NCBI RefSeq assembly: GCF_016469035.1
Contig: NZ_JAEHJZ010000039.1
Location: 264 to 64,263, forward strand
Direction: 5' to 3'
Length of the DNA: 64,000 bases
Source of the DNA: Gelidibacter salicanalis
GTDB taxonomy: Bacteria > Bacteroidota > Bacteroidia > Flavobacteriales > Flavobacteriaceae
The first letter of the stretch is position 1. Each line of letters opens with the position of its first letter. Positions 1 through 64,000 of this stretch are shown in pieces. The translations under genes were made by a program, and so were the position numbers. Below the pieces are notes generated by a model. The model made no database searches, was not told where the DNA came from, and saw only the letters and a program-made list of their open reading frames with translations.

Positions 1-109
1 AGAGCGAGGAACGAGTGACGAGAAATCTTATAATACTATGATTCCTCTTCGTGCCTCATTCGGAATGACAAACTATTTTCAGAAAAGAATTTCATTCTTT
101 TGTTTAAAA

Positions 110-130
110 CTATGGATTTCCAATCCATAG
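110..130 (-). terminator. hairpin downstream of the first GH20 gene
   Basis: A perfect 9-bp inverted repeat (110-118 and 122-130) with a 3-base loop lies just past the stop codon of the leftward GH20 gene. On the minus strand it is followed by a weak T-run, so it is probably its terminator. The remaining 1-109 holds no gene that I can support. Confidence 0.55.
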
Positions 131-134
131 TGGT

Positions 135-1799
135 TTATTTTTTTTCGGCTTTGGCTTTTTCTTCTGCTTCAAGCTTGTCAGAATCTTTAAAATAATTGAT
201 TCCTACACTGTCCCAATGCTGTTGCATTTTTTTAAGAGCGACTTTAAAACTGTCATAATCTTTGTTTTCCAACTCCGTCCAGCCCACTTCAGCATAAGCC
301 GCTATTCTTGGGAATGTTTGTCTTTCAACATCAGCATGTGTTGGGGTCCATTCACTCCACATTTGAGCTCCCGTACCATAAATGTTTTTGTGATATTGCA
401 CATCCAATCCTTCCGGGATAGGGTCAAAATCATATGCTTTTTTCAAAGGGATGGACGTGTAGCCATAATCCAAATACGTGCTACTATGTAATGAATTTAC
501 AATGGCATACCCATTTTTAGCAGCATCAGATAATAATTCCAAATCGCCTTTCCAGAAATGAACGATTACGTTTTTAGCCAATTCGGTTTCGGCTTCTTGG
601 TCTCCTTTCTTTTCAGCAAAATCGGTATGAATGTTTTTTCCTAAAATTTCATTCCATCCCATCATGCGTCTGCCATTGTCTCCAATATATTGAGAAATTT
701 TATTGGTAAAATCAATTTGTAAATCAGCAGGTGTATTGATATTGTGTTCTTTCATGTATTTTTGAACCGAAGCAGATTTCTCCCACACTTCATAACCTAC
801 TTCATCACCACCAATATGGATGACTTCAGAAGGGAACAATTCGAATAATTCAGTCAATACATCCTTAATAAATGTAATAACTTCAGGTTTAGTAACGTCA
901 TAATTATCATAAAGACGCCCGAATGTGACTGGGACGTCAATATCGACACCAGCAGTTCCCAACCATGTGTAAGCAGCAATGGCTGCACTGGAGTGACCTG
1001 GCATTTCAAATTCTGGAACTACGTTAATGTTCCGTGCTTTGGCATAAGCAACAATATCTTTTATTTGCTCTTGAGTGTAGAATCCACCGTGTGGTTCACC
1101 TGAGGTTTTTCCACTTTTCCAAGTTTCAATTTCAGTGTCTGCACGAAATGCACCAACTTCAGTTAAGAGGGGATATTTCTTTATTTCTACGCGCCAGCCG
1201 GCATCATCAATCAAATGCCAATGCAAAGTGTTCATTTTTAACAACGCCATTTGGTCAATCATTCTTTTAGCGTGTTCCTCGCCATGAAAGTAACGTGAAT
1301 CGTCAATCATATAGGCACGCCATTTAAAACGCGGACTGTCCTGAATTGTAACTGACGGAATTAAATAGCTAGTGTTTTTAGTGCCTTCACCAGTTTCAAT
1401 GGCTACCAATTGTTTTAATGTTTGTACGCCATAAAAATAGCCCGCAGCATCATTAGCTAAAATGCGTATTTTTTTTGGTGTAACCGTAAGCTCATAAGCC
1501 TCTGGCCCTAAGCTTTCATTTTGTTCAAAAGTGATGCTGGCGTCATTACTGTCACTTGATGTGATGTTTTGACCTGAAGTTTCTGCCAAATACTTTTGTA
1601 AATCTTCAGCGGCCGTTTTTTGGGCGTCATGATTTGTAGACATCGTTTGATCAGCAGTGATCTTAAAAGAACCTTCATTCAACTTTAAAGAATTGGGTTG
1701 CGGTAGTACGGCTATTTCAGATGCCGTAAAGGATTTTGTTTTTACAGCACAATTTGTTAAGGTAAAGAGACCGATTAAAGTAAATAAAATAAATTTCAT
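135..1799 (-). CDS. GH20 beta-N-acetylhexosaminidase, lipoprotein
   Basis: Exo-acting hexosaminidase that would remove terminal beta-linked GlcNAc or GalNAc from glycans. The 554-residue protein starts with a lipoprotein signal (lipobox LTNC, Cys17), so it is predicted to be membrane-anchored. An N-terminal GH20b-type alpha/beta domain covers about 28-150 and the catalytic barrel about 155-510. The GH20 signature HIGGDE is at 328-333; Asp332-Glu333 are the stabiliser/acid pair of the family's substrate-assisted mechanism. It is the last gene of a leftward cluster with another GH20, an M28 peptidase and a GH29 fucosidase, but is separated from the M28 gene by 284 bp, so it may have its own promoter. 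The C-terminus is rich in Lys and Glu. The family assignment is secure; linkage specificity is not. Confidence 0.93.
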   Translation of the reverse strand: MKFILFTLIGLFTLTNCAVKTKSFTASEIAVLPQPNSLKLNEGSFKITADQTMSTNHDAQKTAAEDLQKYLAETSGQNITSSDSNDASITFEQNESLGPEAYELTVTPKKIRILANDAAGYFYGVQTLKQLVAIETGEGTKNTSYLIPSVTIQDSPRFKWRAYMIDDSRYFHGEEHAKRMIDQMALLKMNTLHWHLIDDAGWRVEIKKYPLLTEVGAFRADTEIETWKSGKTSGEPHGGFYTQEQIKDIVAYAKARNINVVPEFEMPGHSSAAIAAYTWLGTAGVDIDVPVTFGRLYDNYDVTKPEVITFIKDVLTELFELFPSEVIHIGGDEVGYEVWEKSASVQKYMKEHNINTPADLQIDFTNKISQYIGDNGRRMMGWNEILGKNIHTDFAEKKGDQEAETELAKNVIVHFWKGDLELLSDAAKNGYAIVNSLHSSTYLDYGYTSIPLKKAYDFDPIPEGLDVQYHKNIYGTGAQMWSEWTPTHADVERQTFPRIAAYAEVGWTELENKDYDSFKVALKKMQQHWDSVGINYFKDSDKLEAEEKAKAEKK

Positions 1800-2083
1800 T
1801 ATTTAGTGTTTAGGGATTATAGGTGAATTCAAATTTTGTTCAAAAAGTTATAATGTTAATTGATTGTTAGCGTTGCACTTATTATATATTTTTTCATCGT
1901 TTTAAGCTATTACGGTCAATTTGAATAGCCCTAAGTTTTACTTTCTAATTCTCAAAAAACAATCTGAAAATATATGAACATAAAGACAGTTTTAAAAATC
2001 ATTTCGACGTACGACTACGCTACACAGTTGGAGGCATTTAAGGATATTCATTTTATGTGTTTTCATGATGATTACCGATGACT

Positions 2084-3040
2084 CTAATCTTGTGGAATAA
2101 ATTCCATCTTATAATTGGTAGTTGCAAGTTGCATTATTGCAGTATATATGAAATCGCTGACCTGTTTGTGTCCAGGGAAGTTGATTAAATCGACTGTATC
2201 TTCTGGTCTATGGTATTGTGGATGCGCCCCCGTATGAATTCCCAAAACAGATAAGCCCGCTTTGTAAAATGACACATGGTCAGAACCACCAACGGAGCCT
2301 GCATGCACCACCGGAGTTAAACCTAAAGATTCTCCTAAATTTTGCAGTAAGGCAACGCCACCAGGAAACGTACCAGCGCCATTCATATACACATGATTAG
2401 CAGTATTGAGTCTGCCCACCATATCCATATTGATCATTAGTTTAATTTGTGTAAGCGGCACTAATGGATTATCTACAAAATATTGACTTCCTAATAAACC
2501 TTGTTCTTCTGCACCAAAGGCAATAAAAATAACGCTGCGCTTTAAGCTTTGTTTGTTAGCGGCTATCTTTTCGGCTATCTCTAACAAAGCAGCGGTGCCA
2601 CTAGCATTATCATCCGCACCATAATGAATGGTGTTTTTTTGATCTGATTTGGAGGAAGGCCCACCCATACCCAAATGGTCATAATGGGCACCTAAGATTA
2701 TGTATTCATCTTTTAATAACGGATCAGTGCCTTCAACAAAAGCAACAACATTAGAAGTTTTTACTAGTCGTTTTTCAGGTACTCCTTTGGCCACACGTAA
2801 TTTCGCCTTAAATTTCTGTCTATAAGATTTCCCTAAAGGAAGAAGGCCCTGCTTTTTGAAATCTTTCTGAATATAGCTTACCACAGCACGGTTGGCTTTA
2901 GTGCCGGGAAATCGGCCCGCATTTTTTTCAGAAGCTAAAAATGAAATATGATCTTTTAGCTCATTCTCCGTGATGTCAGATTGCGAAAATCCACTAAAGC
3001 ATAAAGTGCTTATTAGTAAAAATAGGAGTGTTTTTCTCAT
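2084..3040 (-). CDS. secreted M28-family zinc aminopeptidase
   Basis: A 318-residue exported metallopeptidase with an Sec-type signal peptide (about 1-20, ending FSQ). The M28 metal-site motifs are all present: HYD (His119, Asp121), ADDNASG (bridging Asp143), GAEE (Glu178/Glu179), NMDMVG (Asp206) and the late His in YHRPED (His277). This family trims N-terminal residues from peptides; a periplasmic role is inferred. Its ATG overlaps the stop codon of the upstream GH20 gene by 4 bp (ATGA), so the two are translationally coupled. That coupling suggests trimming of peptide left after glycoprotein deglycosylation and M60 proteolysis. The exact specificity cannot be read from the sequence. Confidence 0.88.
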   Translation of the reverse strand: MRKTLLFLLISTLCFSGFSQSDITENELKDHISFLASEKNAGRFPGTKANRAVVSYIQKDFKKQGLLPLGKSYRQKFKAKLRVAKGVPEKRLVKTSNVVAFVEGTDPLLKDEYIILGAHYDHLGMGGPSSKSDQKNTIHYGADDNASGTAALLEIAEKIAANKQSLKRSVIFIAFGAEEQGLLGSQYFVDNPLVPLTQIKLMINMDMVGRLNTANHVYMNGAGTFPGGVALLQNLGESLGLTPVVHAGSVGGSDHVSFYKAGLSVLGIHTGAHPQYHRPEDTVDLINFPGHKQVSDFIYTAIMQLATTNYKMEFIPQD

Positions 3041-4752
3041 GGTTTTGTTTGTTGTAGGGTGTCTTTTTTGGATTCAAAAACGTGTTTCGCGTAATTCAAA
3101 TCCATAGCGTCGTATCGGTGTTTCATCGTATTTAAACGCAATTTGAAATCGTCCCAATTTCTGGCCTCTTTTTGAGTCCAAACCACTTCTGATAAAGCAG
3201 TCATTCTTGGTAAAATCATATATTCTACATCATCAGTAGTGTCCATATACTCGGTCCAAACATTGCCTTGTGCGCCTAAAACATACGAGCTTTCTTCTTC
3301 TGATAATTCATTGGGAACAGGCTCATAAGCATACACATCTGCCACCGTTGTTTTTCCGCCTATGGCTAAAGGCTCATTGTCTTTATCTTCAGTTTGATAA
3401 TGATCAAAATAACAAGAATGTCCCGGAGTCATAATAACATCGTGATGCTGTTTGGCTGCTTCAATTCCACCTTTTTCACCTCGCCAAGACATGACTGTAG
3501 CATTTGGTGCCAATCCACCTTCCAAGATTTCATCCCAGCCAATGATTTTTTTGCCGTTGGCATTCAAATATTTTTCAATACGCTGGATAAAATAACTTTG
3601 CAATTCATGTTCATCCGCTAAATTATTGTCTTTTATTCGTTTTTGGCAATCGGGACATCTTTTCCAATTGGATTTTGGACATTCATCACCACCAATATGG
3701 ATATATTCTGATGGGAATAACGGAATTACTTCTGCTAAAACATCCTCCAGAAATTGGAATGTTTGTTCATCTCCAGCACAAAATACATCGTCAAAAACGC
3801 CCCAAGTTTCCTGTACAATTTTTGGGGTGCCGTTGGCTTGAGCTTCTTTTCCGGCTTTTGAACCCATATCTTTAGTAACTATTGTAGGTTCTTCAGGAAA
3901 ACAGCTTAAAAAGGGATAAGCGGCAATAGCGGCGCTGGCGTGGCCGGGCAATTCTATTTCTGGAATGACCGTCACATGTCTTTCTGTAGCATACTTTACA
4001 ATATCTTTCACCTCTTCTTGCGTATAGAATCCGCTATATTCCGTTTCGTCATTTCCTGTACCGGGGTGATGGCCTATAATTGTACCATATCTTTTTGAAC
4101 CTATTTCGGTTAGTTTTGGGTATTTTTTAATTTCTATGCGCCAGCCTTGATCTTCAGTTAAATGCCAATGGAAGGTGTTCATTTTGTGCATTGCCAATAA
4201 ATCGATATATTTTTTAATGAATGCCACAGGAAACATATGTCGCGCAACATCAAGATGCATGCCTCTGTAGGCAAATCGTGGATGGTCTTTTATCTCTACT
4301 GCTGGAATGGTCAAGTCTGATGTTTGCTGGGTTTCAGAATTGCTTGACACTGGTATTAATTGGCGTAATGTTTGAATGCCATAAAACACACCCTTTGACG
4401 TTTTGCCTGAAATAACAATGTTGTCATAGGTTACGGAAACTTCATAGCCTTCTTCATTTTCAATAGCGTCATCAATTTTCAACTGGATAGTTCCAGACGT
4501 GCCTGATTCAAAATCAATAGTGGCATTGGTAAGAAGACTTAACATGTCTGCCAAATAATCGCCCTCATGTTCTAATCCAGCAGCTGCAGAAACGGTAGTT
4601 TTTGAATCTACTACAAAACGACCGGTTTGCATTTCTAAAGACTCTGGTTTCGGAATGATTTGATAATCTGAAGTCGCATTTTGATAGTCTTTATTCGGAT
4701 TGTTGCAGGCAAAAAACAGAATGGAGATAATTAGCGCTAATGAAATTTTCAT
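3037..4752 (-). CDS. GH20 beta-N-acetylhexosaminidase, lipoprotein
   Basis: Second beta-hexosaminidase of the cluster, 571 residues, with lipobox FFAC (Cys16). A GH20b domain covers about 30-155 and the catalytic barrel about 160-540. HIGGDE is at 352-357, with the catalytic pair Asp356-Glu357. Compared with the GH20 at 135-1799 it carries an insertion with several Cys residues around 280-330 and CPKSNWKRCPDC after the active site, so the two are paralogues of different subtype, not a recent duplication. It starts 29 bp after the GH29 gene and overlaps the M28 gene by 4 bp, so GH29, GH20 and M28 form one leftward operon. Substrate is inferred to be a terminal beta-GlcNAc/GalNAc of O- or N-glycans. 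Confidence 0.93.
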   Translation of the reverse strand: MKISLALIISILFFACNNPNKDYQNATSDYQIIPKPESLEMQTGRFVVDSKTTVSAAAGLEHEGDYLADMLSLLTNATIDFESGTSGTIQLKIDDAIENEEGYEVSVTYDNIVISGKTSKGVFYGIQTLRQLIPVSSNSETQQTSDLTIPAVEIKDHPRFAYRGMHLDVARHMFPVAFIKKYIDLLAMHKMNTFHWHLTEDQGWRIEIKKYPKLTEIGSKRYGTIIGHHPGTGNDETEYSGFYTQEEVKDIVKYATERHVTVIPEIELPGHASAAIAAYPFLSCFPEEPTIVTKDMGSKAGKEAQANGTPKIVQETWGVFDDVFCAGDEQTFQFLEDVLAEVIPLFPSEYIHIGGDECPKSNWKRCPDCQKRIKDNNLADEHELQSYFIQRIEKYLNANGKKIIGWDEILEGGLAPNATVMSWRGEKGGIEAAKQHHDVIMTPGHSCYFDHYQTEDKDNEPLAIGGKTTVADVYAYEPVPNELSEEESSYVLGAQGNVWTEYMDTTDDVEYMILPRMTALSEVVWTQKEARNWDDFKLRLNTMKHRYDAMDLNYAKHVFESKKDTLQQTKP

Positions 4753-4781
4753 GTGAATAGGTTATTTAATTTATAATAGGA

Positions 4782-6869
4782 TTATTTCGTGATAACGCCA
4801 ATTTCAGCAATAAGGGCGTCATCTTTATCATTCATTATTTTATTGGCTACCAGTCTGATATATCTTACAGAAGTAGCTTTTGAAAATGTGATTTTCTGTT
4901 GTATAGGATTCGCGATAATATTCGAAAACTCTCCTTCTGATAGTGTCGTCCAATTTTCACCATCCATGCTTCCGTAAAAGCTATAATGTGTAATGACGCC
5001 AGAAACCCATCGGCCTTGGGTTGGCGTATAGGTAAAACCTTTAATGGCCGTTGTTTCTCCTAAATCAATACTATAATTGGTTAAGGTTTGTGTATTGACG
5101 GACCAGTCTGTTAACGGATTTTCATCAATAGCTTGATCTGTAAGTGAGACACCTTGAAAGGTTGTGATTTTCCAAAGTTTTTTACTAATGTCAAAGCTTT
5201 CGGTGATGACGTCACTTTGGCGCTGGGTTGCCGGATCTATTGAAAACGTTTTTAAAGTGGTGGGTTGGTCAATAGCGATGGGAGCTAGATATTTAGAAGA
5301 GGACGTGCTTGGTTCCTCGCTATTTAAAGTATAGTATATTGTTAGTCCATCTTCTGGAGTTTGGAGACTTACTAATCCCTGCTTGTTCCTGCTCATTTTA
5401 GGAACGTCAACAATTAATGGTGCATGATAAACAGCGATATTTGAGATTATAGGACTGCCTTTTGCACCTTCAATATTCAGCCTGATTTTTGTTGCTTTGG
5501 TATCATCAAGTCTTAAAATACGTTTATAACCTATGGTCGTTTGATTATCTAAAGTTTTCCAAATACCATCAATTTCAGCATCTAAAGAAAATTGGGTCAC
5601 ACGTTGTCCTAACGGGATGTATTCCTGAACTAAGAATCTATTAAAAAGCGTTGGTTTGCCAAAGTCGATGGTGATGGATGCATTAGTGATATCATCATTA
5701 GTAGTCCAATATGTGGTTTTATCGCTATCTACTGCTCGATCTGACTTATACCTAGATGTGTTCCCACGGGTATGGTTAGCCGAAGTTTTTGCGTTCAAAG
5801 CCAAATTAGTTGCAAAATCTTCTTTTAATTGTGCCATTAATTTTTTGAGTTGTCTTTCGTCATTTTCGTGAACCAAACCTCTGCGGTCAACCGGAAGGTT
5901 CAGTAGTAGCGTGCTATTTTGACCAACCGATTTATAGTAAATTTCCAATAATTCCTTCAAAGTCTTCACCTTGTTGTCCTCTGATTTGTGATAATACCAA
6001 CCCGGCCGGATGGAAACATCGGCTTCGGCAGGCACCCAGTGTGTACCGTTTTCTTGGCCCATGGCGTATTTTTTACTGTATTCTGGCATGCCGCCATAAA
6101 TGGAATCTCTTAACAATGGAGACCAAGTGGTTTCATAAGCATAACCATGTTCATTGCCTACCCAACGTGCATCGGGTCCACTGTCACTCCAAATAATAGC
6201 GTTAGGTTGTAATTTCCGGATTAAGGCAATGGTGTTTTTCCAATCGTAATAGGATTTTTTATCTACGGTACGGATCTCTCTGGCGCCGCCATAATAACCA
6301 TCGCCACCATTGGCACCATCAAACCAAACTTCAAAAATGTCGCCATAGTTGGTTAATAATTCGGTCAGTTGATTTCTAAAGTATTCAATATATTCAGGTT
6401 TGCCATAATCGGGGTGATTTCGATCCCATGGCGAGAGGTAAATCCCCATTTTAAGCCCATATTCCCTGCAGGCTTCAGCCAATTCTTTGACCACATCGCC
6501 TTTGCCGTTTTTCCAAGGCGAATTCTTTACGGAATAATCGGTATATTCTGAAGGCCATAAACAAAATCCGTCGTGATGCTTATTGGTTAAAATGAGTCCT
6601 TTCATGCCAGCTTCTTTGGCTATTCTTGCCCATTGTCTTGCATCTAATTCAGAGGGATTAAATAAATCTGGCGATTTATCGCCATAACCCCATTCGTCAT
6701 CCGTAAAGGTGTTAATGCTAAAATGGATAAACCCGTAAAACTCCATGTCTTGCCATGCCAATTGCTGGTCACTCGGTGTAGGGCCTACAGCTTTTGGTGG
6801 TGGTACAGATGCACACGATTGACATAGGATGATGAGCAAGACTAATGCGGAATTTTGAAGATAGGCCAT
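4782..6869 (-). CDS. GH29 alpha-L-fucosidase with discoidin domains, lipoprotein
   Basis: Removes alpha-linked L-fucose from glycan ends. I start it at 6869 (695 residues) because MAYLQNSALV leads into a proper lipobox (CQSC, Cys19); the longer open frame to 6998 adds 43 residues with no homology signal. The GH29 catalytic domain covers about 30-385, with the nucleophile in VWFDG (Asp184). It is followed by an F5/8 type C (CBM32-like) domain at about 400-500, an Fn3-associated/CHB_HEX_C-like segment (YYTLNSEEPS) at about 505-565 and a second F5/8 type C domain to the end. Two discoidin modules suit binding of galactose/HexNAc-type ligands. It is the first gene of the leftward operon. Linkage (alpha-1,2 or alpha-1,3/4) is not determinable. 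Confidence 0.9.
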   Translation of the reverse strand: MAYLQNSALVLLIILCQSCASVPPPKAVGPTPSDQQLAWQDMEFYGFIHFSINTFTDDEWGYGDKSPDLFNPSELDARQWARIAKEAGMKGLILTNKHHDGFCLWPSEYTDYSVKNSPWKNGKGDVVKELAEACREYGLKMGIYLSPWDRNHPDYGKPEYIEYFRNQLTELLTNYGDIFEVWFDGANGGDGYYGGAREIRTVDKKSYYDWKNTIALIRKLQPNAIIWSDSGPDARWVGNEHGYAYETTWSPLLRDSIYGGMPEYSKKYAMGQENGTHWVPAEADVSIRPGWYYHKSEDNKVKTLKELLEIYYKSVGQNSTLLLNLPVDRRGLVHENDERQLKKLMAQLKEDFATNLALNAKTSANHTRGNTSRYKSDRAVDSDKTTYWTTNDDITNASITIDFGKPTLFNRFLVQEYIPLGQRVTQFSLDAEIDGIWKTLDNQTTIGYKRILRLDDTKATKIRLNIEGAKGSPIISNIAVYHAPLIVDVPKMSRNKQGLVSLQTPEDGLTIYYTLNSEEPSTSSSKYLAPIAIDQPTTLKTFSIDPATQRQSDVITESFDISKKLWKITTFQGVSLTDQAIDENPLTDWSVNTQTLTNYSIDLGETTAIKGFTYTPTQGRWVSGVITHYSFYGSMDGENWTTLSEGEFSNIIANPIQQKITFSKATSVRYIRLVANKIMNDKDDALIAEIGVITK

Positions 6870-7529
6870 GTTGGGTTTTCTTGTTGAAATGTTTTGGATG
6901 CATAAGATAAGGCTGAACGTAAACAAGCATTGTAAACCGTGGCTAGTAAGCATCTGACTGATGAGGCTAAAGATAACAATAATAGGGAATGGAGCCACCT
7001 ATGCTTTAAAGGAGTTGTAGTCGTAATTCGTCAAAATGGGGTATTATTTAATCAATAGAATAGTCTACGCAAAAATCTAGAAAGAAAACGGATCGAAATC
7101 GAGGCAAGTGAGGGGATTGAATTTTAAAATTATAAATTCTGAGATCAATTATTGGTACATTGAAACCGCTTAGAGAGATTAAAATGCGGACTGTTGGATT
7201 GGTATCAACTGCGTCTTGTTGGTTAACTTATTTTATAAAAATCGAAGCGCAAGTCCAATTAATTTAAAAGTTGAATATTCCTTGAAAAAGAGAAACGAAA
7301 ATAGCTTGATCAAATAAGATGGGTTAACTTCAAAAAAAGCCGTATATCGATTAATATGTAATACATAATACAATTAATCTTATTTTATTAACTTAGCGAC
7401 GTGATTTAATAATGAATACTATCCGTTTTGCTTCATTTGTAATCTGTTGGAGCTGTGAAAAACGAATATAAATTTAATGATTACGTCCGAATTCGAACGA
7501 ATTTTTAATAATAAAGTAATATTTCTAAA
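6870..7529. promoter_or_regulatory. divergent control region between GH29 operon and symporter gene
   Basis: About 660 bp with no convincing gene separates two divergent transcription units. It contains the strong direct-repeat motif listed separately at 7028-7054, a TAnnTTT-like element on the minus strand at 6968-6975, and a weaker motif-like stretch at 7307-7333 nearer the symporter. The rest is AT-rich without recognised features. Confidence 0.6.
7028..7054. promoter_or_regulatory. candidate operator of the hybrid two-component regulator (copy 1)
   Basis: Half-sites TCGTCA (7028-7033) and TAATCA (7049-7054) are spaced 21 bp start to start, with a GGGGTATTATTT core between them. The core is shared with 27630-27656 and partly with 15892-15918. 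On the minus strand a TATCTTTA element lies 53 bp away (6975-6968), the same distance as at both GH109 promoters, though the motif is inverted relative to GH29. Confidence 0.5.
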
Positions 7530-10139
7530 ATGAAGAAACTCCAAAAAGCGGTCCTCTTAATTGCAATCATGCTCACGTGTTTGCCATTATGTAGTCAGGA
7601 AATATCCAAGTTAGATCGTTCAGAATTGCCGGCTTTGCCAGCGGTTAATAGCACTAGCGAATCCATTGGATATGCAGGGATGTTGGGCGGGGCTCATAAC
7701 GGTGTGATTTTGGCTGCCGGAGGCGCTAACTTTCCGGAAGGCAAGCCTTGGGAAGGTGGTAAAAAGGTATGGAGCGCGTCTGTTTTTATTTTAGAACATG
7801 GACAATGGCGACTCTCCACAACACAATTGCCTATGCCTTTAGGGTATTCAGCCTCCGTTAGTACGGCTCAAGGCGTGTTATGTATTGGCGGTAATAATGA
7901 GGGTCTCATAAGTGATAGCGTATTTTTATTGGCTTATAATAAGGTCTCCAAAGAAGTTGATATCACTAAATATCCGAAGCTTCCGGAGCCATTGGCATTT
8001 ACGTCAGCAGTAGTAGATGAAGATTTTGTGTATGTTATTGGAGGTAATTCTAAGGATGGTAGCACGAATTCATTTTATAGATTGTCTTTAAAAGGTAAGC
8101 AAAATTGGGAGCGATTAAAAGATTTTCCGGGACGTCCTAGAGCGCTACATACAACCGCGATACAAGAAACACAAACCACCAAAAAATTATTCGTTATTGG
8201 TGGTCGCTCGGAAAGTCCAGGAAAAAAATCGGAGGCCTTAACCAACTATTTATCTTATGATTTTAAAAATAAAGTTTGGGCTGATGAGGGAGATTTGTTA
8301 ATTAAAGATACACCACGCGTCTTAATGGGCGCTTCAGCCGAGGTCATGGGGTCCATGCACATAATGGTTTATGGCGGTAGTGACGCTGTGCTTTTTGATG
8401 AATTGGAAACGATAGGACGGCAACTGGCTACAACGCCCAATGATTCTACAGCCACTGCATTAACCTCCAGACGTGATGGCATTTTAAATAATCATCCAGG
8501 ATTTTCAAAAGATATTTTGGCTTATAATACCATCACTAAGAAGTGGTTTGTTTATGATCAACTAACTACCCAAATCCCGGTAACCGCACTTGCCTTTAAA
8601 AACAACGGCGATTTTATTATTGTCTCGGGAGAAGTGTCTCCAGGGATTCGAACATCAGGCTCACAAAGCTTTAAGATTGCTGATGCGGCGCATCCTTTCG
8701 GAGTTCTGAACTATACAATTCTTGCTCTGTACTTGCTAATATCTGTACTGATTGGGCTGTATTTTGCACGAAAACAAAAATCAACGGACGATTATTTTTC
8801 AGGTGGTGGCAGGATCCCTTGGTGGGCTTCAGGCTTGAGTGTGTTTGGAACCTTATTGAGTGCCATTACCTTTATGGCCATTCCTGCTAAAGCATTTGTG
8901 ACAGATTGGTCCTTCTTTTTTCTAAATATCACCGCAATCCTTATCACGCCACTTATCGCATTTGTGTTTATTCCATTCTTTAATAAGCTTAAGATAAAAA
9001 CGGCTTATGAATATCTTGAAGATCGGTTTAATTATACAGCTCGTGCTTTTGGAAGTTTCTCTTTTATCTTATTTCAATTAGGCCGGATAGGCATCGTATT
9101 ATTACTACCATCTTTGGCCATTTCTATTGTGACGGGCATCCCTGTGGAAATCAGTATTTTAATTATGGGCGTGCTTTGTGTATTCTACACCACCTTTGGA
9201 GGTATTGAAGCCGTGATTTGGACCGATGTGATGCAGGTAATCGTGCTGCTCGGCGGTAGTGTTTTGGCGGTAGCGTGGATCATGCTTCATACCGAAACCT
9301 CCTTTGGAGATATGATTACGTACGCTTCTGAACGGGATAAATTCAATATAGCCAACATGAATTTTAATTTTACTGAATCGACGTTTTGGGTGGTGTTTAT
9401 TGGTGGACTCGCTTCTGCAATGGTGACCCAAGGTACGGATCAAACCATAGTACAACGGTATTTAACCAGTAGTAGCGTTAAAGATTCTCAAAAAACACTC
9501 TATACCAATGCTGTGCTGACATTGCCGGCAACCATTATCTTTTTTGGGATTGGTACCTTATTATTTATGTTCTATTCTGAAATGCCTGGCAAACTGTCTC
9601 CAGCGATGTCCAATAACGACTCCATTTTTCCGTGGTATATTGTCAGAGAATTGCCGATGGGGGTTTCAGGTTTGTTGGTAGCCGGGATATTTTCTGCAGC
9701 CATGTCCAGTATCAGTAGTAGTTTGAACTCTGTGTCTACAGCCTATTGCAACGATTTTCATATGCATTTTAAGCCAGGGGTCAATGATCATAAATTACTA
9801 AAAATTGCCAGGATTGTAACCGTGGTAACGGGTGTGCTTGGTGTGCTTTTAGCACTATGGATGGCCAGTTCTAATATCAAATCATTATGGGATCAATTTT
9901 ACCGATTCTTAGGGCTTTTTACAGGCGGACTAGGAGGGATGTTCCTTTTGGGGATGCTTACCAAACGTGCTAATGCTACAGGAACTTTAATGGGCTTGGT
10001 AGTGAGTGCGCTGTTGATATGGTATATTAGTGTGTTTACGGAAATCAACTTTTTAATGTACTCCTTCTTTGGGGTGGCCTCTTGTTTTACATTCGGCTAT
10101 ATATTCAGTTTGTTTTTTGGAAAACCTAAAGTTAGATAA
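7530..10139 (+). CDS. Kelch/NanM-like domain fused to sodium:solute symporter
   Basis: An 869-residue fusion. A signal peptide (about 1-22, ending LCSQ) is followed by a Kelch-type beta-propeller at about 30-380 that resembles the cyclically permuted N-acetylneuraminate mutarotase family (GGAHNGVILAAGGANFPEG at 53-71, repeated GG-containing blades). From about 391 to the end it is an SSS-family symporter with about 13 membrane segments and the DDYFSGGGRIPWWASG signature at 420-435. By family knowledge the propeller would convert sugar anomers in the periplasm and hand them to the transporter. Sialic acid is the likely substrate by homology, but no sialidase gene is in the window, so another amino sugar is possible. 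It is monocistronic and divergent from the fucosidase operon. Confidence 0.82.
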   Translation: MKKLQKAVLLIAIMLTCLPLCSQEISKLDRSELPALPAVNSTSESIGYAGMLGGAHNGVILAAGGANFPEGKPWEGGKKVWSASVFILEHGQWRLSTTQLPMPLGYSASVSTAQGVLCIGGNNEGLISDSVFLLAYNKVSKEVDITKYPKLPEPLAFTSAVVDEDFVYVIGGNSKDGSTNSFYRLSLKGKQNWERLKDFPGRPRALHTTAIQETQTTKKLFVIGGRSESPGKKSEALTNYLSYDFKNKVWADEGDLLIKDTPRVLMGASAEVMGSMHIMVYGGSDAVLFDELETIGRQLATTPNDSTATALTSRRDGILNNHPGFSKDILAYNTITKKWFVYDQLTTQIPVTALAFKNNGDFIIVSGEVSPGIRTSGSQSFKIADAAHPFGVLNYTILALYLLISVLIGLYFARKQKSTDDYFSGGGRIPWWASGLSVFGTLLSAITFMAIPAKAFVTDWSFFFLNITAILITPLIAFVFIPFFNKLKIKTAYEYLEDRFNYTARAFGSFSFILFQLGRIGIVLLLPSLAISIVTGIPVEISILIMGVLCVFYTTFGGIEAVIWTDVMQVIVLLGGSVLAVAWIMLHTETSFGDMITYASERDKFNIANMNFNFTESTFWVVFIGGLASAMVTQGTDQTIVQRYLTSSSVKDSQKTLYTNAVLTLPATIIFFGIGTLLFMFYSEMPGKLSPAMSNNDSIFPWYIVRELPMGVSGLLVAGIFSAAMSSISSSLNSVSTAYCNDFHMHFKPGVNDHKLLKIARIVTVVTGVLGVLLALWMASSNIKSLWDQFYRFLGLFTGGLGGMFLLGMLTKRANATGTLMGLVVSALLIWYISVFTEINFLMYSFFGVASCFTFGYIFSLFFGKPKVR

Positions 10140-10152
10140 CAGATAATTAGAG

Positions 10153-10938
10153 TCAATCAAGCACCTGCCACTTTGGAGAGAAATAAGTAGATCTTCCGCC
10201 AACTTTGATTTTTTCGATGTTGGCATCGGTGTGAAAACAAGGTTCGCCTTCTTTTCTACGGTGGATTAAGAAGTCTTCCGGAAAATCAGGGTGATGGGCA
10301 TCATTGGCAATGGACACTTCTATGACGTTTTTCATGGCGTTGAAAACATGTTCAATGTCTTGAGTGCTCATGTCGGGCACTTTTTGCATTGGATGGATTT
10401 GTGCTTGGTACAAAATTTCATCCGCCATCCAATTGCCAATGCCGGCTGCCACACTTTGATCCATGAGGACAGCTTTTATATAGGTTTTTTTCAGGCTTAA
10501 GGAGGTTTTAAAATCCTCCAAACTTAAATCTCGGGCGTCATCGCTTAAATTGCGTTCCGCTTTATAAGCCGTAATAGAATCAATTAAATCCCACCAGCCA
10601 AACTTCCGCTTGTTTTCAAATGCGAAATAAAAGCCATTTTCAAAACTGAGCACGATATGACCGAACTTTGGTCGGTCTTCTTTTTCCTTATAATAATTGG
10701 GTCTCCCGGTCATTCCGAAGTGCATCACCAGAGTTTTTTCGCCAGAGGTTTTAATGAACAGATATTTTCCGATGCGTTGGGTTTCGGTAAATTCATTGCC
10801 GACCAGATATTTTTCAAATTCAGATTTTGAACTTTTGAGGAGTCGGTTATCACGACATTCGAACGATGTAATGGTCTTGAGCAATGCGGTGTTGTCAATA
10901 TAAATTTTATAACCCTCAACTTCTGGTAATTCTGGCAT
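10153..10938 (-). CDS. Fpg/Nei-family DNA glycosylase/AP lyase with degenerate zinc finger
   Basis: Base-excision repair enzyme of 261 residues. It starts MPELPEVEG, giving the catalytic Pro2/Glu3, and has RIGKYLF (Lys58) and MHFGMTGR at 72-79, plus GIGNWMADEIL in the helix-two-turn-helix. The C-terminal hairpin keeps the family outline (EPCFHTD, GRSTYFSPKWQ) but has lost three of the four zinc-binding Cys residues, so it is a zinc-less finger. Substrate range (oxidised purines or pyrimidines) is therefore uncertain and I give no gene symbol. It is convergent with the symporter gene, 13 bp away, and functionally unrelated to the glycan genes. Confidence 0.88.
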   Translation of the reverse strand: MPELPEVEGYKIYIDNTALLKTITSFECRDNRLLKSSKSEFEKYLVGNEFTETQRIGKYLFIKTSGEKTLVMHFGMTGRPNYYKEKEDRPKFGHIVLSFENGFYFAFENKRKFGWWDLIDSITAYKAERNLSDDARDLSLEDFKTSLSLKKTYIKAVLMDQSVAAGIGNWMADEILYQAQIHPMQKVPDMSTQDIEHVFNAMKNVIEVSIANDAHHPDFPEDFLIHRRKEGEPCFHTDANIEKIKVGGRSTYFSPKWQVLD

Positions 10939-11097
10939 ACTATTTAATTTTAGACCTAATTTAATTAAAAAACTTCGATGAGTCGTCTCGACTGAGCACT
11001 TACTTTCGTCTTTGAAATCGCCGATAATTTATTATCTTCAACCCAATCAAACTGAATCATAACACTACCAAACAAATAAACCTCTAAATTTTAGTCT

Positions 11098-11526
11098 ATG
11101 AAAATCTATAAACTCACTTTGGTAACGGATGTTGTAGTAGAGGCATTTGCCAATTTAATTCCGCAACTTGCTCCTAGTTGTCAATTGCCAACAAAAGAAG
11201 ATTTAAAGGCTATCGTGAACTCTAAACATACCCTGCTTTTTATGGCGGAGGAAAATAATGAGATCTTAGGCACCATGACGCTCGTATTAAATAAAATACC
11301 TACAGGCGATAAAGTTTGGATTGAGGATGTGGTGGTCGATCAATCAGCCAGGGGTAAAGGCGTTGGCGTAAAGTTGATTCAGTTTTCAATTGATTACGCT
11401 AAAACCGAAAAGCTAATGAGCATCAACTTAACGTCTAGTCCTGATCGCGTTGCTGCCAATCAGCTTTATCAGAAATTAGGGTTTATTCAAAGAGAAACCA
11501 ACGTTTATAGACTGACTATAAAATAG
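11098..11526 (+). CDS. GNAT-family N-acetyltransferase
   Basis: A 142-residue single-domain acetyltransferase. The acetyl-CoA binding motif VVVDQSARGKGVGVKLI lies at about 80-96 and NQLYQKLGF at about 121-129 is the typical C-terminal GNAT motif. The substrate is unknown; some small stand-alone GNATs of this type act on amines or drugs. It is monocistronic, flanked by divergent and convergent genes, and shows no link to the utilisation locus. Confidence 0.85.
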   Translation: MKIYKLTLVTDVVVEAFANLIPQLAPSCQLPTKEDLKAIVNSKHTLLFMAEENNEILGTMTLVLNKIPTGDKVWIEDVVVDQSARGKGVGVKLIQFSIDYAKTEKLMSINLTSSPDRVAANQLYQKLGFIQRETNVYRLTIK

Positions 11527-11654
11527 TACATAAAAACGGTGGCTAATAACGGATATAGCGGTGTTACTTAATTGTGATCAATAACGCCCACTCTTCCGCC
11601 TCACCATTAGATGATTTGCGTCGTCTTATAATACATCAAGAACTTCAAGTTGCG

Positions 11655-14600
11655 TTAAGATTTTACTTCATGCTTATTTAAGTACTCGTCAACACCTGTA
11701 GCTAGAGCGTCGTTTTTAAAAGCTATCGGATTTTTCTTAAAGTGTTTTTTAAAGCATTTTGAAAAGTACTTCGGATCATTGAAACCTGTTTTAAAAGCAG
11801 TTTCCGAAACAGTATACCCATGTTTAGTGATTAAAATAGCGGCTTTTTTCAGACGCAAAATCCTTACAAAATCAACTAGGCTATGGCCTGTTAAAGATTG
11901 GCATTTTCTATAAATGCTTGAATAGCTCATGTTTAAAGGCGCGACCAGATCTTCCATCTTAAAATTAGAGTCCTCCAATCTTAAGTTAATATGTGACACC
12001 AAATTTTCAAGAAATAGTTCATCTTGAGATTTCTCTATAAAGTCTTCAGGTCTCGAAATGACTTCTTTGCGGTATTTGCTGATGATATATTCTTTAGAAA
12101 TTAAAATATTTTGAATTTTCAGCAGCAACTCATTGGTGTTAAAAGGTTTGTTAATGTATTCTATGGCGCCAGATTTCAATCCTTTCAGTTTTGAATTTGT
12201 GGAATTTTTAGCGGTCATTAAAATAACAGGAATGTGCTTTGTGAGCTGATCTTCTTGAAGTAATTTGCTCATTTCAATACCGTCTAATTCTGGCATCATG
12301 ATATCACTTAAGATGAGGTCAGGTAGGTTGCTTTTGGCGTAATAATAGCCTTCGTTACCATTCTCAGCTAAAATTATATTGTAATGATGTTCCAACAATT
12401 CCTTTAAAAACAACTGTAGGTCTAGCGTGTCTTCCACAATCAGAACTGTTTTTTTTAATATATTGGGATCGTTATGGTCTATTGATAGTAACTCCTCTTC
12501 CATTGTGTCATAGGTAGCTTCATCTTCATAATCTACAGTAATCCGTTCCGTATCGGTATAGACGTCATCAGTTACTGGGAAAGTAATGGAGAATGTTGTA
12601 CCACTTGTTTTGGAAGATTCTACTTCAATGGTTCCCTTATGCAAATCAATGAGCTCTTTGGTTAGCGCTAGTCCGATACCGGTGCCTTTATTTTTTTTAC
12701 CGATATGAGACTGATAAAAAAGCTCGAAAATGGAGTCTAACTCTTCCTTGGCAACGCCTGCGCCAGAATCGCTCACTGCGATTTTCACCATCTTATTTAA
12801 ATTGACAGGAGTCACTATCAATTGAATATTGCCTTCTCTAGGGGTGAATTTAAATGCGTTGGAGAGCAAATTGTAAATAATGTGCTCAATTTTGTCCTTA
12901 TCATACCAGGTGTCAGTTAAATTTTTAGGACTATTGACGGTAAAATCTATATTCTTTTTTCGAGCTAATTCATTAAACGAACGTACAATGTCTTCAACGT
13001 TATCGTGTAAATTATTTTTCGTAACCATTAATCTTAACTTGTCCAATTCTTTATTCCGGACCAAGGTTAACTCATAGGCTATTTTAGAAAGACGCCTTGC
13101 GTTGTAGGCAATAATGTTGAGGCGTTGTTTTAGAAGTAAATTGCCATTTTTTTCAGCTTTGATAATCATATCCTCGATAGGGCCTAAGATCAATGTTAAT
13201 GGGGTTTGAATTTCGTGAGACATTTTGGCGAAAAAGTTCATCTTTAATTGATGCAGCTCATTTTCATTTTTGTGATTTATTTTTTCTAAATACAAGTTCT
13301 TTTTCAAACCATACCAGCGTCTGATGCCATAAATAATTAACAAACCAACACATAGGTACAACACCCACGCAATGGGTTTGTTCCAAAAAGGTTTTTCAAT
13401 GTTAATGGTGATGCTTTTGGTAGGCACGTCCCATGTATCATCCTTCGTGCCAGCTTTTACTTCAAAAGTATAGTTGCCGGCAGGAATATTAGTATAGGTT
13501 GCGGAACGGTCATGATGACTAAGTATCCAATCTTTATCAAAGCCTTTTAAGCGATAGGCGTAATAATATTTGGGATGTAAGACATTATCAATAGCAGCAA
13601 ATCGGAAAGCAAATGAGGATTCATTATGCTTCAATTTTAGGGTTTTTAGCTTACTAAAACCTTCTGTAATTTGATCTGGCAATAACACGTTGGCCGGTTG
13701 ATTAAGGACTTCAATGTTATTAATTTGCAGAATGGGACGGGATTCTTTCTTAAATAAATCTTGAGGGTAGAAGTAATTAAAACCCTTCAAACCTCCAAAA
13801 TAGAGCATGCCTGTATGGTCTTTAAAGGCACTTCTGGACAAGAACGTATTATCTTGTAGTCCGTCTGTACTGTAATAGGTTTTTATAATTGAATCATGTG
13901 TTTTAAAATTTATAATGCCATCAGTAGAACTTATCCATAAGTTGTCATCTCCAATGTTGATCACTGCCGTTAGTGATTTGTTGGAAATTGCCGATAATTC
14001 TTCAAAAGAAGAGAATACGCTACTATTGGTGTCATATTTTAATAACTTTCCGGAATCGTCTATAAGCCATAAGCTATTATAGGCACCTTCAGCAATGTGT
14101 TTGATGCCTCTAATTCTATCCAATTCAGAATTGCGAATGGAGCGGTCAATAAATGTTGAGGCGTTCAATTTATTATAATTTTCATTAAACTGAAATAAGC
14201 CTCCACCAACAGTGCCCAACCACAATTTCGCATCTTGTGATTCAATTATACTCTGTACAATTAAACCTTTTAAGTTGTTAGTGTTATTTTCAAAAGAAGC
14301 CAGGAGTACGAAATCATCGTTGTAAATGTTTAAACACGTGTTAGAACCAACCCATATGCGGCCCTTTCGATCTGTATATACCGTTCTCACATCAGAGGCT
14401 TTCTGGTTTTTTACATTAAAGACAGGACTATTTTTAAATTGTCTGGCTTTTGCATCATATATCCAAAGACCATTTTTATAAGTACCTACCCAAATATTTC
14501 CCTTATTGTCTTCTGCTATGGTTTGTATATAAAATCCCTTATTTGTAATCGGATCATTAAAAAAAGTCTCTTCTTTAATGATATCATTACCATTAAATGT

Positions 14601-15737
14601 AATTTTTGTAAGTCCTGATCCGTCTGTGCCCGCCCATAAAATGTTGTCAGAACTTTTTAAAAGACTTAATATTCTGTTCGGATATTGTTGATCAGAGCCT
14701 TCATGATAATTAATTGTGTTGGCTGCATTGGGAAGAATGTTGAGGTTACCATAATTTGGTGTAATCCAGATGTTTTGGTGATTGTCTTCAGTAATATGAA
14801 GAATCGTATTACTACTTAAAGAAAACTCATTGCGTGTTTGTTTCATAAAAAGAAGGACATCGCCAGTTGTCAAGTTGACTTTGTACAATCCGCCGCCATC
14901 TGTTCCTGCCCATAAAAAATCATTGCTGTCAATAAATAGGTTTAAGAACAATTCGCTTTTTATATTGTGATAATTGCCTTTAAAAAATGACTCTTGAATA
15001 AAGGTCTTGCTAGGGATATCATATAAGAAAAGACCTTTTGTTTCAGTACCAATCCAAAGTCTGTCATAAGTATCAGTGGTCAGAATCAGGTCTTCGGGGT
15101 AATTATTAAAGGGTGCATCTATATATTCTAGTGTTTGGGATGCTAATGAGTAAAAAAGGATATTACCGTCTCCAGTACTAATAAATAGGGTATTGGAGGC
15201 TCCAACTGCAAAATCCGTGATTTTTGTAGATCTGTGGTATAGATCGGGAATGGTCGTAATGAGATCCATCGTGCCATCTTTATAAGCGTAAATCGTTCCT
15301 GTGTTGGTCATAATCCATAAACTGCCATCTCTTGAAGTCATGACACTGACCCGCTGATTTTCTAAAAGAGGAGTCAAATCTTCAAAGGTACCTTTCTCGG
15401 CATTGTATCGGGTTAAAAATCCTTGATACGTTGACAAATATATGTTTTGAGAGGTGTCAGTAATCATATCCTTTATAATTGCTGCACCATCGGCTTTAGG
15501 AAATATTCTTTTACTAGGGATCAGACTGTAATTATAGCCATCAAAGACGTAAATATCTCCTTTTTGAACCATCCAAATATTTCCAATATTATCTTGTATG
15601 GTTTTGGTGACGGCAATGGGCGTATTATCCGATGAAGGCGAAATATGGGTAAAGTTAATATGATTTTGGGCTAATGATAGGTGCATTACTCCTAAGAAAA
15701 AGTAAAAAATGGTCCATCGGTCTCTCAATTGGTGCAT
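11655..15737 (-). CDS. hybrid two-component system regulator (HTCS)
   Basis: A 1360-residue one-protein signalling system. A signal peptide (about 1-23) precedes a periplasmic sensor of two-component-regulator propeller repeats (about 30-670) and a Y_Y_Y domain (about 705-782). One membrane helix follows at about 787-804. Cytoplasmic parts are a HisKA domain with phospho-acceptor His841 (MSHEIQTP), an HATPase domain (N-box NAFKFTP; GTGIGLAL at 1018-1025), a receiver with Asp1145 (LILSDIMMP) and Lys in NKPF, and an AraC-type DNA-binding domain at about 1245-1343. HTCS proteins bind glycan breakdown products in the periplasm and activate the adjacent utilisation genes. It is divergent from the GH109-susCD operon, its likely target together with the GH29 operon and the second GH109 operon. 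Confidence 0.95.
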   Translation of the reverse strand: MHQLRDRWTIFYFFLGVMHLSLAQNHINFTHISPSSDNTPIAVTKTIQDNIGNIWMVQKGDIYVFDGYNYSLIPSKRIFPKADGAAIIKDMITDTSQNIYLSTYQGFLTRYNAEKGTFEDLTPLLENQRVSVMTSRDGSLWIMTNTGTIYAYKDGTMDLITTIPDLYHRSTKITDFAVGASNTLFISTGDGNILFYSLASQTLEYIDAPFNNYPEDLILTTDTYDRLWIGTETKGLFLYDIPSKTFIQESFFKGNYHNIKSELFLNLFIDSNDFLWAGTDGGGLYKVNLTTGDVLLFMKQTRNEFSLSSNTILHITEDNHQNIWITPNYGNLNILPNAANTINYHEGSDQQYPNRILSLLKSSDNILWAGTDGSGLTKITFNGNDIIKEETFFNDPITNKGFYIQTIAEDNKGNIWVGTYKNGLWIYDAKARQFKNSPVFNVKNQKASDVRTVYTDRKGRIWVGSNTCLNIYNDDFVLLASFENNTNNLKGLIVQSIIESQDAKLWLGTVGGGLFQFNENYNKLNASTFIDRSIRNSELDRIRGIKHIAEGAYNSLWLIDDSGKLLKYDTNSSVFSSFEELSAISNKSLTAVINIGDDNLWISSTDGIINFKTHDSIIKTYYSTDGLQDNTFLSRSAFKDHTGMLYFGGLKGFNYFYPQDLFKKESRPILQINNIEVLNQPANVLLPDQITEGFSKLKTLKLKHNESSFAFRFAAIDNVLHPKYYYAYRLKGFDKDWILSHHDRSATYTNIPAGNYTFEVKAGTKDDTWDVPTKSITINIEKPFWNKPIAWVLYLCVGLLIIYGIRRWYGLKKNLYLEKINHKNENELHQLKMNFFAKMSHEIQTPLTLILGPIEDMIIKAEKNGNLLLKQRLNIIAYNARRLSKIAYELTLVRNKELDKLRLMVTKNNLHDNVEDIVRSFNELARKKNIDFTVNSPKNLTDTWYDKDKIEHIIYNLLSNAFKFTPREGNIQLIVTPVNLNKMVKIAVSDSGAGVAKEELDSIFELFYQSHIGKKNKGTGIGLALTKELIDLHKGTIEVESSKTSGTTFSITFPVTDDVYTDTERITVDYEDEATYDTMEEELLSIDHNDPNILKKTVLIVEDTLDLQLFLKELLEHHYNIILAENGNEGYYYAKSNLPDLILSDIMMPELDGIEMSKLLQEDQLTKHIPVILMTAKNSTNSKLKGLKSGAIEYINKPFNTNELLLKIQNILISKEYIISKYRKEVISRPEDFIEKSQDELFLENLVSHINLRLEDSNFKMEDLVAPLNMSYSSIYRKCQSLTGHSLVDFVRILRLKKAAILITKHGYTVSETAFKTGFNDPKYFSKCFKKHFKKNPIAFKNDALATGVDEYLNKHEVKS

Positions 15738-15891
15738 AACTAAGTACTGCGTTTTTAATGAAAGGTCTAAAATAGCTTATAAGTGTTAATATCTTCAGAG
15801 ATTTTTGAATTTAATCTCATTAAATATAAAACTATGTGTTGAATAATGATGAGATGTGTAATAGTAAAAAAGAATGCGAAGGGGTATAAAG

Positions 15892-15918
15892 TGATCAAAT
15901 AGGAGTAAATTTTGAGCA
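15892..15918 (+). promoter_or_regulatory. candidate HTCS operator (copy 2), upstream of GH109a
   Basis: Half-sites TGATCA (15892-15897) and TGAGCA (15913-15918) are 21 bp apart, and the core AATAGGAGTA matches copy 3 (AATAGGGGTA) closely. It sits in the divergent region between the hybrid regulator gene and the GH109a operon. It is less perfect than copies 1 and 3. Confidence 0.5.
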
Positions 15919-15949
15919 TTTCAGTGATAATACTGTTAAACGCTGAAAA

Positions 15950-15978
15950 TTTGCCCCTCTTTTTATAACATAAGTTTC
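15950..15978 (+). promoter_or_regulatory. candidate promoter of the GH109a-susCD operon
   Basis: TTTG at 15950-15953 is followed after 17 bases by TAAGTTTC at 15971-15978, close to the Bacteroidota -33 TTTG / -7 TAnnTTTG consensus with the final G changed. The 17-base block starting at 15971 (TAAGTTTCAYATTTGGG) recurs at 27709-27725 before the second GH109 gene. Both copies lie 53 bp past the direct-repeat motif. Confidence 0.45.
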
Positions 15979-16025
15979 ACATTTGGGAATAGAATAATTT
16001 AACGAAACATTAACTATTAATTAAT

Positions 16026-17384
16026 ATGGGTTCTAGAAGGGATTTTGTAAAAACTACGGCGTTAGCTGGAGCTGGGCTTTTTATGTTGCCAAATATATCG
16101 TTTGGAGCCATGACAGGTGAGTCCGATCAAAAATTGAAAATCGCTTTTATAGGTATTGGAGAAAGAGGCATTATGCATTTAAGTAATGCTATGTATAGAA
16201 AGGATGTTGAAGTTACTGCAATTTGCGATGTGGACCCTAAACGGATTGATATAGCTTTAAAAATGATCTCCGATAGAAAATTTGCTAAGCCCTTAGTTTT
16301 TGATAAATCAGATAATGACTACAAAAACCTGCTCGATTTAAAAGAGGTAGATGCTGTAGTGATTTCAACACCTTGGTTATGGCACACAAGAATGGCGGTA
16401 GATTCCATGAAAGCTGGTAAATACACCGGTCTAGAAGTTTCTGCGGCCAATACCTTGGAAGAATGCTGGGATTTGGTGAACACACACGAAGCAACAGGAT
16501 CGCATTTGATGATTCTTGAAAATGTAAACTACCGTCGCGATGTTTTAGCCGTATTGAATATGGTCAAACAAAATGTTTTTGGAGAGTTAGTGCATTTTAG
16601 ATGTGGCTATCAGCATGATTTACGTGAGGTAAAATTCAACAATGGCACGCAACCCTATGGCGGAGGTGTAGAATTTGGTGATAAGGGGTATTCTGAGGCA
16701 AAATGGCGCACACAACATTCGCTTTTAAGAAATGCTGATGTGTATCCAACCCATGGCTTGGGCCCAATAGCCGTAATGTGTGATATTAATAGGGGCAACC
16801 GATTAATGTCATTAACATCACATGCTTCAAAAGGTATCGGACTGCACAATTATATTGTGGACAAGGGAGGAAAAGATCACCCCAACGCGAAGTTAAAATT
16901 CAAGCAAGGTGATGTCATTACCACCACCGTTGAAACTACCAATGGCGAAACCATTATCATAACCCATGATTGTAATTTACCAAGACCTTATTCCTTAGGG
17001 TTTAGAGTTCAGGGAGCCAATGGCCTATGGGAAGTTGATGGCAACCGGATTTATATTGAGGGCAAATCGAATCCTCACCGTTGGGATGCTGCCGATGAGT
17101 GGCTCGAAAAATATGACCATCCCTTATGGAAAAAGTACGGTGAGAAGGCTACAGGAGCGGGACACGGTGGCATGGACTTTTTTGTACTAAATGCATTTAT
17201 AGAATCGGCCAAAGAAAATAGTGCACCGCCAATGGATGCCTATGATGCTGCAGCATGGAGTTCAATAACACCATTATCAGAAGCTTCCATAGAAAATAAC
17301 GGAGAACCTCAGGATATTCCTGATTTTACAAGAGGGATGTGGGTAAAACGCAAACCTTATAATTGGATTAAAGAATCTTATTAG
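16026..17384 (+). CDS. GH109-type Gfo/Idh/MocA protein, Tat-exported (copy a)
   Basis: A 452-residue protein of the NAD-dependent glycosidase family whose studied members cleave alpha-N-acetylgalactosamine (for example the Tn/blood-group-A sugar). A twin-arginine signal (SRRDFVK at 3-9, hydrophobic stretch to about 27) implies export folded with its cofactor. The Rossmann motif GIGERG is at 43-48, and the GH109-like block YPTHGLGP at 240-247 contains His243. It is first gene of an operon with SusC, SusD, a binding protein and an M60 peptidase, 39 bp before susC. It is about 88% identical by eye to the copy at 27758-29116, with no gaps. GH109 membership is from motif recall and gene context; another Gfo/Idh/MocA activity is possible. 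Confidence 0.8.
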   Translation: MGSRRDFVKTTALAGAGLFMLPNISFGAMTGESDQKLKIAFIGIGERGIMHLSNAMYRKDVEVTAICDVDPKRIDIALKMISDRKFAKPLVFDKSDNDYKNLLDLKEVDAVVISTPWLWHTRMAVDSMKAGKYTGLEVSAANTLEECWDLVNTHEATGSHLMILENVNYRRDVLAVLNMVKQNVFGELVHFRCGYQHDLREVKFNNGTQPYGGGVEFGDKGYSEAKWRTQHSLLRNADVYPTHGLGPIAVMCDINRGNRLMSLTSHASKGIGLHNYIVDKGGKDHPNAKLKFKQGDVITTTVETTNGETIIITHDCNLPRPYSLGFRVQGANGLWEVDGNRIYIEGKSNPHRWDAADEWLEKYDHPLWKKYGEKATGAGHGGMDFFVLNAFIESAKENSAPPMDAYDAAAWSSITPLSEASIENNGEPQDIPDFTRGMWVKRKPYNWIKESY

Positions 17385-17423
17385 ACTAAACAACCATGAA
17401 AATTAACTAACAAAAATTACTTT

Positions 17424-20400
17424 ATGAAAAAATTATTTACTTTCTTATTGTTGACAATATTTGTTACCGTTGGGTTTGAGGCTCAGGCACAGAGCACTCA
17501 AAAAACCATAACGGGAACTGTAATAGATGTTGATAAAGTTCCTGTGATAGGTGCCAATGTTATTGTTGATGGTACATCTATTGGAACCATAACTGATTTT
17601 GACGGAAAATATAGTATTACAATGCCTTCTACGGCACGTTCTATATCTGTATCTTATGTGGGTTATGCCACTCAAACGATAGTCATTGGTGAGCAAAAAG
17701 TCATTGATGTCACTTTAGAAGTTGATGCTGCTGGCTTAGACGAGGTGGTGATAGTTGGGTACGGACAACAGAAAAAAGAAAGTGTTGTTGGTGCACAAGC
17801 TACTATTAAACCTAGAGAACTTAGATCTCCTACTGGAAATCTAACCACGGCAGTTGCGGGTAGAATAGCTGGAGTAGTTGCCACTCAGAGAGGAGGGGGG
17901 CCTGGTGCAGACGGAGCAACCTTATTTATTAGAGGTATTGGAACCTTTGCCAGCAGCCCACAAGCCCCGTTACTAGTAGTTGATGGAGTGCCAGATCGTG
18001 ATATCAATAATATTGATCCAGAAGACATTGAAAGTTTTACAGTGCTTAAGGACGCAACAGCTACAGCTGTATATGGAACACGTGGCGCTAATGGCGTTAT
18101 ACTTATCAATACCAAAAGCGGTAAGATTGGTAAACCTACAATTAATGCTGAATACAATCACGGAATTACCAGATTTACGGATCTTCCAGATTTTGTGGAT
18201 GGGCCAACATTTATGAGGCTTTACAACGAAGGTTTAACCATGCGGGGTAGAACGCCAACCTATACTGAAGAAGTTATTGGATTTCATGAGAGTGGGGTGG
18301 ATCCGGATTTATATCCAAATGTTGATTGGTATGATGTGTTATTCAAGGATTTCGGGAGTAATGATAGAGTGACTCTAAACGTTGGTGGTGGTTCTGAATC
18401 AGCACAATATTATTTATCTGCAGGTTATTACGGAGAGTCAGGTTTGTTCAAAACAGAAAATATTGACTCTTACAATTCTGAGTTAAAGCTGAACAGGTTT
18501 AATTTTACAAGTAACTTAAATTTAAATATTACCAGAAATACAAAATTGGATTTTGGAATAAACGGTTATATCACTGATTATAACCGACCGGCTTATGGTG
18601 TGAATACTATTTTTAATATTGCTACGGCTTCTTCACCGCATACTATTCCTTCGCAATATAGCAATGGTCAATGGCCACAAATAAAAGGAACACTTCAAAG
18701 TCCTTATATGGCATTAACCCAATCTGGTGTTACCAACCAGGCCTCTAACACCATAAGATCGAATCTAAGAGTAACTCAGGAATTAGATATGGTTTTAGAT
18801 GGTTTAAGCGCAACGGCCATGTTCGCTTATGACGTTAACAATAGTACTAATTTAACCCGATCAAGAAATTTGCAAACCTATTTTGCAACAGGTCGTGATG
18901 ATGAAGGTAATTTAATTACTGAGATCTCAGCTCCAGGTTCAGATGAGTTAGGGTTTGAGTTGACACGTTTTGGTGATAAAAGATTTTATGTGGAAGCGGC
19001 AACAAATTATGCTCAAAAATTTGGTGATCACGACGTTTCAGGTCTACTTCTATTCAATCAATCTGATTTTAGAGATGCTTCTGATCGAGTTACTAGTTAT
19101 AAGGCAGCCATTCAATATAGACAACGTAATTATGTAGGACGTGTAAACTATGGTTATGCTGACAAATACTTTGCTGAAGCTAACTTTTCCTACTCCGGTT
19201 CAGATAACTTTGTGGATAGTGAACGTTATGGTTTCTTTCCTTCCTTTGGGGCTGGATGGATTATTTCTAAGGAAAAATTCTTTGAACCCCTCCAGAATAT
19301 CGTTTCTAATTTTAAATTAAGATATAGTTATGGTCTTTCTGGAAATGCGGCGGTTGATAATCCTAATTTACGATTCTTATACTTAACAACAATTGGTAAC
19401 AGCGCCGGTTATACTTTTGGGGCTCCAGGATCACAACGAAGTTATGGTGGTTATAATGAATCTCGAATTGGTGGTGATGTACGCTGGGAAACCTCGTATA
19501 GACAAAACCTAGGTATTGAATTGAGCTTTCTTAATAGTGATCTAGACCTTACGGTTGAATTATTCCATGAAAAAAGAGAAGGTATATTACTCCCTAATTA
19601 TGTAATCCCTTACGTTTCAGGATTTACAGTAAGTAATATTCCATACAACAATGTGGGGCGTACCGAAAATAAGGGTATAGACGTAACGCTAGATTATAAC
19701 AAGAATTGGAGTGGTACAAGCTTTTTCTCTTTTAAAGGAACATTTAATTACAATAAAAACAAGGCTGTATTTGATGGTCTTCCGGAATGGAGGTATCCTT
19801 ATCTAAATAGGATTGGTCAGTCAATCAGCCAGCGCTTCGGTTATATATCCCAAGGGTTTTTTGAGAGTGAAGAGCAGATTGCAAATGCAGCCGTGCAATC
19901 TGGTGATGTAAGGCCGGGAGATCTTCGTTACAAAGATCTTAATGGGGATGGTTTAATAAACAGTAATGACCAAACGGCCATTGGTTATGGAAGTGTTCCC
20001 CAAATTGTCTATGGATTGAGCTTTGGAGGAGGTTTTAAAGGTTTTGATATTAGCTTGTTTTTTCAAGGTACTGCGCTTGTTGATTTTAATTATGCAGGTG
20101 GTTTTGGAACAACACCATTTTCACAAGGTGCAAATTACGGTAACATGTACGCGACAGTCAATGATCGTTGGACACCTGAAAACCCTAACCCTAATGCGTT
20201 TTATCCAAGATTGTCCACGAATCAGGATCAAACTACTAATTACTACACCAGTACACATTGGGTTGAAAGAGCTGATTATATTAGATTAAAGCAAGCCGAA
20301 ATAGGGTATACTTTTGAGGATAATAGTTTTTTAAATAAATATGCTATTCAGAAAGTTAGGTTGTTTTTGAGCGGAACTAATCTCTTTACAATTTCACCTT

Positions 20401-20495
20401 GGAAGCACTGGGATCCAGAACTTGGCGATGGACGGGGTGCAGCCTATCCTAATATTAGTGTTTACAACGTAGGTTTACGTTTTAATTTTCAATAA
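17424..20495 (+). CDS. SusC-family TonB-dependent outer-membrane transporter (copy a)
   Basis: A 1023-residue porin-like importer for oligosaccharides or glycopeptides. Signal peptide about 1-23; carboxypeptidase-regulatory-like domain at about 27-100 (GTVIDVDKVPVIGANV); SusC-type signature LDEVVIVGYGQQKKESVVG at 105-123; plug to about 230; then the 22-strand barrel, ending in an aromatic residue pattern (LRFNFQ). It is paired with susD 8 bp downstream and preceded by GH109. The substrate is inferred as O-glycan or glycopeptide fragments from the neighbours. Confidence 0.95.
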   Translation: MKKLFTFLLLTIFVTVGFEAQAQSTQKTITGTVIDVDKVPVIGANVIVDGTSIGTITDFDGKYSITMPSTARSISVSYVGYATQTIVIGEQKVIDVTLEVDAAGLDEVVIVGYGQQKKESVVGAQATIKPRELRSPTGNLTTAVAGRIAGVVATQRGGGPGADGATLFIRGIGTFASSPQAPLLVVDGVPDRDINNIDPEDIESFTVLKDATATAVYGTRGANGVILINTKSGKIGKPTINAEYNHGITRFTDLPDFVDGPTFMRLYNEGLTMRGRTPTYTEEVIGFHESGVDPDLYPNVDWYDVLFKDFGSNDRVTLNVGGGSESAQYYLSAGYYGESGLFKTENIDSYNSELKLNRFNFTSNLNLNITRNTKLDFGINGYITDYNRPAYGVNTIFNIATASSPHTIPSQYSNGQWPQIKGTLQSPYMALTQSGVTNQASNTIRSNLRVTQELDMVLDGLSATAMFAYDVNNSTNLTRSRNLQTYFATGRDDEGNLITEISAPGSDELGFELTRFGDKRFYVEAATNYAQKFGDHDVSGLLLFNQSDFRDASDRVTSYKAAIQYRQRNYVGRVNYGYADKYFAEANFSYSGSDNFVDSERYGFFPSFGAGWIISKEKFFEPLQNIVSNFKLRYSYGLSGNAAVDNPNLRFLYLTTIGNSAGYTFGAPGSQRSYGGYNESRIGGDVRWETSYRQNLGIELSFLNSDLDLTVELFHEKREGILLPNYVIPYVSGFTVSNIPYNNVGRTENKGIDVTLDYNKNWSGTSFFSFKGTFNYNKNKAVFDGLPEWRYPYLNRIGQSISQRFGYISQGFFESEEQIANAAVQSGDVRPGDLRYKDLNGDGLINSNDQTAIGYGSVPQIVYGLSFGGGFKGFDISLFFQGTALVDFNYAGGFGTTPFSQGANYGNMYATVNDRWTPENPNPNAFYPRLSTNQDQTTNYYTSTHWVERADYIRLKQAEIGYTFEDNSFLNKYAIQKVRLFLSGTNLFTISPWKHWDPELGDGRGAAYPNISVYNVGLRFNFQ

Positions 20496-20503
20496 ATACG
20501 ACT

Positions 20504-22330
20504 ATGAAAAATATTAAAAACATAACATTTATATCATTCAGTATTCTTTTTGTATCGCTTTTTACAGCCTGCGAAAAAGATTATTTTGATACCCAACCCG
20601 ATAATCAGTTATCAGTAGATGGAATTTTTTCTAACCGCGGCCAAACAGAAACTTGGTGGGCAGGACTATTCAGTAATATCCCTGATATCTGGGATCAACC
20701 TTACAACTATCAATACGGACTAACCACTGATGAGAGTGATGCCAGCAATTGGATTAATCCGGGGATCAACAGCGGTGCTATTACTCCTGATAATACACCG
20801 TCTAATTTTCAATCACTTTATGAACGTATCCGTTTAGCAACAATTTTCTTAGACCGTGTTGATGGAAACATTGAAATATTAGAGCAGGCTGGTGGAGATC
20901 AAATTATTCAGCATTATAAAGGTGAGGCCAGGTTTTTAAGAGCATACTATTATTGGAGGATGATGAAACAGCTCGGGCCGGTTGCGTTTGCGCCACTTGA
21001 GCCTGGACAACCTGGAGATGATTTTCAAATTCCGAGAAGTACTTGGGACGAGAGTGTTGATTTTGTTTTATCTGAACTAGCATTAGCGAAATCAGATTTA
21101 CCAGTAGATTACTATTTAGATGGAAATGCCGTCGATGGTACTCAAATTGGAAGAATCAATAAAATTATCGTTACCGCTCTAGAGTCTCAAATTTTACTTT
21201 ACCATGCGAGTCCGCTCTTTAATGGAAATACAGAATTGGCTGATTTTAAAAATCTTGATGGTACTGTTTTATTTAATCAAGTCTATGATGCCAGCCGTTG
21301 GGATAGAGCCGCACAAAAAGCCATAGAAGCAATAGATATCGCTGAGGCTAATGGGAAAAGCTTATTCCGTGTAGAAGATTCAGATCCATTTAGGGCTGGG
21401 TTTTTATCCAGTCGCAATTTATTTTGGGATGGATGGAGAACTGAGGGAATATGGGTAAGACCTTCAAGCAGTTCCAGTCAATGGGAAATTCATGCCGCGC
21501 CACGGTCTACTGCGGGAACTGCCTATAACGGTATTGCCGTCATTCAAAGTTTGGTTGATGAATATCGTATGGATGATGGTACAAGTATTGAGGATAGTGA
21601 TATCTATAACGAAGATACTTACACTGATGCTGCAACAACATATTATGCGGCTGGCACTAATGCGATGTACACCAATAGAGAACCACGTTTTTATGCGCAT
21701 ATTTCTTTTAATGGCTCCGATAATCCGGGCGTTGAAAAATCGGGTATTAACAATTCTCGTGTCGAATTTTTCTATTCAGGAACTTCAGGCAAGTCAGCAT
21801 CGCCTAGAGACTGGCCGAAAACTGGTTATACTGCCAGAAAAAATATTCATCCTACATTTAGTGTAAATCCATGGGTGACGGTGAGCAGACCCGCAATGCT
21901 TATAAGATTGGCAGAACTCTATTTAAATTATGCAGAAGCTTTGAACGAGTCAAATCCGGGAGATCCAAATATCTTGCTTTATTTAAATAGGATCAAAACA
22001 AGAGCGGGACTACCTGAAATGACAGCTGGGCTGAGCCAAGAACAAATGCGCCAAGAAATACGGCATGAAAGACGTATCGAATTGAGTTTTGAAGGACACC
22101 GCTATTTTGATGTGCGTCGATGGAAAATTGCAGGGCTACCTGGATCGAATCAAGGAGGAGCATTCTACGGGATGGACATGAATAAAGGAACGTTTTTATC
22201 TGATCCTGCGTTCCATACAAGAACTATTGGTTTTACAAGAGCGCCATGGCAACGGAAATTTTATTTTATGCCTTACGGTCAAAATGAAATGGATAGAAAT
22301 AAGCAATTGGTCCAATTCCCAGGTTATTAG
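20504..22330 (+). CDS. SusD/RagB-family surface glycan-binding lipoprotein (copy a)
   Basis: A 608-residue partner lipoprotein forming the lid over SusC. The lipobox is LFTAC (Cys23). The SusD N-terminal region (DYFDTQPDNQLSVDGIF) and the C-terminal RagB/SusD block (RIKTRAGLPEM, EIRHERRIELSFEGHRYFDVRRWK) are clear. At 608 residues it is longer than the copy at 32221-33807 (528). It is cotranscribed with susC, and the start is 8 bp after the susC stop. Confidence 0.95.
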   Translation: MKNIKNITFISFSILFVSLFTACEKDYFDTQPDNQLSVDGIFSNRGQTETWWAGLFSNIPDIWDQPYNYQYGLTTDESDASNWINPGINSGAITPDNTPSNFQSLYERIRLATIFLDRVDGNIEILEQAGGDQIIQHYKGEARFLRAYYYWRMMKQLGPVAFAPLEPGQPGDDFQIPRSTWDESVDFVLSELALAKSDLPVDYYLDGNAVDGTQIGRINKIIVTALESQILLYHASPLFNGNTELADFKNLDGTVLFNQVYDASRWDRAAQKAIEAIDIAEANGKSLFRVEDSDPFRAGFLSSRNLFWDGWRTEGIWVRPSSSSSQWEIHAAPRSTAGTAYNGIAVIQSLVDEYRMDDGTSIEDSDIYNEDTYTDAATTYYAAGTNAMYTNREPRFYAHISFNGSDNPGVEKSGINNSRVEFFYSGTSGKSASPRDWPKTGYTARKNIHPTFSVNPWVTVSRPAMLIRLAELYLNYAEALNESNPGDPNILLYLNRIKTRAGLPEMTAGLSQEQMRQEIRHERRIELSFEGHRYFDVRRWKIAGLPGSNQGGAFYGMDMNKGTFLSDPAFHTRTIGFTRAPWQRKFYFMPYGQNEMDRNKQLVQFPGY

Positions 22331-22350
22331 AACTTAAAACTTTAAACAAA

Positions 22351-23364
22351 ATGAAAAAAAGATATTTATTATATACATCTCTAATAGTTATACTTGGACT
22401 ACACTCCTGTGAGAAGGACGCTATACCATACGAAGAGTTAACTGACAATAAAGAAGGAGCCTTAATATTTACCTCTAAAGCGAGAGGAGGTATTAAAACT
22501 CTACAAACTTTTTCTCTTGAGGAAGAAAGTTACTTAGAAAAAGATACTGTTATGTTCAACGCAGGTTTTGGAGCTTTAGGTTTGCCTGCCAGTAATATTG
22601 ATGTTACTTTTTCAATCGATACTAGGGCGTTTGATAGTATTAATGACATTCGAGAACTTAATGGTGAGAAATTGTATATACCATTCCCGAGTGATGCTTA
22701 TTCAATAAGTACTTTGGAATTGACAATTCCAAAGGGTGAAGAATATTCAAACTTTTCAACAATGATCTATGATCCTGAAAAATTTGACATAGACAATAAT
22801 TACTTAATTGCGCTTTCCATCATAGATGCTTCAGGGTATAAAATTAATCCTGAGGTTAAAACAGCTATTTTTCGAGTTTCTGAAGTTATAATTCCTGAAC
22901 CAGAACCAGATTACTATAGCAAAGATGATTGGGAAGTTATTGATTTCAGTTCAGAAGAAAGTAAAGGAGAAGGTACAAATGGGTTTGCTTCAAGAATTAT
23001 TGATGGCGATATAAATACGTTTTGGCACTCTTGCTGGTCTGGTTGTACAGAAGAACAATCTACTTATCCACATCATATAACTGTGGATATGATGACTGGC
23101 AAAGAAATTAACGGGATGGAATTTGCGCAACGTCAATCTGGGTCTCGTGGAATCAACTTAATAGAAATTGAAGTTAGTGATGATAATGAAGCCTGGAGAA
23201 GCCTAGGCGAATTCAATCTGATAAATTCTGTTGCACCTCAGTTAGTTGCTTTTGAAGAATTGGAATCCTTTAGATTTTTTAGAATTATCATTAAATCAGG
23301 GCATAGTGATGGTGGAGCAGCGTTTGTAGCTCTTGGTGAAGTAAGTCCATATATTTTGGATTAA
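22351..23364 (+). CDS. DUF1735 plus discoidin-domain surface lipoprotein
   Basis: A 337-residue lipoprotein (lipobox GLHSC, Cys20). Residues about 35-175 look like a DUF1735 domain (DVTFSIDTRAFDSIN, IPKGEEYSNF, INPEVKTAIF), typical of surface glycan-binding proteins encoded after SusD. Residues about 195-335 form an F5/8 type C (discoidin/CBM32-like) domain starting near DGDINTFWHS. It is inferred to help hold glycan at the cell surface and present it to SusCD. It follows susD by 20 bp and is followed by a terminator-like hairpin, so it closes the first operon. Confidence 0.8.
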   Translation: MKKRYLLYTSLIVILGLHSCEKDAIPYEELTDNKEGALIFTSKARGGIKTLQTFSLEEESYLEKDTVMFNAGFGALGLPASNIDVTFSIDTRAFDSINDIRELNGEKLYIPFPSDAYSISTLELTIPKGEEYSNFSTMIYDPEKFDIDNNYLIALSIIDASGYKINPEVKTAIFRVSEVIIPEPEPDYYSKDDWEVIDFSSEESKGEGTNGFASRIIDGDINTFWHSCWSGCTEEQSTYPHHITVDMMTGKEINGMEFAQRQSGSRGINLIEIEVSDDNEAWRSLGEFNLINSVAPQLVAFEELESFRFFRIIIKSGHSDGGAAFVALGEVSPYILD

Positions 23365-23457
23365 TACTATAATGGATGTGAAAATGTGATTATTAGAATT
23401 ACGACTTTATATATTTAAATCACTTCATAATATTTCATGTATCAGTAATAATAATTT

Positions 23458-23496
23458 AAGCGGTGTTTTGAAAGAGATGCCGCTTTCATTTTTTAG
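23458..23496 (+). terminator. terminator after the GH109a-susCD operon
   Basis: AAGCGG (23458-23463) pairs with CCGCTT (23480-23485), extendable inward with G-U pairs, and is followed by a T-rich run. It separates the SusCD operon from the M60 peptidase gene. Confidence 0.6.
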
Positions 23497-23581
23497 TATC
23501 ATTTATACATGAAAAAATATTAATAGAGAAGGTCTTCATCGGCGCGTATGCTACTAATTAAATTTTTAACCATAAAAACCC

Positions 23582-25798
23582 ATGCTTATGCATCCCAAAT
23601 TATTTTTGTTATTATTTATTTTAGGTTTTCATTTTACCAGTTGCTCTGACAAGGTTGATATTAAGGAAGAACCACAAGTGGTAACACCACCACCTACTCA
23701 AGATCCTGATACTTACAAACCTGCCAATGCCAATAGCATTGACAAAGATGTACTTATTGCACCAAGCGGAGCGACGGCCTCTGAATTCCAAAATGGCACC
23801 GACATACAAAAAACCTTAGACGGCGATAAAACCACTATTTACCATAGTAAATGGGGCGGACAGACCGTGTTTCCTGTAGACCTAATCTATAACTTTGCAG
23901 AAGATAAAGATCAAATCGATTATTTTGTCCTTTATCCTAGAAGCGATAGTAACAACGGAATTATCCAGGAAGTTACCGTGTATCTAAAGGTGCAAGGTTC
24001 AGACGACTTTGTAAAATATAAGGATTTTGTATTCGAAAACGGCAATACTCCAAAAATCATCACATTTACTGATGGGTTTAAGAACCCGAAGGCTATAAAA
24101 TTATCAGTAACTAAAGGTGTCAACAATTTTGTAAGTCTAGCCGAGATTGAATTTTACAAAGAAAGTATGGCTTTAGAAGCGAGCTTAAGTGTTTTTAGCG
24201 ATAAGGCCTGTACGCAATTTAAACCGGGGACCACAAGAGAAGACATTCTAGCTATAGAGAATGAGTTTATCAGAACCATGGCATTGGCCATGTTTAATGA
24301 AGTGTATGAACCTTTTAGAATTGGAGAGTTTAAGAGTTATCCTGACCCGAGTATTATAAGTGCTAGCAACAAAACAAGTACCTATGGTATTTATGATAAT
24401 GTTACCGGTATTTATGTGAAGTGGGGTACTGAAATGGTTGTTTTTATGAATGATTTTCAAGGCGAGATATCTCTGCGAGTCGTTAATCATACTCAAGGAT
24501 TTGGAGGAATCGACTATGTTTTGAAACCGGGCGTGAATCGTTTCAAAGCAAATACGGAAGGCTTGGCTTATTTAATTTATCAAGATACTCACCAATATGA
24601 TGTTAAAGCGAACTTCGCTACAGGTCAAATCAATGGCTATTTTGATAGTGCCAAACATAAAAAGGAAGATTGGAAAGCACTGATTGATAATGCGCCATAT
24701 AGTTATTTTGATGTGTTAGGTAAGTATGCCCATTTATCCTTTACTACAGATGACCTTCGTCAATATACGCCAGATATAGTAGAGCTTATCGGTCTGTATG
24801 ATGATATTGTTGACTTAGAACAGGATTTCTTGGGTTTCTATAAATACGATAGAGCAAATCCAACGCGCATGTATTTTAGAACCAATACTCATCAAGACAT
24901 GTACATGTTTGCTACATCGTATCGAACGGAATATCATAAAAACACCATGCCAGCACTTTGTAATCCAAACACCTTGAGATCTTCACCATGGGGTCCTGCG
25001 CATGAAGTGGGTCATGTTAACCAAACGCGACCAGGATTGCGATGGTTAGGAATGACAGAAGTAAGTAATAACATCTATAGTCTCTATGTTCAGACCACTT
25101 GGGGCAATGCAGCGCGAATTGACGAAGAAAAAGTTGAGCCGTTTAACAACCGATATGAGAAAGCGTTTACAGAGATTTTAGCGACTGAATTGGCTCATGG
25201 AGAACATGGAGATGTGTTCTGTAAGCTAGTACCGTTCTGGCAACTGCAATTGTATTTTTCAAATGTGCTAGGCATTAAAGATTTTTACAAGGACGTTCAC
25301 GAAAAAATCAGGGTCAATCCAGACCCAAGTACATCAGGAGCTGCTCAGGTTGAGTTTGCTAAAATTTGCTCTGAGATTGCGCAAACAGATTTAACAGAGT
25401 TCTTTATAAAATGGGGATTCCTTAAAGCTGTTAATAAAGATTTGGACGATTATGGGCAGGGCACAATTCAAGTCACACAGGCCATGGTAGATAATGCCAT
25501 AGCCGATATTAAAGCTAAAGGGTATCCAGAACCAGAAATGAAGTTGGAATTTTTACATGAACAAAGTTTACCTATGTTTCAAAGTAAGGGTACGCTTCAG
25601 GTAGGATCAGCATCTGTAAGCAATAATACGATCAGCATTTCAGGAACAAGTAATGCAGTGGTTTACCAACAAGAGCGTAATGGAGAAATTATCCATATAG
25701 CCGCGAGAAACAATTTTAAGGTGGCATCTTTTAATAGTACTGACAAGCTTTATGCCCTAGGCTATAAGGGCGAACGTGTAGAGATTTCAATAAAGTAA
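23582..25798 (+). CDS. M60-type (mucin/O-glycopeptide) metalloprotease, lipoprotein
   Basis: A 738-residue lipoprotein (lipobox FTSC; Cys21 from this ATG, Cys19 from the in-frame ATG at 23588, either start is possible). After a Pro-rich linker comes an F5/8 type C domain at about 55-195, then an M60/enhancin-like module at about 200-620. Its gluzincin motif is HEVGH at 474-478, with the third zinc ligand Glu493 in MTEVSNN. A small C-terminal beta domain ends the protein. Studied M60-like enzymes cleave heavily O-glycosylated mucin-type proteins at or near glycosylated Ser/Thr, which fits the GH109, GH20 and GH29 neighbours. It is preceded and followed by hairpins, so it may be transcribed partly alone. 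Confidence 0.88.
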   Translation: MLMHPKLFLLLFILGFHFTSCSDKVDIKEEPQVVTPPPTQDPDTYKPANANSIDKDVLIAPSGATASEFQNGTDIQKTLDGDKTTIYHSKWGGQTVFPVDLIYNFAEDKDQIDYFVLYPRSDSNNGIIQEVTVYLKVQGSDDFVKYKDFVFENGNTPKIITFTDGFKNPKAIKLSVTKGVNNFVSLAEIEFYKESMALEASLSVFSDKACTQFKPGTTREDILAIENEFIRTMALAMFNEVYEPFRIGEFKSYPDPSIISASNKTSTYGIYDNVTGIYVKWGTEMVVFMNDFQGEISLRVVNHTQGFGGIDYVLKPGVNRFKANTEGLAYLIYQDTHQYDVKANFATGQINGYFDSAKHKKEDWKALIDNAPYSYFDVLGKYAHLSFTTDDLRQYTPDIVELIGLYDDIVDLEQDFLGFYKYDRANPTRMYFRTNTHQDMYMFATSYRTEYHKNTMPALCNPNTLRSSPWGPAHEVGHVNQTRPGLRWLGMTEVSNNIYSLYVQTTWGNAARIDEEKVEPFNNRYEKAFTEILATELAHGEHGDVFCKLVPFWQLQLYFSNVLGIKDFYKDVHEKIRVNPDPSTSGAAQVEFAKICSEIAQTDLTEFFIKWGFLKAVNKDLDDYGQGTIQVTQAMVDNAIADIKAKGYPEPEMKLEFLHEQSLPMFQSKGTLQVGSASVSNNTISISGTSNAVVYQQERNGEIIHIAARNNFKVASFNSTDKLYALGYKGERVEISIK

Positions 25799-25813
25799 TT
25801 GAGAAAAAATAGC

Positions 25814-25845
25814 AGGAGAGTTACGAGCTCTGTAACTCTCCTTTT
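25814..25845 (+). terminator. strong hairpin between M60 and DUF3472 genes
   Basis: A perfect 11-bp inverted repeat (25814-25824 and 25832-25842) with a 7-base loop and a short T-run lies in the 69-bp gap. It could end M60 transcription or attenuate read-through into the DUF3472 gene. Confidence 0.65.
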
Positions 25846-25867
25846 AACAAAAATTAAAACATAACTT

Positions 25868-27178
25868 ATGAAACTTCATTATTGGGTAATCTTCTGTGTA
25901 TTGGTTTTTTCGTGTAAACCCCAACAGGTTACTAACGAAACCTCAAGCAAGGAACAACTTATTCTAACCACTGAAATCCCTGCACAGCCTAACAGCTGGA
26001 TGGTCAATAGTCAACACAAAAACAAGAAAACCCCCAGCATTGAAACCAAACAGTGGACGGACATGAATCAGGTGATGCGAACCTATTTTAAAACAGACAC
26101 TTCGGGTAAGCTTCACTTGGGCTTAAATGTAAGGGTGCCAGAAGGCATATCGAAACTGAAAGTTACTCTAGGGGGTACAACAAAAACAATAGAAATATCA
26201 AACACTGATGCTAAAACTATTGAAGTAGGTATTTTTGAGATTTCAGAAGGCTATAATTTTGTTGAAATTGAGGGGTTGGAGAAATCAGGAGCCGTGGTTG
26301 CCAATATCAGCAAAGTCTTAATCGGCGGTCCTGCCACAAAAGGCCATGTCTATTTTATAAAGGATGATTTTTATTTTGGACGCCGTGGACCATCCGTCCA
26401 CTTATCCTATGAAATGCCTAAAGACAAGGAAGTCGTGTACTTTTATAACGAAATTAATGTTCCTAAAGGCGAAGACGTCATCGGCTCCTATTATATGGCC
26501 AATGGTTTTAAGGATGGCTATTTTGGCATTCAGGTCAATTCTGAAACGGAGCGTCGCATCCTATTTTCGGTTTGGAGTCCTTTTGATACCCAAGACCCCA
26601 ATGAGATTCCTGATGACCATAAAATAATATTATTGGGTAAAGGTGCTGGCGTGACCACAGGCGAGTTTGGCAACGAAGGTTCAGGTGGTCAGAGTTATAA
26701 AGTTTACAATTGGAAGTCAGATACCACCTATAAGTTTTTATTGAAAGGGGTGCCGGTAGAAAATAATTCAACAGACTATACTGCATATTTCTACACCCCA
26801 GAAGATGGCAGATGGAATTTAATTGCCAGTTTTAGAAGGCCTCAAGCCAGTAGATACTTAAAAAACCTGTATTCATTTTTGGAAAATTTCGATACAAAGA
26901 CGGGCAACATTACAAGAAAAGCGAATTACAATAACCAGTGGATTTACAGCACCGATAAGGAATGGACAGAATTGACCACAGCTAAATTTACCGCAGATGC
27001 GACGGCTAGAAAAGAATCAAGAATGGACTATGCTGGCGGAGTCGAGGGCAACCAGTTTTTTATGAAAAATTGCGGATTTTTTAACGACACCACACCAATT
27101 GATACTGTATTTACCAGAACGGCCAATGGAGTGGCGCCAATAATTGATTTTTCAAAGTTAGAGATCCCAAAAAGTTAA
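25868..27178 (+). CDS. DUF3472 family lipoprotein (function unknown)
   Basis: A 436-residue lipoprotein (lipobox VFSC, Cys16). An N-terminal DUF5077-like beta domain (about 30-160) precedes a DUF3472-like domain at about 180-370, recognised from blocks such as YDWKSDTTYKF-type sequence, YTAYFYTPEDGRWNLIASFRRP and LYSFLENFDTKTGN. No catalytic motif is recognised, so it may be a glycan-binding protein or an enzyme of unknown type. It ends the M60 segment and its last codons run into a strong terminator. A second copy of the same terminator at 33887-33916 is preceded by a remnant resembling the end of this gene. Confidence 0.75.
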   Translation: MKLHYWVIFCVLVFSCKPQQVTNETSSKEQLILTTEIPAQPNSWMVNSQHKNKKTPSIETKQWTDMNQVMRTYFKTDTSGKLHLGLNVRVPEGISKLKVTLGGTTKTIEISNTDAKTIEVGIFEISEGYNFVEIEGLEKSGAVVANISKVLIGGPATKGHVYFIKDDFYFGRRGPSVHLSYEMPKDKEVVYFYNEINVPKGEDVIGSYYMANGFKDGYFGIQVNSETERRILFSVWSPFDTQDPNEIPDDHKIILLGKGAGVTTGEFGNEGSGGQSYKVYNWKSDTTYKFLLKGVPVENNSTDYTAYFYTPEDGRWNLIASFRRPQASRYLKNLYSFLENFDTKTGNITRKANYNNQWIYSTDKEWTELTTAKFTADATARKESRMDYAGGVEGNQFFMKNCGFFNDTTPIDTVFTRTANGVAPIIDFSKLEIPKS

Positions 27179-27202
27179 TATTTTTTTGAGTTAGTTAGTC
27201 AG

Positions 27203-27232
27203 AAAACCCGAAAACATTGTTTTTCGGGTTTT
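27203..27232 (+). terminator. terminator after the DUF3472 gene (copy 1 of a duplicated sequence)
   Basis: A perfect 12-bp stem (27203-27214 with 27221-27232) and a T-run form a rho-independent terminator. The surrounding block, from the DUF3472 stop codon through the hairpin, recurs nearly unchanged at about 33846-33918. Confidence 0.85.
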
Positions 27233-27290
27233 TTTATAAGTATAATATGGCTGAGAACAAGCATAGATGGGCCTTAATATAGAATAGATT

Positions 27291-27522
27291 ACGCAACTCA
27301 AGCTTGGGATGGGGTTTGAAAACGTGTATATTACTAAGGCTTTTCATTACTGGGAAATGATGGTTTAACGGCACGGTACTTTTTATTGGTGGGACTTGAA
27401 ATTAAGGGCGAATTAAAATTCGACCGATTCACTTCTTTTAATTCGGCCGTGTTTCCTGTTGCTGCGGTAGTAAGTGGCGCATTGTTTCCAGCGCTTATAT
27501 AATTTGCTTTCAATCAGGACAC
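27291..27522 (+). pseudogene. decayed nhaA fragment
   Basis: This stretch aligns with codons about 45-122 of the intact nhaA gene at 34208-35542. In the aligned frame it reads VGLEIKGELKFDRFTSF and PVAAVVSGALFPALI, against VGLEIKSELKFGRLTSF in the intact gene. It is dead: a single-base deletion precedes the GLEIK region (TGGGAAATG against TGGGTAAATG) and a TAA stop replaces a Tyr codon after FPALI. Both the 5' end and the rest of the gene are missing. By eye, identity at the DNA level is roughly 70-75%, so it is an old copy. It marks the right-hand end of a duplicated segment. Confidence 0.85.
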
Positions 27523-27629
27523 AGGTAGGCTGTTAGGTCATTAACCACAGTTTTAAGGGTAGAGGTTTGGTACACCAATGTGTGCCACGACCGGGGTTTT
27601 GCTAAACCATCCTTGTTTAGGGCATTCAT

Positions 27630-27656
27630 TCGTCAAATAGGGGTATTATTTCGTCA
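27630..27656 (+). promoter_or_regulatory. candidate HTCS operator (copy 3), upstream of GH109b
   Basis: The best-formed copy: TCGTCA at 27630-27635 and TCGTCA again at 27651-27656, exactly 21 bp apart, around an AATAGGGGTATTATT core. A TAAGTTTC element starts 53 bp past it (27709) and the GH109b ATG is at 27758. Confidence 0.55.
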
Positions 27657-27757
27657 GTTCTTCCCCAATCCCTGAAAACGCCTAAAATATCTCCAATTCT
27701 ATACCAGTTAAGTTTCATATTTGGGCGCACGATTATTAAACAATTAACTATTTCAAT

Positions 27758-29116
27758 ATGGGTTCAAGAAGGGATTTTGTAAAAAAAACGGCTTTAGCCG
27801 GTGCGGGTTTATTTATGCTTCCAAGTGTATCATTTGGCGCCATGTTAGGCTCGTCTGACCAAAAATTAAAAATAGCTTTTATAGGCGTCGGTTTAAGAGG
27901 TGTTAATCACTTAAACAATGTATTACATAGAAAAGATACAGAAGTTACTGCCATATGTGATGTGGATCCTGTCAGAATAGATCTCGCATTAAAAATGATA
28001 AAGGATGCAGGGTTTGCAAAACCGCAGGTTTTCGGTAGTTCAGATCTTGATTATTTAAATCTTTTGAATTTGAAAGAAGTGGATGCTGTTATAATCTCTA
28101 CACCTTGGCTTTGGCATACAAGAATGGCAGTAGATAGTATGAAGGCTGGTAAATATACTGGCTTGGAGGTTTCTGCAGCCAACACTTTGGAAGAATGTTG
28201 GGATTTGGTAAACACACACGAAGCCACAGGATCGCACTTGATGATTCTTGAAAATGTAAATTACCGCAGAGATGTATTGGCGGTTTTAAATATGGTCAAG
28301 CAAAATGTGTTTGGTGAGCTGGTACATTTTAGATGTGGCTACCAACATGATTTGCGTGGTGTAAAACTTAATGATGGTAAATCAGCTTATGGGAAAGGTG
28401 TTGAGTTTGGAGATAAAGGGATTTCTGAATCCAAATGGCGTACACAGCATTCCCTCTTAAGGAATGGCGATGTGTATCCAACCCATGGAATTGGTCCAAT
28501 GGCCGTGATGTGCGACATCAATAGAGGTAATCGTCTCATGTCATTGACTTCCCACGCTTCAAAGGGTGTCGGATTGCATAATTATATTGTGGACAATGGT
28601 GGGAAGGACCATCCCAACGCCAAATTGAAATTCAAACAAGGCGATGTGATCACCACTACGGTAGAAACTACCAATGGTGAAACCATTATCATCACACATG
28701 ATGTTAATTTACCAAGACCTTATTCCTTAGGGTTTAGAGTACAAGGAGCAAACGGGTTATGGGAAGTTGATGGCAACAGGATCTATGTGGAAGGGAAATC
28801 AAAACCACACCGTTGGGATGATGCTGATGAATGGCTCAAAAAATATGATCATCCTTTATGGAAAAAGTACGGAGAAACTGCCATGGATGCTGGTCATGGT
28901 GGTATGGACTTTTTTGTGATCAATTCTTTTATAGAATCTGCTAAGGAAAAATTGGCGCCCCCAATGGACGCTTATGATGCCGCAGCATGGAGTTCTATTA
29001 CACCCCTTTCAGAAGCGTCTATAGAAAATAACGGAGAACCTCAGGATATTCCTGATTTTACAAGAGGGATGTGGGTAAAACGCAAACCTTACAATTGGAT
29101 GAAGGACACGTATTAA
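27758..29116 (+). CDS. GH109-type Gfo/Idh/MocA protein, Tat-exported (copy b)
   Basis: Paralogue of the gene at 16026-17384: same length (452 residues), no gaps, about 88% identical by eye, with the same twin-arginine signal, GVGLRG Rossmann motif and YPTHGIGP block. Substitutions cluster in residues 10-112 and 200-225, while residues 113-200 are identical although the codons differ, which points to purifying selection on the cofactor/active-site region. The last 71 bp of shared coding sequence (29021-29091) are identical to copy a at DNA level. It begins a second operon with its own SusC/SusD, so it probably processes a related alpha-GalNAc-bearing ligand. Confidence 0.8.
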   Translation: MGSRRDFVKKTALAGAGLFMLPSVSFGAMLGSSDQKLKIAFIGVGLRGVNHLNNVLHRKDTEVTAICDVDPVRIDLALKMIKDAGFAKPQVFGSSDLDYLNLLNLKEVDAVIISTPWLWHTRMAVDSMKAGKYTGLEVSAANTLEECWDLVNTHEATGSHLMILENVNYRRDVLAVLNMVKQNVFGELVHFRCGYQHDLRGVKLNDGKSAYGKGVEFGDKGISESKWRTQHSLLRNGDVYPTHGIGPMAVMCDINRGNRLMSLTSHASKGVGLHNYIVDNGGKDHPNAKLKFKQGDVITTTVETTNGETIIITHDVNLPRPYSLGFRVQGANGLWEVDGNRIYVEGKSKPHRWDDADEWLKKYDHPLWKKYGETAMDAGHGGMDFFVINSFIESAKEKLAPPMDAYDAAAWSSITPLSEASIENNGEPQDIPDFTRGMWVKRKPYNWMKDTY

Positions 29117-29177
29117 AGGTGCCTAAGAATACTCTGAATATTATTAATAAAATGAAAACTAACTTAAAATCAATCTA

Positions 29178-32100
29178 ATGAAGAAACTATTATTTGTGTT
29201 GTTCTTATCCCTGTTTCTCGGTTCTGCTTATGCACAACAATCTAAAATTGAGGTCAAAGGAACTATAACAGAAGCCAGTGCAGGCACTTTTGTTCCAGGT
29301 GCAACGATTATTGAAAAGGGCACTACAAATGGCGCTGCCTCTGATTTTGATGGAAATTTTTCTATCGAAGTAAATCCTGATGCCACATTGGTCATCTCAT
29401 TTATAGGATTTGTGACTGCTGAAATCAAAGTAGATGGTCGCTCTGAAATAAACGTAAGTTTGGTGGAAGACGTTGCCAGTTTGGACGAAATTGTCGTTGT
29501 AGGTTATGGCGTTCAGAAAAAAGTAAACCTTACTGGATCTGTTGCCACTGTGGATGGCGATATGCTGGAAAGCCGACCAATCACTAGCGTCTCTGCAGGA
29601 TTGGCTGGTTTGTTACCAGGTGTCTCTGTAAATCAACAAACGGGTCAACCGGGTGCTGACGGTGGTAGTATCAGAATTCGTGGTACGGGTACCTTAAACC
29701 AAGCCTCACCAATGGTTTTAATTGATGGTGTGGAAGGATCATTAAACGATGTTCAAGCCAACGACATTGCAAGTATCTCTGTACTTAAAGATGCTGCATC
29801 AGCTGCTATTTATGGTTCAAAAGCAGCAAATGGGGTCATTTTAATTACTACAAAATCAGGAAAATCTGGTGAACCTGTAGTAAGTTACACGAGTGATATT
29901 GGTTGGCAGTCGCCAACGCAATTGCCTGAATATTTAGGTTCTTATGATTATGCGCGTTTATACAACGAGGCCTTAGTAAATGGTGGTAAAGCACCAAAAT
30001 TTACAGAGGGCGATATTGAGCTTTTCCGTAACGGAACAAGTCCTTACACCCACCCTGATACTGATTGGCAAGATCTTTTATACCAAGGCTCAGGTTTTTT
30101 AATCACCAATAACTTCGGCGTTTCTGGTGGTTCAGAAGTCACTAAATACCGTGCTTCCGTTAATCATCAAAAACAAGATGGTATCATCCAGCATACGGGT
30201 AAAAATGAATATAACGGCCGACTAAATCTTACCGTGACACCTAAAAAGTGGTTGACTACAAATATGAATCTGTCTTATACCCAAATGGATCGGGAAGCTC
30301 CAAATAATGCGTATGTTGGTGGTGGAATAGATCAAATTATCAGACAAGCCAACAGAATTGCACCTTGGATTCCTTATAAAAATGAAGATGGAACTTATGG
30401 TACTATTTCAGATGGTAACCCAATTGCATGGTTGGATATGGGGCCACAAATTAATTACCAACGTAAAACTTTTGTAGGAATTGGTTCTGTACAAATTGAT
30501 TTGCTAGAAGGCTTGAACATTAAAGCCTTAGTGTCTCATAGAAATGTGGAAGAGGACAATTCAGAAATGAATAAGGAAAATCAATACAACCCTAATAAAT
30601 ATCATGGACCGACGAAATTGACCGAAGACCTTAGAACAAGTACGCGTAACACATTCGATTTGACGGCAAATTATTTCAAAAGCTTCAATGATGTGCATAA
30701 TGTCTCCGTACTTGCTGGATATCATGCTGAATCTTTTGATTTTAAAAAAACCACAGCGTATCGTGAAAATTTCCCAAGTACTGAACTTCCAAATTTAGAT
30801 GCTGGATCTACCAACGGAATGAAAAATACCGGATATACGCGTGAACTTAATATGGTTTCATTTTTTGGACGTATTAACTACGATTATATGGGACGTTATT
30901 TATTTGAAGCTAACGTGAGGTCCGATGCTTCTTCTCGTTTTGCTAAAGATAACAGAGTGGGTGTATTTCCATCGTTCTCTGCTGGATGGCGTATCTCTGA
31001 AGAAGCATTTTTTGAGAACGCTAAAAATTCAATTAACGATTTAAAAGTGAGAGTGTCATGGGGACAATTGGGTAATCAAGACGCACTTAGTGGTGATGGT
31101 CAAGATTCCTATTATCCTACCATTCCAACTTTAGGTCTTGGAACCAATTATCCTTTTAATAGTGTCATTACTCCTGGAGCTGCCATAACAAACGCTAAAA
31201 ATGGTGCTTTAATTTGGGAAAAAACCACCAGCTACGGTATTGGCGTGGATGCCCGTTTATTTAGAAAGATTGATGTGACTGTTGATCTCTACAAAAAACA
31301 GACTGAAGGTATTATTATGCAAGTACCTGCTCCTAACGAATTCGCTTTAAACAACTTTTTTGATAACGTAGGTAAGTTGGACAATAAAGGAATTGAAGTG
31401 AGTTCAAATTATAGAGACACCTTTGGCGAAGTAGATTTTAGCTTTGGGGGAAATATAGCCTATAATAAAAACGAGCTGGTACAATTAGCAGGCACTGACC
31501 AAATTATTGATGGACGCAAAATTCGTCAACTAGGTCAAACCCTTGATTCTTGGTATGGTTATAAAACGGATGGTTTACACCAAAGTCAAGCCGACATTGA
31601 TGCTTATCCAACTAACACGATTTATGGAAACCAAATTAAACCGGGCGATTTGCGTTACATGGATTCAAACGGCGATGGTAAAGTTGATGCTGATGACCGT
31701 GTTTTGTTAGGCAACTCTACACCTAATTTCAACTTTGGTATTAACTTGAGCTTAGGGTACAAAAACTTTGACTTGCAAGCGCTTTTCCAAGGTGCCACAG
31801 GAGGTAAAGGGTATATGGATTTTGATGCGGTTGGTGCCGTAAATGGTGATGGTCAGAAACCGTCTGCAATTTGGTTAGATCGTTGGACCCCTGAAAACAC
31901 AAGCACTAGCGTCCCGCGACTTATAGCCGGTATCAACGGTCCGAGCATGCCTCAAAATTCAACCACAAGCTATTGGTTGAGAAGCACCGATTATCTAAGA
32001 ATGAAAAACCTTCAATTAGGATACACGATTCCAAGTGATATTTTAGACAATTGGGGTGTTTCAAGACTTAGAGTGTATTACAGTGCTCAAAACTTATTTA

Positions 32101-32207
32101 CGGTAACCAATTATCTTAAAGGATGGGATCCGGAAGCACCTTCGGGACGTGGTAGTAGTTATCCTGTTGTGATGACGAATTCATTCGGAGTTAATTTAAC
32201 TTTTTAA
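29178..32207 (+). CDS. SusC-family TonB-dependent outer-membrane transporter (copy b)
   Basis: A 1009-residue importer: signal peptide about 1-20 (ending AYAQ), carboxypeptidase-regulatory-like domain at about 25-95, SusC signature LDEIVVVGYGVQKKVNLTG at 102-120, plug to about 230, then barrel. It is strongly diverged from the SusC at 17424-20495, unlike the GH109 genes in front of them, so the two systems probably import different substrates. It lies 61 bp after GH109b and 13 bp before susD. Confidence 0.95.
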   Translation: MKKLLFVLFLSLFLGSAYAQQSKIEVKGTITEASAGTFVPGATIIEKGTTNGAASDFDGNFSIEVNPDATLVISFIGFVTAEIKVDGRSEINVSLVEDVASLDEIVVVGYGVQKKVNLTGSVATVDGDMLESRPITSVSAGLAGLLPGVSVNQQTGQPGADGGSIRIRGTGTLNQASPMVLIDGVEGSLNDVQANDIASISVLKDAASAAIYGSKAANGVILITTKSGKSGEPVVSYTSDIGWQSPTQLPEYLGSYDYARLYNEALVNGGKAPKFTEGDIELFRNGTSPYTHPDTDWQDLLYQGSGFLITNNFGVSGGSEVTKYRASVNHQKQDGIIQHTGKNEYNGRLNLTVTPKKWLTTNMNLSYTQMDREAPNNAYVGGGIDQIIRQANRIAPWIPYKNEDGTYGTISDGNPIAWLDMGPQINYQRKTFVGIGSVQIDLLEGLNIKALVSHRNVEEDNSEMNKENQYNPNKYHGPTKLTEDLRTSTRNTFDLTANYFKSFNDVHNVSVLAGYHAESFDFKKTTAYRENFPSTELPNLDAGSTNGMKNTGYTRELNMVSFFGRINYDYMGRYLFEANVRSDASSRFAKDNRVGVFPSFSAGWRISEEAFFENAKNSINDLKVRVSWGQLGNQDALSGDGQDSYYPTIPTLGLGTNYPFNSVITPGAAITNAKNGALIWEKTTSYGIGVDARLFRKIDVTVDLYKKQTEGIIMQVPAPNEFALNNFFDNVGKLDNKGIEVSSNYRDTFGEVDFSFGGNIAYNKNELVQLAGTDQIIDGRKIRQLGQTLDSWYGYKTDGLHQSQADIDAYPTNTIYGNQIKPGDLRYMDSNGDGKVDADDRVLLGNSTPNFNFGINLSLGYKNFDLQALFQGATGGKGYMDFDAVGAVNGDGQKPSAIWLDRWTPENTSTSVPRLIAGINGPSMPQNSTTSYWLRSTDYLRMKNLQLGYTIPSDILDNWGVSRLRVYYSAQNLFTVTNYLKGWDPEAPSGRGSSYPVVMTNSFGVNLTF

Positions 32208-32220
32208 TACATAGTACAAG

Positions 32221-33807
32221 ATGAAAAAATTAATATACTTATTAGGAATAGTGGTTATATTCAGCGCTTGTGACGATTCCTTCTTAGAAACAGCACCTGA
32301 TGACGCACTATCACCTTCCACGTTTTGGAAGTCGAAGAAAGATTTGGATCTGGCCTTAACAGGTTGCTATAGCGGCTTCCAAAGCGGAGACGATATCATG
32401 TATCGCGATGCTGGATCAGATAATGCCTACAATAATTTCCCTTGGGAAGGTTGGACGAACATTGGAAATGGGAAACTATCTGCGGCAGACGCAGGTGCAT
32501 CATATTACGGCTTTGGAACCATCAACAGATGTAACGAGTTTCTTGCAAATGTTGATAAAGCAACTGCAGTTTCAGAAACAGATAGAGCGGTTTATAAAGC
32601 GCAAGTACGTTTTATTCGCGCCTATAAATATTATGTATTGACCACAAATTATGGTGCCGTTCCTTTAATCCAGCAAAACTTTGCTACTCCTGAAGAAGCT
32701 AAAGTTCCAAGAGATTCACAAGACGTTATTCGTACATTTATTGAAGACGAATTGACAACGGTAATTGGCATGTTGCCAGATTCTTATTCTGGTGGTGAAT
32801 ATGGTAAAGCTACCAAAGGAGCTGCACAAGCGCTTCTAATGCGTTACTATCTTTACTTTGAGGATTATGACAATGCATTAGCTACCGCCCAAAGTATTTC
32901 TGGCTATTCGTTACATCCTTCGTTTGAAGGGCTTTTCGACCCAGCCAATGAGCAAAACGAGGAGATCATATTATCAGTACAGCAAACACCAGATTTTTAT
33001 GCGGTCAATTTCACCCCATTTATGCCCAACGGCCTTGGCGGTTGGTCTTCTGTAGTGCCTACACAATCGTTGGTTGATGCTTTCGAAATGGCAAATGGTA
33101 AAACCATTCAAGAAGCTGGCGAATATGATCCAAACAATCCATATATAAACAGAGATCCTCGATTGAGAGCCTCAATAGTGTATCCGGGTCAGGTATTTGC
33201 AAATAAGGTTTACAGTTCAATTGAAGATACTAGTCCTGATTATTATAACAAAGCTGATAATGCCACAAAAACGGGTTACAACTTTAAAAAGTACACTACT
33301 TTTTTAGATTTAAACCCTAGTTCTCCTTACTGGAACATGGGGAACGATATCTATATCTTTAGATACGCTGAAGTGCTTTTAACCATTGCAGAAGCAAAAA
33401 TTGAATTAAGTCAGATTGATAATGAACTTTATGACGCTATGGATGCCGTTAGATTAAGAGCAGGAATGCCTGCTGTTGACCGCGTTAAATATGCTGATCA
33501 AACAAGTTTAAGAAAACTACTAAGAAATGAGCGTCGCGTTGAGTTTGCTATGGAAGGTCTTCGGAGAGATGACATTATCCGTTGGGGTATAGCTACAGAA
33601 GTTCTTAATGGCGACCTCATGGGCACAAAAAGAGGAACTGTGTTAGAAACCACACAGCCAAACGGCGATCATAATGTGTCTCTAACCTTACCATCAAATC
33701 TGATTGAGAACAGACAATTCCAAGCTCCTAAAAACAATCTTTTGCCTATTCCACAAGGAGCAATTGATAAAAATCCGAGCTTAACCCCTAATAATACTGG
33801 GTACTAG
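32221..33807 (+). CDS. SusD/RagB-family surface glycan-binding lipoprotein (copy b)
   Basis: A 528-residue lipoprotein (lipobox FSAC, Cys17) with the SusD start (DSFLETAPDDALSPSTFWKS) and the RagB/SusD C-terminal block (AVRLRAGMP, LRNERRVEFAMEGLRRDDIIRW). It is last in the second operon: no DUF1735 protein, M60 peptidase or DUF3472 gene follows, only a copy of the DUF3472 terminator. Confidence 0.95.
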   Translation: MKKLIYLLGIVVIFSACDDSFLETAPDDALSPSTFWKSKKDLDLALTGCYSGFQSGDDIMYRDAGSDNAYNNFPWEGWTNIGNGKLSAADAGASYYGFGTINRCNEFLANVDKATAVSETDRAVYKAQVRFIRAYKYYVLTTNYGAVPLIQQNFATPEEAKVPRDSQDVIRTFIEDELTTVIGMLPDSYSGGEYGKATKGAAQALLMRYYLYFEDYDNALATAQSISGYSLHPSFEGLFDPANEQNEEIILSVQQTPDFYAVNFTPFMPNGLGGWSSVVPTQSLVDAFEMANGKTIQEAGEYDPNNPYINRDPRLRASIVYPGQVFANKVYSSIEDTSPDYYNKADNATKTGYNFKKYTTFLDLNPSSPYWNMGNDIYIFRYAEVLLTIAEAKIELSQIDNELYDAMDAVRLRAGMPAVDRVKYADQTSLRKLLRNERRVEFAMEGLRRDDIIRWGIATEVLNGDLMGTKRGTVLETTQPNGDHNVSLTLPSNLIENRQFQAPKNNLLPIPQGAIDKNPSLTPNNTGY

Positions 33808-33886
33808 TTTTCTCTATCCATCGTGTGAAAAAAATACGATGTTTGAAAAAGTTAATATTTTTTATTTTTTTGAGTTAGTTAGTCAG

Positions 33887-33916
33887 AAAACCCGGAAACA
33901 TTGTTTTTCGGGTTTT
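33887..33916 (+). terminator. terminator after second susCD operon (copy 2 of a duplicated sequence)
   Basis: AAAACCCG (33887-33894) pairs with CGGGTTTT (33909-33916), followed by T-run. The whole block TGAGTTAGTTAGTCAG plus hairpin matches that at 27188-27232 except one base in the stem and a short AT insertion upstream. The AAAAGTTAA that ends DUF3472 is also present here (33847-33855). Confidence 0.85.
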
Positions 33917-33922
33917 TTAATA

Positions 33923-34207
33923 GGCTAATTGCTGCTGTGATTCTGAATTTACGCAATTATTGCACAAAACATCCAAGAGCCTAATTTTGCATATCTTCAT
34001 AAATTTAAAGTAAAACATTACACCACTTTAGCTTCTTTTGTGCGGTTGTTTTGAGAGCGTTTATAACAAGTTAATAGTATTGTTAGGTGTAACTTTCTAG
34101 TTTTCAGGTTGGTGTGTCAAAATATTTCAATAAAATAAAATTGAAATTTTATTGAAATAGAAAATATTAAATCGGAAATTGTACTTTGAACGTAATAGTG
34201 TCCAAAA
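33923..34207 (+). promoter_or_regulatory. nhaA upstream region with an AT-rich hairpin
   Basis: No gene is seen between the terminator and nhaA. A perfect 13-bp inverted repeat (34124-34136 and 34146-34158, 9-base loop) made almost wholly of A and T lies 50 bp before the nhaA ATG. A TACTTTG stretch at 34184-34190 resembles an incomplete -7 element. The hairpin's role is unknown. Confidence 0.4.
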
Positions 34208-35542
34208 ATGAGCAACCTAACAAAAAAAATAGAGACCTTTTTCAAAAATGATTCCGCACCGGGAATATTGTTAATCATTGCCACAATTAGTGCGTTAATT
34301 GTTGCTAACACGCCTTTAAATAGCTTTTATCATACAGTCATGCAACTCAAATTTGAAATGGGTTTTGAAAACGTCTACATTTCCAAAACCTTGCACCACT
34401 GGGTAAATGATGGCTTAATGGCCCTTTTCTTTTTATTGGTAGGGCTTGAAATTAAGAGCGAATTGAAATTTGGACGGCTGACCTCATTTAGATCGGCCAC
34501 ATTTCCTGTGGTTGCCGCAATAAGTGGCGCCTTATTTCCTGCGCTTATATATCTAGCCTTCAATCAGGGAACTGATTATGTAAAAGGTTGGGCGATACCA
34601 ATGGCTACTGACATTGCATTTGTTATTGGTATCCTCGCCATGCTCGGGTCTCGAATGCCTTCCTGGGCTAAGGTGTTTATTACCACTATTGCTGTGGTAG
34701 ACGACCTTATTGCGGTATTGGTAATTGCATTTTTCTATACTGACGAAATCAATTTTGGAGCTTTAGGCATAGCCGGGGCCTGTACCTTGATTCTGCTGAT
34801 CTTTAATTATAAAGGAGTCAACAGATTGACACCTTATCTCATTGTTGGTTTTATAATGTGGTGGGCTGTGTTGACCTCGGGAATTCACGCAACCATTGCT
34901 GGTGTCATCTTGGCCTTGACATTACCGCTGCGGCAAGAATGGGAGCTCGATAAAATTCGGCGGTATGCGCTACGCGGTTACCACTTATTTAGAGAAGCAA
35001 AAGATCATAAACTGGCAATGACCAGTACAAAAGTGCACGATTATCTTGAAAGAACCCAACGGGAGATGGAATCGCCATTAAAACGTTTGGAGCGTAAACT
35101 ACACGGACTGGTTTACTTTTTTATCATGCCGCTCTTCGCCTTTGTTAATGCCGGAATTATATTTGATTCGCAAATTCTTAATGAAGCCTTTCATATCCCC
35201 ATCACTTGGGGGATCATCGTAGGATTGTTGATTGGGAAACCTGTAGGCATTATGTTAGCTATTTGGATCCTTTTGAAATTTTTCTACAAAAACATGCCAC
35301 AAACCCAAGAAATATGGCGCTTGCTCTTTGGTATTTCGTTGCTCTGTGGTATTGGTTTTACCATGTCGTTGTTTATCGTAAACCTATCGTTCGATGATCG
35401 TGTGATTCAGGAAGAAGCGAAAATTGGGATTCTACTCGCCTCTATTTTGAGCGGAATAATTGGTTATATGGTACTGCGTAACGCCACTAGAAAACCAGAG
35501 GCAATTACTGAAGATAAGATGAGTAAAATGGGCTATTATTAA
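34208..35542 (+). CDS. nhaA: Na+/H+ antiporter NhaA
   Basis: A 444-residue inner-membrane antiporter that exports Na+ in exchange for H+. Family marks: GLEIKSE at 79-85, PMATDIAF (Asp135), the paired aspartates AVVDDLIAV (Asp165-Asp166) that carry the cations, and SGIHATIAG-type helix. About 12 hydrophobic segments are seen. It is somewhat longer than the E. coli protein (388) because of a hydrophilic insertion at about 245-300 (REAKDHKLAM). It is monocistronic, ended by a hairpin at 35622-35652. A decayed partial copy is at 27291-27522. Confidence 0.95.
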   Translation: MSNLTKKIETFFKNDSAPGILLIIATISALIVANTPLNSFYHTVMQLKFEMGFENVYISKTLHHWVNDGLMALFFLLVGLEIKSELKFGRLTSFRSATFPVVAAISGALFPALIYLAFNQGTDYVKGWAIPMATDIAFVIGILAMLGSRMPSWAKVFITTIAVVDDLIAVLVIAFFYTDEINFGALGIAGACTLILLIFNYKGVNRLTPYLIVGFIMWWAVLTSGIHATIAGVILALTLPLRQEWELDKIRRYALRGYHLFREAKDHKLAMTSTKVHDYLERTQREMESPLKRLERKLHGLVYFFIMPLFAFVNAGIIFDSQILNEAFHIPITWGIIVGLLIGKPVGIMLAIWILLKFFYKNMPQTQEIWRLLFGISLLCGIGFTMSLFIVNLSFDDRVIQEEAKIGILLASILSGIIGYMVLRNATRKPEAITEDKMSKMGYY

Positions 35543-35621
35543 TCGGTAATACAAGTAAATAGGGTGCCACTTAGTTATAAAATGTAAATTTTAACGCACG
35601 TTTGGTGTTGCTAAAAATATA

Positions 35622-35652
35622 AAAGGAGACTATTTTCTAATAGGTCTCCTTT
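35622..35652. terminator. nhaA terminator hairpin
   Basis: A perfect 9-bp inverted repeat, AAAGGAGAC (35622-35630) with GTCTCCTTT (35644-35652), lies 80 bp after nhaA. The remaining 35653-35962 before the aconitase gene holds no gene I can support. Confidence 0.6.
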
Positions 35653-35962
35653 CTTGATTTTAGGGTGATTCTTGCCATTCTGGTTATGATTAATCTGCTT
35701 GTGTAGAATTTTAATGAGAGTCCTTTTCTACTATAACTATCGCAAGGATTACAGTATGCACAGTCCGTAGCTATAGAGGTCATTTTTATAGGGATAAGAT
35801 TCGTAATGACTTCTAAAATGCCTAACTTTAGACAACTCATTAGGACATATGTGCTCTAAAACGTGGTGGATGCTTGATCGTATTGCATCGCTTTGATTAT
35901 GGAACCATTTCAAAATTTTAAATAGACCTATCACAATTCACTAAAACTCAAATACTAACCCT

Positions 35963-38743
35963 ATGGAAAACGATGTATTTAAAACTAAAAAGCAATTAAC
36001 CATTGATGGTAAAACCTATGATTATTACAGTCTTGAAGCGCTTGCCAAACAGGGTTATGATATAGATAAACTACCATTTTCAATTCGCATACTCTTAGAA
36101 AATGCCGTGCGTCATTTTGATGGTTTTTCGGTTACTAAAGAAAATATTGAAACCTTGTTGAATTGGGAGCCAAAAGGAATAGATAAGGACATTCCGTTTA
36201 AACCTGCAAGGGTATTGATGCAGGATTTTACGGGAGTTCCCGCAGTGGTAGATATTGCTGCGCTTCGGGCAGAAGTGGCAAGGAAAGGTAAAAACCCGGA
36301 TCATATAAATCCTCTCGTACCTGTAGATTTGGTCATTGACCATTCTGTTCAAGTAGATTATTTTGGAACGGAATATTCCTATCAGCGTAATATGGAGGAG
36401 GAATATAAGCGCAATAAGGAACGCTACCAATTCTTAAAATGGGCGCAACAGTCTTTTGATAATTTTAGTGTGGTTCCTCCTGGGATGGGAATCTGCCATC
36501 AAATTAATTTAGAATATTTTTCCAAAGGCGTCATTGAACGCGACGGCCAATTGTTTCCAGATACCGTGGTGGGTACGGACAGTCATACCCCAATGGTCAA
36601 TGGGATTGGCGTTGTGGCGTGGGGTGTTGGTGGTATTGAAGCGGAAGCGGCAATTTTAGGGCAACCGCTTTATTTTATAATGCCAGAAGTGATTGGATTA
36701 AAACTGACCGGTAAGTTGCCCTTAGGATCTACTGCCACAGATTTGGTATTGACCATTGCCAATATTCTAAGAAAGCAAGGCGTGGTGGGCAAATTTGTGG
36801 AGGTGTTCGGTCCAGGATTAGATCATTTATCGGTTCCTGATAGAGCTACCATAGGTAATATGTCTCCAGAATTTGGATGTACCATCACCTATTTCCCAAT
36901 TGATGACAAAACATTAAAATACATGCGGGAAAGTAACCGCTCAGAAGAACAAATCAAGTTGGTAGAAACCTACTGTAAAGTCAATATGCTCTGGCGAGAG
37001 AATGAAGACCGAATTACCTATACTGAAGTTGTAGAGCTCGATGTGTCTACTATTGAACCGACCGTTGCAGGACCAAAACGACCTCAAGATAAAATACTCT
37101 TAAAGAATTTTAAACCGAAATTTATCGATTTGCTGAGTTCATCGTTTGAACGCGAATACATTGAGCATGAAGATCGGGAGTCGGTTATTAGGTGGAAGAA
37201 TGAAGGGGGCAATCAACCTACTTCTCCGCCTAAAGAAATCTCTGATGGTACAAAAATTGAAACCAAAGAGAAAAACGGGCTTAAAACCGTTTGGATTGAT
37301 AAAGGCGAACAGAAATATTCATTATCAGACGGATCAGTGGTTATAGCGGCCATTACTTCGTGTACCAACACGTCCAATCCGTTTGTGATGATAGGTGCTG
37401 GATTGGTGGCCAAAAAGGCACGAGAAAAGGGTATTGACGTCAAGCCCTGGGTAAAAACGTCTTTAGCGCCAGGCTCTAAAGTGGTGACGGATTATTTGAA
37501 AAAAGCCGATTTATTAAAAGATTTGGAAGCCTTGCAATTTCATTTAGTGGGTTATGGCTGTACCTCTTGTATTGGGAATTCAGGACCGCTGCCACCGGCT
37601 ATTTCTAAGGCGGTAGATGACAATCAGCTGGTGGTGTGCTCAGTGCTTTCGGGCAACCGGAATTTTGAGGCCCGTGTGCATTCACAAGTTAAAATGAATT
37701 ACCTCATGTCGCCCATGTTAGTGGTCGCGTTTGCAATTGCAGGACGCGTGGATATTAATCTGACTACAGATCCTATTAGTTATGATAAAAATCAACTCCC
37801 AGTATACCTTAAAGACATCTGGCCAACGGATGATGAAATCAATGCGGTGCTAAAAGAGGTATTGACGCCAAAAGATTTTCATAAAAATTATTCTGAAATT
37901 TTTGAAGGGAATGAGATTTGGAGAAACTTGGAAGTTCCTAAAGGCAAACTGTATGAATGGGACCAAGACTCAACATATATTCAAGAAATCCCCTTCTTTA
38001 AAAATATTTCAGAGACAGCACCAGCACTTCAAAACATTACAAATGCACGTGCATTGTTAGTTTTGGGAGACAGTATTACTACTGATCATATCTCCCCAGC
38101 GGGAGCTTTTGATGAACATTCTGCTGCAGGACAGTATTTAATAGAAAAAGGAGTCAAAAAAGAAGCGTTCAACTCCTACGGAAGTCGCCGTGGCAATGAT
38201 GAAGTGATGGTGCGTGGCACTTTCGCTAACGTTCGAATCAAGAATAAACTTGCTAAACAGGAAGGCGGCTACACGGCGTATTTACCAACAGGGGAGGAAA
38301 TGAGCGTCTATGATGCGGCGATGAACTATCAGAAAGATAATACGCCTTTAGTGGTGCTGACGGGCAAGGAATACGGAAGTGGATCTTCAAGAGATTGGGC
38401 AGCAAAAGGTACCTTTTTATTAGGCGTCAAAGCGGTCATAGCGGAGAGCTATGAGCGTATCCATAGAAGTAATTTAGTAGGCCTTGGTGTCTTGCCACTG
38501 CAATACGAAGTGGGCGATACCGCGGAAAAATTAGGATTAACCGGAACAGAAATTTTTACTATTTCAGGAATAGCGGAAGGATTGACGCCACACAAATCTG
38601 TAGATGTGAGTGCAGAAAATGACAAGGGTGAAATCATTAAATTTAAAGCCATTGCCCGATTGGATTCATTGATAGATATTGAATATTACCGCAATGGGGG
38701 CATCCTCCAATACGTGCTTCGTCAGTTTTTAGATAACGCATAA
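35963..38743 (+). CDS. acnA: aconitate hydratase, AcnA/IRP1 type
   Basis: Interconverts citrate and isocitrate in the TCA cycle; cytoplasmic 4Fe-4S enzyme of 926 residues (E. coli AcnA has 891). The cluster ligands are Cys467 in AAITSCTNTSNP and Cys533/Cys536 in YGCTSCIGNSGP. Other family blocks are GTDSHTPMVNGIGV at 204-217 and the swivel-domain GSGSSRDWAAKG near the C-terminus. It is monocistronic. The assignment is clear from motifs over the whole length. Confidence 0.96.
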   Translation: MENDVFKTKKQLTIDGKTYDYYSLEALAKQGYDIDKLPFSIRILLENAVRHFDGFSVTKENIETLLNWEPKGIDKDIPFKPARVLMQDFTGVPAVVDIAALRAEVARKGKNPDHINPLVPVDLVIDHSVQVDYFGTEYSYQRNMEEEYKRNKERYQFLKWAQQSFDNFSVVPPGMGICHQINLEYFSKGVIERDGQLFPDTVVGTDSHTPMVNGIGVVAWGVGGIEAEAAILGQPLYFIMPEVIGLKLTGKLPLGSTATDLVLTIANILRKQGVVGKFVEVFGPGLDHLSVPDRATIGNMSPEFGCTITYFPIDDKTLKYMRESNRSEEQIKLVETYCKVNMLWRENEDRITYTEVVELDVSTIEPTVAGPKRPQDKILLKNFKPKFIDLLSSSFEREYIEHEDRESVIRWKNEGGNQPTSPPKEISDGTKIETKEKNGLKTVWIDKGEQKYSLSDGSVVIAAITSCTNTSNPFVMIGAGLVAKKAREKGIDVKPWVKTSLAPGSKVVTDYLKKADLLKDLEALQFHLVGYGCTSCIGNSGPLPPAISKAVDDNQLVVCSVLSGNRNFEARVHSQVKMNYLMSPMLVVAFAIAGRVDINLTTDPISYDKNQLPVYLKDIWPTDDEINAVLKEVLTPKDFHKNYSEIFEGNEIWRNLEVPKGKLYEWDQDSTYIQEIPFFKNISETAPALQNITNARALLVLGDSITTDHISPAGAFDEHSAAGQYLIEKGVKKEAFNSYGSRRGNDEVMVRGTFANVRIKNKLAKQEGGYTAYLPTGEEMSVYDAAMNYQKDNTPLVVLTGKEYGSGSSRDWAAKGTFLLGVKAVIAESYERIHRSNLVGLGVLPLQYEVGDTAEKLGLTGTEIFTISGIAEGLTPHKSVDVSAENDKGEIIKFKAIARLDSLIDIEYYRNGGILQYVLRQFLDNA

Positions 38744-38971
38744 GGATGCACTAAGGATCAATATCTTGAATAGAAATTTAGAATTTAAAATAATTCATTA
38801 GTGTCCGGTTAAAATAATTTTAGTGTAATAAACCCTATCTTAATAAGGGATTTTACAAGTTTTGTTAAATGACACCTGTCTTTTTCGAAATGATGTTATG
38901 GAGGTAGAGTTGTCAAGTCTATCCTTAGATCATATGTGTTTATCAGTTTGTGATGTGCAATTTGAGCAAAT

Positions 38972-39020
38972 TTTGCTAACATACCAATTTTTGGTATATT
39001 TGAATCAAATAGTATTCAAA
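38972..39020 (+). promoter_or_regulatory. parDE promoter with two overlapping palindromic operators
   Basis: TTTG (38972-38975), 19 bases, then TATATTTG (38995-39002) form a textbook Bacteroidota promoter. A perfect palindrome ATACCAA/TTGGTAT (38981-38987 and 38991-38997) covers the spacer and -7 box. A second, TTTGAAT/ATTCAAA (38999-39005 and 39014-39020), runs up to the parD start codon. Both are placed for autorepression by ParD or the ParDE complex. Confidence 0.7.
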
Positions 39021-39271
39021 TGAACAAAAACACATCAATATCACTCGGGAATTATTTCGACCAATTCGTCCAAAGTAGCATAAGTAAAGGAAGATTTAAG
39101 AATGTTAGCGAAGTCATACGGGCTGGTTTAAGACTTTTAGAAGAAGAAGAAAATAAAGTTATTGCTTTAAAAAACGCAATTCAAGAAGGAATTGACAGCG
39201 GAATAGCGCACGACTTTGACCCTAAAAAACATCTTGAAACTTTAAAGGCAAAAAAACACTCGAATGGCTGA
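39020..39271 (+). CDS. parD: ParD-family antitoxin
   Basis: An 83-residue antitoxin. The N-terminal part (SISLGNYFDQFVQSSISKG, then FKNVSEVIRAGLRLLEEEE) is the ribbon-helix-helix DNA-binding fold of ParD/CC2985-type proteins. The C-terminal tail (DFDPKKHLETLKAKKH) would wrap the toxin. It overlaps the toxin gene by 8 bp, the standard coupled arrangement, and sits behind a promoter with palindromic operators. Confidence 0.92.
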   Translation: MNKNTSISLGNYFDQFVQSSISKGRFKNVSEVIRAGLRLLEEEENKVIALKNAIQEGIDSGIAHDFDPKKHLETLKAKKHSNG

Positions 39272-39563
39272 ATATAAGTTAACAAACAAAGCTGTTGAGG
39301 ATGTATCAAAGATTTGGGATTATACATTTGAAGTTTGGTCGGAAAAACAAGCTGACAAATATTACGATGAACTAATTTTAAATTGTCAAGAAATTTCTGA
39401 AAATCCAGATTTGGGAAAAAGCTACGAAGGCATATCAAAGCAACTTCTCGGAATGAAGGCAAATCGGCATATAATATTTTACAGAACTTTAAGCGAGGGC
39501 TATGTTGAAATAACGAGAATATTACACGAGAGAATGGATTTGAAGAAAAGAATAACGGAATAA
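39264..39563 (+). CDS. parE: ParE/RelE-family toxin
   Basis: A 99-residue toxin with the RelE/ParE fold pattern: YKLTNKAVEDVSKIWDYT at the N-terminus, then PDLGKSYEGISKQLLGMKANRHIIFYR and a C-terminal EITRILHERMD. ParE proteins typically poison DNA gyrase, unlike mRNA-cleaving RelE; which one applies cannot be proved here, but the ParD-type partner favours ParE. It is translationally coupled to the antitoxin. No mobile element is recognised beside the pair. Confidence 0.92.
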   Translation: MAEYKLTNKAVEDVSKIWDYTFEVWSEKQADKYYDELILNCQEISENPDLGKSYEGISKQLLGMKANRHIIFYRTLSEGYVEITRILHERMDLKKRITE

Positions 39564-39723
39564 AAACTATACACAAAATAGTATAGTTAGATTGAGTTTA
39601 AATAAAGCAGATTCTGCGCAGCACGTATAAGATGTGGCAAATCAGTAATAGCTCGGTTTGGAAATTTATATGACAGATGGAATGCTTTAAGATATAAAAT
39701 GAAAGAATGTTAAATAGAAATCC

Positions 39724-40395
39724 ATGAAAAATCAAGTTGTACATATAAAATCAATAGCGCATGCCACTCATGATGTGTTACATATTGTAACCGAAAAACC
39801 AGAAGGCATGACTTTTAAACCAGGTCAAGCCACAGAACTGTTTGTAGATGAGTCTGGATGGGAAAATGAAGGACGTCCATTTACCTTTACGGGTTTGCCT
39901 GAACAGGAACATCTTGAGTTTATGATAAAAACCTATCCGTCCCATAATGGCGTTACCGAAAAACTACTGTCCTTAAAGGCAGGAGATCGGGTGATCCTGA
40001 ATGATGTGTTTGGTGCGATTGCCTACAAAGGTGAAGGAACATTTATTGCCGGTGGGGCAGGGGTGACGCCTTTTATTTCAATTTTAAGACATTTGAAATC
40101 GCAGGGTAAATTAGGGGATAACAAACTTATTTTTGCAAATAATTCGGAAAAAGATATCATTCTTAAAAATGAATTTCAAACCATGTTGGGTGATAATTTT
40201 ATTAATATCCTGTCGGAAGATACGGTTGGAGGCATAGCGCATGGACGCATCACAGAGAAATTCTTAAAAAATTGCGGACTGGCCTATGATAAACCATTTT
40301 ACATTTGTGGCCCGCCGCCAATGATGGAAGCTGTAGTAGAGCAGTTAGCGCATTTGAATGTGTCTAAAGATCAGATGGTGACCGAAGCGTTTTAA
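39724..40395 (+). CDS. flavodoxin/ferredoxin reductase-like FAD oxidoreductase
   Basis: A 223-residue enzyme of the ferredoxin-NADP reductase superfamily. The FAD-binding barrel has RPFTFTGLP at about 57-65 and the NAD(P) domain has GGAGVTPFISILRHL at about 116-130 and CGPPPMMEAVVEQL near 197-210. It would pass electrons between NAD(P)H and a partner through FAD. The electron partner is unknown. It is followed after 5 bp by a DUF488 gene, so the two are probably cotranscribed. Confidence 0.85.
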   Translation: MKNQVVHIKSIAHATHDVLHIVTEKPEGMTFKPGQATELFVDESGWENEGRPFTFTGLPEQEHLEFMIKTYPSHNGVTEKLLSLKAGDRVILNDVFGAIAYKGEGTFIAGGAGVTPFISILRHLKSQGKLGDNKLIFANNSEKDIILKNEFQTMLGDNFINILSEDTVGGIAHGRITEKFLKNCGLAYDKPFYICGPPPMMEAVVEQLAHLNVSKDQMVTEAF

Positions 40396-40400
40396 ATCTT

Positions 40401-40751
40401 ATGAAAAACATCCAAATAAAGCGTATTTATGATGTTCCTGCCAAAGATGATGGGTATCGGGTTTTGGTGGATAGATTATGGCCGCGAGGAGTTTTAAAAG
40501 AAGATGCGCAATTGAACGATTGGCTTAAAGAGATTGCGCCTTCAACACAACTCCGAAAATGGTTTGACCATAAGCCTGCAAAATTTGAAGTATTCACTGA
40601 GAAATATACGGACGAATTGGAGGATAAATTTGAGATTTTGAGGGAGCTGAAAAACAATACGAGAACTAAAACACTTACGTTACTGTATGGCGCAAAAGAC
40701 ACTGAGCATAATCAAGCGGTGGTGCTTAAAACGGTTTTAGAAAACCTTTAA
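40401..40751 (+). CDS. DUF488 family protein
   Basis: A 116-residue protein of the DUF488 (YeaO-like) family, recognised from VDRLWPRG, LRKWFDHKP and LTLLYGAKDTEHNQA. The molecular function is unknown; the conserved Arg and Asp suggest binding of an anionic ligand. It is downstream of the oxidoreductase and convergent with the amylase gene. Confidence 0.85.
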   Translation: MKNIQIKRIYDVPAKDDGYRVLVDRLWPRGVLKEDAQLNDWLKEIAPSTQLRKWFDHKPAKFEVFTEKYTDELEDKFEILRELKNNTRTKTLTLLYGAKDTEHNQAVVLKTVLENL

Positions 40752-40801
40752 AAGTACAATTAGGAGGTCAGTTTATGCGGCTATGTCAGTTTGAGTGCCT
40801 A

Positions 40802-40873
40802 TGTCAGTTTGAGCGCAGTCGAAAACCTTAGTATTTGGGGTGTCACAGTATTTCGACTGCGCTCAATATGACA
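40802..40873. repeat. intergenic palindromic repeat between convergent genes
   Basis: Two arms of 23 bases (40802-40824 and 40851-40873) match as an inverted repeat with a few mismatches, built on TTTGAGCGCAGTCGAAA. A direct partial copy of the left arm (TATGTCAGTTTGAG) stands before it at about 40783-40796. A related repeat is at 43891-43971. It lies between the convergent DUF488 and amylase genes and could end both transcripts. Confidence 0.7.
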
Positions 40874-40889
40874 TTCGTTTTTATAAACC

Positions 40890-43778
40890 TTACATCTTAA
40901 TCAATTTAGAAGTAGACACATGTCCGTTATAATCATTAATTTTAATAACATACAAGCTCTGGTCTAAATCAGAAACATCAAAACTATCTTTTTGTGTAAA
41001 GTTGCCTTTAAAAGATTTGATGTGTTTCCCCGTAAGGTCATAAATATCTAAGCCATTAAAATCTCTATTTACTTTAAACCTGCTGTTTGACGGATTTGGA
41101 TATAGGGTAAAACTGGAAGTGCTTTCAAAACCATCAGTGCTTAATGTAGAAGGTTTATTTCCAAATATTCTAAACTGACCTGCAGCGATAGATATTGTAG
41201 CTTGGTTGTAGCTTGTCTTTCCTGTATCATCCATTAAGTCATACCAAGTTTCTCCGGAAGGGATGGTCGTATTTAAAGTTTTAGAGGTCACATCAAAATT
41301 CGCCAAAACAATCACATTCTTAAGGCTACTGCCCGGCAATGCATTATTGAAAATTTCAATGGAAGGGGTAAGGGTATTGGTGTTTATTTTATAGTCGCCT
41401 TCAAACACATCTTCTTCTGTTTTTAGCTTAATTAGCCGTGCCCAGTCGTTATAGACCTTATTTCTATTAGTGTCTCCCAACCAGTTTTGTGTCCATTGTG
41501 GTTGTGGCTTGGTGGCCAATTTACAGTCTCCCGGTGGGTTGCCAGCATCCCCACCTTCTTCTAATGGAGCGTCAGGTATATTTAGTGTACCATCATTACA
41601 GGTAAAAATTGAATTTTGCATTCCTAATTCGCCAAAATGCCAGATCATTTTAGGTCCTGGTACAGTTAAAGTAACAGCACCCAAGGCGGACATTCTTGAT
41701 AAAGCGGTATTTAAATCTTTAACATCATGAACACTGTTGGTGCTATTGCCATACATCAAATTTTTGTACATCAAACGCTCCTCATCATGACTTTCTGCAT
41801 AGCCTATAACACGTAGACCTTGAAATTGCGGTCTTGATTTATGACCAATACCACTAATATCAGCGGTATAACCCATAGTCAATTCGTTATAAGCACGGTT
41901 CATATTACCCCACATCATGATGCCTTTTCCCTCGTCATATTTATAATTAGCCCATTCTTTTTCTTCATTCTCTGAACCTAAATGCTCAAAAATGACATAA
42001 TGGTTGGGATCTAAGGACCACGAGTAATCCGCATATTCTTTTAAAACCGCTACACGATCTGCTTGATAAGCATTGGTACAGCCTTCATCGTTGGCAGTGC
42101 AATTTTGGGTAAATCCTTTAGTCAAATCCCAACGGAAGCCATCAATCTTAAATTCTTCAATCCAATGCTTAACAATCCGTTTTGCATACGCTTTAGTGAT
42201 CGCGTTTGAATGGTTAAAATCAGACCCCACATTATAACTGTGTCTTGCTTCTGTATTGAAATATGGATTTTCACTGCTCGGACCGCCCCAACCATCACCA
42301 TCAGGATCATCCATCCACATCCTGACCATTGGGTTTCTTCCATAGGCATGATTGAGGGCCACGTCAAGAATGACTGCGATTCCGTTTTGATGACAGAGAT
42401 CTATAAATTCTTTCAACTTGTTCTCGGCCCCATAAAACTTATCCAAAGCCATGTGAAACGAAGTGTTGTACCCCCAGCTTTCGTTGCCTTCAAATTCCAT
42501 TACAGGTAAGAGTTCAATAGCGTTGATGTTGAGGTTTTTAAAATACTCAATTCTATCGATTAGATCTTGGTAGTTCCGGTCTGAATCAAAGTCTCTGATT
42601 AAAACTTCATAAATAATGAGGTCTTCTTTTTTTGGTTTCGTAAAATTGTTGACCTGCCAATTATAAGGTGTTTGACCTGTTTGTAAAACAGTTACTTCAC
42701 GCTCTTGACCTGCTGGATAGGCAGGAAGATTAGGATAAGAGCTTGCAGGAATGTATGGATCGTCAAATGGTGATAACACTAATGTAGAATAAGGGTCTGC
42801 CGTTTTTACCAAAGCAGGTGAATTTGTAATTGGTGTTTTTTCAAAAACCCAGTATTGATAAGTATAAGTCTGACCAGAAACCAAACCTGTCAATTCTAAC
42901 CAAAATTTTCCAGTTGTAGGATCTCTTTTCATGGCGTAGTTGCTGTTTGGCTCCCAATTGTTAAAGGTTCCTGCCACATCTACAAAATCTTTATTTGGTG
43001 CGTCAAGCACTAAAGTAGCCTTGGTGTTATCTGAAGTATTATAATTAATGCCGTCAATCATTCCAGAAGGTAAAGTTGCCGAGATCGTAGTAGGCTTTAT
43101 AACAACCGAAAATAATTTAGTGATTGTTGTTCCCGCCAGGGTAACTTCCAGTTTATAATTTTGGTTTGACGTAATATTTGAATGGGTAAAAAGATAATTG
43201 GAGGTGTCCACATTGGTATTAATGCTTGCACCATTGGCTATTAAATTATAACTCGCATTACCGCCAGAGTTTGTGGCGGAAATATTCAAACTGCCACCGG
43301 TAGTTAGGATGGTGGTGCTATTTTGTTGTGGTGAAGTTAAGGTGACTTGAAAACTTCCTACATTTAATAGTATGTCTTGGCTTTTTTTATTGCCGTCTCC
43401 GTTTTTAGCCTTGATTAAAAAACCTATTCTGCCAATACCATTTCTCTGAAAAAAAGTAGTAGGCGTAAAGGAAATACTATAGGTGTCATTGCTGCTATTA
43501 TAGCTGAGTTTATTGGTCTCGCTAGAGGCCGTCCAAGCACCATTAGTTGGGCAATCTTGTTGGTTGGTGAGATTAACATCATAGGACCAGGCCCAAAGAT
43601 AAAGCGAGTTTGTTGTCACGCCCCAAGTTGCTTCATTAATGCTGTTGCCATTAAATGTAATTGTGATATTCTGATTTTCCTCAAAAGTCGATGGCGCAAC
43701 TGTATAGGTCACATTTTGCTGTTGCGCAAAAGCGAACGAACACATGAAGAGCATTATGTAAAATGTAATTTTTTTCAT
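40890..43778 (-). CDS. secreted GH13 alpha-amylase with type IX sorting tail
   Basis: An endo-acting alpha-glucan hydrolase. I start at 43778 (962 residues), giving signal peptide MKKITFYIMLFMCSFAFAQ; the open frame to 43832 adds 18 poor residues. An N-terminal beta domain (about 20-140) resembles the protein encoded at 45975-46766. A CBM48-like E-set domain covers about 235-335 (VDVAGTFNNWEPNS). The GH13 barrel covers about 385-780: nucleophile Asp551 in DGFRWD, acid Glu598 in IFEHLG, and SHDE with Asp665. The C-terminal ~75 residues (LYPNPSNSRFKV to SKLIKM) are a type IX secretion sorting domain, so it is placed outside or on the cell surface. It closes the leftward starch operon after the SusE/F-like gene. 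Confidence 0.92.
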   Translation of the reverse strand: MKKITFYIMLFMCSFAFAQQQNVTYTVAPSTFEENQNITITFNGNSINEATWGVTTNSLYLWAWSYDVNLTNQQDCPTNGAWTASSETNKLSYNSSNDTYSISFTPTTFFQRNGIGRIGFLIKAKNGDGNKKSQDILLNVGSFQVTLTSPQQNSTTILTTGGSLNISATNSGGNASYNLIANGASINTNVDTSNYLFTHSNITSNQNYKLEVTLAGTTITKLFSVVIKPTTISATLPSGMIDGINYNTSDNTKATLVLDAPNKDFVDVAGTFNNWEPNSNYAMKRDPTTGKFWLELTGLVSGQTYTYQYWVFEKTPITNSPALVKTADPYSTLVLSPFDDPYIPASSYPNLPAYPAGQEREVTVLQTGQTPYNWQVNNFTKPKKEDLIIYEVLIRDFDSDRNYQDLIDRIEYFKNLNINAIELLPVMEFEGNESWGYNTSFHMALDKFYGAENKLKEFIDLCHQNGIAVILDVALNHAYGRNPMVRMWMDDPDGDGWGGPSSENPYFNTEARHSYNVGSDFNHSNAITKAYAKRIVKHWIEEFKIDGFRWDLTKGFTQNCTANDEGCTNAYQADRVAVLKEYADYSWSLDPNHYVIFEHLGSENEEKEWANYKYDEGKGIMMWGNMNRAYNELTMGYTADISGIGHKSRPQFQGLRVIGYAESHDEERLMYKNLMYGNSTNSVHDVKDLNTALSRMSALGAVTLTVPGPKMIWHFGELGMQNSIFTCNDGTLNIPDAPLEEGGDAGNPPGDCKLATKPQPQWTQNWLGDTNRNKVYNDWARLIKLKTEEDVFEGDYKINTNTLTPSIEIFNNALPGSSLKNVIVLANFDVTSKTLNTTIPSGETWYDLMDDTGKTSYNQATISIAAGQFRIFGNKPSTLSTDGFESTSSFTLYPNPSNSRFKVNRDFNGLDIYDLTGKHIKSFKGNFTQKDSFDVSDLDQSLYVIKINDYNGHVSTSKLIKM

Positions 43779-43890
43779 CTTTAAGAATTTTAAGGATTCA
43801 ATGTATGGCTGCAACCATATCTTGTTTTTCAACAGAAATATGCTTTGAGCGTATTAAAAAAGGCTATCTAAAAAAAAAATCCTTTTAATT

Positions 43891-43971
43891 TGATGTGGCA
43901 GGTTGAGCCTGTCGTAACCGATATTAATTGTCATCAGGTTGCACTATTACGACAAGCTCAATATGACATCA
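43891..43971. repeat. intergenic palindromic repeat
   Basis: Inverted arms 43891-43917 and 43947-43971 (TGATGTGGCAGGTTGAGC against GCTCAATATGACATCA) form a long imperfect hairpin between the SusE/F-like gene and the amylase gene. It shares the CTCAATATGACAT piece with the repeat at 40802-40873, so both belong to one dispersed family. It may damp read-through into the amylase gene. Confidence 0.65.
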
Positions 43972-44007
43972 CCTTATACTTTTCAAATAGCCCTTTTATT
44001 TTTAATC

Positions 44008-45153
44008 TTAAAGAATGGTAACCGTACCTTTATTAAAGTCAGCTTTAATTGTGTAAGTTCCATCTCCAGGAGCACCCACATTTTGTTCTCCGTCTCTTAT
44101 CAACATGCCTGAATAAGCTGGATTTACTCCCCAATCATTATCCCAAGCACCTTGTACAGGTAAGAACTTAAACTCATCTGAAGCCACTAAAACTTGACTG
44201 ATTTCAAAGACACCTTCTGAGAGTTTTGTGAAAGCAGGTGCCGTTGCATTGTTCCACCCATTAGGAGAACCAACCAAATATAAATTATCTGGTATTTCAG
44301 TTAGGCTGTAGGACAGCGTGTTGAAATCAATACTAATCATATACGTACCGGCATTTGCTACTGGAATATTATTTTCGCCATCTTGAACCAACTTTCCAGG
44401 TGAATCAGGATTTTCACCCCAATCATTATCCCAAGAGCCTGAAACCGGTAGCAATTTAAACTCTGATCCTGCATCAAAAGTTTGAACTCTTACAAACACA
44501 CCATTTCCGGTGGTATTAAATTGTTGTGTTGCATCTGTATTATTCCAACCATTTTGTGATCCTACAGTAAACAGGTTATTAATGGCTGAAGTTTTTACTG
44601 TTAAATTATTGAAATCTACAATTACAACATACTTTCCAGCATCTGCTATTTTGATATTTTGTTCACCATTTTGAATTAAACTACCAGGATTTTCTGGGTC
44701 TTCTCCCCAGTCTCCATCCCAAGCTCCTAAATTTGGTAAAAATTTAAATTCAGAATTAGCATCAAAATCATAAGTTAAACTAAAAACACCATTACTATCA
44801 TTATAGAATGGAATGGCTGTAGCATTGTTCCATCCATTAATAGAGCCAACCATAAATAAATTATCAGGTGCTTTGAATTCTGTAACTGTAAGACTTAATG
44901 TTGGAAAATCGACCGTAATAATATAAGTTCCAGCAGTAGTGACAGTAAGATTTTGTTCCCCATCTTGAATTATTTTACCAGGATTAGCTGGGTCTTCTCC
45001 CCAATCGCCATCCCACAAACCTAATGTTGGTAAAAACTTAAATTCGCCATTTTCTGGAAGATCAATTTGTAATTTAAAATTACCATTCCCATTATTTACA
45101 AAAGGTACTGCCGTAGCATTATCCCATCCATTATGACTCCCTACTAAATAAAG
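44008..45153 (-). repeat. four tandem coding repeats within the SusE/F-like gene
   Basis: About 275-bp units encode the four starch-binding repeats. The neighbouring units at about 44590-44880 and 44880-45150 are visibly similar at DNA level around the WDGDWGEDP codons, so unequal recombination could change repeat number. Confidence 0.7.
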
Positions 45154-45963
45154 CTCGTTAATTACGAAAACATCCCAGTTAATGTATTTCTTTGCTGCAT
45201 TAAGCACCGTAACACCATCAGTTACTTTCGCTTGTACTGTCCATATAACATTTTGGGTGTTGGCAAACTCTGCCCCTATTTGAGCATTGGTCATTGTAAA
45301 GGATGTTCCAGAATCTATAGGAAACGTTATTAATGGTTCAGAAAAATCACCATCCAATTCATCGAATAATAAAGTATACTCTATGGTTCCAGAACCCATA
45401 GTAGTTTCTGCTGGTTCCCATTCAAATGTAACTTCTCCATCTGGGTCTCCATAAATATCTGCCTTAATAAGGTTGTTATTGTCTGGTGCTAAAAGATTAA
45501 AATCTTTAATACCATTATCAGAAAATCTTGTAAAAGAGATATTGTTTTTGGCACTAAAAACTTCAACATCGCCATTAGTTGCAACCACTTGCCATTGTAA
45601 TTCTGCAATGGCCCCAGAAGCAAAGCCAGCAGCATTTAAAGCTTCATCAATTTGAGCAAATGTGAGTGTTGCTTGATTTTTCTTGCCTTCATCATCACTA
45701 ATAAACATGGCTAATTCTCCATCAGCATTAAAGAATAGCACTTTATAAGTTGGCACTTTCGAAACACCTGGTGCTGCTGCATTCCAATTTAATACAATGG
45801 CTTTGTCTGGAGTACCAGAATTTAACACATAGGATGTTACATTGTTCTCTACAATATTGAAACCATTAAGAGCCTCAGTGTCTGAACTGAATTCAACATC
45901 ATTGGAACAAGACGTGAATAATGCTAAGAGAATTATCGATATTTTGTATACTAGTTTTTTCAT
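44008..45963 (-). CDS. SusE/SusF-like starch-binding lipoprotein with four tandem repeats
   Basis: A 651-residue surface lipoprotein (lipobox FTSC, Cys19). An N-terminal SusE-type domain (about 25-155) and a fibronectin-like segment (about 155-265) precede four tandem starch-binding repeats at about 271-362, 369-458, 463-555 and 561-651. Each repeat starts L(Y/F)xVGSxNGW and carries a conserved WDxDWGxxP block, the aromatic pattern used to stack on helical alpha-glucan. The B. thetaiotaomicron SusE and SusF have fewer repeats (two and three), so this is an extended form. It lies in the leftward operon between a small secreted protein and the amylase and would hold starch at the surface. Confidence 0.88.
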   Translation of the reverse strand: MKKLVYKISIILLALFTSCSNDVEFSSDTEALNGFNIVENNVTSYVLNSGTPDKAIVLNWNAAAPGVSKVPTYKVLFFNADGELAMFISDDEGKKNQATLTFAQIDEALNAAGFASGAIAELQWQVVATNGDVEVFSAKNNISFTRFSDNGIKDFNLLAPDNNNLIKADIYGDPDGEVTFEWEPAETTMGSGTIEYTLLFDELDGDFSEPLITFPIDSGTSFTMTNAQIGAEFANTQNVIWTVQAKVTDGVTVLNAAKKYINWDVFVINELYLVGSHNGWDNATAVPFVNNGNGNFKLQIDLPENGEFKFLPTLGLWDGDWGEDPANPGKIIQDGEQNLTVTTAGTYIITVDFPTLSLTVTEFKAPDNLFMVGSINGWNNATAIPFYNDSNGVFSLTYDFDANSEFKFLPNLGAWDGDWGEDPENPGSLIQNGEQNIKIADAGKYVVIVDFNNLTVKTSAINNLFTVGSQNGWNNTDATQQFNTTGNGVFVRVQTFDAGSEFKLLPVSGSWDNDWGENPDSPGKLVQDGENNIPVANAGTYMISIDFNTLSYSLTEIPDNLYLVGSPNGWNNATAPAFTKLSEGVFEISQVLVASDEFKFLPVQGAWDNDWGVNPAYSGMLIRDGEQNVGAPGDGTYTIKADFNKGTVTIL

Positions 45964-45974
45964 AACGTTTAATT

Positions 45975-46766
45975 TTAATTAGCTGCCTGTCTTAATACAA
46001 TTTCCTCTTCAGTAGATTGGATTGTTGGATTATCTGTATCGAAAAAGTGGTATTTTAATGTAGACAATGTTCCTGCATCAAATAAACCTTGAAAGGATTG
46101 AGCGGGAATTATAGCAGCCTCATAATATTGCCCATTAAACCTTGTTTCAATTTCAATAGCAAGTAAGGCATCTACTTCAGGTTCAATATGCAATGTGATA
46201 TTTTGAGCACCAATCATTGCTGGGTTGCTAATTTCAGGAAAGTTTTTGTTAAAACGGAATGTTACAACATCTTTGGTGGTTGCTTGAGAAGGAAATGTTC
46301 TCACCTCTTTTTCTATAAACTTAAAAGGTGCAAATGGAATTGTTAAATCATTTGTTTGAAACGTTCCAGCCTGATTTCTTAATAAGTATCCTATTGACGT
46401 TATCGAACCAGGGGCAGCCTCTGCACCATAAAGCTCAGCAAGTGTTCTGTAAGTGTTCACCCCATCAGTTATAGGAAACTTTATTCTATATTCAGTATCG
46501 CTTAATTTTTCTAATTTTGCCGAGGATTTAATATTGGTCCACTCACCATTCGTCTTAGAGTCTCCCGCATTAGAAAAACTCCAGATATAAAGATCTTTTC
46601 CTTCTAATGACTTACCGTCACGATCAGTGGCGCCAGCTACATTAAATAGGATTTCTATATTTTCGTCAATTACGGTATAACTAGCAGGATTACCTGTAAT
46701 AACAGGATTTTGTGCTTGAACCAATAATGTCGGTAAAAAAAGTATAGTTAATAATAATTTTTTCAT
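45975..46766 (-). CDS. secreted protein related to the amylase N-terminal domain
   Basis: A 263-residue exported protein (signal peptide about 1-18, ending LLVQA) of unrecognised family. Residues about 25-145 match the N-terminal region of the GH13 amylase at 40890-43778 in order: NIxIxFN, LYxWxxS, TNGxWT, a Lys-rich strand then YxIxFxxT and IGxLxxxxAG. A second beta-rich domain follows to the end (TTKDVVTFRFNKNFPE). No catalytic motif is visible. Placed between a lipoprotein and the SusE/F-like gene of the starch operon, it is best read as an accessory alpha-glucan-binding protein; this is inference. Confidence 0.55.
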   Translation of the reverse strand: MKKLLLTILFLPTLLVQAQNPVITGNPASYTVIDENIEILFNVAGATDRDGKSLEGKDLYIWSFSNAGDSKTNGEWTNIKSSAKLEKLSDTEYRIKFPITDGVNTYRTLAELYGAEAAPGSITSIGYLLRNQAGTFQTNDLTIPFAPFKFIEKEVRTFPSQATTKDVVTFRFNKNFPEISNPAMIGAQNITLHIEPEVDALLAIEIETRFNGQYYEAAIIPAQSFQGLFDAGTLSTLKYHFFDTDNPTIQSTEEEIVLRQAAN

Positions 46767-46777
46767 AATTCGATTTT

Positions 46778-47323
46778 TTATTGTTTAGCTAGTATGTATT
46801 CATATCTCGTTACCGCATTACCTGAAGCATCTAGTCTTTCATAGTTTAAAGATAACTTTTGGTTATCTCCGGTTATTCCAGCGTATGTTTTAATTAAAAA
46901 CAAAACCGTGTTACCATTTATGATAGTTTCAATACCAGACGAAGCATTTATGCCTAGCTGCTGGTTTACTAAATTTACGGTGTCATCAGAATTCCAAGTC
47001 CATGTACCAGTTCCTTCTGATATAACATAAGACATTGGCGAGTTTCCAACGGTTGTGGATAATGTTCCATCACCAATTTGTAAAGTAAAATCTGTAAAAG
47101 GCATACCTGAAATGGCGTTGGTAATATCTACTCGGGTTGCAAAATCAGGAAATCCTTTCTTTTCAGCATCTAAATCTATTTGAGAAACGGTCTCAATAGA
47201 CCACGTACCCGTTAATTGTTCACTTCTATCTACAATAGTTCCGTGCGTTCCTTCATTATCAGGAGAACAGTTTGTAAAGATTAAAGCTATACTTAATAAT
47301 AAGCTATATGTTATCGTTTTCAT
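46778..47323 (-). CDS. small lipoprotein, DUF5004-like
   Basis: A 181-residue lipoprotein (lipobox FTNC, Cys19). The body has the outline of lipocalin-like Bacteroidota lipoproteins (LTGTWSIETVSQIDLD near 40-55, then alternating beta strands ending YEYILAKQ), similar to DUF5004 proteins. No function is known. It is 12 bp downstream of susD and 11 bp upstream of the next secreted-protein gene, so it is a cotranscribed part of the starch operon and may be a surface accessory protein. Confidence 0.55.
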   Translation of the reverse strand: MKTITYSLLLSIALIFTNCSPDNEGTHGTIVDRSEQLTGTWSIETVSQIDLDAEKKGFPDFATRVDITNAISGMPFTDFTLQIGDGTLSTTVGNSPMSYVISEGTGTWTWNSDDTVNLVNQQLGINASSGIETIINGNTVLFLIKTYAGITGDNQKLSLNYERLDASGNAVTRYEYILAKQ

Positions 47324-47335
47324 AGTTCTATTTTT

Positions 47336-48781
47336 TTAGTTACAACCTCCTGTTGGGTTTTGAATAAATCCTGTAAATACTTCCGTTGCAGGGAATTGAA
47401 ATAAAATACCATTACAGTTCCATGGTGCATTTCTTATAGTTAAACTATTTTCATCTATGCCAATTCGCTTTAAATCGCTTACACGATTACCTTCTCCCAA
47501 CAGTTCGATACGCCTTTGTTCTCTGATAAGATTGATTAATTGAGACTGGGACAAACCACTTATTGTGGATAAACCTGCTCGCTCTAAGATGCTATTTATA
47601 TCATCTTCAGCTAGCAGTAGACTGTTTGTTTCTGCTGCAGCTTCCGCTCTAATTAAAAGTATTTCAGTATAGTGAACTAAAGGCACATTAAAGATTCCTT
47701 TATTAAATTTTAAAAGAAAGTACTCACCATCTATTTCTTCCAACAAATCTTTTCTTTTATCTGTTGAAGGAATAGAATTATATAGATCTTGCATAATTCT
47801 AATGGTCGTATTAGAAATAGAAGTGTCTGTTCTATAACGTTGAAAGGTACCTCCTTTACTATTTGCTATTGATTCTGAAACAATACCAAAAATGGTTTCT
47901 ACGTTTGGAGATTCGGTATTGTTATTATCTAAAAGATTACCTGCAAATCGTTCTGTTCCCGTAGCTCCTCCTTGATATAGATTTACATCGAAGACAGCCG
48001 AAGTGTTCATTAAAGCTGCATCAGCATAATTATAAGCCATTTGGTAATTAGAGCCTTCAGTAGCTATATCGGGGCCAAATCCGGCTTGAAAAAACACTTT
48101 AGCTAAATAGGCTTGTGCAGCTGCTTTATCCCCATAGTTTTGATCGCTGGAGTTGGTTGTATTTAGTAAACTTTCAGCTTCTTTTAAGTCGCTTAATAAA
48201 TCGGCATAGTTTTCTGCTACCGTTCCTCTAGTTTGACCAATGGCATTGTTAATCTCTTTTATGTACTGTATTCCTAAATGCGAATTGTCTGAGGAAAATC
48301 CAGGAGAGTGAGACATAAATCGTGACACTTCAAAATGAGCTATTGCTCTTAATAAAAGTGCTTCGCCTTTTATTTCTTGAATTCTAGCATTTGTTTCAGT
48401 AACACCGATAGCATCTAAGTTGTTTTCTATTTGGTTTAGCACAACATTGGCATCTAATACAATTCGGTAAAAACCACGATACATATTATCTCTAATTGAA
48501 TTATTAAAGAATGAAGTACTTCTATTATATATTTCAGTTTCATCAGAATTTAGTCCTCCTGGTCCGTTAATATTATCTCCGTTAATTTCGGCGTATAACT
48601 GAGCATTTCCTCCTAAAGGCCAACCTAAATTATTATAACCCGCATTTAAAAGTGCTTCAAGATCAGCCAAACTTGTTGGGCCTACAATATCTACATTTTC
48701 AGGAAGTTCTTCCAAATCACATGAAACAAATAATGAGATTGAGAAAAACAATCCTAATAATAATTTTATATTTCTTTTCAT
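47336..48781 (-). CDS. SusD/RagB-family lipoprotein of the starch locus
   Basis: Starch-binding partner of the upstream SusC. I choose the ATG at 48781 (481 residues), which gives a normal lipoprotein signal ending LFVSC (Cys21); ATG at 48790 is also possible. The open frame upstream would overlap the SusC gene and looks artificial. SusD family blocks include RIQEIKGEALLLRAIAHFEV-type helix and LIREQRRIELLGEGNRVSDLKRIG near the C-terminus. It is 10 bp after the SusC stop and cotranscribed with it. Confidence 0.93.
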   Translation of the reverse strand: MKRNIKLLLGLFFSISLFVSCDLEELPENVDIVGPTSLADLEALLNAGYNNLGWPLGGNAQLYAEINGDNINGPGGLNSDETEIYNRSTSFFNNSIRDNMYRGFYRIVLDANVVLNQIENNLDAIGVTETNARIQEIKGEALLLRAIAHFEVSRFMSHSPGFSSDNSHLGIQYIKEINNAIGQTRGTVAENYADLLSDLKEAESLLNTTNSSDQNYGDKAAAQAYLAKVFFQAGFGPDIATEGSNYQMAYNYADAALMNTSAVFDVNLYQGGATGTERFAGNLLDNNNTESPNVETIFGIVSESIANSKGGTFQRYRTDTSISNTTIRIMQDLYNSIPSTDKRKDLLEEIDGEYFLLKFNKGIFNVPLVHYTEILLIRAEAAAETNSLLLAEDDINSILERAGLSTISGLSQSQLINLIREQRRIELLGEGNRVSDLKRIGIDENSLTIRNAPWNCNGILFQFPATEVFTGFIQNPTGGCN

Positions 48782-48791
48782 CGTTTCCATT

Positions 48792-51700
48792 TTAAAAAGT
48801 TGCATTAATGATAAATGTGAATGATTTTGCTTGAGGTACACTTAAATAAGACACATTAGGAGATAGGTTTCTGTCTCTTTGAAATTGAAAATCTCTAGCA
48901 ATTTCTGGGTCACCACCAGGAAACTTAGTCCAAGTAAATAAATTAGACCCTGTTAAAGCTACTTTGAAGGAGCTCAAACCAGTCCCATTTAAAAAGGAAG
49001 ATGGAATTGAGTAGCTAACTGTAATATTTCTTAACCTAAGGTATGAAGCATCATATAAAAATCCTGTATGATTGTATTGCCATACACTAGATAGACCTTG
49101 CACTTGACTATGGTCATAGAATAAACGAGGTTGATTTGTAACATCCCCTGGATTTCTCCAACGGTCATAAATATCTGTCCTTACATTTGTTGTATTACTG
49201 TCTCCATCAATAAATGTTCCTAAAGCTCTTTTAGCAAAACTATCGTAAATGTTTCCTCCAATTGTAAAAACAAAATCGGTATCAAGCCCCCAATTTTTAT
49301 ACTTGAATTTGTTTCCAAAACCACCAGTTGCATCAGGGATAACAGAACCAGCAGATACACGGTTTGCCAAATCAAACGTCTTGGTTTCATTACCTTCCTT
49401 ATCTAAGAAAATAGGCAAACCATCTGTTTGATCTACTCTTGCAAATCTTACTAAATAATTTGTTCCAATTGGTTGTCCTTCAATAACACGAGTATCATTA
49501 AAACCTCCTTCTAATAAATCTGGACTTACACCGCCCAAGCTAATTAACTTATTGGCATTGTGTGCAATGTTAAAAGTGGTAGTCCATGAAAAATTGTTGC
49601 TTACTATGTTTTTTGAGGTGATATTAAATTCAACACCCTTATTTTCAATTTCAGCGGCATTTAACCACAGACTCTCACCAAATCCTGATGAAGGGATTTG
49701 AAATAAATCTAATAAAACATCTTTTGATTTTTTATAGTATCCAGAAAGTTCAGTTTCTATTCGATTATTAAATAAGTTCAATTCAACTCCAAAATCTACA
49801 GTTTGAGCAGTTTCCCATTTTAAGTCTGGGTTATCTAATCTTATAATAGATTTGTACTCCTTGCCCAAATAAACGTTTCCTGAGTTTGGAATACTAAAAG
49901 CACCAAACCTTGAATCGTTTCCTATTTCAGAGTTACCTGTTATACCATAAGAAGATTTAATTTTGAAAAAGCTGATAGCTTTACTATTTTTAATAAAATC
50001 GTGTTTTGAAAAGTTATAGGCAGCAGAAAATGTTGGAAAAAATCCGTATCTATTATTTTCGCCAAATCTAGAAGATCCATCAATCCTAGCAAGCGCCATT
50101 AAATCTAAAGCATCATTAAATGAATAGCTTACACGACCAAAATACGATGCAAATGAGAATGCTGATTTACCAGTACTTTCTCTTTCAAAATCGGGAGCGT
50201 CTGATTCGTAAAGCGGTACAGGACTATTTATAAAACCTTCTGGGTTTCCGAAACGATATAACAAACGTTCACTTCTTTGGTATTCCGTACCTAATAAAAA
50301 GTTAAAGGAGTTTTTATCGTTCAAATCCCATAGATACGATGCTGTAAAGTTTGTGTTATAGTTAGTTACAAAGAATGGAGTTTCTGAAGCATACGTGTTT
50401 TGCTCTTCTTCTGGTGTTCCATCAATTCTTCCTATTTCTAATGATTGCCAGTAGTAATCTCTAAAATCCATATAATCTAGAGATGCCGTACCTCTTAAAT
50501 ATAAGTTTTCAATAGGCTGAAAATCTATCGCAATAGAATTTATAGATCTCATTTCTTCAGATCTTCTGTCTCGGTACCTTAATTCCACCAAAGGGTTTGC
50601 AAAAGTATTATCTACATCGCCATTAGTTTTAAACGGTGAATAAAACGGAAGTGAAAAACTTTGAGCATTACGCCATGTATCATTAATATTTACTTTGTCA
50701 TAAACACCTCTGGTTAAAGAAGAATTGATACCTAATTTTAGGTTTTTAAAAATTTGATAATCAAGGTTAAAACGACCACTTAATCTTTTATATTCATCGT
50801 TAATAATGAAAGACTCCGTATCATCATAAGATAAATTTAAGTAAGTTTTCAATTTACTTTTTCCATAATTAACAGAAAAACTATGTCTGTTGGAAATTCC
50901 TGTTTTGGTTACTAAATCTACCCAATCTGTATTTGTGTTTAATGCTTGCTCCCAAGATATGCCTCTTGGCAAAGGGACCAAACCTGTATTACCATCATTT
51001 TCCCAAGCTTCTTGATATACTTTTAATAAATCTTGATTGTTTAAAACTTGAGGATTATATGTTGGATCTGAAGTTGATACACTCCCTGTGTATGAGAATT
51101 TCAATCCTTCCTTACCTCTTTTTGTTTTTATCAGGATAACACCATTTGCTCCTCTAGATCCATAAATACCCGCAGCAGCGGCATCTTTTAAAACCTCAAT
51201 ACTTTCTATATCGTTCTGGTTTAGTGAGGCTAAAGGGTTATTGTTTTGACCATTTGAATCCCCTTGCAGAAAGTAATCTTGAGTAATTGGAATACCATCT
51301 ACAACATATAATGGATCACCACCAGCTGAAATTGAAGAAATACCCCGTATTCTAACAATATTGGCAGAGCCCGCTAATCCAGAACCTTGAATAACCTGAA
51401 CACCAGCAGCTTTGCCTTGTAATGCCGCATCTATAGAAGGTACAGGTGTATCTTTTAAATCTTCTGAATTAATTCTAACGGCATTTCCAAGAACTTTGCT
51501 TTTCTTTTGAACGCCATACCCTATTAAAACAATTTCGTCCAATTGGGCAGCGTCTTCTATAAGCACCACATTAAACGGCCGTTGTCCATTATAGCTCATT
51601 TCCTGAGGTTTAAACCCGACATAAGAAAACACAACAATATCGCCATTTTTTAGGCTGATGCTGTAGTTGCCATCAAAATCTGTAGTAGTTCCAGTGGCAG

Positions 51701-51839
51701 TTCCTTTAATTAATATATTTACTCCTGGTAAAGGCACGTTAGCCTGATCTGTTACAGTCCCAGAAACAGTGGTTTGTGACCACATGACTGTGGGTATTAA
51801 AAATACCAATAACAGCATGCTATTTAAAAATGTTTTCAT
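48792..51839 (-). CDS. SusC-family TonB-dependent transporter of the starch locus
   Basis: A 1015-residue outer-membrane importer for maltooligosaccharides. Signal peptide about 1-22; carboxypeptidase-regulatory-like domain about 24-95; SusC signature LDEIVLIGYGVQKKSKVLG at 100-118; plug to about 225; barrel to a C-terminal aromatic end (FIINATF). It is the first gene of the leftward operon (SusC, SusD, lipoprotein, secreted protein, SusE/F-like, amylase). A LacI-type palindrome lies 111 bp upstream and the LacI-family gene is divergent, so local repression is likely. Confidence 0.95.
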   Translation of the reverse strand: MKTFLNSMLLLVFLIPTVMWSQTTVSGTVTDQANVPLPGVNILIKGTATGTTTDFDGNYSISLKNGDIVVFSYVGFKPQEMSYNGQRPFNVVLIEDAAQLDEIVLIGYGVQKKSKVLGNAVRINSEDLKDTPVPSIDAALQGKAAGVQVIQGSGLAGSANIVRIRGISSISAGGDPLYVVDGIPITQDYFLQGDSNGQNNNPLASLNQNDIESIEVLKDAAAAGIYGSRGANGVILIKTKRGKEGLKFSYTGSVSTSDPTYNPQVLNNQDLLKVYQEAWENDGNTGLVPLPRGISWEQALNTNTDWVDLVTKTGISNRHSFSVNYGKSKLKTYLNLSYDDTESFIINDEYKRLSGRFNLDYQIFKNLKLGINSSLTRGVYDKVNINDTWRNAQSFSLPFYSPFKTNGDVDNTFANPLVELRYRDRRSEEMRSINSIAIDFQPIENLYLRGTASLDYMDFRDYYWQSLEIGRIDGTPEEEQNTYASETPFFVTNYNTNFTASYLWDLNDKNSFNFLLGTEYQRSERLLYRFGNPEGFINSPVPLYESDAPDFERESTGKSAFSFASYFGRVSYSFNDALDLMALARIDGSSRFGENNRYGFFPTFSAAYNFSKHDFIKNSKAISFFKIKSSYGITGNSEIGNDSRFGAFSIPNSGNVYLGKEYKSIIRLDNPDLKWETAQTVDFGVELNLFNNRIETELSGYYKKSKDVLLDLFQIPSSGFGESLWLNAAEIENKGVEFNITSKNIVSNNFSWTTTFNIAHNANKLISLGGVSPDLLEGGFNDTRVIEGQPIGTNYLVRFARVDQTDGLPIFLDKEGNETKTFDLANRVSAGSVIPDATGGFGNKFKYKNWGLDTDFVFTIGGNIYDSFAKRALGTFIDGDSNTTNVRTDIYDRWRNPGDVTNQPRLFYDHSQVQGLSSVWQYNHTGFLYDASYLRLRNITVSYSIPSSFLNGTGLSSFKVALTGSNLFTWTKFPGGDPEIARDFQFQRDRNLSPNVSYLSVPQAKSFTFIINATF

Positions 51840-51949
51840 ACACTATTTTTAAAGTTAATTGTTTTACTAATTCACTTATATTTTCACTTCTTGGGTTAAA
51901 TCTATGTAAATTTTGTGTTAATCCACTAAATAGCATTATCATATAAGTA

Positions 51950-51965
51950 ACGAAAACGTTTGCGT
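51950..51965. promoter_or_regulatory. LacI-family operator upstream of the starch SusC gene
   Basis: ACGAAAACGTTTGCGT is a near-perfect palindrome (one mismatched pair) with the central AACGTT of LacI/GalR operators. It lies in the divergent region between the SusC operon and the LacI-family regulator gene, so it may serve both. No second copy was found by eye. Confidence 0.65.
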
Positions 51966-52123
51966 GTTGACAACTTTTTTGTAAATAGACGTTTTTATTT
52001 AAATATTATCATAAAAAAGTCAAATTGCTGGTAATTTCATACCTTTTGCGTTTGAGACGTGTAATGTGATGTGTAATTGCTAAATTATCGGCATTAAAAA
52101 CTAACCATTTGCCAGCTACTATT

Positions 52124-53164
52124 ATGAAAAAGAAGATCACCTTAAAACAAATTGCGAGAGAGCTGGATGTATCCATCTCAACTGTTTCTAAAGCCTTGAG
52201 AAATAGCATCGAAATCAGTGAAGATACCAGGCAAAAAGTACAAGCATTTGCCAAATTATATAATTACCGTCCCAATAATATTGCGCTGAGTTTAAAGAAT
52301 AGAAAAACAAAAACTATTGGTGTTATCATTCCGGACATTGTACATCATTTCTTTTCAAAAGTGATCAGGGGCATTGAGTTGGTGGCCAATAAAAGAGGGT
52401 ATAATGTTATTGTGGGACTTTCTAATGAATCCTTTGATAAAGAAGTGATCAATATGCAAATGTTGGCCAACGGTAGTATTGACGGATTTATTCTCTCCAT
52501 TTCAAAAGAAACCTTGCAACAGCAGGATTACCATCATTTTAAGGAAACCATTAACCAAGGGATGCCCATTGTGATGTTTGATCGCATAGTCAATGAAATC
52601 AACTGTGATAAAGTTATTATTGACGATTTAAAAGGATCTAAAAATGCAGTTTCTAAACTCTTATCCAATGGATGTGAAAATGTAGCGATAATTACTACAA
52701 AAGATTATGTCAGCGTAGGAAAACTTAGGACTCAAGGGTATTTGAATGCCTTGGAGGATTTTAAGATGAGTCCCGAGACTGATTTAATCTTAAAGGTGGA
52801 TGACGAATTGGTGTCTGAAGATCATTTGGAATCTTTAGAACGCGAGATAGAAGGCTTGTTCAAAAGAAATAAAAACATTGATGGTGTGTTTGCGGTCAAT
52901 GAATTGTATGCTATTATTGCCATGAAGGTGGCACGTAATTTAGGCATGAGAATTCCCGAAGATATTCAGTTTATTGGCTTTACGGATGGGGTGTTGTCCA
53001 AACATGCCACACCTAGTTTAACCACAGTGAGTCAGCACGGGCAGCTTATGGGCGAAAAAGCGGCGGAACTGCTTATAGACAACCTTGAACGCGAGGATGA
53101 AATGGAACATTACACGACCATTGTTATCGAAACAGAACTCATCGAAAGAAATTCTACTAAATAA
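52124..53164 (+). CDS. LacI-family transcriptional regulator
   Basis: A 346-residue repressor. The ATG at 52124 gives MKKKITLKQIARELDVS, the usual LacI start with its helix-turn-helix; an upstream TTG at 52109 would add five residues without support. The hinge region (NIALSLKNRKTKTIGVI) and a periplasmic-binding-type ligand domain (about 60-340, with FIGFTDGVLSKHATPSLTTV) follow. It stands between the SusC operon and the MFS/GH65 operon, where Bacteroides Sus systems use the unrelated SusR. The effector is inferred to be a maltose-type sugar. Confidence 0.93.
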   Translation: MKKKITLKQIARELDVSISTVSKALRNSIEISEDTRQKVQAFAKLYNYRPNNIALSLKNRKTKTIGVIIPDIVHHFFSKVIRGIELVANKRGYNVIVGLSNESFDKEVINMQMLANGSIDGFILSISKETLQQQDYHHFKETINQGMPIVMFDRIVNEINCDKVIIDDLKGSKNAVSKLLSNGCENVAIITTKDYVSVGKLRTQGYLNALEDFKMSPETDLILKVDDELVSEDHLESLEREIEGLFKRNKNIDGVFAVNELYAIIAMKVARNLGMRIPEDIQFIGFTDGVLSKHATPSLTTVSQHGQLMGEKAAELLIDNLEREDEMEHYTTIVIETELIERNSTK

Positions 53165-53192
53165 AAAAATAGTGCAGATTTAAAAACTTTAC

Positions 53193-53248
53193 TATATTTG
53201 CCACATCATCAAAACTTTATTTTCACTTCTTACAAAATAAGTTTTGAT
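53193..53248 (+). promoter_or_regulatory. candidate promoter and inverted repeat before the MFS operon
   Basis: TATATTTG at 53193-53200 fits the Bacteroidota -7 consensus. Just after it, ATCAAAACTTTATTTT (53208-53223) and AAAATAAGTTTTGAT (53234-53248) form an inverted repeat with one bulged base. With no T-run it looks more like an operator or leader structure than the terminator of the LacI gene. Confidence 0.45.
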
Positions 53249-53292
53249 AAGTTTTATCGCTTGTCAATAGTATTAATTTAAACATACTATTA

Positions 53293-54660
53293 ATGAAAAA
53301 GCGTACGCTCGGATTTTGGGAAATCTGGAACATGAGTTTCGGTTTTCTGGGAATCCAAATGGGTTTTGCCCTACAAAATGCTAATGCCAGCAGAATACTT
53401 CAAATTTTTGGCGCTGATGTGCACGAACTGTCATGGTTTTGGCTCATTGCACCACTGATGGGTCTCATCGTGCAACCTGTTATTGGGCATTATAGCGACA
53501 ATACTTGGACACGTTTTGGCCGACGTAAACCTTTCTTTTTACTAGGAGCGGTTTTGGCATCTGTGGGAATGATTTTTATTCCACAAGCCGATTTTATGAT
53601 CGCTATTTTACCAGCCTTATGGGTTGGTGCAGGGATGCTCATGATTATGGATGCCTCCTTTAACATTGCCATGGAGCCTTTCCGAGCACTTGTTGCCGAT
53701 AATCTTTCTGACGAACAAACCACAAAAGGATTTAGTATCCAAACCGCACTGATTGGTATTGGAGCGGTCATCGGATCGTGGTTGCCTTGGGTATTGAGTA
53801 ATTGGTTTGGTGTTGCACAAACATCACCCGACGGATCGGTTCCTACCAATCTGTTATGGTCTTTTGTTATTGGTGCAGGCGTGTTAATTGGCTCAATTTT
53901 AGTCACCATTTTTACCACCAAAGAATATTCGCCTGAAGAATTACAGCAATTTGAAGACGAAAAGGCGCTTCATAAAACAGTAGCTGATGATGCCATCGTT
54001 CAGAAAGCAAAATTGTCAGACATTTTTGAGGATTTTAGAAAAATGCCCGAAACGATGCGCCAACTAAGTTGGGTACAATTCTTTTCGTGGTTTGCCTTAT
54101 TTGGTATGTGGGTATTTGCCGTACCAGCCATTGCACAACATATTTACGGCCTACCTTCAACAGATTCTAGCAGTGAAACCTATCAGGAAGCAGGAAACTG
54201 GGTGGGGATTTTATTTGGAGTCTATAACGGGATCTCCGCTATTTTCGCCTTCCTATTACCGGCCATTGCCAAAAGACTTTCCAGAAAAAAAACCCACGCC
54301 TATTCTCTTTTTATTGGAGGGATAGGCTTACTGTCTATCTACTTCATGCCCAATGAAGATTGGCTGATTTTATCTATGGTATTTATCGGTATCGCTTGGG
54401 CAAGTATTCTCGCCATGCCTTACGCCATGTTAGCGGGGTCCATCACGCCTAAGAAAATGGGTGTGTATATGGGTATTTTTAATTTCTTCATCGTAATACC
54501 ACAAATCATCAATGGTATTATCGGTGGGCCTTTAGTAAAATACGCCTACAACAATGAAGCTATTTATGCTATTATGGTGAGCGGTATAAGTTTTATTATC
54601 GCGGGTATTCTAGCATTCAAAATTAACGACAAAAAAGATTTGACTTTAAAACATGACTAA
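53293..54660 (+). CDS. MFS maltose/maltooligosaccharide transporter, SLC45/GPH-like
   Basis: A 455-residue inner-membrane carrier with about 12 hydrophobic segments. The early motif NMSFGFLGIQMGFALQNANAS and GHYSDNTWTRFGRRKPF (around 57-73) are typical of the SLC45/GPH-type disaccharide transporters found in Bacteroidota starch loci. It would move maltose and short maltodextrins from periplasm to cytoplasm. It overlaps the beta-phosphoglucomutase gene by 8 bp, so the two are translationally coupled, and it is followed by GH65. Confidence 0.88.
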   Translation: MKKRTLGFWEIWNMSFGFLGIQMGFALQNANASRILQIFGADVHELSWFWLIAPLMGLIVQPVIGHYSDNTWTRFGRRKPFFLLGAVLASVGMIFIPQADFMIAILPALWVGAGMLMIMDASFNIAMEPFRALVADNLSDEQTTKGFSIQTALIGIGAVIGSWLPWVLSNWFGVAQTSPDGSVPTNLLWSFVIGAGVLIGSILVTIFTTKEYSPEELQQFEDEKALHKTVADDAIVQKAKLSDIFEDFRKMPETMRQLSWVQFFSWFALFGMWVFAVPAIAQHIYGLPSTDSSSETYQEAGNWVGILFGVYNGISAIFAFLLPAIAKRLSRKKTHAYSLFIGGIGLLSIYFMPNEDWLILSMVFIGIAWASILAMPYAMLAGSITPKKMGVYMGIFNFFIVIPQIINGIIGGPLVKYAYNNEAIYAIMVSGISFIIAGILAFKINDKKDLTLKHD

Positions 54661-55309
54661 AAAAGCATTTATATTCGATTTGGACGGTGTTATTGTAGAT
54701 ACCGCAAAGTATCATTTTTTAGCTTGGAAAAAATTGGCCAACAGCATCGGCGTCGATTTTACCCACACACAAAATGAACAACTCAAAGGCGTCAGCAGAA
54801 TTAAATCTTTGGAGAAGATTCTAGCTTGGGGTAATAAAAGTATTAGTGAGGCTGAGTTTACGAGACTCATGAGTCTAAAAAATGAAGATTACCTGACTTA
54901 CATCGACACAATGGATGAACAAGAGATGCTTCCTGATGTGACAAAAACCTTAGATTTTTTAAGAGAGGCAGGACAACACATCGCCTTAGGTTCCGCAAGT
55001 AAAAATGCGCGAATGATCTTAGAAAAAGTCAATATCCTCTCAAAATTTGATGTCATTGTGGATGGCAATGATGTAACCAAAGCCAAACCAGACCCGGAAG
55101 TATTCTTAAAATCGGCAGAACAATTACAGGTCGCTCCCAAAGATTGTATTGTTTTTGAGGATGCTGTTGCCGGAATTCAAGCAGCCAATGCCGCAGGTAT
55201 GGTATCTATTGGGATTGGAGATAAAGAAACGCTTCATGAAGCCGATTTTGTCTTTGCCGGTTTTCAGGATATGGATACTGATTTTTTAAATAAATTAATA
55301 AATAAATAG
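54653..55309 (+). CDS. pgmB: beta-phosphoglucomutase
   Basis: Converts beta-glucose-1-phosphate, the product of the GH65 phosphorylase, to glucose-6-phosphate. A 218-residue HAD-superfamily enzyme: FDLDGVIVDTAKYH (nucleophile Asp8 and acid/base Asp10), the cap domain with LKGVSRIKSLEKIL, the SASKN Ser motif, KPDPEVF and the metal-site FEDAVAGIQAA. It overlaps the transporter gene and precedes GH65, so the three form one catabolic module. The length and motifs match the family fully. Confidence 0.95.
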   Translation: MTKKAFIFDLDGVIVDTAKYHFLAWKKLANSIGVDFTHTQNEQLKGVSRIKSLEKILAWGNKSISEAEFTRLMSLKNEDYLTYIDTMDEQEMLPDVTKTLDFLREAGQHIALGSASKNARMILEKVNILSKFDVIVDGNDVTKAKPDPEVFLKSAEQLQVAPKDCIVFEDAVAGIQAANAAGMVSIGIGDKETLHEADFVFAGFQDMDTDFLNKLINK

Positions 55310-55314
55310 AACAT

Positions 55315-55376
55315 AGAGTAGAGATGTTAGAAAAGAGACTAATTAGTTATAGTCTTTATTCTCTTCTCTCTATTCT
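55315..55376. repeat. long imperfect hairpin between pgmB and GH65 genes
   Basis: The 82-bp gap is almost wholly an imperfect inverted repeat, AGAGTAGAGATGTTAGAAAA against TTCTCTTCTCTCTATTCT, with GACTAATTAGTTATAGTC at the tip. It could tune the ratio of the flanking products or be a dispersed palindromic repeat. Confidence 0.5.
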
Positions 55377-55391
55377 TTTATCTCACAAGAA

Positions 55392-57698
55392 ATGAATCAA
55401 GATTATATACAACCAAACAATTGGTCCATTATAGAGGAAGGCTTTGATGCCGAACGTGTCAAATCTTCTGAAAGTATATTCAGTATCGGTAATGGTGCCA
55501 TGGGGCAACGTGCCAATTTTGAAGAGCAGTATTCAGGAAGCACTTTTCAGGGCAGTTATATTGCCGGCGTTTATTATCCAGACAAAACCAGAGTGGGATG
55601 GTGGAAAAACGGCTATCCGGAATATTTTGCCAAAGTGATCAACGCCCCAAATTGGATTGGAATCAACGTGACTATTAATGGCGAAGCTTTAGATTTAGCA
55701 ACTTGCAAGACCGTTAGAAATTTCAGAAGGGAACTCAACATGCAGGAAGGTTGGTTGTCTCGAACTTTTGAAGTGACCCTTCAAAACGGAATCGATCTTA
55801 AGGTAAATGCTAAGCGTTTCTTAAGTATCGATATGGATGAAGTTGGTGCCATTCAATATAACGTTACCGCATTAAACACTGCTGCTGACATTATTTTTGA
55901 GCCCTATTTAGACGCCGGCATTACCAATGAGGATAGTAATTGGGACGATAAATTCTGGAATACGCTAAGCGTCAATTCTGAAGGATCACAAGCCTTTATT
56001 TTATCGCATACGATGAAAACAAAATTTCATGTGTGTACCGCAATGCAAACCGAATTGTCTTTAAACGGACAGAAGTTAAATGAAACGCCATCAGTTACAA
56101 AATCTGAACATAAAATATCCTTTACATATACTGCAAAGGGTGCCAAAGGTGATACGGTTACCATGACCAAGTTTGGTGGGTACACCGTCGATAGAAATCA
56201 CGATAAAAATGACTTGGCGTCGGTTGCACAAAAAACCTTAGCTAAAGCGGCAGCACTTGGTTTTGATCAGATGTTGGCGCATCAAAAGGAAGCGTGGACT
56301 AAAATCTGGAAAATGTCTGACATCACTATTGAAGGCGATGTAAAAGCACAACAAGGCATCAGATTCAACATCATGCAATTAAATCATACCTATTTAGGCA
56401 AAGATGCACGCTTGAATATTGGTCCGAAAGGTTTTACCGGCGAAAAATACGGCGGCAGTACCTATTGGGATACGGAAGCGTATTGTATTCCGTTTTATAT
56501 GGCGACGAAAGACCAAGAAGTGGCACGGAACTTATTGGAATACCGCTATAATCATTTGGAGAAAGCTATTGAAAACGCTGAAAAACTCGGATTTAAAAAC
56601 GGGGCAGCACTCTATCCAATGGTCACCATGAATGGGGAAGAATCCCATAACGAGTGGGAAATTACCTTTGAGGAAATCCACCGTAATGGGGCTATTGCCT
56701 TTGCGATTTTTAATTACCACCGCTTTACGGGCGACTTTAGTTACATTCCAGAAAAAGGATTGGAAGTGCTTATCGCGATCGCTCGTTTTTGGAAGCAACG
56801 CGCCACCTTTTCGACCCTCAGAAACAAGTATGTCATTTTAGGTGTTACGGGTCCTAATGAATATGAAAACAACATCAATAATAACTTTTATACCAATTAT
56901 ATCGCGCAATGGTGTCTGAACTACACTTTGGAGACCATTTCTAAAATGAAGGAAGAGTTCGCATCTGATTTAATCCGCGTGATTGACAAGGTGAAATTGA
57001 CAGAAGCCGAAATGTCTGATTGGGAGCAAGTGGCTACAAATATGTATTATCCGTATTCAGAAGAGCATAACGTTTACTTACAACAAGACGGGTTTTTAGA
57101 TAAGGAATTGATTACCGTAAAAGACTTGCCAAAATCAGAACGTCCTATCAACCAGAAATGGTCTTGGGACCGTATTTTACGTTCGCCATACATCAAACAA
57201 GCCGATACCTTACAAGGGTTTTATTTCTTTGAAGATCAATTCTCGACAGAAGAATTGGAACGTCACTTCGATTTTTACGAACCATTTACCGTTCATGAAA
57301 GTTCCTTGTCGCCGTGTGTACACAGTATTCAGGCAGCTAAATTGGGCAGAATGGAGCAAGCCTACCAATTTTACTTAAGAACATCACGATTGGATTTGGA
57401 CGATTATAATCATGAAGTGGAAGAAGGACTTCACATCACTTCAATGGCAGGCACTTGGATGAGCATTGTAGAAGGTTTTGGCGGTATGCGCGTTATAGAT
57501 AATAAATTATCGTTTGACCCGAAGATTCCTGAACAATGGGATGCCTACTCCTTCAAAATCAATTTTAGAAATCAGATTCTTAAAATCAGTGTTTCTAAAA
57601 CAGATACCACATTTGAATTGGAAGGCGATCATGCCATGGCTATTTTGATTAATGGAAGCGAAGTGACGGTATACCCGCAAGATGTCGTGAAGGTGTGA
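55392..57698 (+). CDS. GH65 maltose phosphorylase-type enzyme
   Basis: Cytoplasmic 768-residue phosphorylase with no signal peptide, which splits a glucose disaccharide (maltose most likely) with phosphate into beta-glucose-1-phosphate and glucose. The N-terminal GH65 domain starts SIFSIGNGAMGQRANFEE; the catalytic (alpha/alpha)6 domain has YGGSTYWDTEAY near 353-364 and the acid Glu490 in TGPNEYENN. The phosphate-binding region HESSLSPCVHSIQAAKLG is present. The beta-phosphoglucomutase next door supports phosphorolysis with inversion. Kojibiose or trehalose phosphorylase cannot be excluded, but the starch context makes maltose best. Confidence 0.9.
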   Translation: MNQDYIQPNNWSIIEEGFDAERVKSSESIFSIGNGAMGQRANFEEQYSGSTFQGSYIAGVYYPDKTRVGWWKNGYPEYFAKVINAPNWIGINVTINGEALDLATCKTVRNFRRELNMQEGWLSRTFEVTLQNGIDLKVNAKRFLSIDMDEVGAIQYNVTALNTAADIIFEPYLDAGITNEDSNWDDKFWNTLSVNSEGSQAFILSHTMKTKFHVCTAMQTELSLNGQKLNETPSVTKSEHKISFTYTAKGAKGDTVTMTKFGGYTVDRNHDKNDLASVAQKTLAKAAALGFDQMLAHQKEAWTKIWKMSDITIEGDVKAQQGIRFNIMQLNHTYLGKDARLNIGPKGFTGEKYGGSTYWDTEAYCIPFYMATKDQEVARNLLEYRYNHLEKAIENAEKLGFKNGAALYPMVTMNGEESHNEWEITFEEIHRNGAIAFAIFNYHRFTGDFSYIPEKGLEVLIAIARFWKQRATFSTLRNKYVILGVTGPNEYENNINNNFYTNYIAQWCLNYTLETISKMKEEFASDLIRVIDKVKLTEAEMSDWEQVATNMYYPYSEEHNVYLQQDGFLDKELITVKDLPKSERPINQKWSWDRILRSPYIKQADTLQGFYFFEDQFSTEELERHFDFYEPFTVHESSLSPCVHSIQAAKLGRMEQAYQFYLRTSRLDLDDYNHEVEEGLHITSMAGTWMSIVEGFGGMRVIDNKLSFDPKIPEQWDAYSFKINFRNQILKISVSKTDTTFELEGDHAMAILINGSEVTVYPQDVVKV

Positions 57699-57738
57699 CC
57701 TTATATTAGTATTGTGAATATTTTAAAATTGAGATAAA

Positions 57739-59589
57739 TTGAAGACTATAACATTCATATTAATGGTACTTTTAAGCATGACAATATTTGCGCAAGTAGA
57801 GAAAATAGAACCCCCTTTTTGGTGGGCAGGAATGCAACATTCCGAGGTACAACTGATGGTGTACGGTCAGGACATCGCCCAATATGAGGTGGCATTTGCA
57901 AACACCATTCAAATTACGGATGTTGTTAAAACCGAAAACCCCAACTACATGTTTGTTACCATCAACACCAAAAATGTTGATGCGGGTACCTATGAGTTGC
58001 AATTTTTAAAGGATGACACTATCTTAGGGACACAATCTTATGAGTTAAAAGCCCGCCGAGACCATTCGGCTTCAAGAAAAGGTTTTGATTCTAGTGATTT
58101 GATTTATTTGGTGATGCCAGATCGTTTCTCGAATGGAAATTCAGACAACGACAGCACTGACGACACCATTGAGGAGGTCAACAGAGCAGAGCTTTCAGGT
58201 CGTCATGGTGGCGATATTCAGGGCATCATCAATCATTTGGATTACCTGGATGAACTGGGCGTTACCGCCCTTTGGAGTACGCCGTTGTTGGAGGACAATG
58301 AGCCCATCCATTCCTACCACACCTATGCTCAAAGTGATTATTATAAAATTGATCCGCGTTACGGTACCAATGACGATTATAAACGTTTGGCTTCTGAACT
58401 GCACCAACGCGACATGAAACTCCTTATGGATTATGTCACGAATCACTGGGGAAGTAAGCATTGGATGATCCAAGATTTACCTTCCAAAGACTGGATTAAC
58501 TTTTGGGACTCTGACGAAAACGGCTTTGAACGTAGCAGCCACAGGATGACCACCCAATTTGATTCCAATGCTTCAGAGTCAGACAAGAAAGCGTGTATGA
58601 ATGGCTGGTTTGATACCTCAATGCCGGATATTAACCAGAAAAACCCTTTGGTGCTTACCTACTTGATTCAGAATGCAATTTGGTGGGTTGAATTTACAGA
58701 TTTGGATGGCTTTCGGGTGGATACCTATTCTTATAATGATAAGGAGGGCATCGCAAAATGGACCAAAGCCATTATGGACGAATATCCTAAGTTAAATATC
58801 GCCGGAGAGGTCTGGATGCATAATCAGGCACAAATGGCCTATTGGCAAAAGGATAGTAAGATTGGCGCTATAGACAATTATAATTCGCATTTACCAACCG
58901 TCATGGACTTTACGCTTCACGATGCCCTTATACTCATGTTTGCTGAAGATGAGCAAGGATGGGACAAGGGCATGTTAAGAGCCTATGAGAATTTTGCCAA
59001 CGATTTTTTATACCCAGACATCAATAACATTCTTGTGTTTGCTGGAAATCATGATACCAATCGGATCAATGAAATCTATAAAGCAGATCTGAATACTTAT
59101 AAAATGATCATGACCATGGTGGCTACGGTCAGAGGCATTCCACAGGTATATTATGGTGACGAATTGGGCATGGGCGGTAATAAAGATTTGAAAGGCGATG
59201 GGGACATCCGACATGATTTTCCCGGAGGATGGGAAGGCGATCCGATCAATGCATTTACCGCAGAAGGAAGAACCCCGGGTCAAACTGCATTTTTTGAATT
59301 TTCAAAGAAAGTTTTCAATTGGAGAAAATCGAAATCGGCCATTCATAAAGGAAAAACCATGCAATTTGTTCCTGAGAACAACGTGTATGTCTATTTTAGA
59401 TATACTGATGAAGAACGTGTGATGGTGGTGATCAATAACAATCCGGAAGCGCAGACTTTAGAGCTGAAACGCTTCAAAGAAATGATCAAATTACATACTT
59501 CGGGTTGGGATATTCTTTCAGAACAGCAGATTTCCTTAGAAAACACCTTGCAAGTTGATGGCAAAACAGCCATGATTATTGAATTTTAA
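57739..59589 (+). CDS. GH13 neopullulanase/cyclomaltodextrinase-like enzyme
   Basis: A 616-residue exported alpha-glucan hydrolase, comparable to SusA. It starts at a TTG (57739): only this start gives the full signal peptide (MKTITFILMVLLSMTIFAQ), the next in-frame ATG (57763) would cut it. An N-terminal cyclomaltodextrinase-type domain (about 20-105, IEPPFWWAGMQHSEVQLMVYG-like block) precedes the GH13 barrel. Catalytic residues are Asp328 (DGFRVD), Glu357 (AGEVW) and Asp439 (GNHDTNR). It would trim imported oligosaccharides in the periplasm. It lies 41 bp after GH65 and 60 bp before an esterase, a probable single transcript. Confidence 0.92.
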   Translation: MKTITFILMVLLSMTIFAQVEKIEPPFWWAGMQHSEVQLMVYGQDIAQYEVAFANTIQITDVVKTENPNYMFVTINTKNVDAGTYELQFLKDDTILGTQSYELKARRDHSASRKGFDSSDLIYLVMPDRFSNGNSDNDSTDDTIEEVNRAELSGRHGGDIQGIINHLDYLDELGVTALWSTPLLEDNEPIHSYHTYAQSDYYKIDPRYGTNDDYKRLASELHQRDMKLLMDYVTNHWGSKHWMIQDLPSKDWINFWDSDENGFERSSHRMTTQFDSNASESDKKACMNGWFDTSMPDINQKNPLVLTYLIQNAIWWVEFTDLDGFRVDTYSYNDKEGIAKWTKAIMDEYPKLNIAGEVWMHNQAQMAYWQKDSKIGAIDNYNSHLPTVMDFTLHDALILMFAEDEQGWDKGMLRAYENFANDFLYPDINNILVFAGNHDTNRINEIYKADLNTYKMIMTMVATVRGIPQVYYGDELGMGGNKDLKGDGDIRHDFPGGWEGDPINAFTAEGRTPGQTAFFEFSKKVFNWRKSKSAIHKGKTMQFVPENNVYVYFRYTDEERVMVVINNNPEAQTLELKRFKEMIKLHTSGWDILSEQQISLENTLQVDGKTAMIIEF

Positions 59590-59601
59590 ACGGCCTACTT
59601 T

Positions 59602-59638
59602 CTCCAACAGATTGTTTAAATGCAGCGGTTGGAGGTTT
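59602..59638 (+). terminator. hairpin between GH13 and esterase genes
   Basis: CTCCAAC (59602-59608) pairs with GTTGGAG (59628-59634) and is followed by GTTTT. The loop is long, so it is a weak terminator or attenuator at best. Confidence 0.35.
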
Positions 59639-59648
59639 TAATAATACT

Positions 59649-60626
59649 ATGAAAAAAAGCATCTATATACTGATCATTTTCGCTGTTTTGATGTCCTGTA
59701 CGACCAACACTAAGAAGGCTAAAATAAAACCTGCGGACACCTCAAAAGCGGTTGTCGAAACTATTGAAGGCGATTTTGCAGGCGGCACTTTACTGCGGAT
59801 TGATGACTTTCCATCCAATTATATTCCACCGCGAAAAGTGGACATTTGGTTGCCAAAGGATTATTCCGAACGTAAAAAATATGCAGTCTTGTACATGCAC
59901 GATGGGCAGATGCTATTTGATAGTAACATCACCTGGAATAATGAAGAATGGAAAGTGGATGAGGTGTCGGCTAAATTGATGAATGATAGCATTACCAAAG
60001 ATTTTATTGTGGTGGCACCATTTAATATTAATGAGTTGCGCCACAGTGAATATTTTCCTCAAAAGCCTTTTGAATCCCTTTCCAGATCGGTTCAGGATTC
60101 TCTATTTGAAGAAGCGAGATTGAATAATTTTAAATTGGATTCGGTCACTTCCAATAATTATTTAGGGTTTCTGGTGCATGAACTTAAGCCTTACGTCGAT
60201 GCCAATTATTCGGTGCTTACGGATAGGGAAAATACGGTGGTGGCTGGTTCAAGTATGGGCGGATTGATTTCAATGTACGCGGTTTGCGAGTACCCAGAAG
60301 TTTTTGGGGCTGCTGCTTGCTTGTCTACCCATTGGCCAGGTGGTAATCCTGACGATAGTGATGTGTTGGCCGATACTTTTTTTGAGTATATGGAAGACCA
60401 TGTGCCTTCTCCAAAAACACACAGATTCTATTTTGATTATGGTACAGAAACCATGGATAAATTCTATCCTAAATACGCGCCAACAGTTGATAGAATATTT
60501 AAGAAAAAAAATTACGAATCCTCAAACTTTAGAAATTTAAAGTTTGAAGGCGGAGAGCATACGGAAGTCTCGTGGCAAAAGCGACTGCACATTCCATTGA
60601 CGTTTTTGTTGAAGAAGACCGAGTAA
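59649..60626 (+). CDS. putative esterase lipoprotein (alpha/beta hydrolase, esterase D/CE1-like)
   Basis: A 325-residue lipoprotein (lipobox LMSC, Cys17) with an alpha/beta hydrolase fold of the putative-esterase type: RKVDIWLPKDYSERKKYAVLY with LYMHDGQMLFD at 81-91, the nucleophile elbow AGSSMGG (Ser202), and a late His in GGEHTEVSW near 310. Related proteins include feruloyl/acetyl esterases and enterochelin-type esterases. Its position between GH13 and GH31 genes suggests it removes an acyl group from alpha-glucans, but the substrate is unproved. It is followed by a cluster of three hairpins. Confidence 0.8.
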   Translation: MKKSIYILIIFAVLMSCTTNTKKAKIKPADTSKAVVETIEGDFAGGTLLRIDDFPSNYIPPRKVDIWLPKDYSERKKYAVLYMHDGQMLFDSNITWNNEEWKVDEVSAKLMNDSITKDFIVVAPFNINELRHSEYFPQKPFESLSRSVQDSLFEEARLNNFKLDSVTSNNYLGFLVHELKPYVDANYSVLTDRENTVVAGSSMGGLISMYAVCEYPEVFGAAACLSTHWPGGNPDDSDVLADTFFEYMEDHVPSPKTHRFYFDYGTETMDKFYPKYAPTVDRIFKKKNYESSNFRNLKFEGGEHTEVSWQKRLHIPLTFLLKKTE

Positions 60627-60640
60627 ATGTCAGAATTGAA

Positions 60641-60746
60641 GACCTCACAGGTATTTAAAACCTGTGAGGTCTAGTTAATAAAAAATCATCTAATTCCTTC
60701 CCTTATTTCAAGGGAAGGTGGCTTTAATTCCCGATAAGGAATTAAA
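60641..60746. repeat. cluster of three perfect hairpins between esterase and GH31 genes
   Basis: Three separate perfect inverted repeats occur in a row: GACCTCACAGGT (60641-60652) with 60660-60671, CCTTCCCTT (60696-60704) with 60710-60718, and TTTAATTCC (60723-60731) with 60738-60746. They look like dispersed intergenic palindromic elements that have accumulated here; they may act as terminators or mRNA stabilisers. Confidence 0.7.
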
Positions 60747-60769
60747 GTCGGAAGGGTAAAACACAAAAT

Positions 60770-63151
60770 ATGAAACAGTACTTAGTAATAACATTCCTAC
60801 TCTCCTTAACCCTCGGATTCTCCCAAAACCCGAACCGAACGTTTGAATCCATCGCTTACAAAAACAATGTACTGGACATCAAAGTCAGTGACGGGGTTTA
60901 TAAAATCATACCGTTTAGTGACCACATCATTGAAACCACTTTTATTCCTGAAGGAGAAGTCTACAATCCCAATTCGCATGCGGTCGTTTTAAAACCAGAA
61001 CCAATACAAGCTAAGTTGCTGAATGTTGGGGAGTCGTTTAAATTTCAAACAGAGGGAATTACGGTAAATATCCAAAAACAGCCGTTTCAAATTTCCTACA
61101 GTTATAAAGGTAAACCCGTCATTTCTGAGAAAAAAGGCTATGTTAAAAATGACAGTTTAGAAACCATTCAATTCAATTTGACCAAGGACGAAGTGCTTTA
61201 TGGTGGTGGTGCACGCGCTTTAGGCATGAACCGCCGTGGCTACCGATTGGAGCTTTATAACCGTGCCCATTACGGTTATGAAACCCATTCGGAATTGATG
61301 AATTACACCATGCCTATAGTCCTGTCATCAAAGCAGTATATGGTTCATTTTGATAATGCGCCGATCGGATTTTTAGATTTGGACAGTAATAAAGACAACA
61401 CCTTAACCTATGAAACCATTTCTGGCAGAAAAACCTACCAAGTTATTGTGGGCGATTCGTGGACCGATTTGATTGATTATTATACAGACTTAACTGGGAA
61501 ACAGCCCATGCCACCACGTTGGGCCTTAGGAAATTTCTCTAGTAGATTTGGCTATCATTCCCAAAAAGAAGTGGAAGCAACCGTTCAGAAATTCAGGGAT
61601 GAAGAAATACCGTTAGATGCCATCATCATCGATATTTTTTGGTTCGGAAAGGACATTCAGGGACATATGGGGAATCTTGAATTTTTAAAAGATTCGTTCC
61701 CAAATCCAACCCAAATGATCAAAGATTTAAAATCTGATCATGTAAACACGGTATTGGTTTCAGAGCCTTTTGTATTAACAACGTCTAAAAGATGGGAAGA
61801 TGCTGTTGATAAAGGTGTTTTGGCAAAAGATTCAATTGGCAACCCATTCATCTATGATTTCTATTTTGGAAATACTGGATTGATCGACATTTATAATCCG
61901 AAAGGGAAAACCTGGTTTTGGACTATTTATAAAGACCTTACAGATATAGGTGTGACCGGAATATGGGGCGATTTAGGTGAGCCTGAAGTCCATCCTTCAG
62001 CGTTGCTTCATGCTACAGGAACGGCAGACGAAGTCCACAATACCTATGGCCACGATTGGGCACGCTTGATTTCAGAAGGCTATAAAGCGGACTTCCCCAA
62101 CCAGCGACCTTTTGTTTTAATGCGTGCTGGATATTCCGGATCACAACGTTTTGGGATGGTTCCATGGTCAGGCGATGTCAACAGAACTTGGGGCGGTTTA
62201 CAAAGTCAACCGGAAATTGCACTTCAAATGGGCATGCAAGGCTTAGGCTATATGCACTCTGATTTGGGCGGATTTGCGGGGAATCTTCAAGATCCGGAAC
62301 TCTATACGCGTTGGTTGCAATACGGCGTTTTTCAGCCTATCTACCGTCCGCATGCGCAAGAAGATGTGCCTGCAGAGCCGATTTTTTGGGATGACCACAC
62401 CAAAGCCTTGGCGAAAAAATCTATTGAATTGCGGTATAAATTACTACCGTATAATTACCATTTGAGTTTTCAAAACCATAAAAACGGCACACCATTAATG
62501 CGTCCGTTGTTCTTTGAAGACACTACTGAGGCGCTTAAGACAGAAGCGTCCACCTATTTTTGGGGCGATAATTTTCTGGTGTCACCAATCATGAAATCAA
62601 AGGTGACTAGCAAAGACCTCTATTTTCCAAAAGACAACGCGTGGTTCGATTTTTATACCGGCGAAAAATTTTTTGGCGGACAAACAGCAACCGTTAACGT
62701 GGCTGAAGATAACATCCCTACCTATGTGCGTGCCGGGGCATTCATTCCGATGGCAAAATCGATGCAAAGTACCAAGGATTATGACGGAAATGTATTTGAA
62801 CTTCATTACTATCATGATGCATCTGTTGAAAAAAGTATAGGACAATTGTATAACGACGATGGTGTAACCGCTAATGCTTATAAAAAAGGCAACTATGAGC
62901 TATTGACCTTCGAATCAGAAACGACTCCTTCTAAAATTGAAATCGGATTCGAAGCTGAGATTGGATCGACCTATAAATCGCAATCTAAGATGATTGATCT
63001 TGTAGTACACCATATCGGCGGAAAACCAAAATGGATCAAAAGTAAACGTAAGAGACTAGAGTTCACTTATAATGAAAATAAAAACACGGTGACCATTCCA
63101 TTGGAATGGAACACGGCAAAAGAATTACAACTAAACATCAAATTAAAGTAA
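60770..63151 (+). CDS. GH31 alpha-glucosidase
   Basis: A 793-residue exported enzyme (signal peptide about 1-18, ending GFSQ) that releases glucose from maltooligosaccharide ends. N-terminal beta domain about 25-225; barrel about 240-570 with the nucleophile Asp401 in GIWGDLGEPE, acid/base Asp469 in WSGDVNRTW, and the MRAGYSGSQRFG block. C-terminal beta domains follow. It takes the role that GH97 SusB plays in B. thetaiotaomicron. It is part of the catabolic run but separated from the esterase gene by a hairpin cluster. Confidence 0.92.
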   Translation: MKQYLVITFLLSLTLGFSQNPNRTFESIAYKNNVLDIKVSDGVYKIIPFSDHIIETTFIPEGEVYNPNSHAVVLKPEPIQAKLLNVGESFKFQTEGITVNIQKQPFQISYSYKGKPVISEKKGYVKNDSLETIQFNLTKDEVLYGGGARALGMNRRGYRLELYNRAHYGYETHSELMNYTMPIVLSSKQYMVHFDNAPIGFLDLDSNKDNTLTYETISGRKTYQVIVGDSWTDLIDYYTDLTGKQPMPPRWALGNFSSRFGYHSQKEVEATVQKFRDEEIPLDAIIIDIFWFGKDIQGHMGNLEFLKDSFPNPTQMIKDLKSDHVNTVLVSEPFVLTTSKRWEDAVDKGVLAKDSIGNPFIYDFYFGNTGLIDIYNPKGKTWFWTIYKDLTDIGVTGIWGDLGEPEVHPSALLHATGTADEVHNTYGHDWARLISEGYKADFPNQRPFVLMRAGYSGSQRFGMVPWSGDVNRTWGGLQSQPEIALQMGMQGLGYMHSDLGGFAGNLQDPELYTRWLQYGVFQPIYRPHAQEDVPAEPIFWDDHTKALAKKSIELRYKLLPYNYHLSFQNHKNGTPLMRPLFFEDTTEALKTEASTYFWGDNFLVSPIMKSKVTSKDLYFPKDNAWFDFYTGEKFFGGQTATVNVAEDNIPTYVRAGAFIPMAKSMQSTKDYDGNVFELHYYHDASVEKSIGQLYNDDGVTANAYKKGNYELLTFESETTPSKIEIGFEAEIGSTYKSQSKMIDLVVHHIGGKPKWIKSKRKRLEFTYNENKNTVTIPLEWNTAKELQLNIKLK

Positions 63152-63157
63152 GTACAC

Positions 63158-64000
63158 ATGAAAAAAATTATGTTAGCAGCCTTCAGTTTAATGCTGATTA
63201 CGGCTTGCAAGGAAGAACCGAAAAGAGACTTAACAGTTAATGAAAACACTGAAGAAACATTTCAAACGATCACTGACGACGTTCTAGAGACCGGGGTTAT
63301 TTATGAAGCCAACATTCGTCAATATTCCCCATCGGGACATTTTGACGAATTCACTAAAGACATTCCGCAGTTAAAAGAATTGGGGGTAAAAGTCATTTGG
63401 TTGATGCCAATTTTTCCAATCAGCGAGACCAACCGTAAAGCTACGGGCGGTGCGGATAGTAAGTTTGCATCAGAATTTCCTGAAGCAGAGCAATCAAAAT
63501 ACTTAGGCAGCTATTATGCGGTATCCGATTTTACTAAAATCAATCCAGAATTTGGAACCATTGAAGATTTTAGAAATCTCATCAAAACTGCGCATGATAA
63601 TGGGATTTATGTCATCTTGGACTGGGTTCCAAATCACACGGGTTGGGACCACGAGTGGATCAGCTCTAATCCTGAGTATTACACCCAGGATAAAGATGGC
63701 AACGTAACCTATCCTGTAGAAACAGATTGGACGGATGTTGCTGACCTCAATTACGATAATAAAGACATGCGCAAAGAGATGATTGCAGACATGCAATATT
63801 GGTTAAAAGAAGAAGGTGTGGACGGCTTTAGATGTGATGTAGCGGCTTCTGTCCCAACTGATTTTTGGGTGGAGGCTATTCCGCAATTAAGAGCAACCAA
63901 AGACATTTTTATGTTAGCGGAAGCTTGGGAACCAGAATTGGCTAAGGATGGACTTTTTGATATGGTTTACGGTTGGGATACGCACCATGTGATGAATGAT
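63158..64000 (+). CDS. GH13 alpha-amylase-family lipoprotein (partial, cut by window end)
   Basis: An open frame of 281 codons from ATG at 63158 runs off the window, so the 3' end is missing. It starts MKKIMLAAFSLMLITACKEE, a lipoprotein signal with Cys17. GH13 features: IWLMPIFPISETNR near 93-106, DWVPNHTGWDHEW (region I His), DGFRCDVAASVP with the nucleophile Asp, and MLAEAWEPE with the acid Glu. It is 6 bp after the GH31 stop, so it is the next gene of the same operon and the third GH13 enzyme of the locus. Confidence 0.9.
   Translation, partial: MKKIMLAAFSLMLITACKEEPKRDLTVNENTEETFQTITDDVLETGVIYEANIRQYSPSGHFDEFTKDIPQLKELGVKVIWLMPIFPISETNRKATGGADSKFASEFPEAEQSKYLGSYYAVSDFTKINPEFGTIEDFRNLIKTAHDNGIYVILDWVPNHTGWDHEWISSNPEYYTQDKDGNVTYPVETDWTDVADLNYDNKDMRKEMIADMQYWLKEEGVDGFRCDVAASVPTDFWVEAIPQLRATKDIFMLAEAWEPELAKDGLFDMVYGWDTHHVMND

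Follow-up and report, generated by a model that had tools for sequence, protein, structure and literature searches.

The stretch of DNA analysed here (the window) is 64,000 nucleotides from a marine bacterium, the Gelidibacter salicanalis contig NZ_JAEHJZ010000039.1 (assembly GCF_016469035.1). Its left part carries, on the minus strand, a run of genes headed by a GH29 alpha-L-fucosidase (4782..6869, assigned with Pfam), a probable lipoprotein with a lipobox recognised by eye, and continuing through a GH20 gene (3037-4752), an M28 peptidase gene (2084-3040) and another GH20 gene (135-1799). Judging from gene order and strand, GH29 and the rest of this run (135..4752) may form one operon. The GH29 start is likelier to be the ATG at 6869 than the mechanically called GTG at 6998, because the GTG lies upstream of the likely promoter and the ATG begins a lipoprotein-like signal peptide. 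A NanM-SSF gene is found at 7530. Upstream of it, at 7351-7378, a near-palindrome, TTAATATGTAATACATAATACAATTAAT, was noticed by eye and recurs in seven Gelidibacter loci, slightly altered in L044; it resembles an operator for some other regulator, possibly one that governs sialic acid uptake.

A hybrid two-component system regulator (HTCS) is encoded on the minus strand at 11655..15737. It combines all the domains of its class in one chain: a Reg_prop/Y_Y_Y sensor, HisKA, HATPase_c, REC and an AraC-type HTH_18 domain. The phospho-accepting His and Asp are present (MSHE and LSDIMMPE, read by eye), 12aw_A is a REC-DNA-binding-domain relative, and the gene sits in a PUL with susC/susD. Two candidate target operons lie on the plus strand: GH109a, SusC1, SusD1 and a BT_3987-like gene (16026..23364), followed by M60 peptidase and DUF3472 genes, and GH109b, SusC2 and SusD2 (27758..33807). 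GH109a (16026-17384) and GH109b (27758-29116) are 79.5% identical in DNA. From its gene content, the locus looks as if it serves glycoprotein O-glycans. A separate starch/maltodextrin locus occupies 40890-63151, with genes for an alpha-amylase with a secretion tail, SusE/F, SusD, SusC, an MFS transporter, GH65, a cyclomaltodextrinase and GH31.

Three putative operator copies, all reading on the plus strand, are distributed over this PUL: TCGTCAAAATGGGGTATTATTTAATCA at 7028..7054, inverted with respect to the GH29 operon, its likely target; TGATCAAATAGGAGTAAATTTTGAGCA at 15892..15918, between the HTCS gene and GH109a; and TCGTCAAATAGGGGTATTATTTCGTCA at 27630..27656, before GH109b. Each is a tandem site of 27 bp, and both the coordinates and the distance of 21 bp between half-sites given in a preliminary description of this DNA were borne out, the half-sites being TCGTCA/TAATCA at 7028, TGATCA/TGAGCA at 15892 and TCGTCA/TCGTCA at 27630. 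The shared core AATAGGRGTA proposed there breaks down at 7028, where the core reads AAATGGGGTA. The copy at 27630 is the best match and that at 15892 the weakest; of the two GH109 copies, the HTCS-proximal one is the more degenerate. The second half-site is conserved far less than the first. HTCS-type operators are predicted to be direct repeats, located ahead of PUL operons, whose half-sites are about 21 bp apart, and the sites described here have this form.

With a test matrix made of nine sites, all from other genomes, the three sites took ranks 1 to 3 in a scan of the window (scores 37.2, 33.0 and 20.0; next 9.5). The maxima of 30 Markov-resampled windows, which served as the null, ranged from 7.9 to 18.0, so that on score the 15892 copy (20.0) stands barely above chance; its position, however, is the orthologous one, and six of the nine closest loci share its distance of 107 bp from the GH109 start. 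Rather than being found randomly across the genome, the 27-mer consensus matched three times at up to three mismatches in 5,163,451 bases (682 contigs), each time in this PUL, and a reversed control pattern matched once in the same assembly at the same tolerance. A looser consensus gave 11 matches against 9 for its control at up to two mismatches, and its zero-mismatch matches were the window's three sites only. The half-site alone proved unsuitable as a marker: at up to two mismatches its 16-bp core matched 109 times, and the reversed control still matched 65 times. Five of the further matches among these 109 were inspected (L001, L005-L008); they are inside predicted ORFs and, by eye, have no second half-site at 21 bp; we take them as chance.

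Among ten Gelidibacter genomes, the site is present in nine at up to two mismatches, the window's own included, and an HTCS ortholog at 68-74% identity is encoded in eight of the nine other than the window's own. The tenth genome (G001) has no site, no HTCS ortholog (best 32% identity) and no GH109 match; the locus is therefore missing there, which fits the model but makes a weak control. The nearest named matches are eight Gelidibacter loci and one labelled Polaribacter. This last record (L083, Polaribacter sp. IC073), whose HTCS, GH109, SusC2 and SusD2 are 68-83% identical to those of the window, is either mislabelled or the result of horizontal transfer. Of the 80 loci collected, the nine closest, again eight Gelidibacter and one labelled Polaribacter, have the site between HTCS and GH109, oriented towards GH109 and 107-109 bp ahead of its start. 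A matrix of the three window sites picks out the site at the HTCS/GH109 promoter in several genera, in most cases at 101-138 bp from the GH109 start, and the site is recognisable in Aquimarina, Snuella, Flaviramulus, Aestuariibaculum, Fulvivirga and other loci. Two loci outside every training set carry it as well, one of Gaetbulibacter (L055, with two sites) and one of Arenibacter (L072). Another matrix was trained on 24 sites and then recovered those same sites, so that only the L055 and L072 matches are independent; two of its matches fall inside genes (L046, L047) and are probably due to chance.

In the 16 group B loci, whose HTCS/GH109 promoters are more distant, the 27-bp motif is mostly lacking. 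The distal site of L073, L077, L095, L097, L107, L109 and, by eye only, L071 is related but different, TMRTCAAA..GGTAGGTA-like, and is accompanied by a GATAAAAAAACC-like proximal block. A core followed by GGTAG is matched in 6 of the 16 group B loci (shuffle mean 0.02), which fits the expectation and suggests that operator specificity may have drifted within the family. The bare distal core, present in 32 of the 36 group A promoters against a shuffle mean of 15.6, is a weak discriminator.

The relation between the motif and the DNA-binding domain of the HTCS was scored in 78 of the 80 loci, leaving out one truncated locus (L117) and one with no upstream DNA (L091); the nine training loci were excluded from the counts by DNA-binding-domain identity, and the threshold was the 99th percentile of the null, 13.2. 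At a DNA-binding-domain identity of at least 57%, the motif exceeded the threshold in 17 of 26 non-training loci, versus 4 of 43 below 57% (Fisher p 1.5e-6, a value that is only indicative, since the loci are related by descent and the 57% limit was chosen after earlier identity and motif results had been inspected). The nine misses in the upper group score 4.1 to 12.3, and in several of them a diverged copy is visible by eye; the four exceptions in the lower group score 13.3 to 23.2. When loci with an adjacent divergent GH109 gene were considered, again with training loci excluded, the motif was found in 15/23 loci of the 57-75% identity band and in 0/16 below 57%. As GH109 is adjacent in both sets, the motif follows the regulator and not GH109. 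Apart from the nine misses among 26, regulator and site are thus retained jointly, the site at the orthologous promoters.

In Flavobacterium psychrophilum the -7 consensus is TAnnTTTG, at positions -12 to -5 (PMC9723704), and transcription starts were predicted here by placing -7 boxes at these positions. The preliminary description had claimed a fixed spacing of 53 bp between site and promoter. Indeed, a block starts after 52 intervening bp at all three sites (TAAGTTTCAYATTTGGG at 15971 and 27709, TATCTTTA at 6975 on the minus strand); at the GH109 promoters, however, the distance had been counted to the block edge TAAG, and the -7 box that aligns across genera (CAYATTTG) comes 7 bp further on, at 15978..15985 for GH109a (CACATTTG) and at 27716..27723 for GH109b (CATATTTG), both on the plus strand. 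Since the putative -7 box of the GH29 promoter is the TAnnTTTG-like TATCTTTA itself (6968..6975, minus strand), site-to-box spacings differ by 7 bp between GH29 and GH109. As a rule the 53-bp spacing was rejected: it is the -7 box whose bases line up from genus to genus, and in most loci outside Gelidibacter the distal site has moved about 12 bp, or about one helical turn, further out (lags 49 and 61). On the HTCS side, where a putative -7 box occupies 15821..15828 on the minus strand (TATATTTA), a TAnnTTTA box is found 61-63 bp from the operator in 10/10 loci examined, a distance longer than that at GH29 by roughly one helical turn.

The rigid spacing that had been ascribed to the 21-bp site belongs instead to a proximal element, which the earlier account overlooked. 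It lies on the plus strand at 15942..15950 before GH109a (GCTGAAAAT, 40 bp before TTTG) and at 27680..27691 before GH109b (GCCTAAAATATC). Of the 36 group A promoters, 31 have its pattern, G[CT]NNAAA[AT], which was fitted after the alignment had been inspected, at a distance of 40-41 bp from the downstream TTTG of the -7 box, compared with a mean of 0.13 and a maximum of 2 after shuffling; in 28 of them the distance is exactly 40 bp. The distal site, by contrast, shifts. Eight of the 16 group B promoters also match (shuffle mean 0.06). The idea that the element is a general promoter box found no support: genome scans gave 94+100 matches versus 159+146 for the control when it was searched alone (up to three mismatches) and 66+59 versus 75+73 when the spacing to TTTG was required (up to two mismatches), and the sole perfect match in both scans was at GH109b. 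The proximal element is probably a further contact of the HTCS.

The direct-repeat spacing itself was examined by counting repeated 5-mers at lags of 8 to 64 bp. A lag of 21 bp was the strongest both in the 36 group A promoters (45 repeated 5-mers, null mean 8.8) and in 14 group B promoters (25, null mean 3.5). It was still the top lag in hand-picked, reduced sets of 15 group A and 9 group B promoters (20 and 18 counts), in which lag 22 (12 in A, 17 in B), lag 26 in A (11) and lag 17 in B (16) were enriched too; in the reduced B set lags 22 and 17 nearly match lag 21, and in the reduced A set one promoter supplies 6 of the 20 lag-21 counts. Six of the 15 A promoters and two of the 9 B promoters in these sets have no lag-21 repeat.

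The motif is confined to this locus in the genome, the site recurs at the divergent HTCS/GH109 promoter across genera, and the motif fades as the DNA-binding domain of the HTCS diverges. These three observations support the proposal of the preliminary description that the HTCS at 11655-15737 uses the sites as its operators, which we consider quite likely. The site could also belong to a different regulator encoded elsewhere, SusR-like or Crp-like for instance, and be found beside the HTCS gene through their shared PUL; the proximal element is unlike the distal one, and more than one protein may hence act there. Against this, the motif tracks the HTCS DNA-binding-domain sequence and occurs in the genome at this locus only, and the 21-bp tandem is the form predicted for HTCSs (PMC3878776); we consider this explanation improbable. 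It is harder still to believe that the upstream likeness of GH109a and GH109b is a gene duplication remnant and no operator: the two genes are close in DNA sequence and their leaders are alike, but a third copy stands before GH29, a gene unrelated to them, and other genera have these blocks too, in flanking DNA that varies. Control of both GH109-susCD operons by the HTCS is well supported.

The inverted copy at GH29 had been named as a weak point of the proposal. A GH29-upstream site is seen in two species only, and three other Gelidibacter loci that carry GH29 (L038, L042, L064) lack it. On the other hand, in the G. salicanalis locus L039 the site upstream of GH29 is inverted too, and TATCTTTAGCCT, conserved at the putative -7 box, again stands 52 bp away, even though the DNA between them has largely changed; the kept spacing suggests that the inverted copy is probably functional. 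Moreover, MarA-type activators work from forward sites near -40 and from reverse-oriented ones between -56 and -85 (PMC12052159), and RamA structures support opposite binding directions at two promoters (PMC8811837), so that inversion is by itself no argument against function. If TATCTTTA is the -7 box, the GH29 site would be centred at about -78; no proximal element was seen by eye at this promoter. That the 7028 copy is instead a relic, or acts on the NanM-SSF gene, strikes us as rather unlikely. Its orientation towards 7530 and the three GH29 loci without a site would agree with such a reading; against it stand the spacing shared with L039, the absence, by eye, of a -7 box at the matching place on the plus side, and the conserved palindrome that the SSF promoter has of its own, at a distance of about 300 bp. 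For the GH29 operon, control by the HTCS from the inverted copy is moderately supported.

From the sites, their spacings, conservation, exclusivity and association with the HTCS, all of which can be read in the DNA, we infer the following course of binding, phosphorylation and control, including its direction and the start sites. A glycan breakdown product would be bound by the periplasmic Reg_prop/Y_Y_Y domain, upon which phosphotransfer from HisKA to REC would release the AraC-type DNA-binding domain, and an HTCS dimer would sit on one face of the DNA, contacting both tandem half-sites, which are 21 bp apart. In the GH109-susCD promoters, the forward tandem would lie at about -98 to -72 and the proximal element (GCNNAAA..., about -48 to -40) in the place from which class II activators contact RNA polymerase. 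A single inverted tandem at about -91 to -65, with its strong half-site nearest the promoter, would act alone at GH29, like the reverse-oriented class I sites of MarA-type activators. As the 15892 copy is inverted relative to the HTCS gene, autoregulation is possible. Most likely, one sensor protein would switch on the genes for digestion of glycoprotein sugar chains via three docking sites. A composite promoter code in the HTCSs of this clade, made of a rigid proximal contact 40 bp from the TTTG of the -7 box and a distal 21-bp tandem that can be moved by about a helical turn or inverted, is a more tentative proposal, which we consider less likely than not.

HTCS operators were already predicted as direct repeats of about 21 bp in Bacteroides: Ravcheev et al. 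2013 gave such motifs, averaging 21 bp, for 16 HTCSs and suggested that dimers bind on one side of the DNA (PMC3878776). The present system resembles the Bacteroides thetaiotaomicron HTCSs of that study in having an AraC-type HTCS beside susCD and a direct repeat of about 21 bp upstream of PUL operons; it differs in belonging mostly to Flavobacteriaceae and to a GH109-type locus, with a proximal element at a fixed distance from the -7 box and one inverted copy as further traits. The REC-DNA-binding parts of BT4124 and BT4663 were examined by gel shift on susC-type promoters with predicted sites, and variants with a disrupted inhibitory interface bind (PMC11253607); those are other regulators at other promoters. 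MarA, SoxS, Rob and RamA are likewise AraC-type and use forward and reverse sites, but they are small enterobacterial proteins working with sigma-70, unlike a membrane HTCS at a Bacteroidetes TAnnTTTG promoter (PMC12052159, PMC8811837). Among the open-licence papers listed on HTCS direct repeats and operators, also in Flavobacteriia, on GH109 with HTCS and on Gelidibacter polysaccharide loci, none describes this site in its title or the start of its abstract.

The analysis thus yields a candidate operator and a candidate regulon for an HTCS from beyond the gut Bacteroides; the locus looks suited to glycoprotein glycans, and dozens of homologous loci are available. Thanks to the proximal element and the inverted copy, the way in which HTCSs contact the Bacteroidetes RNA polymerase becomes directly testable on natural promoters. 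If the composite code is true, the regulator would act in a class II-like manner at GH109-susCD and in a reverse class I-like manner at GH29, and possibly at its own gene.
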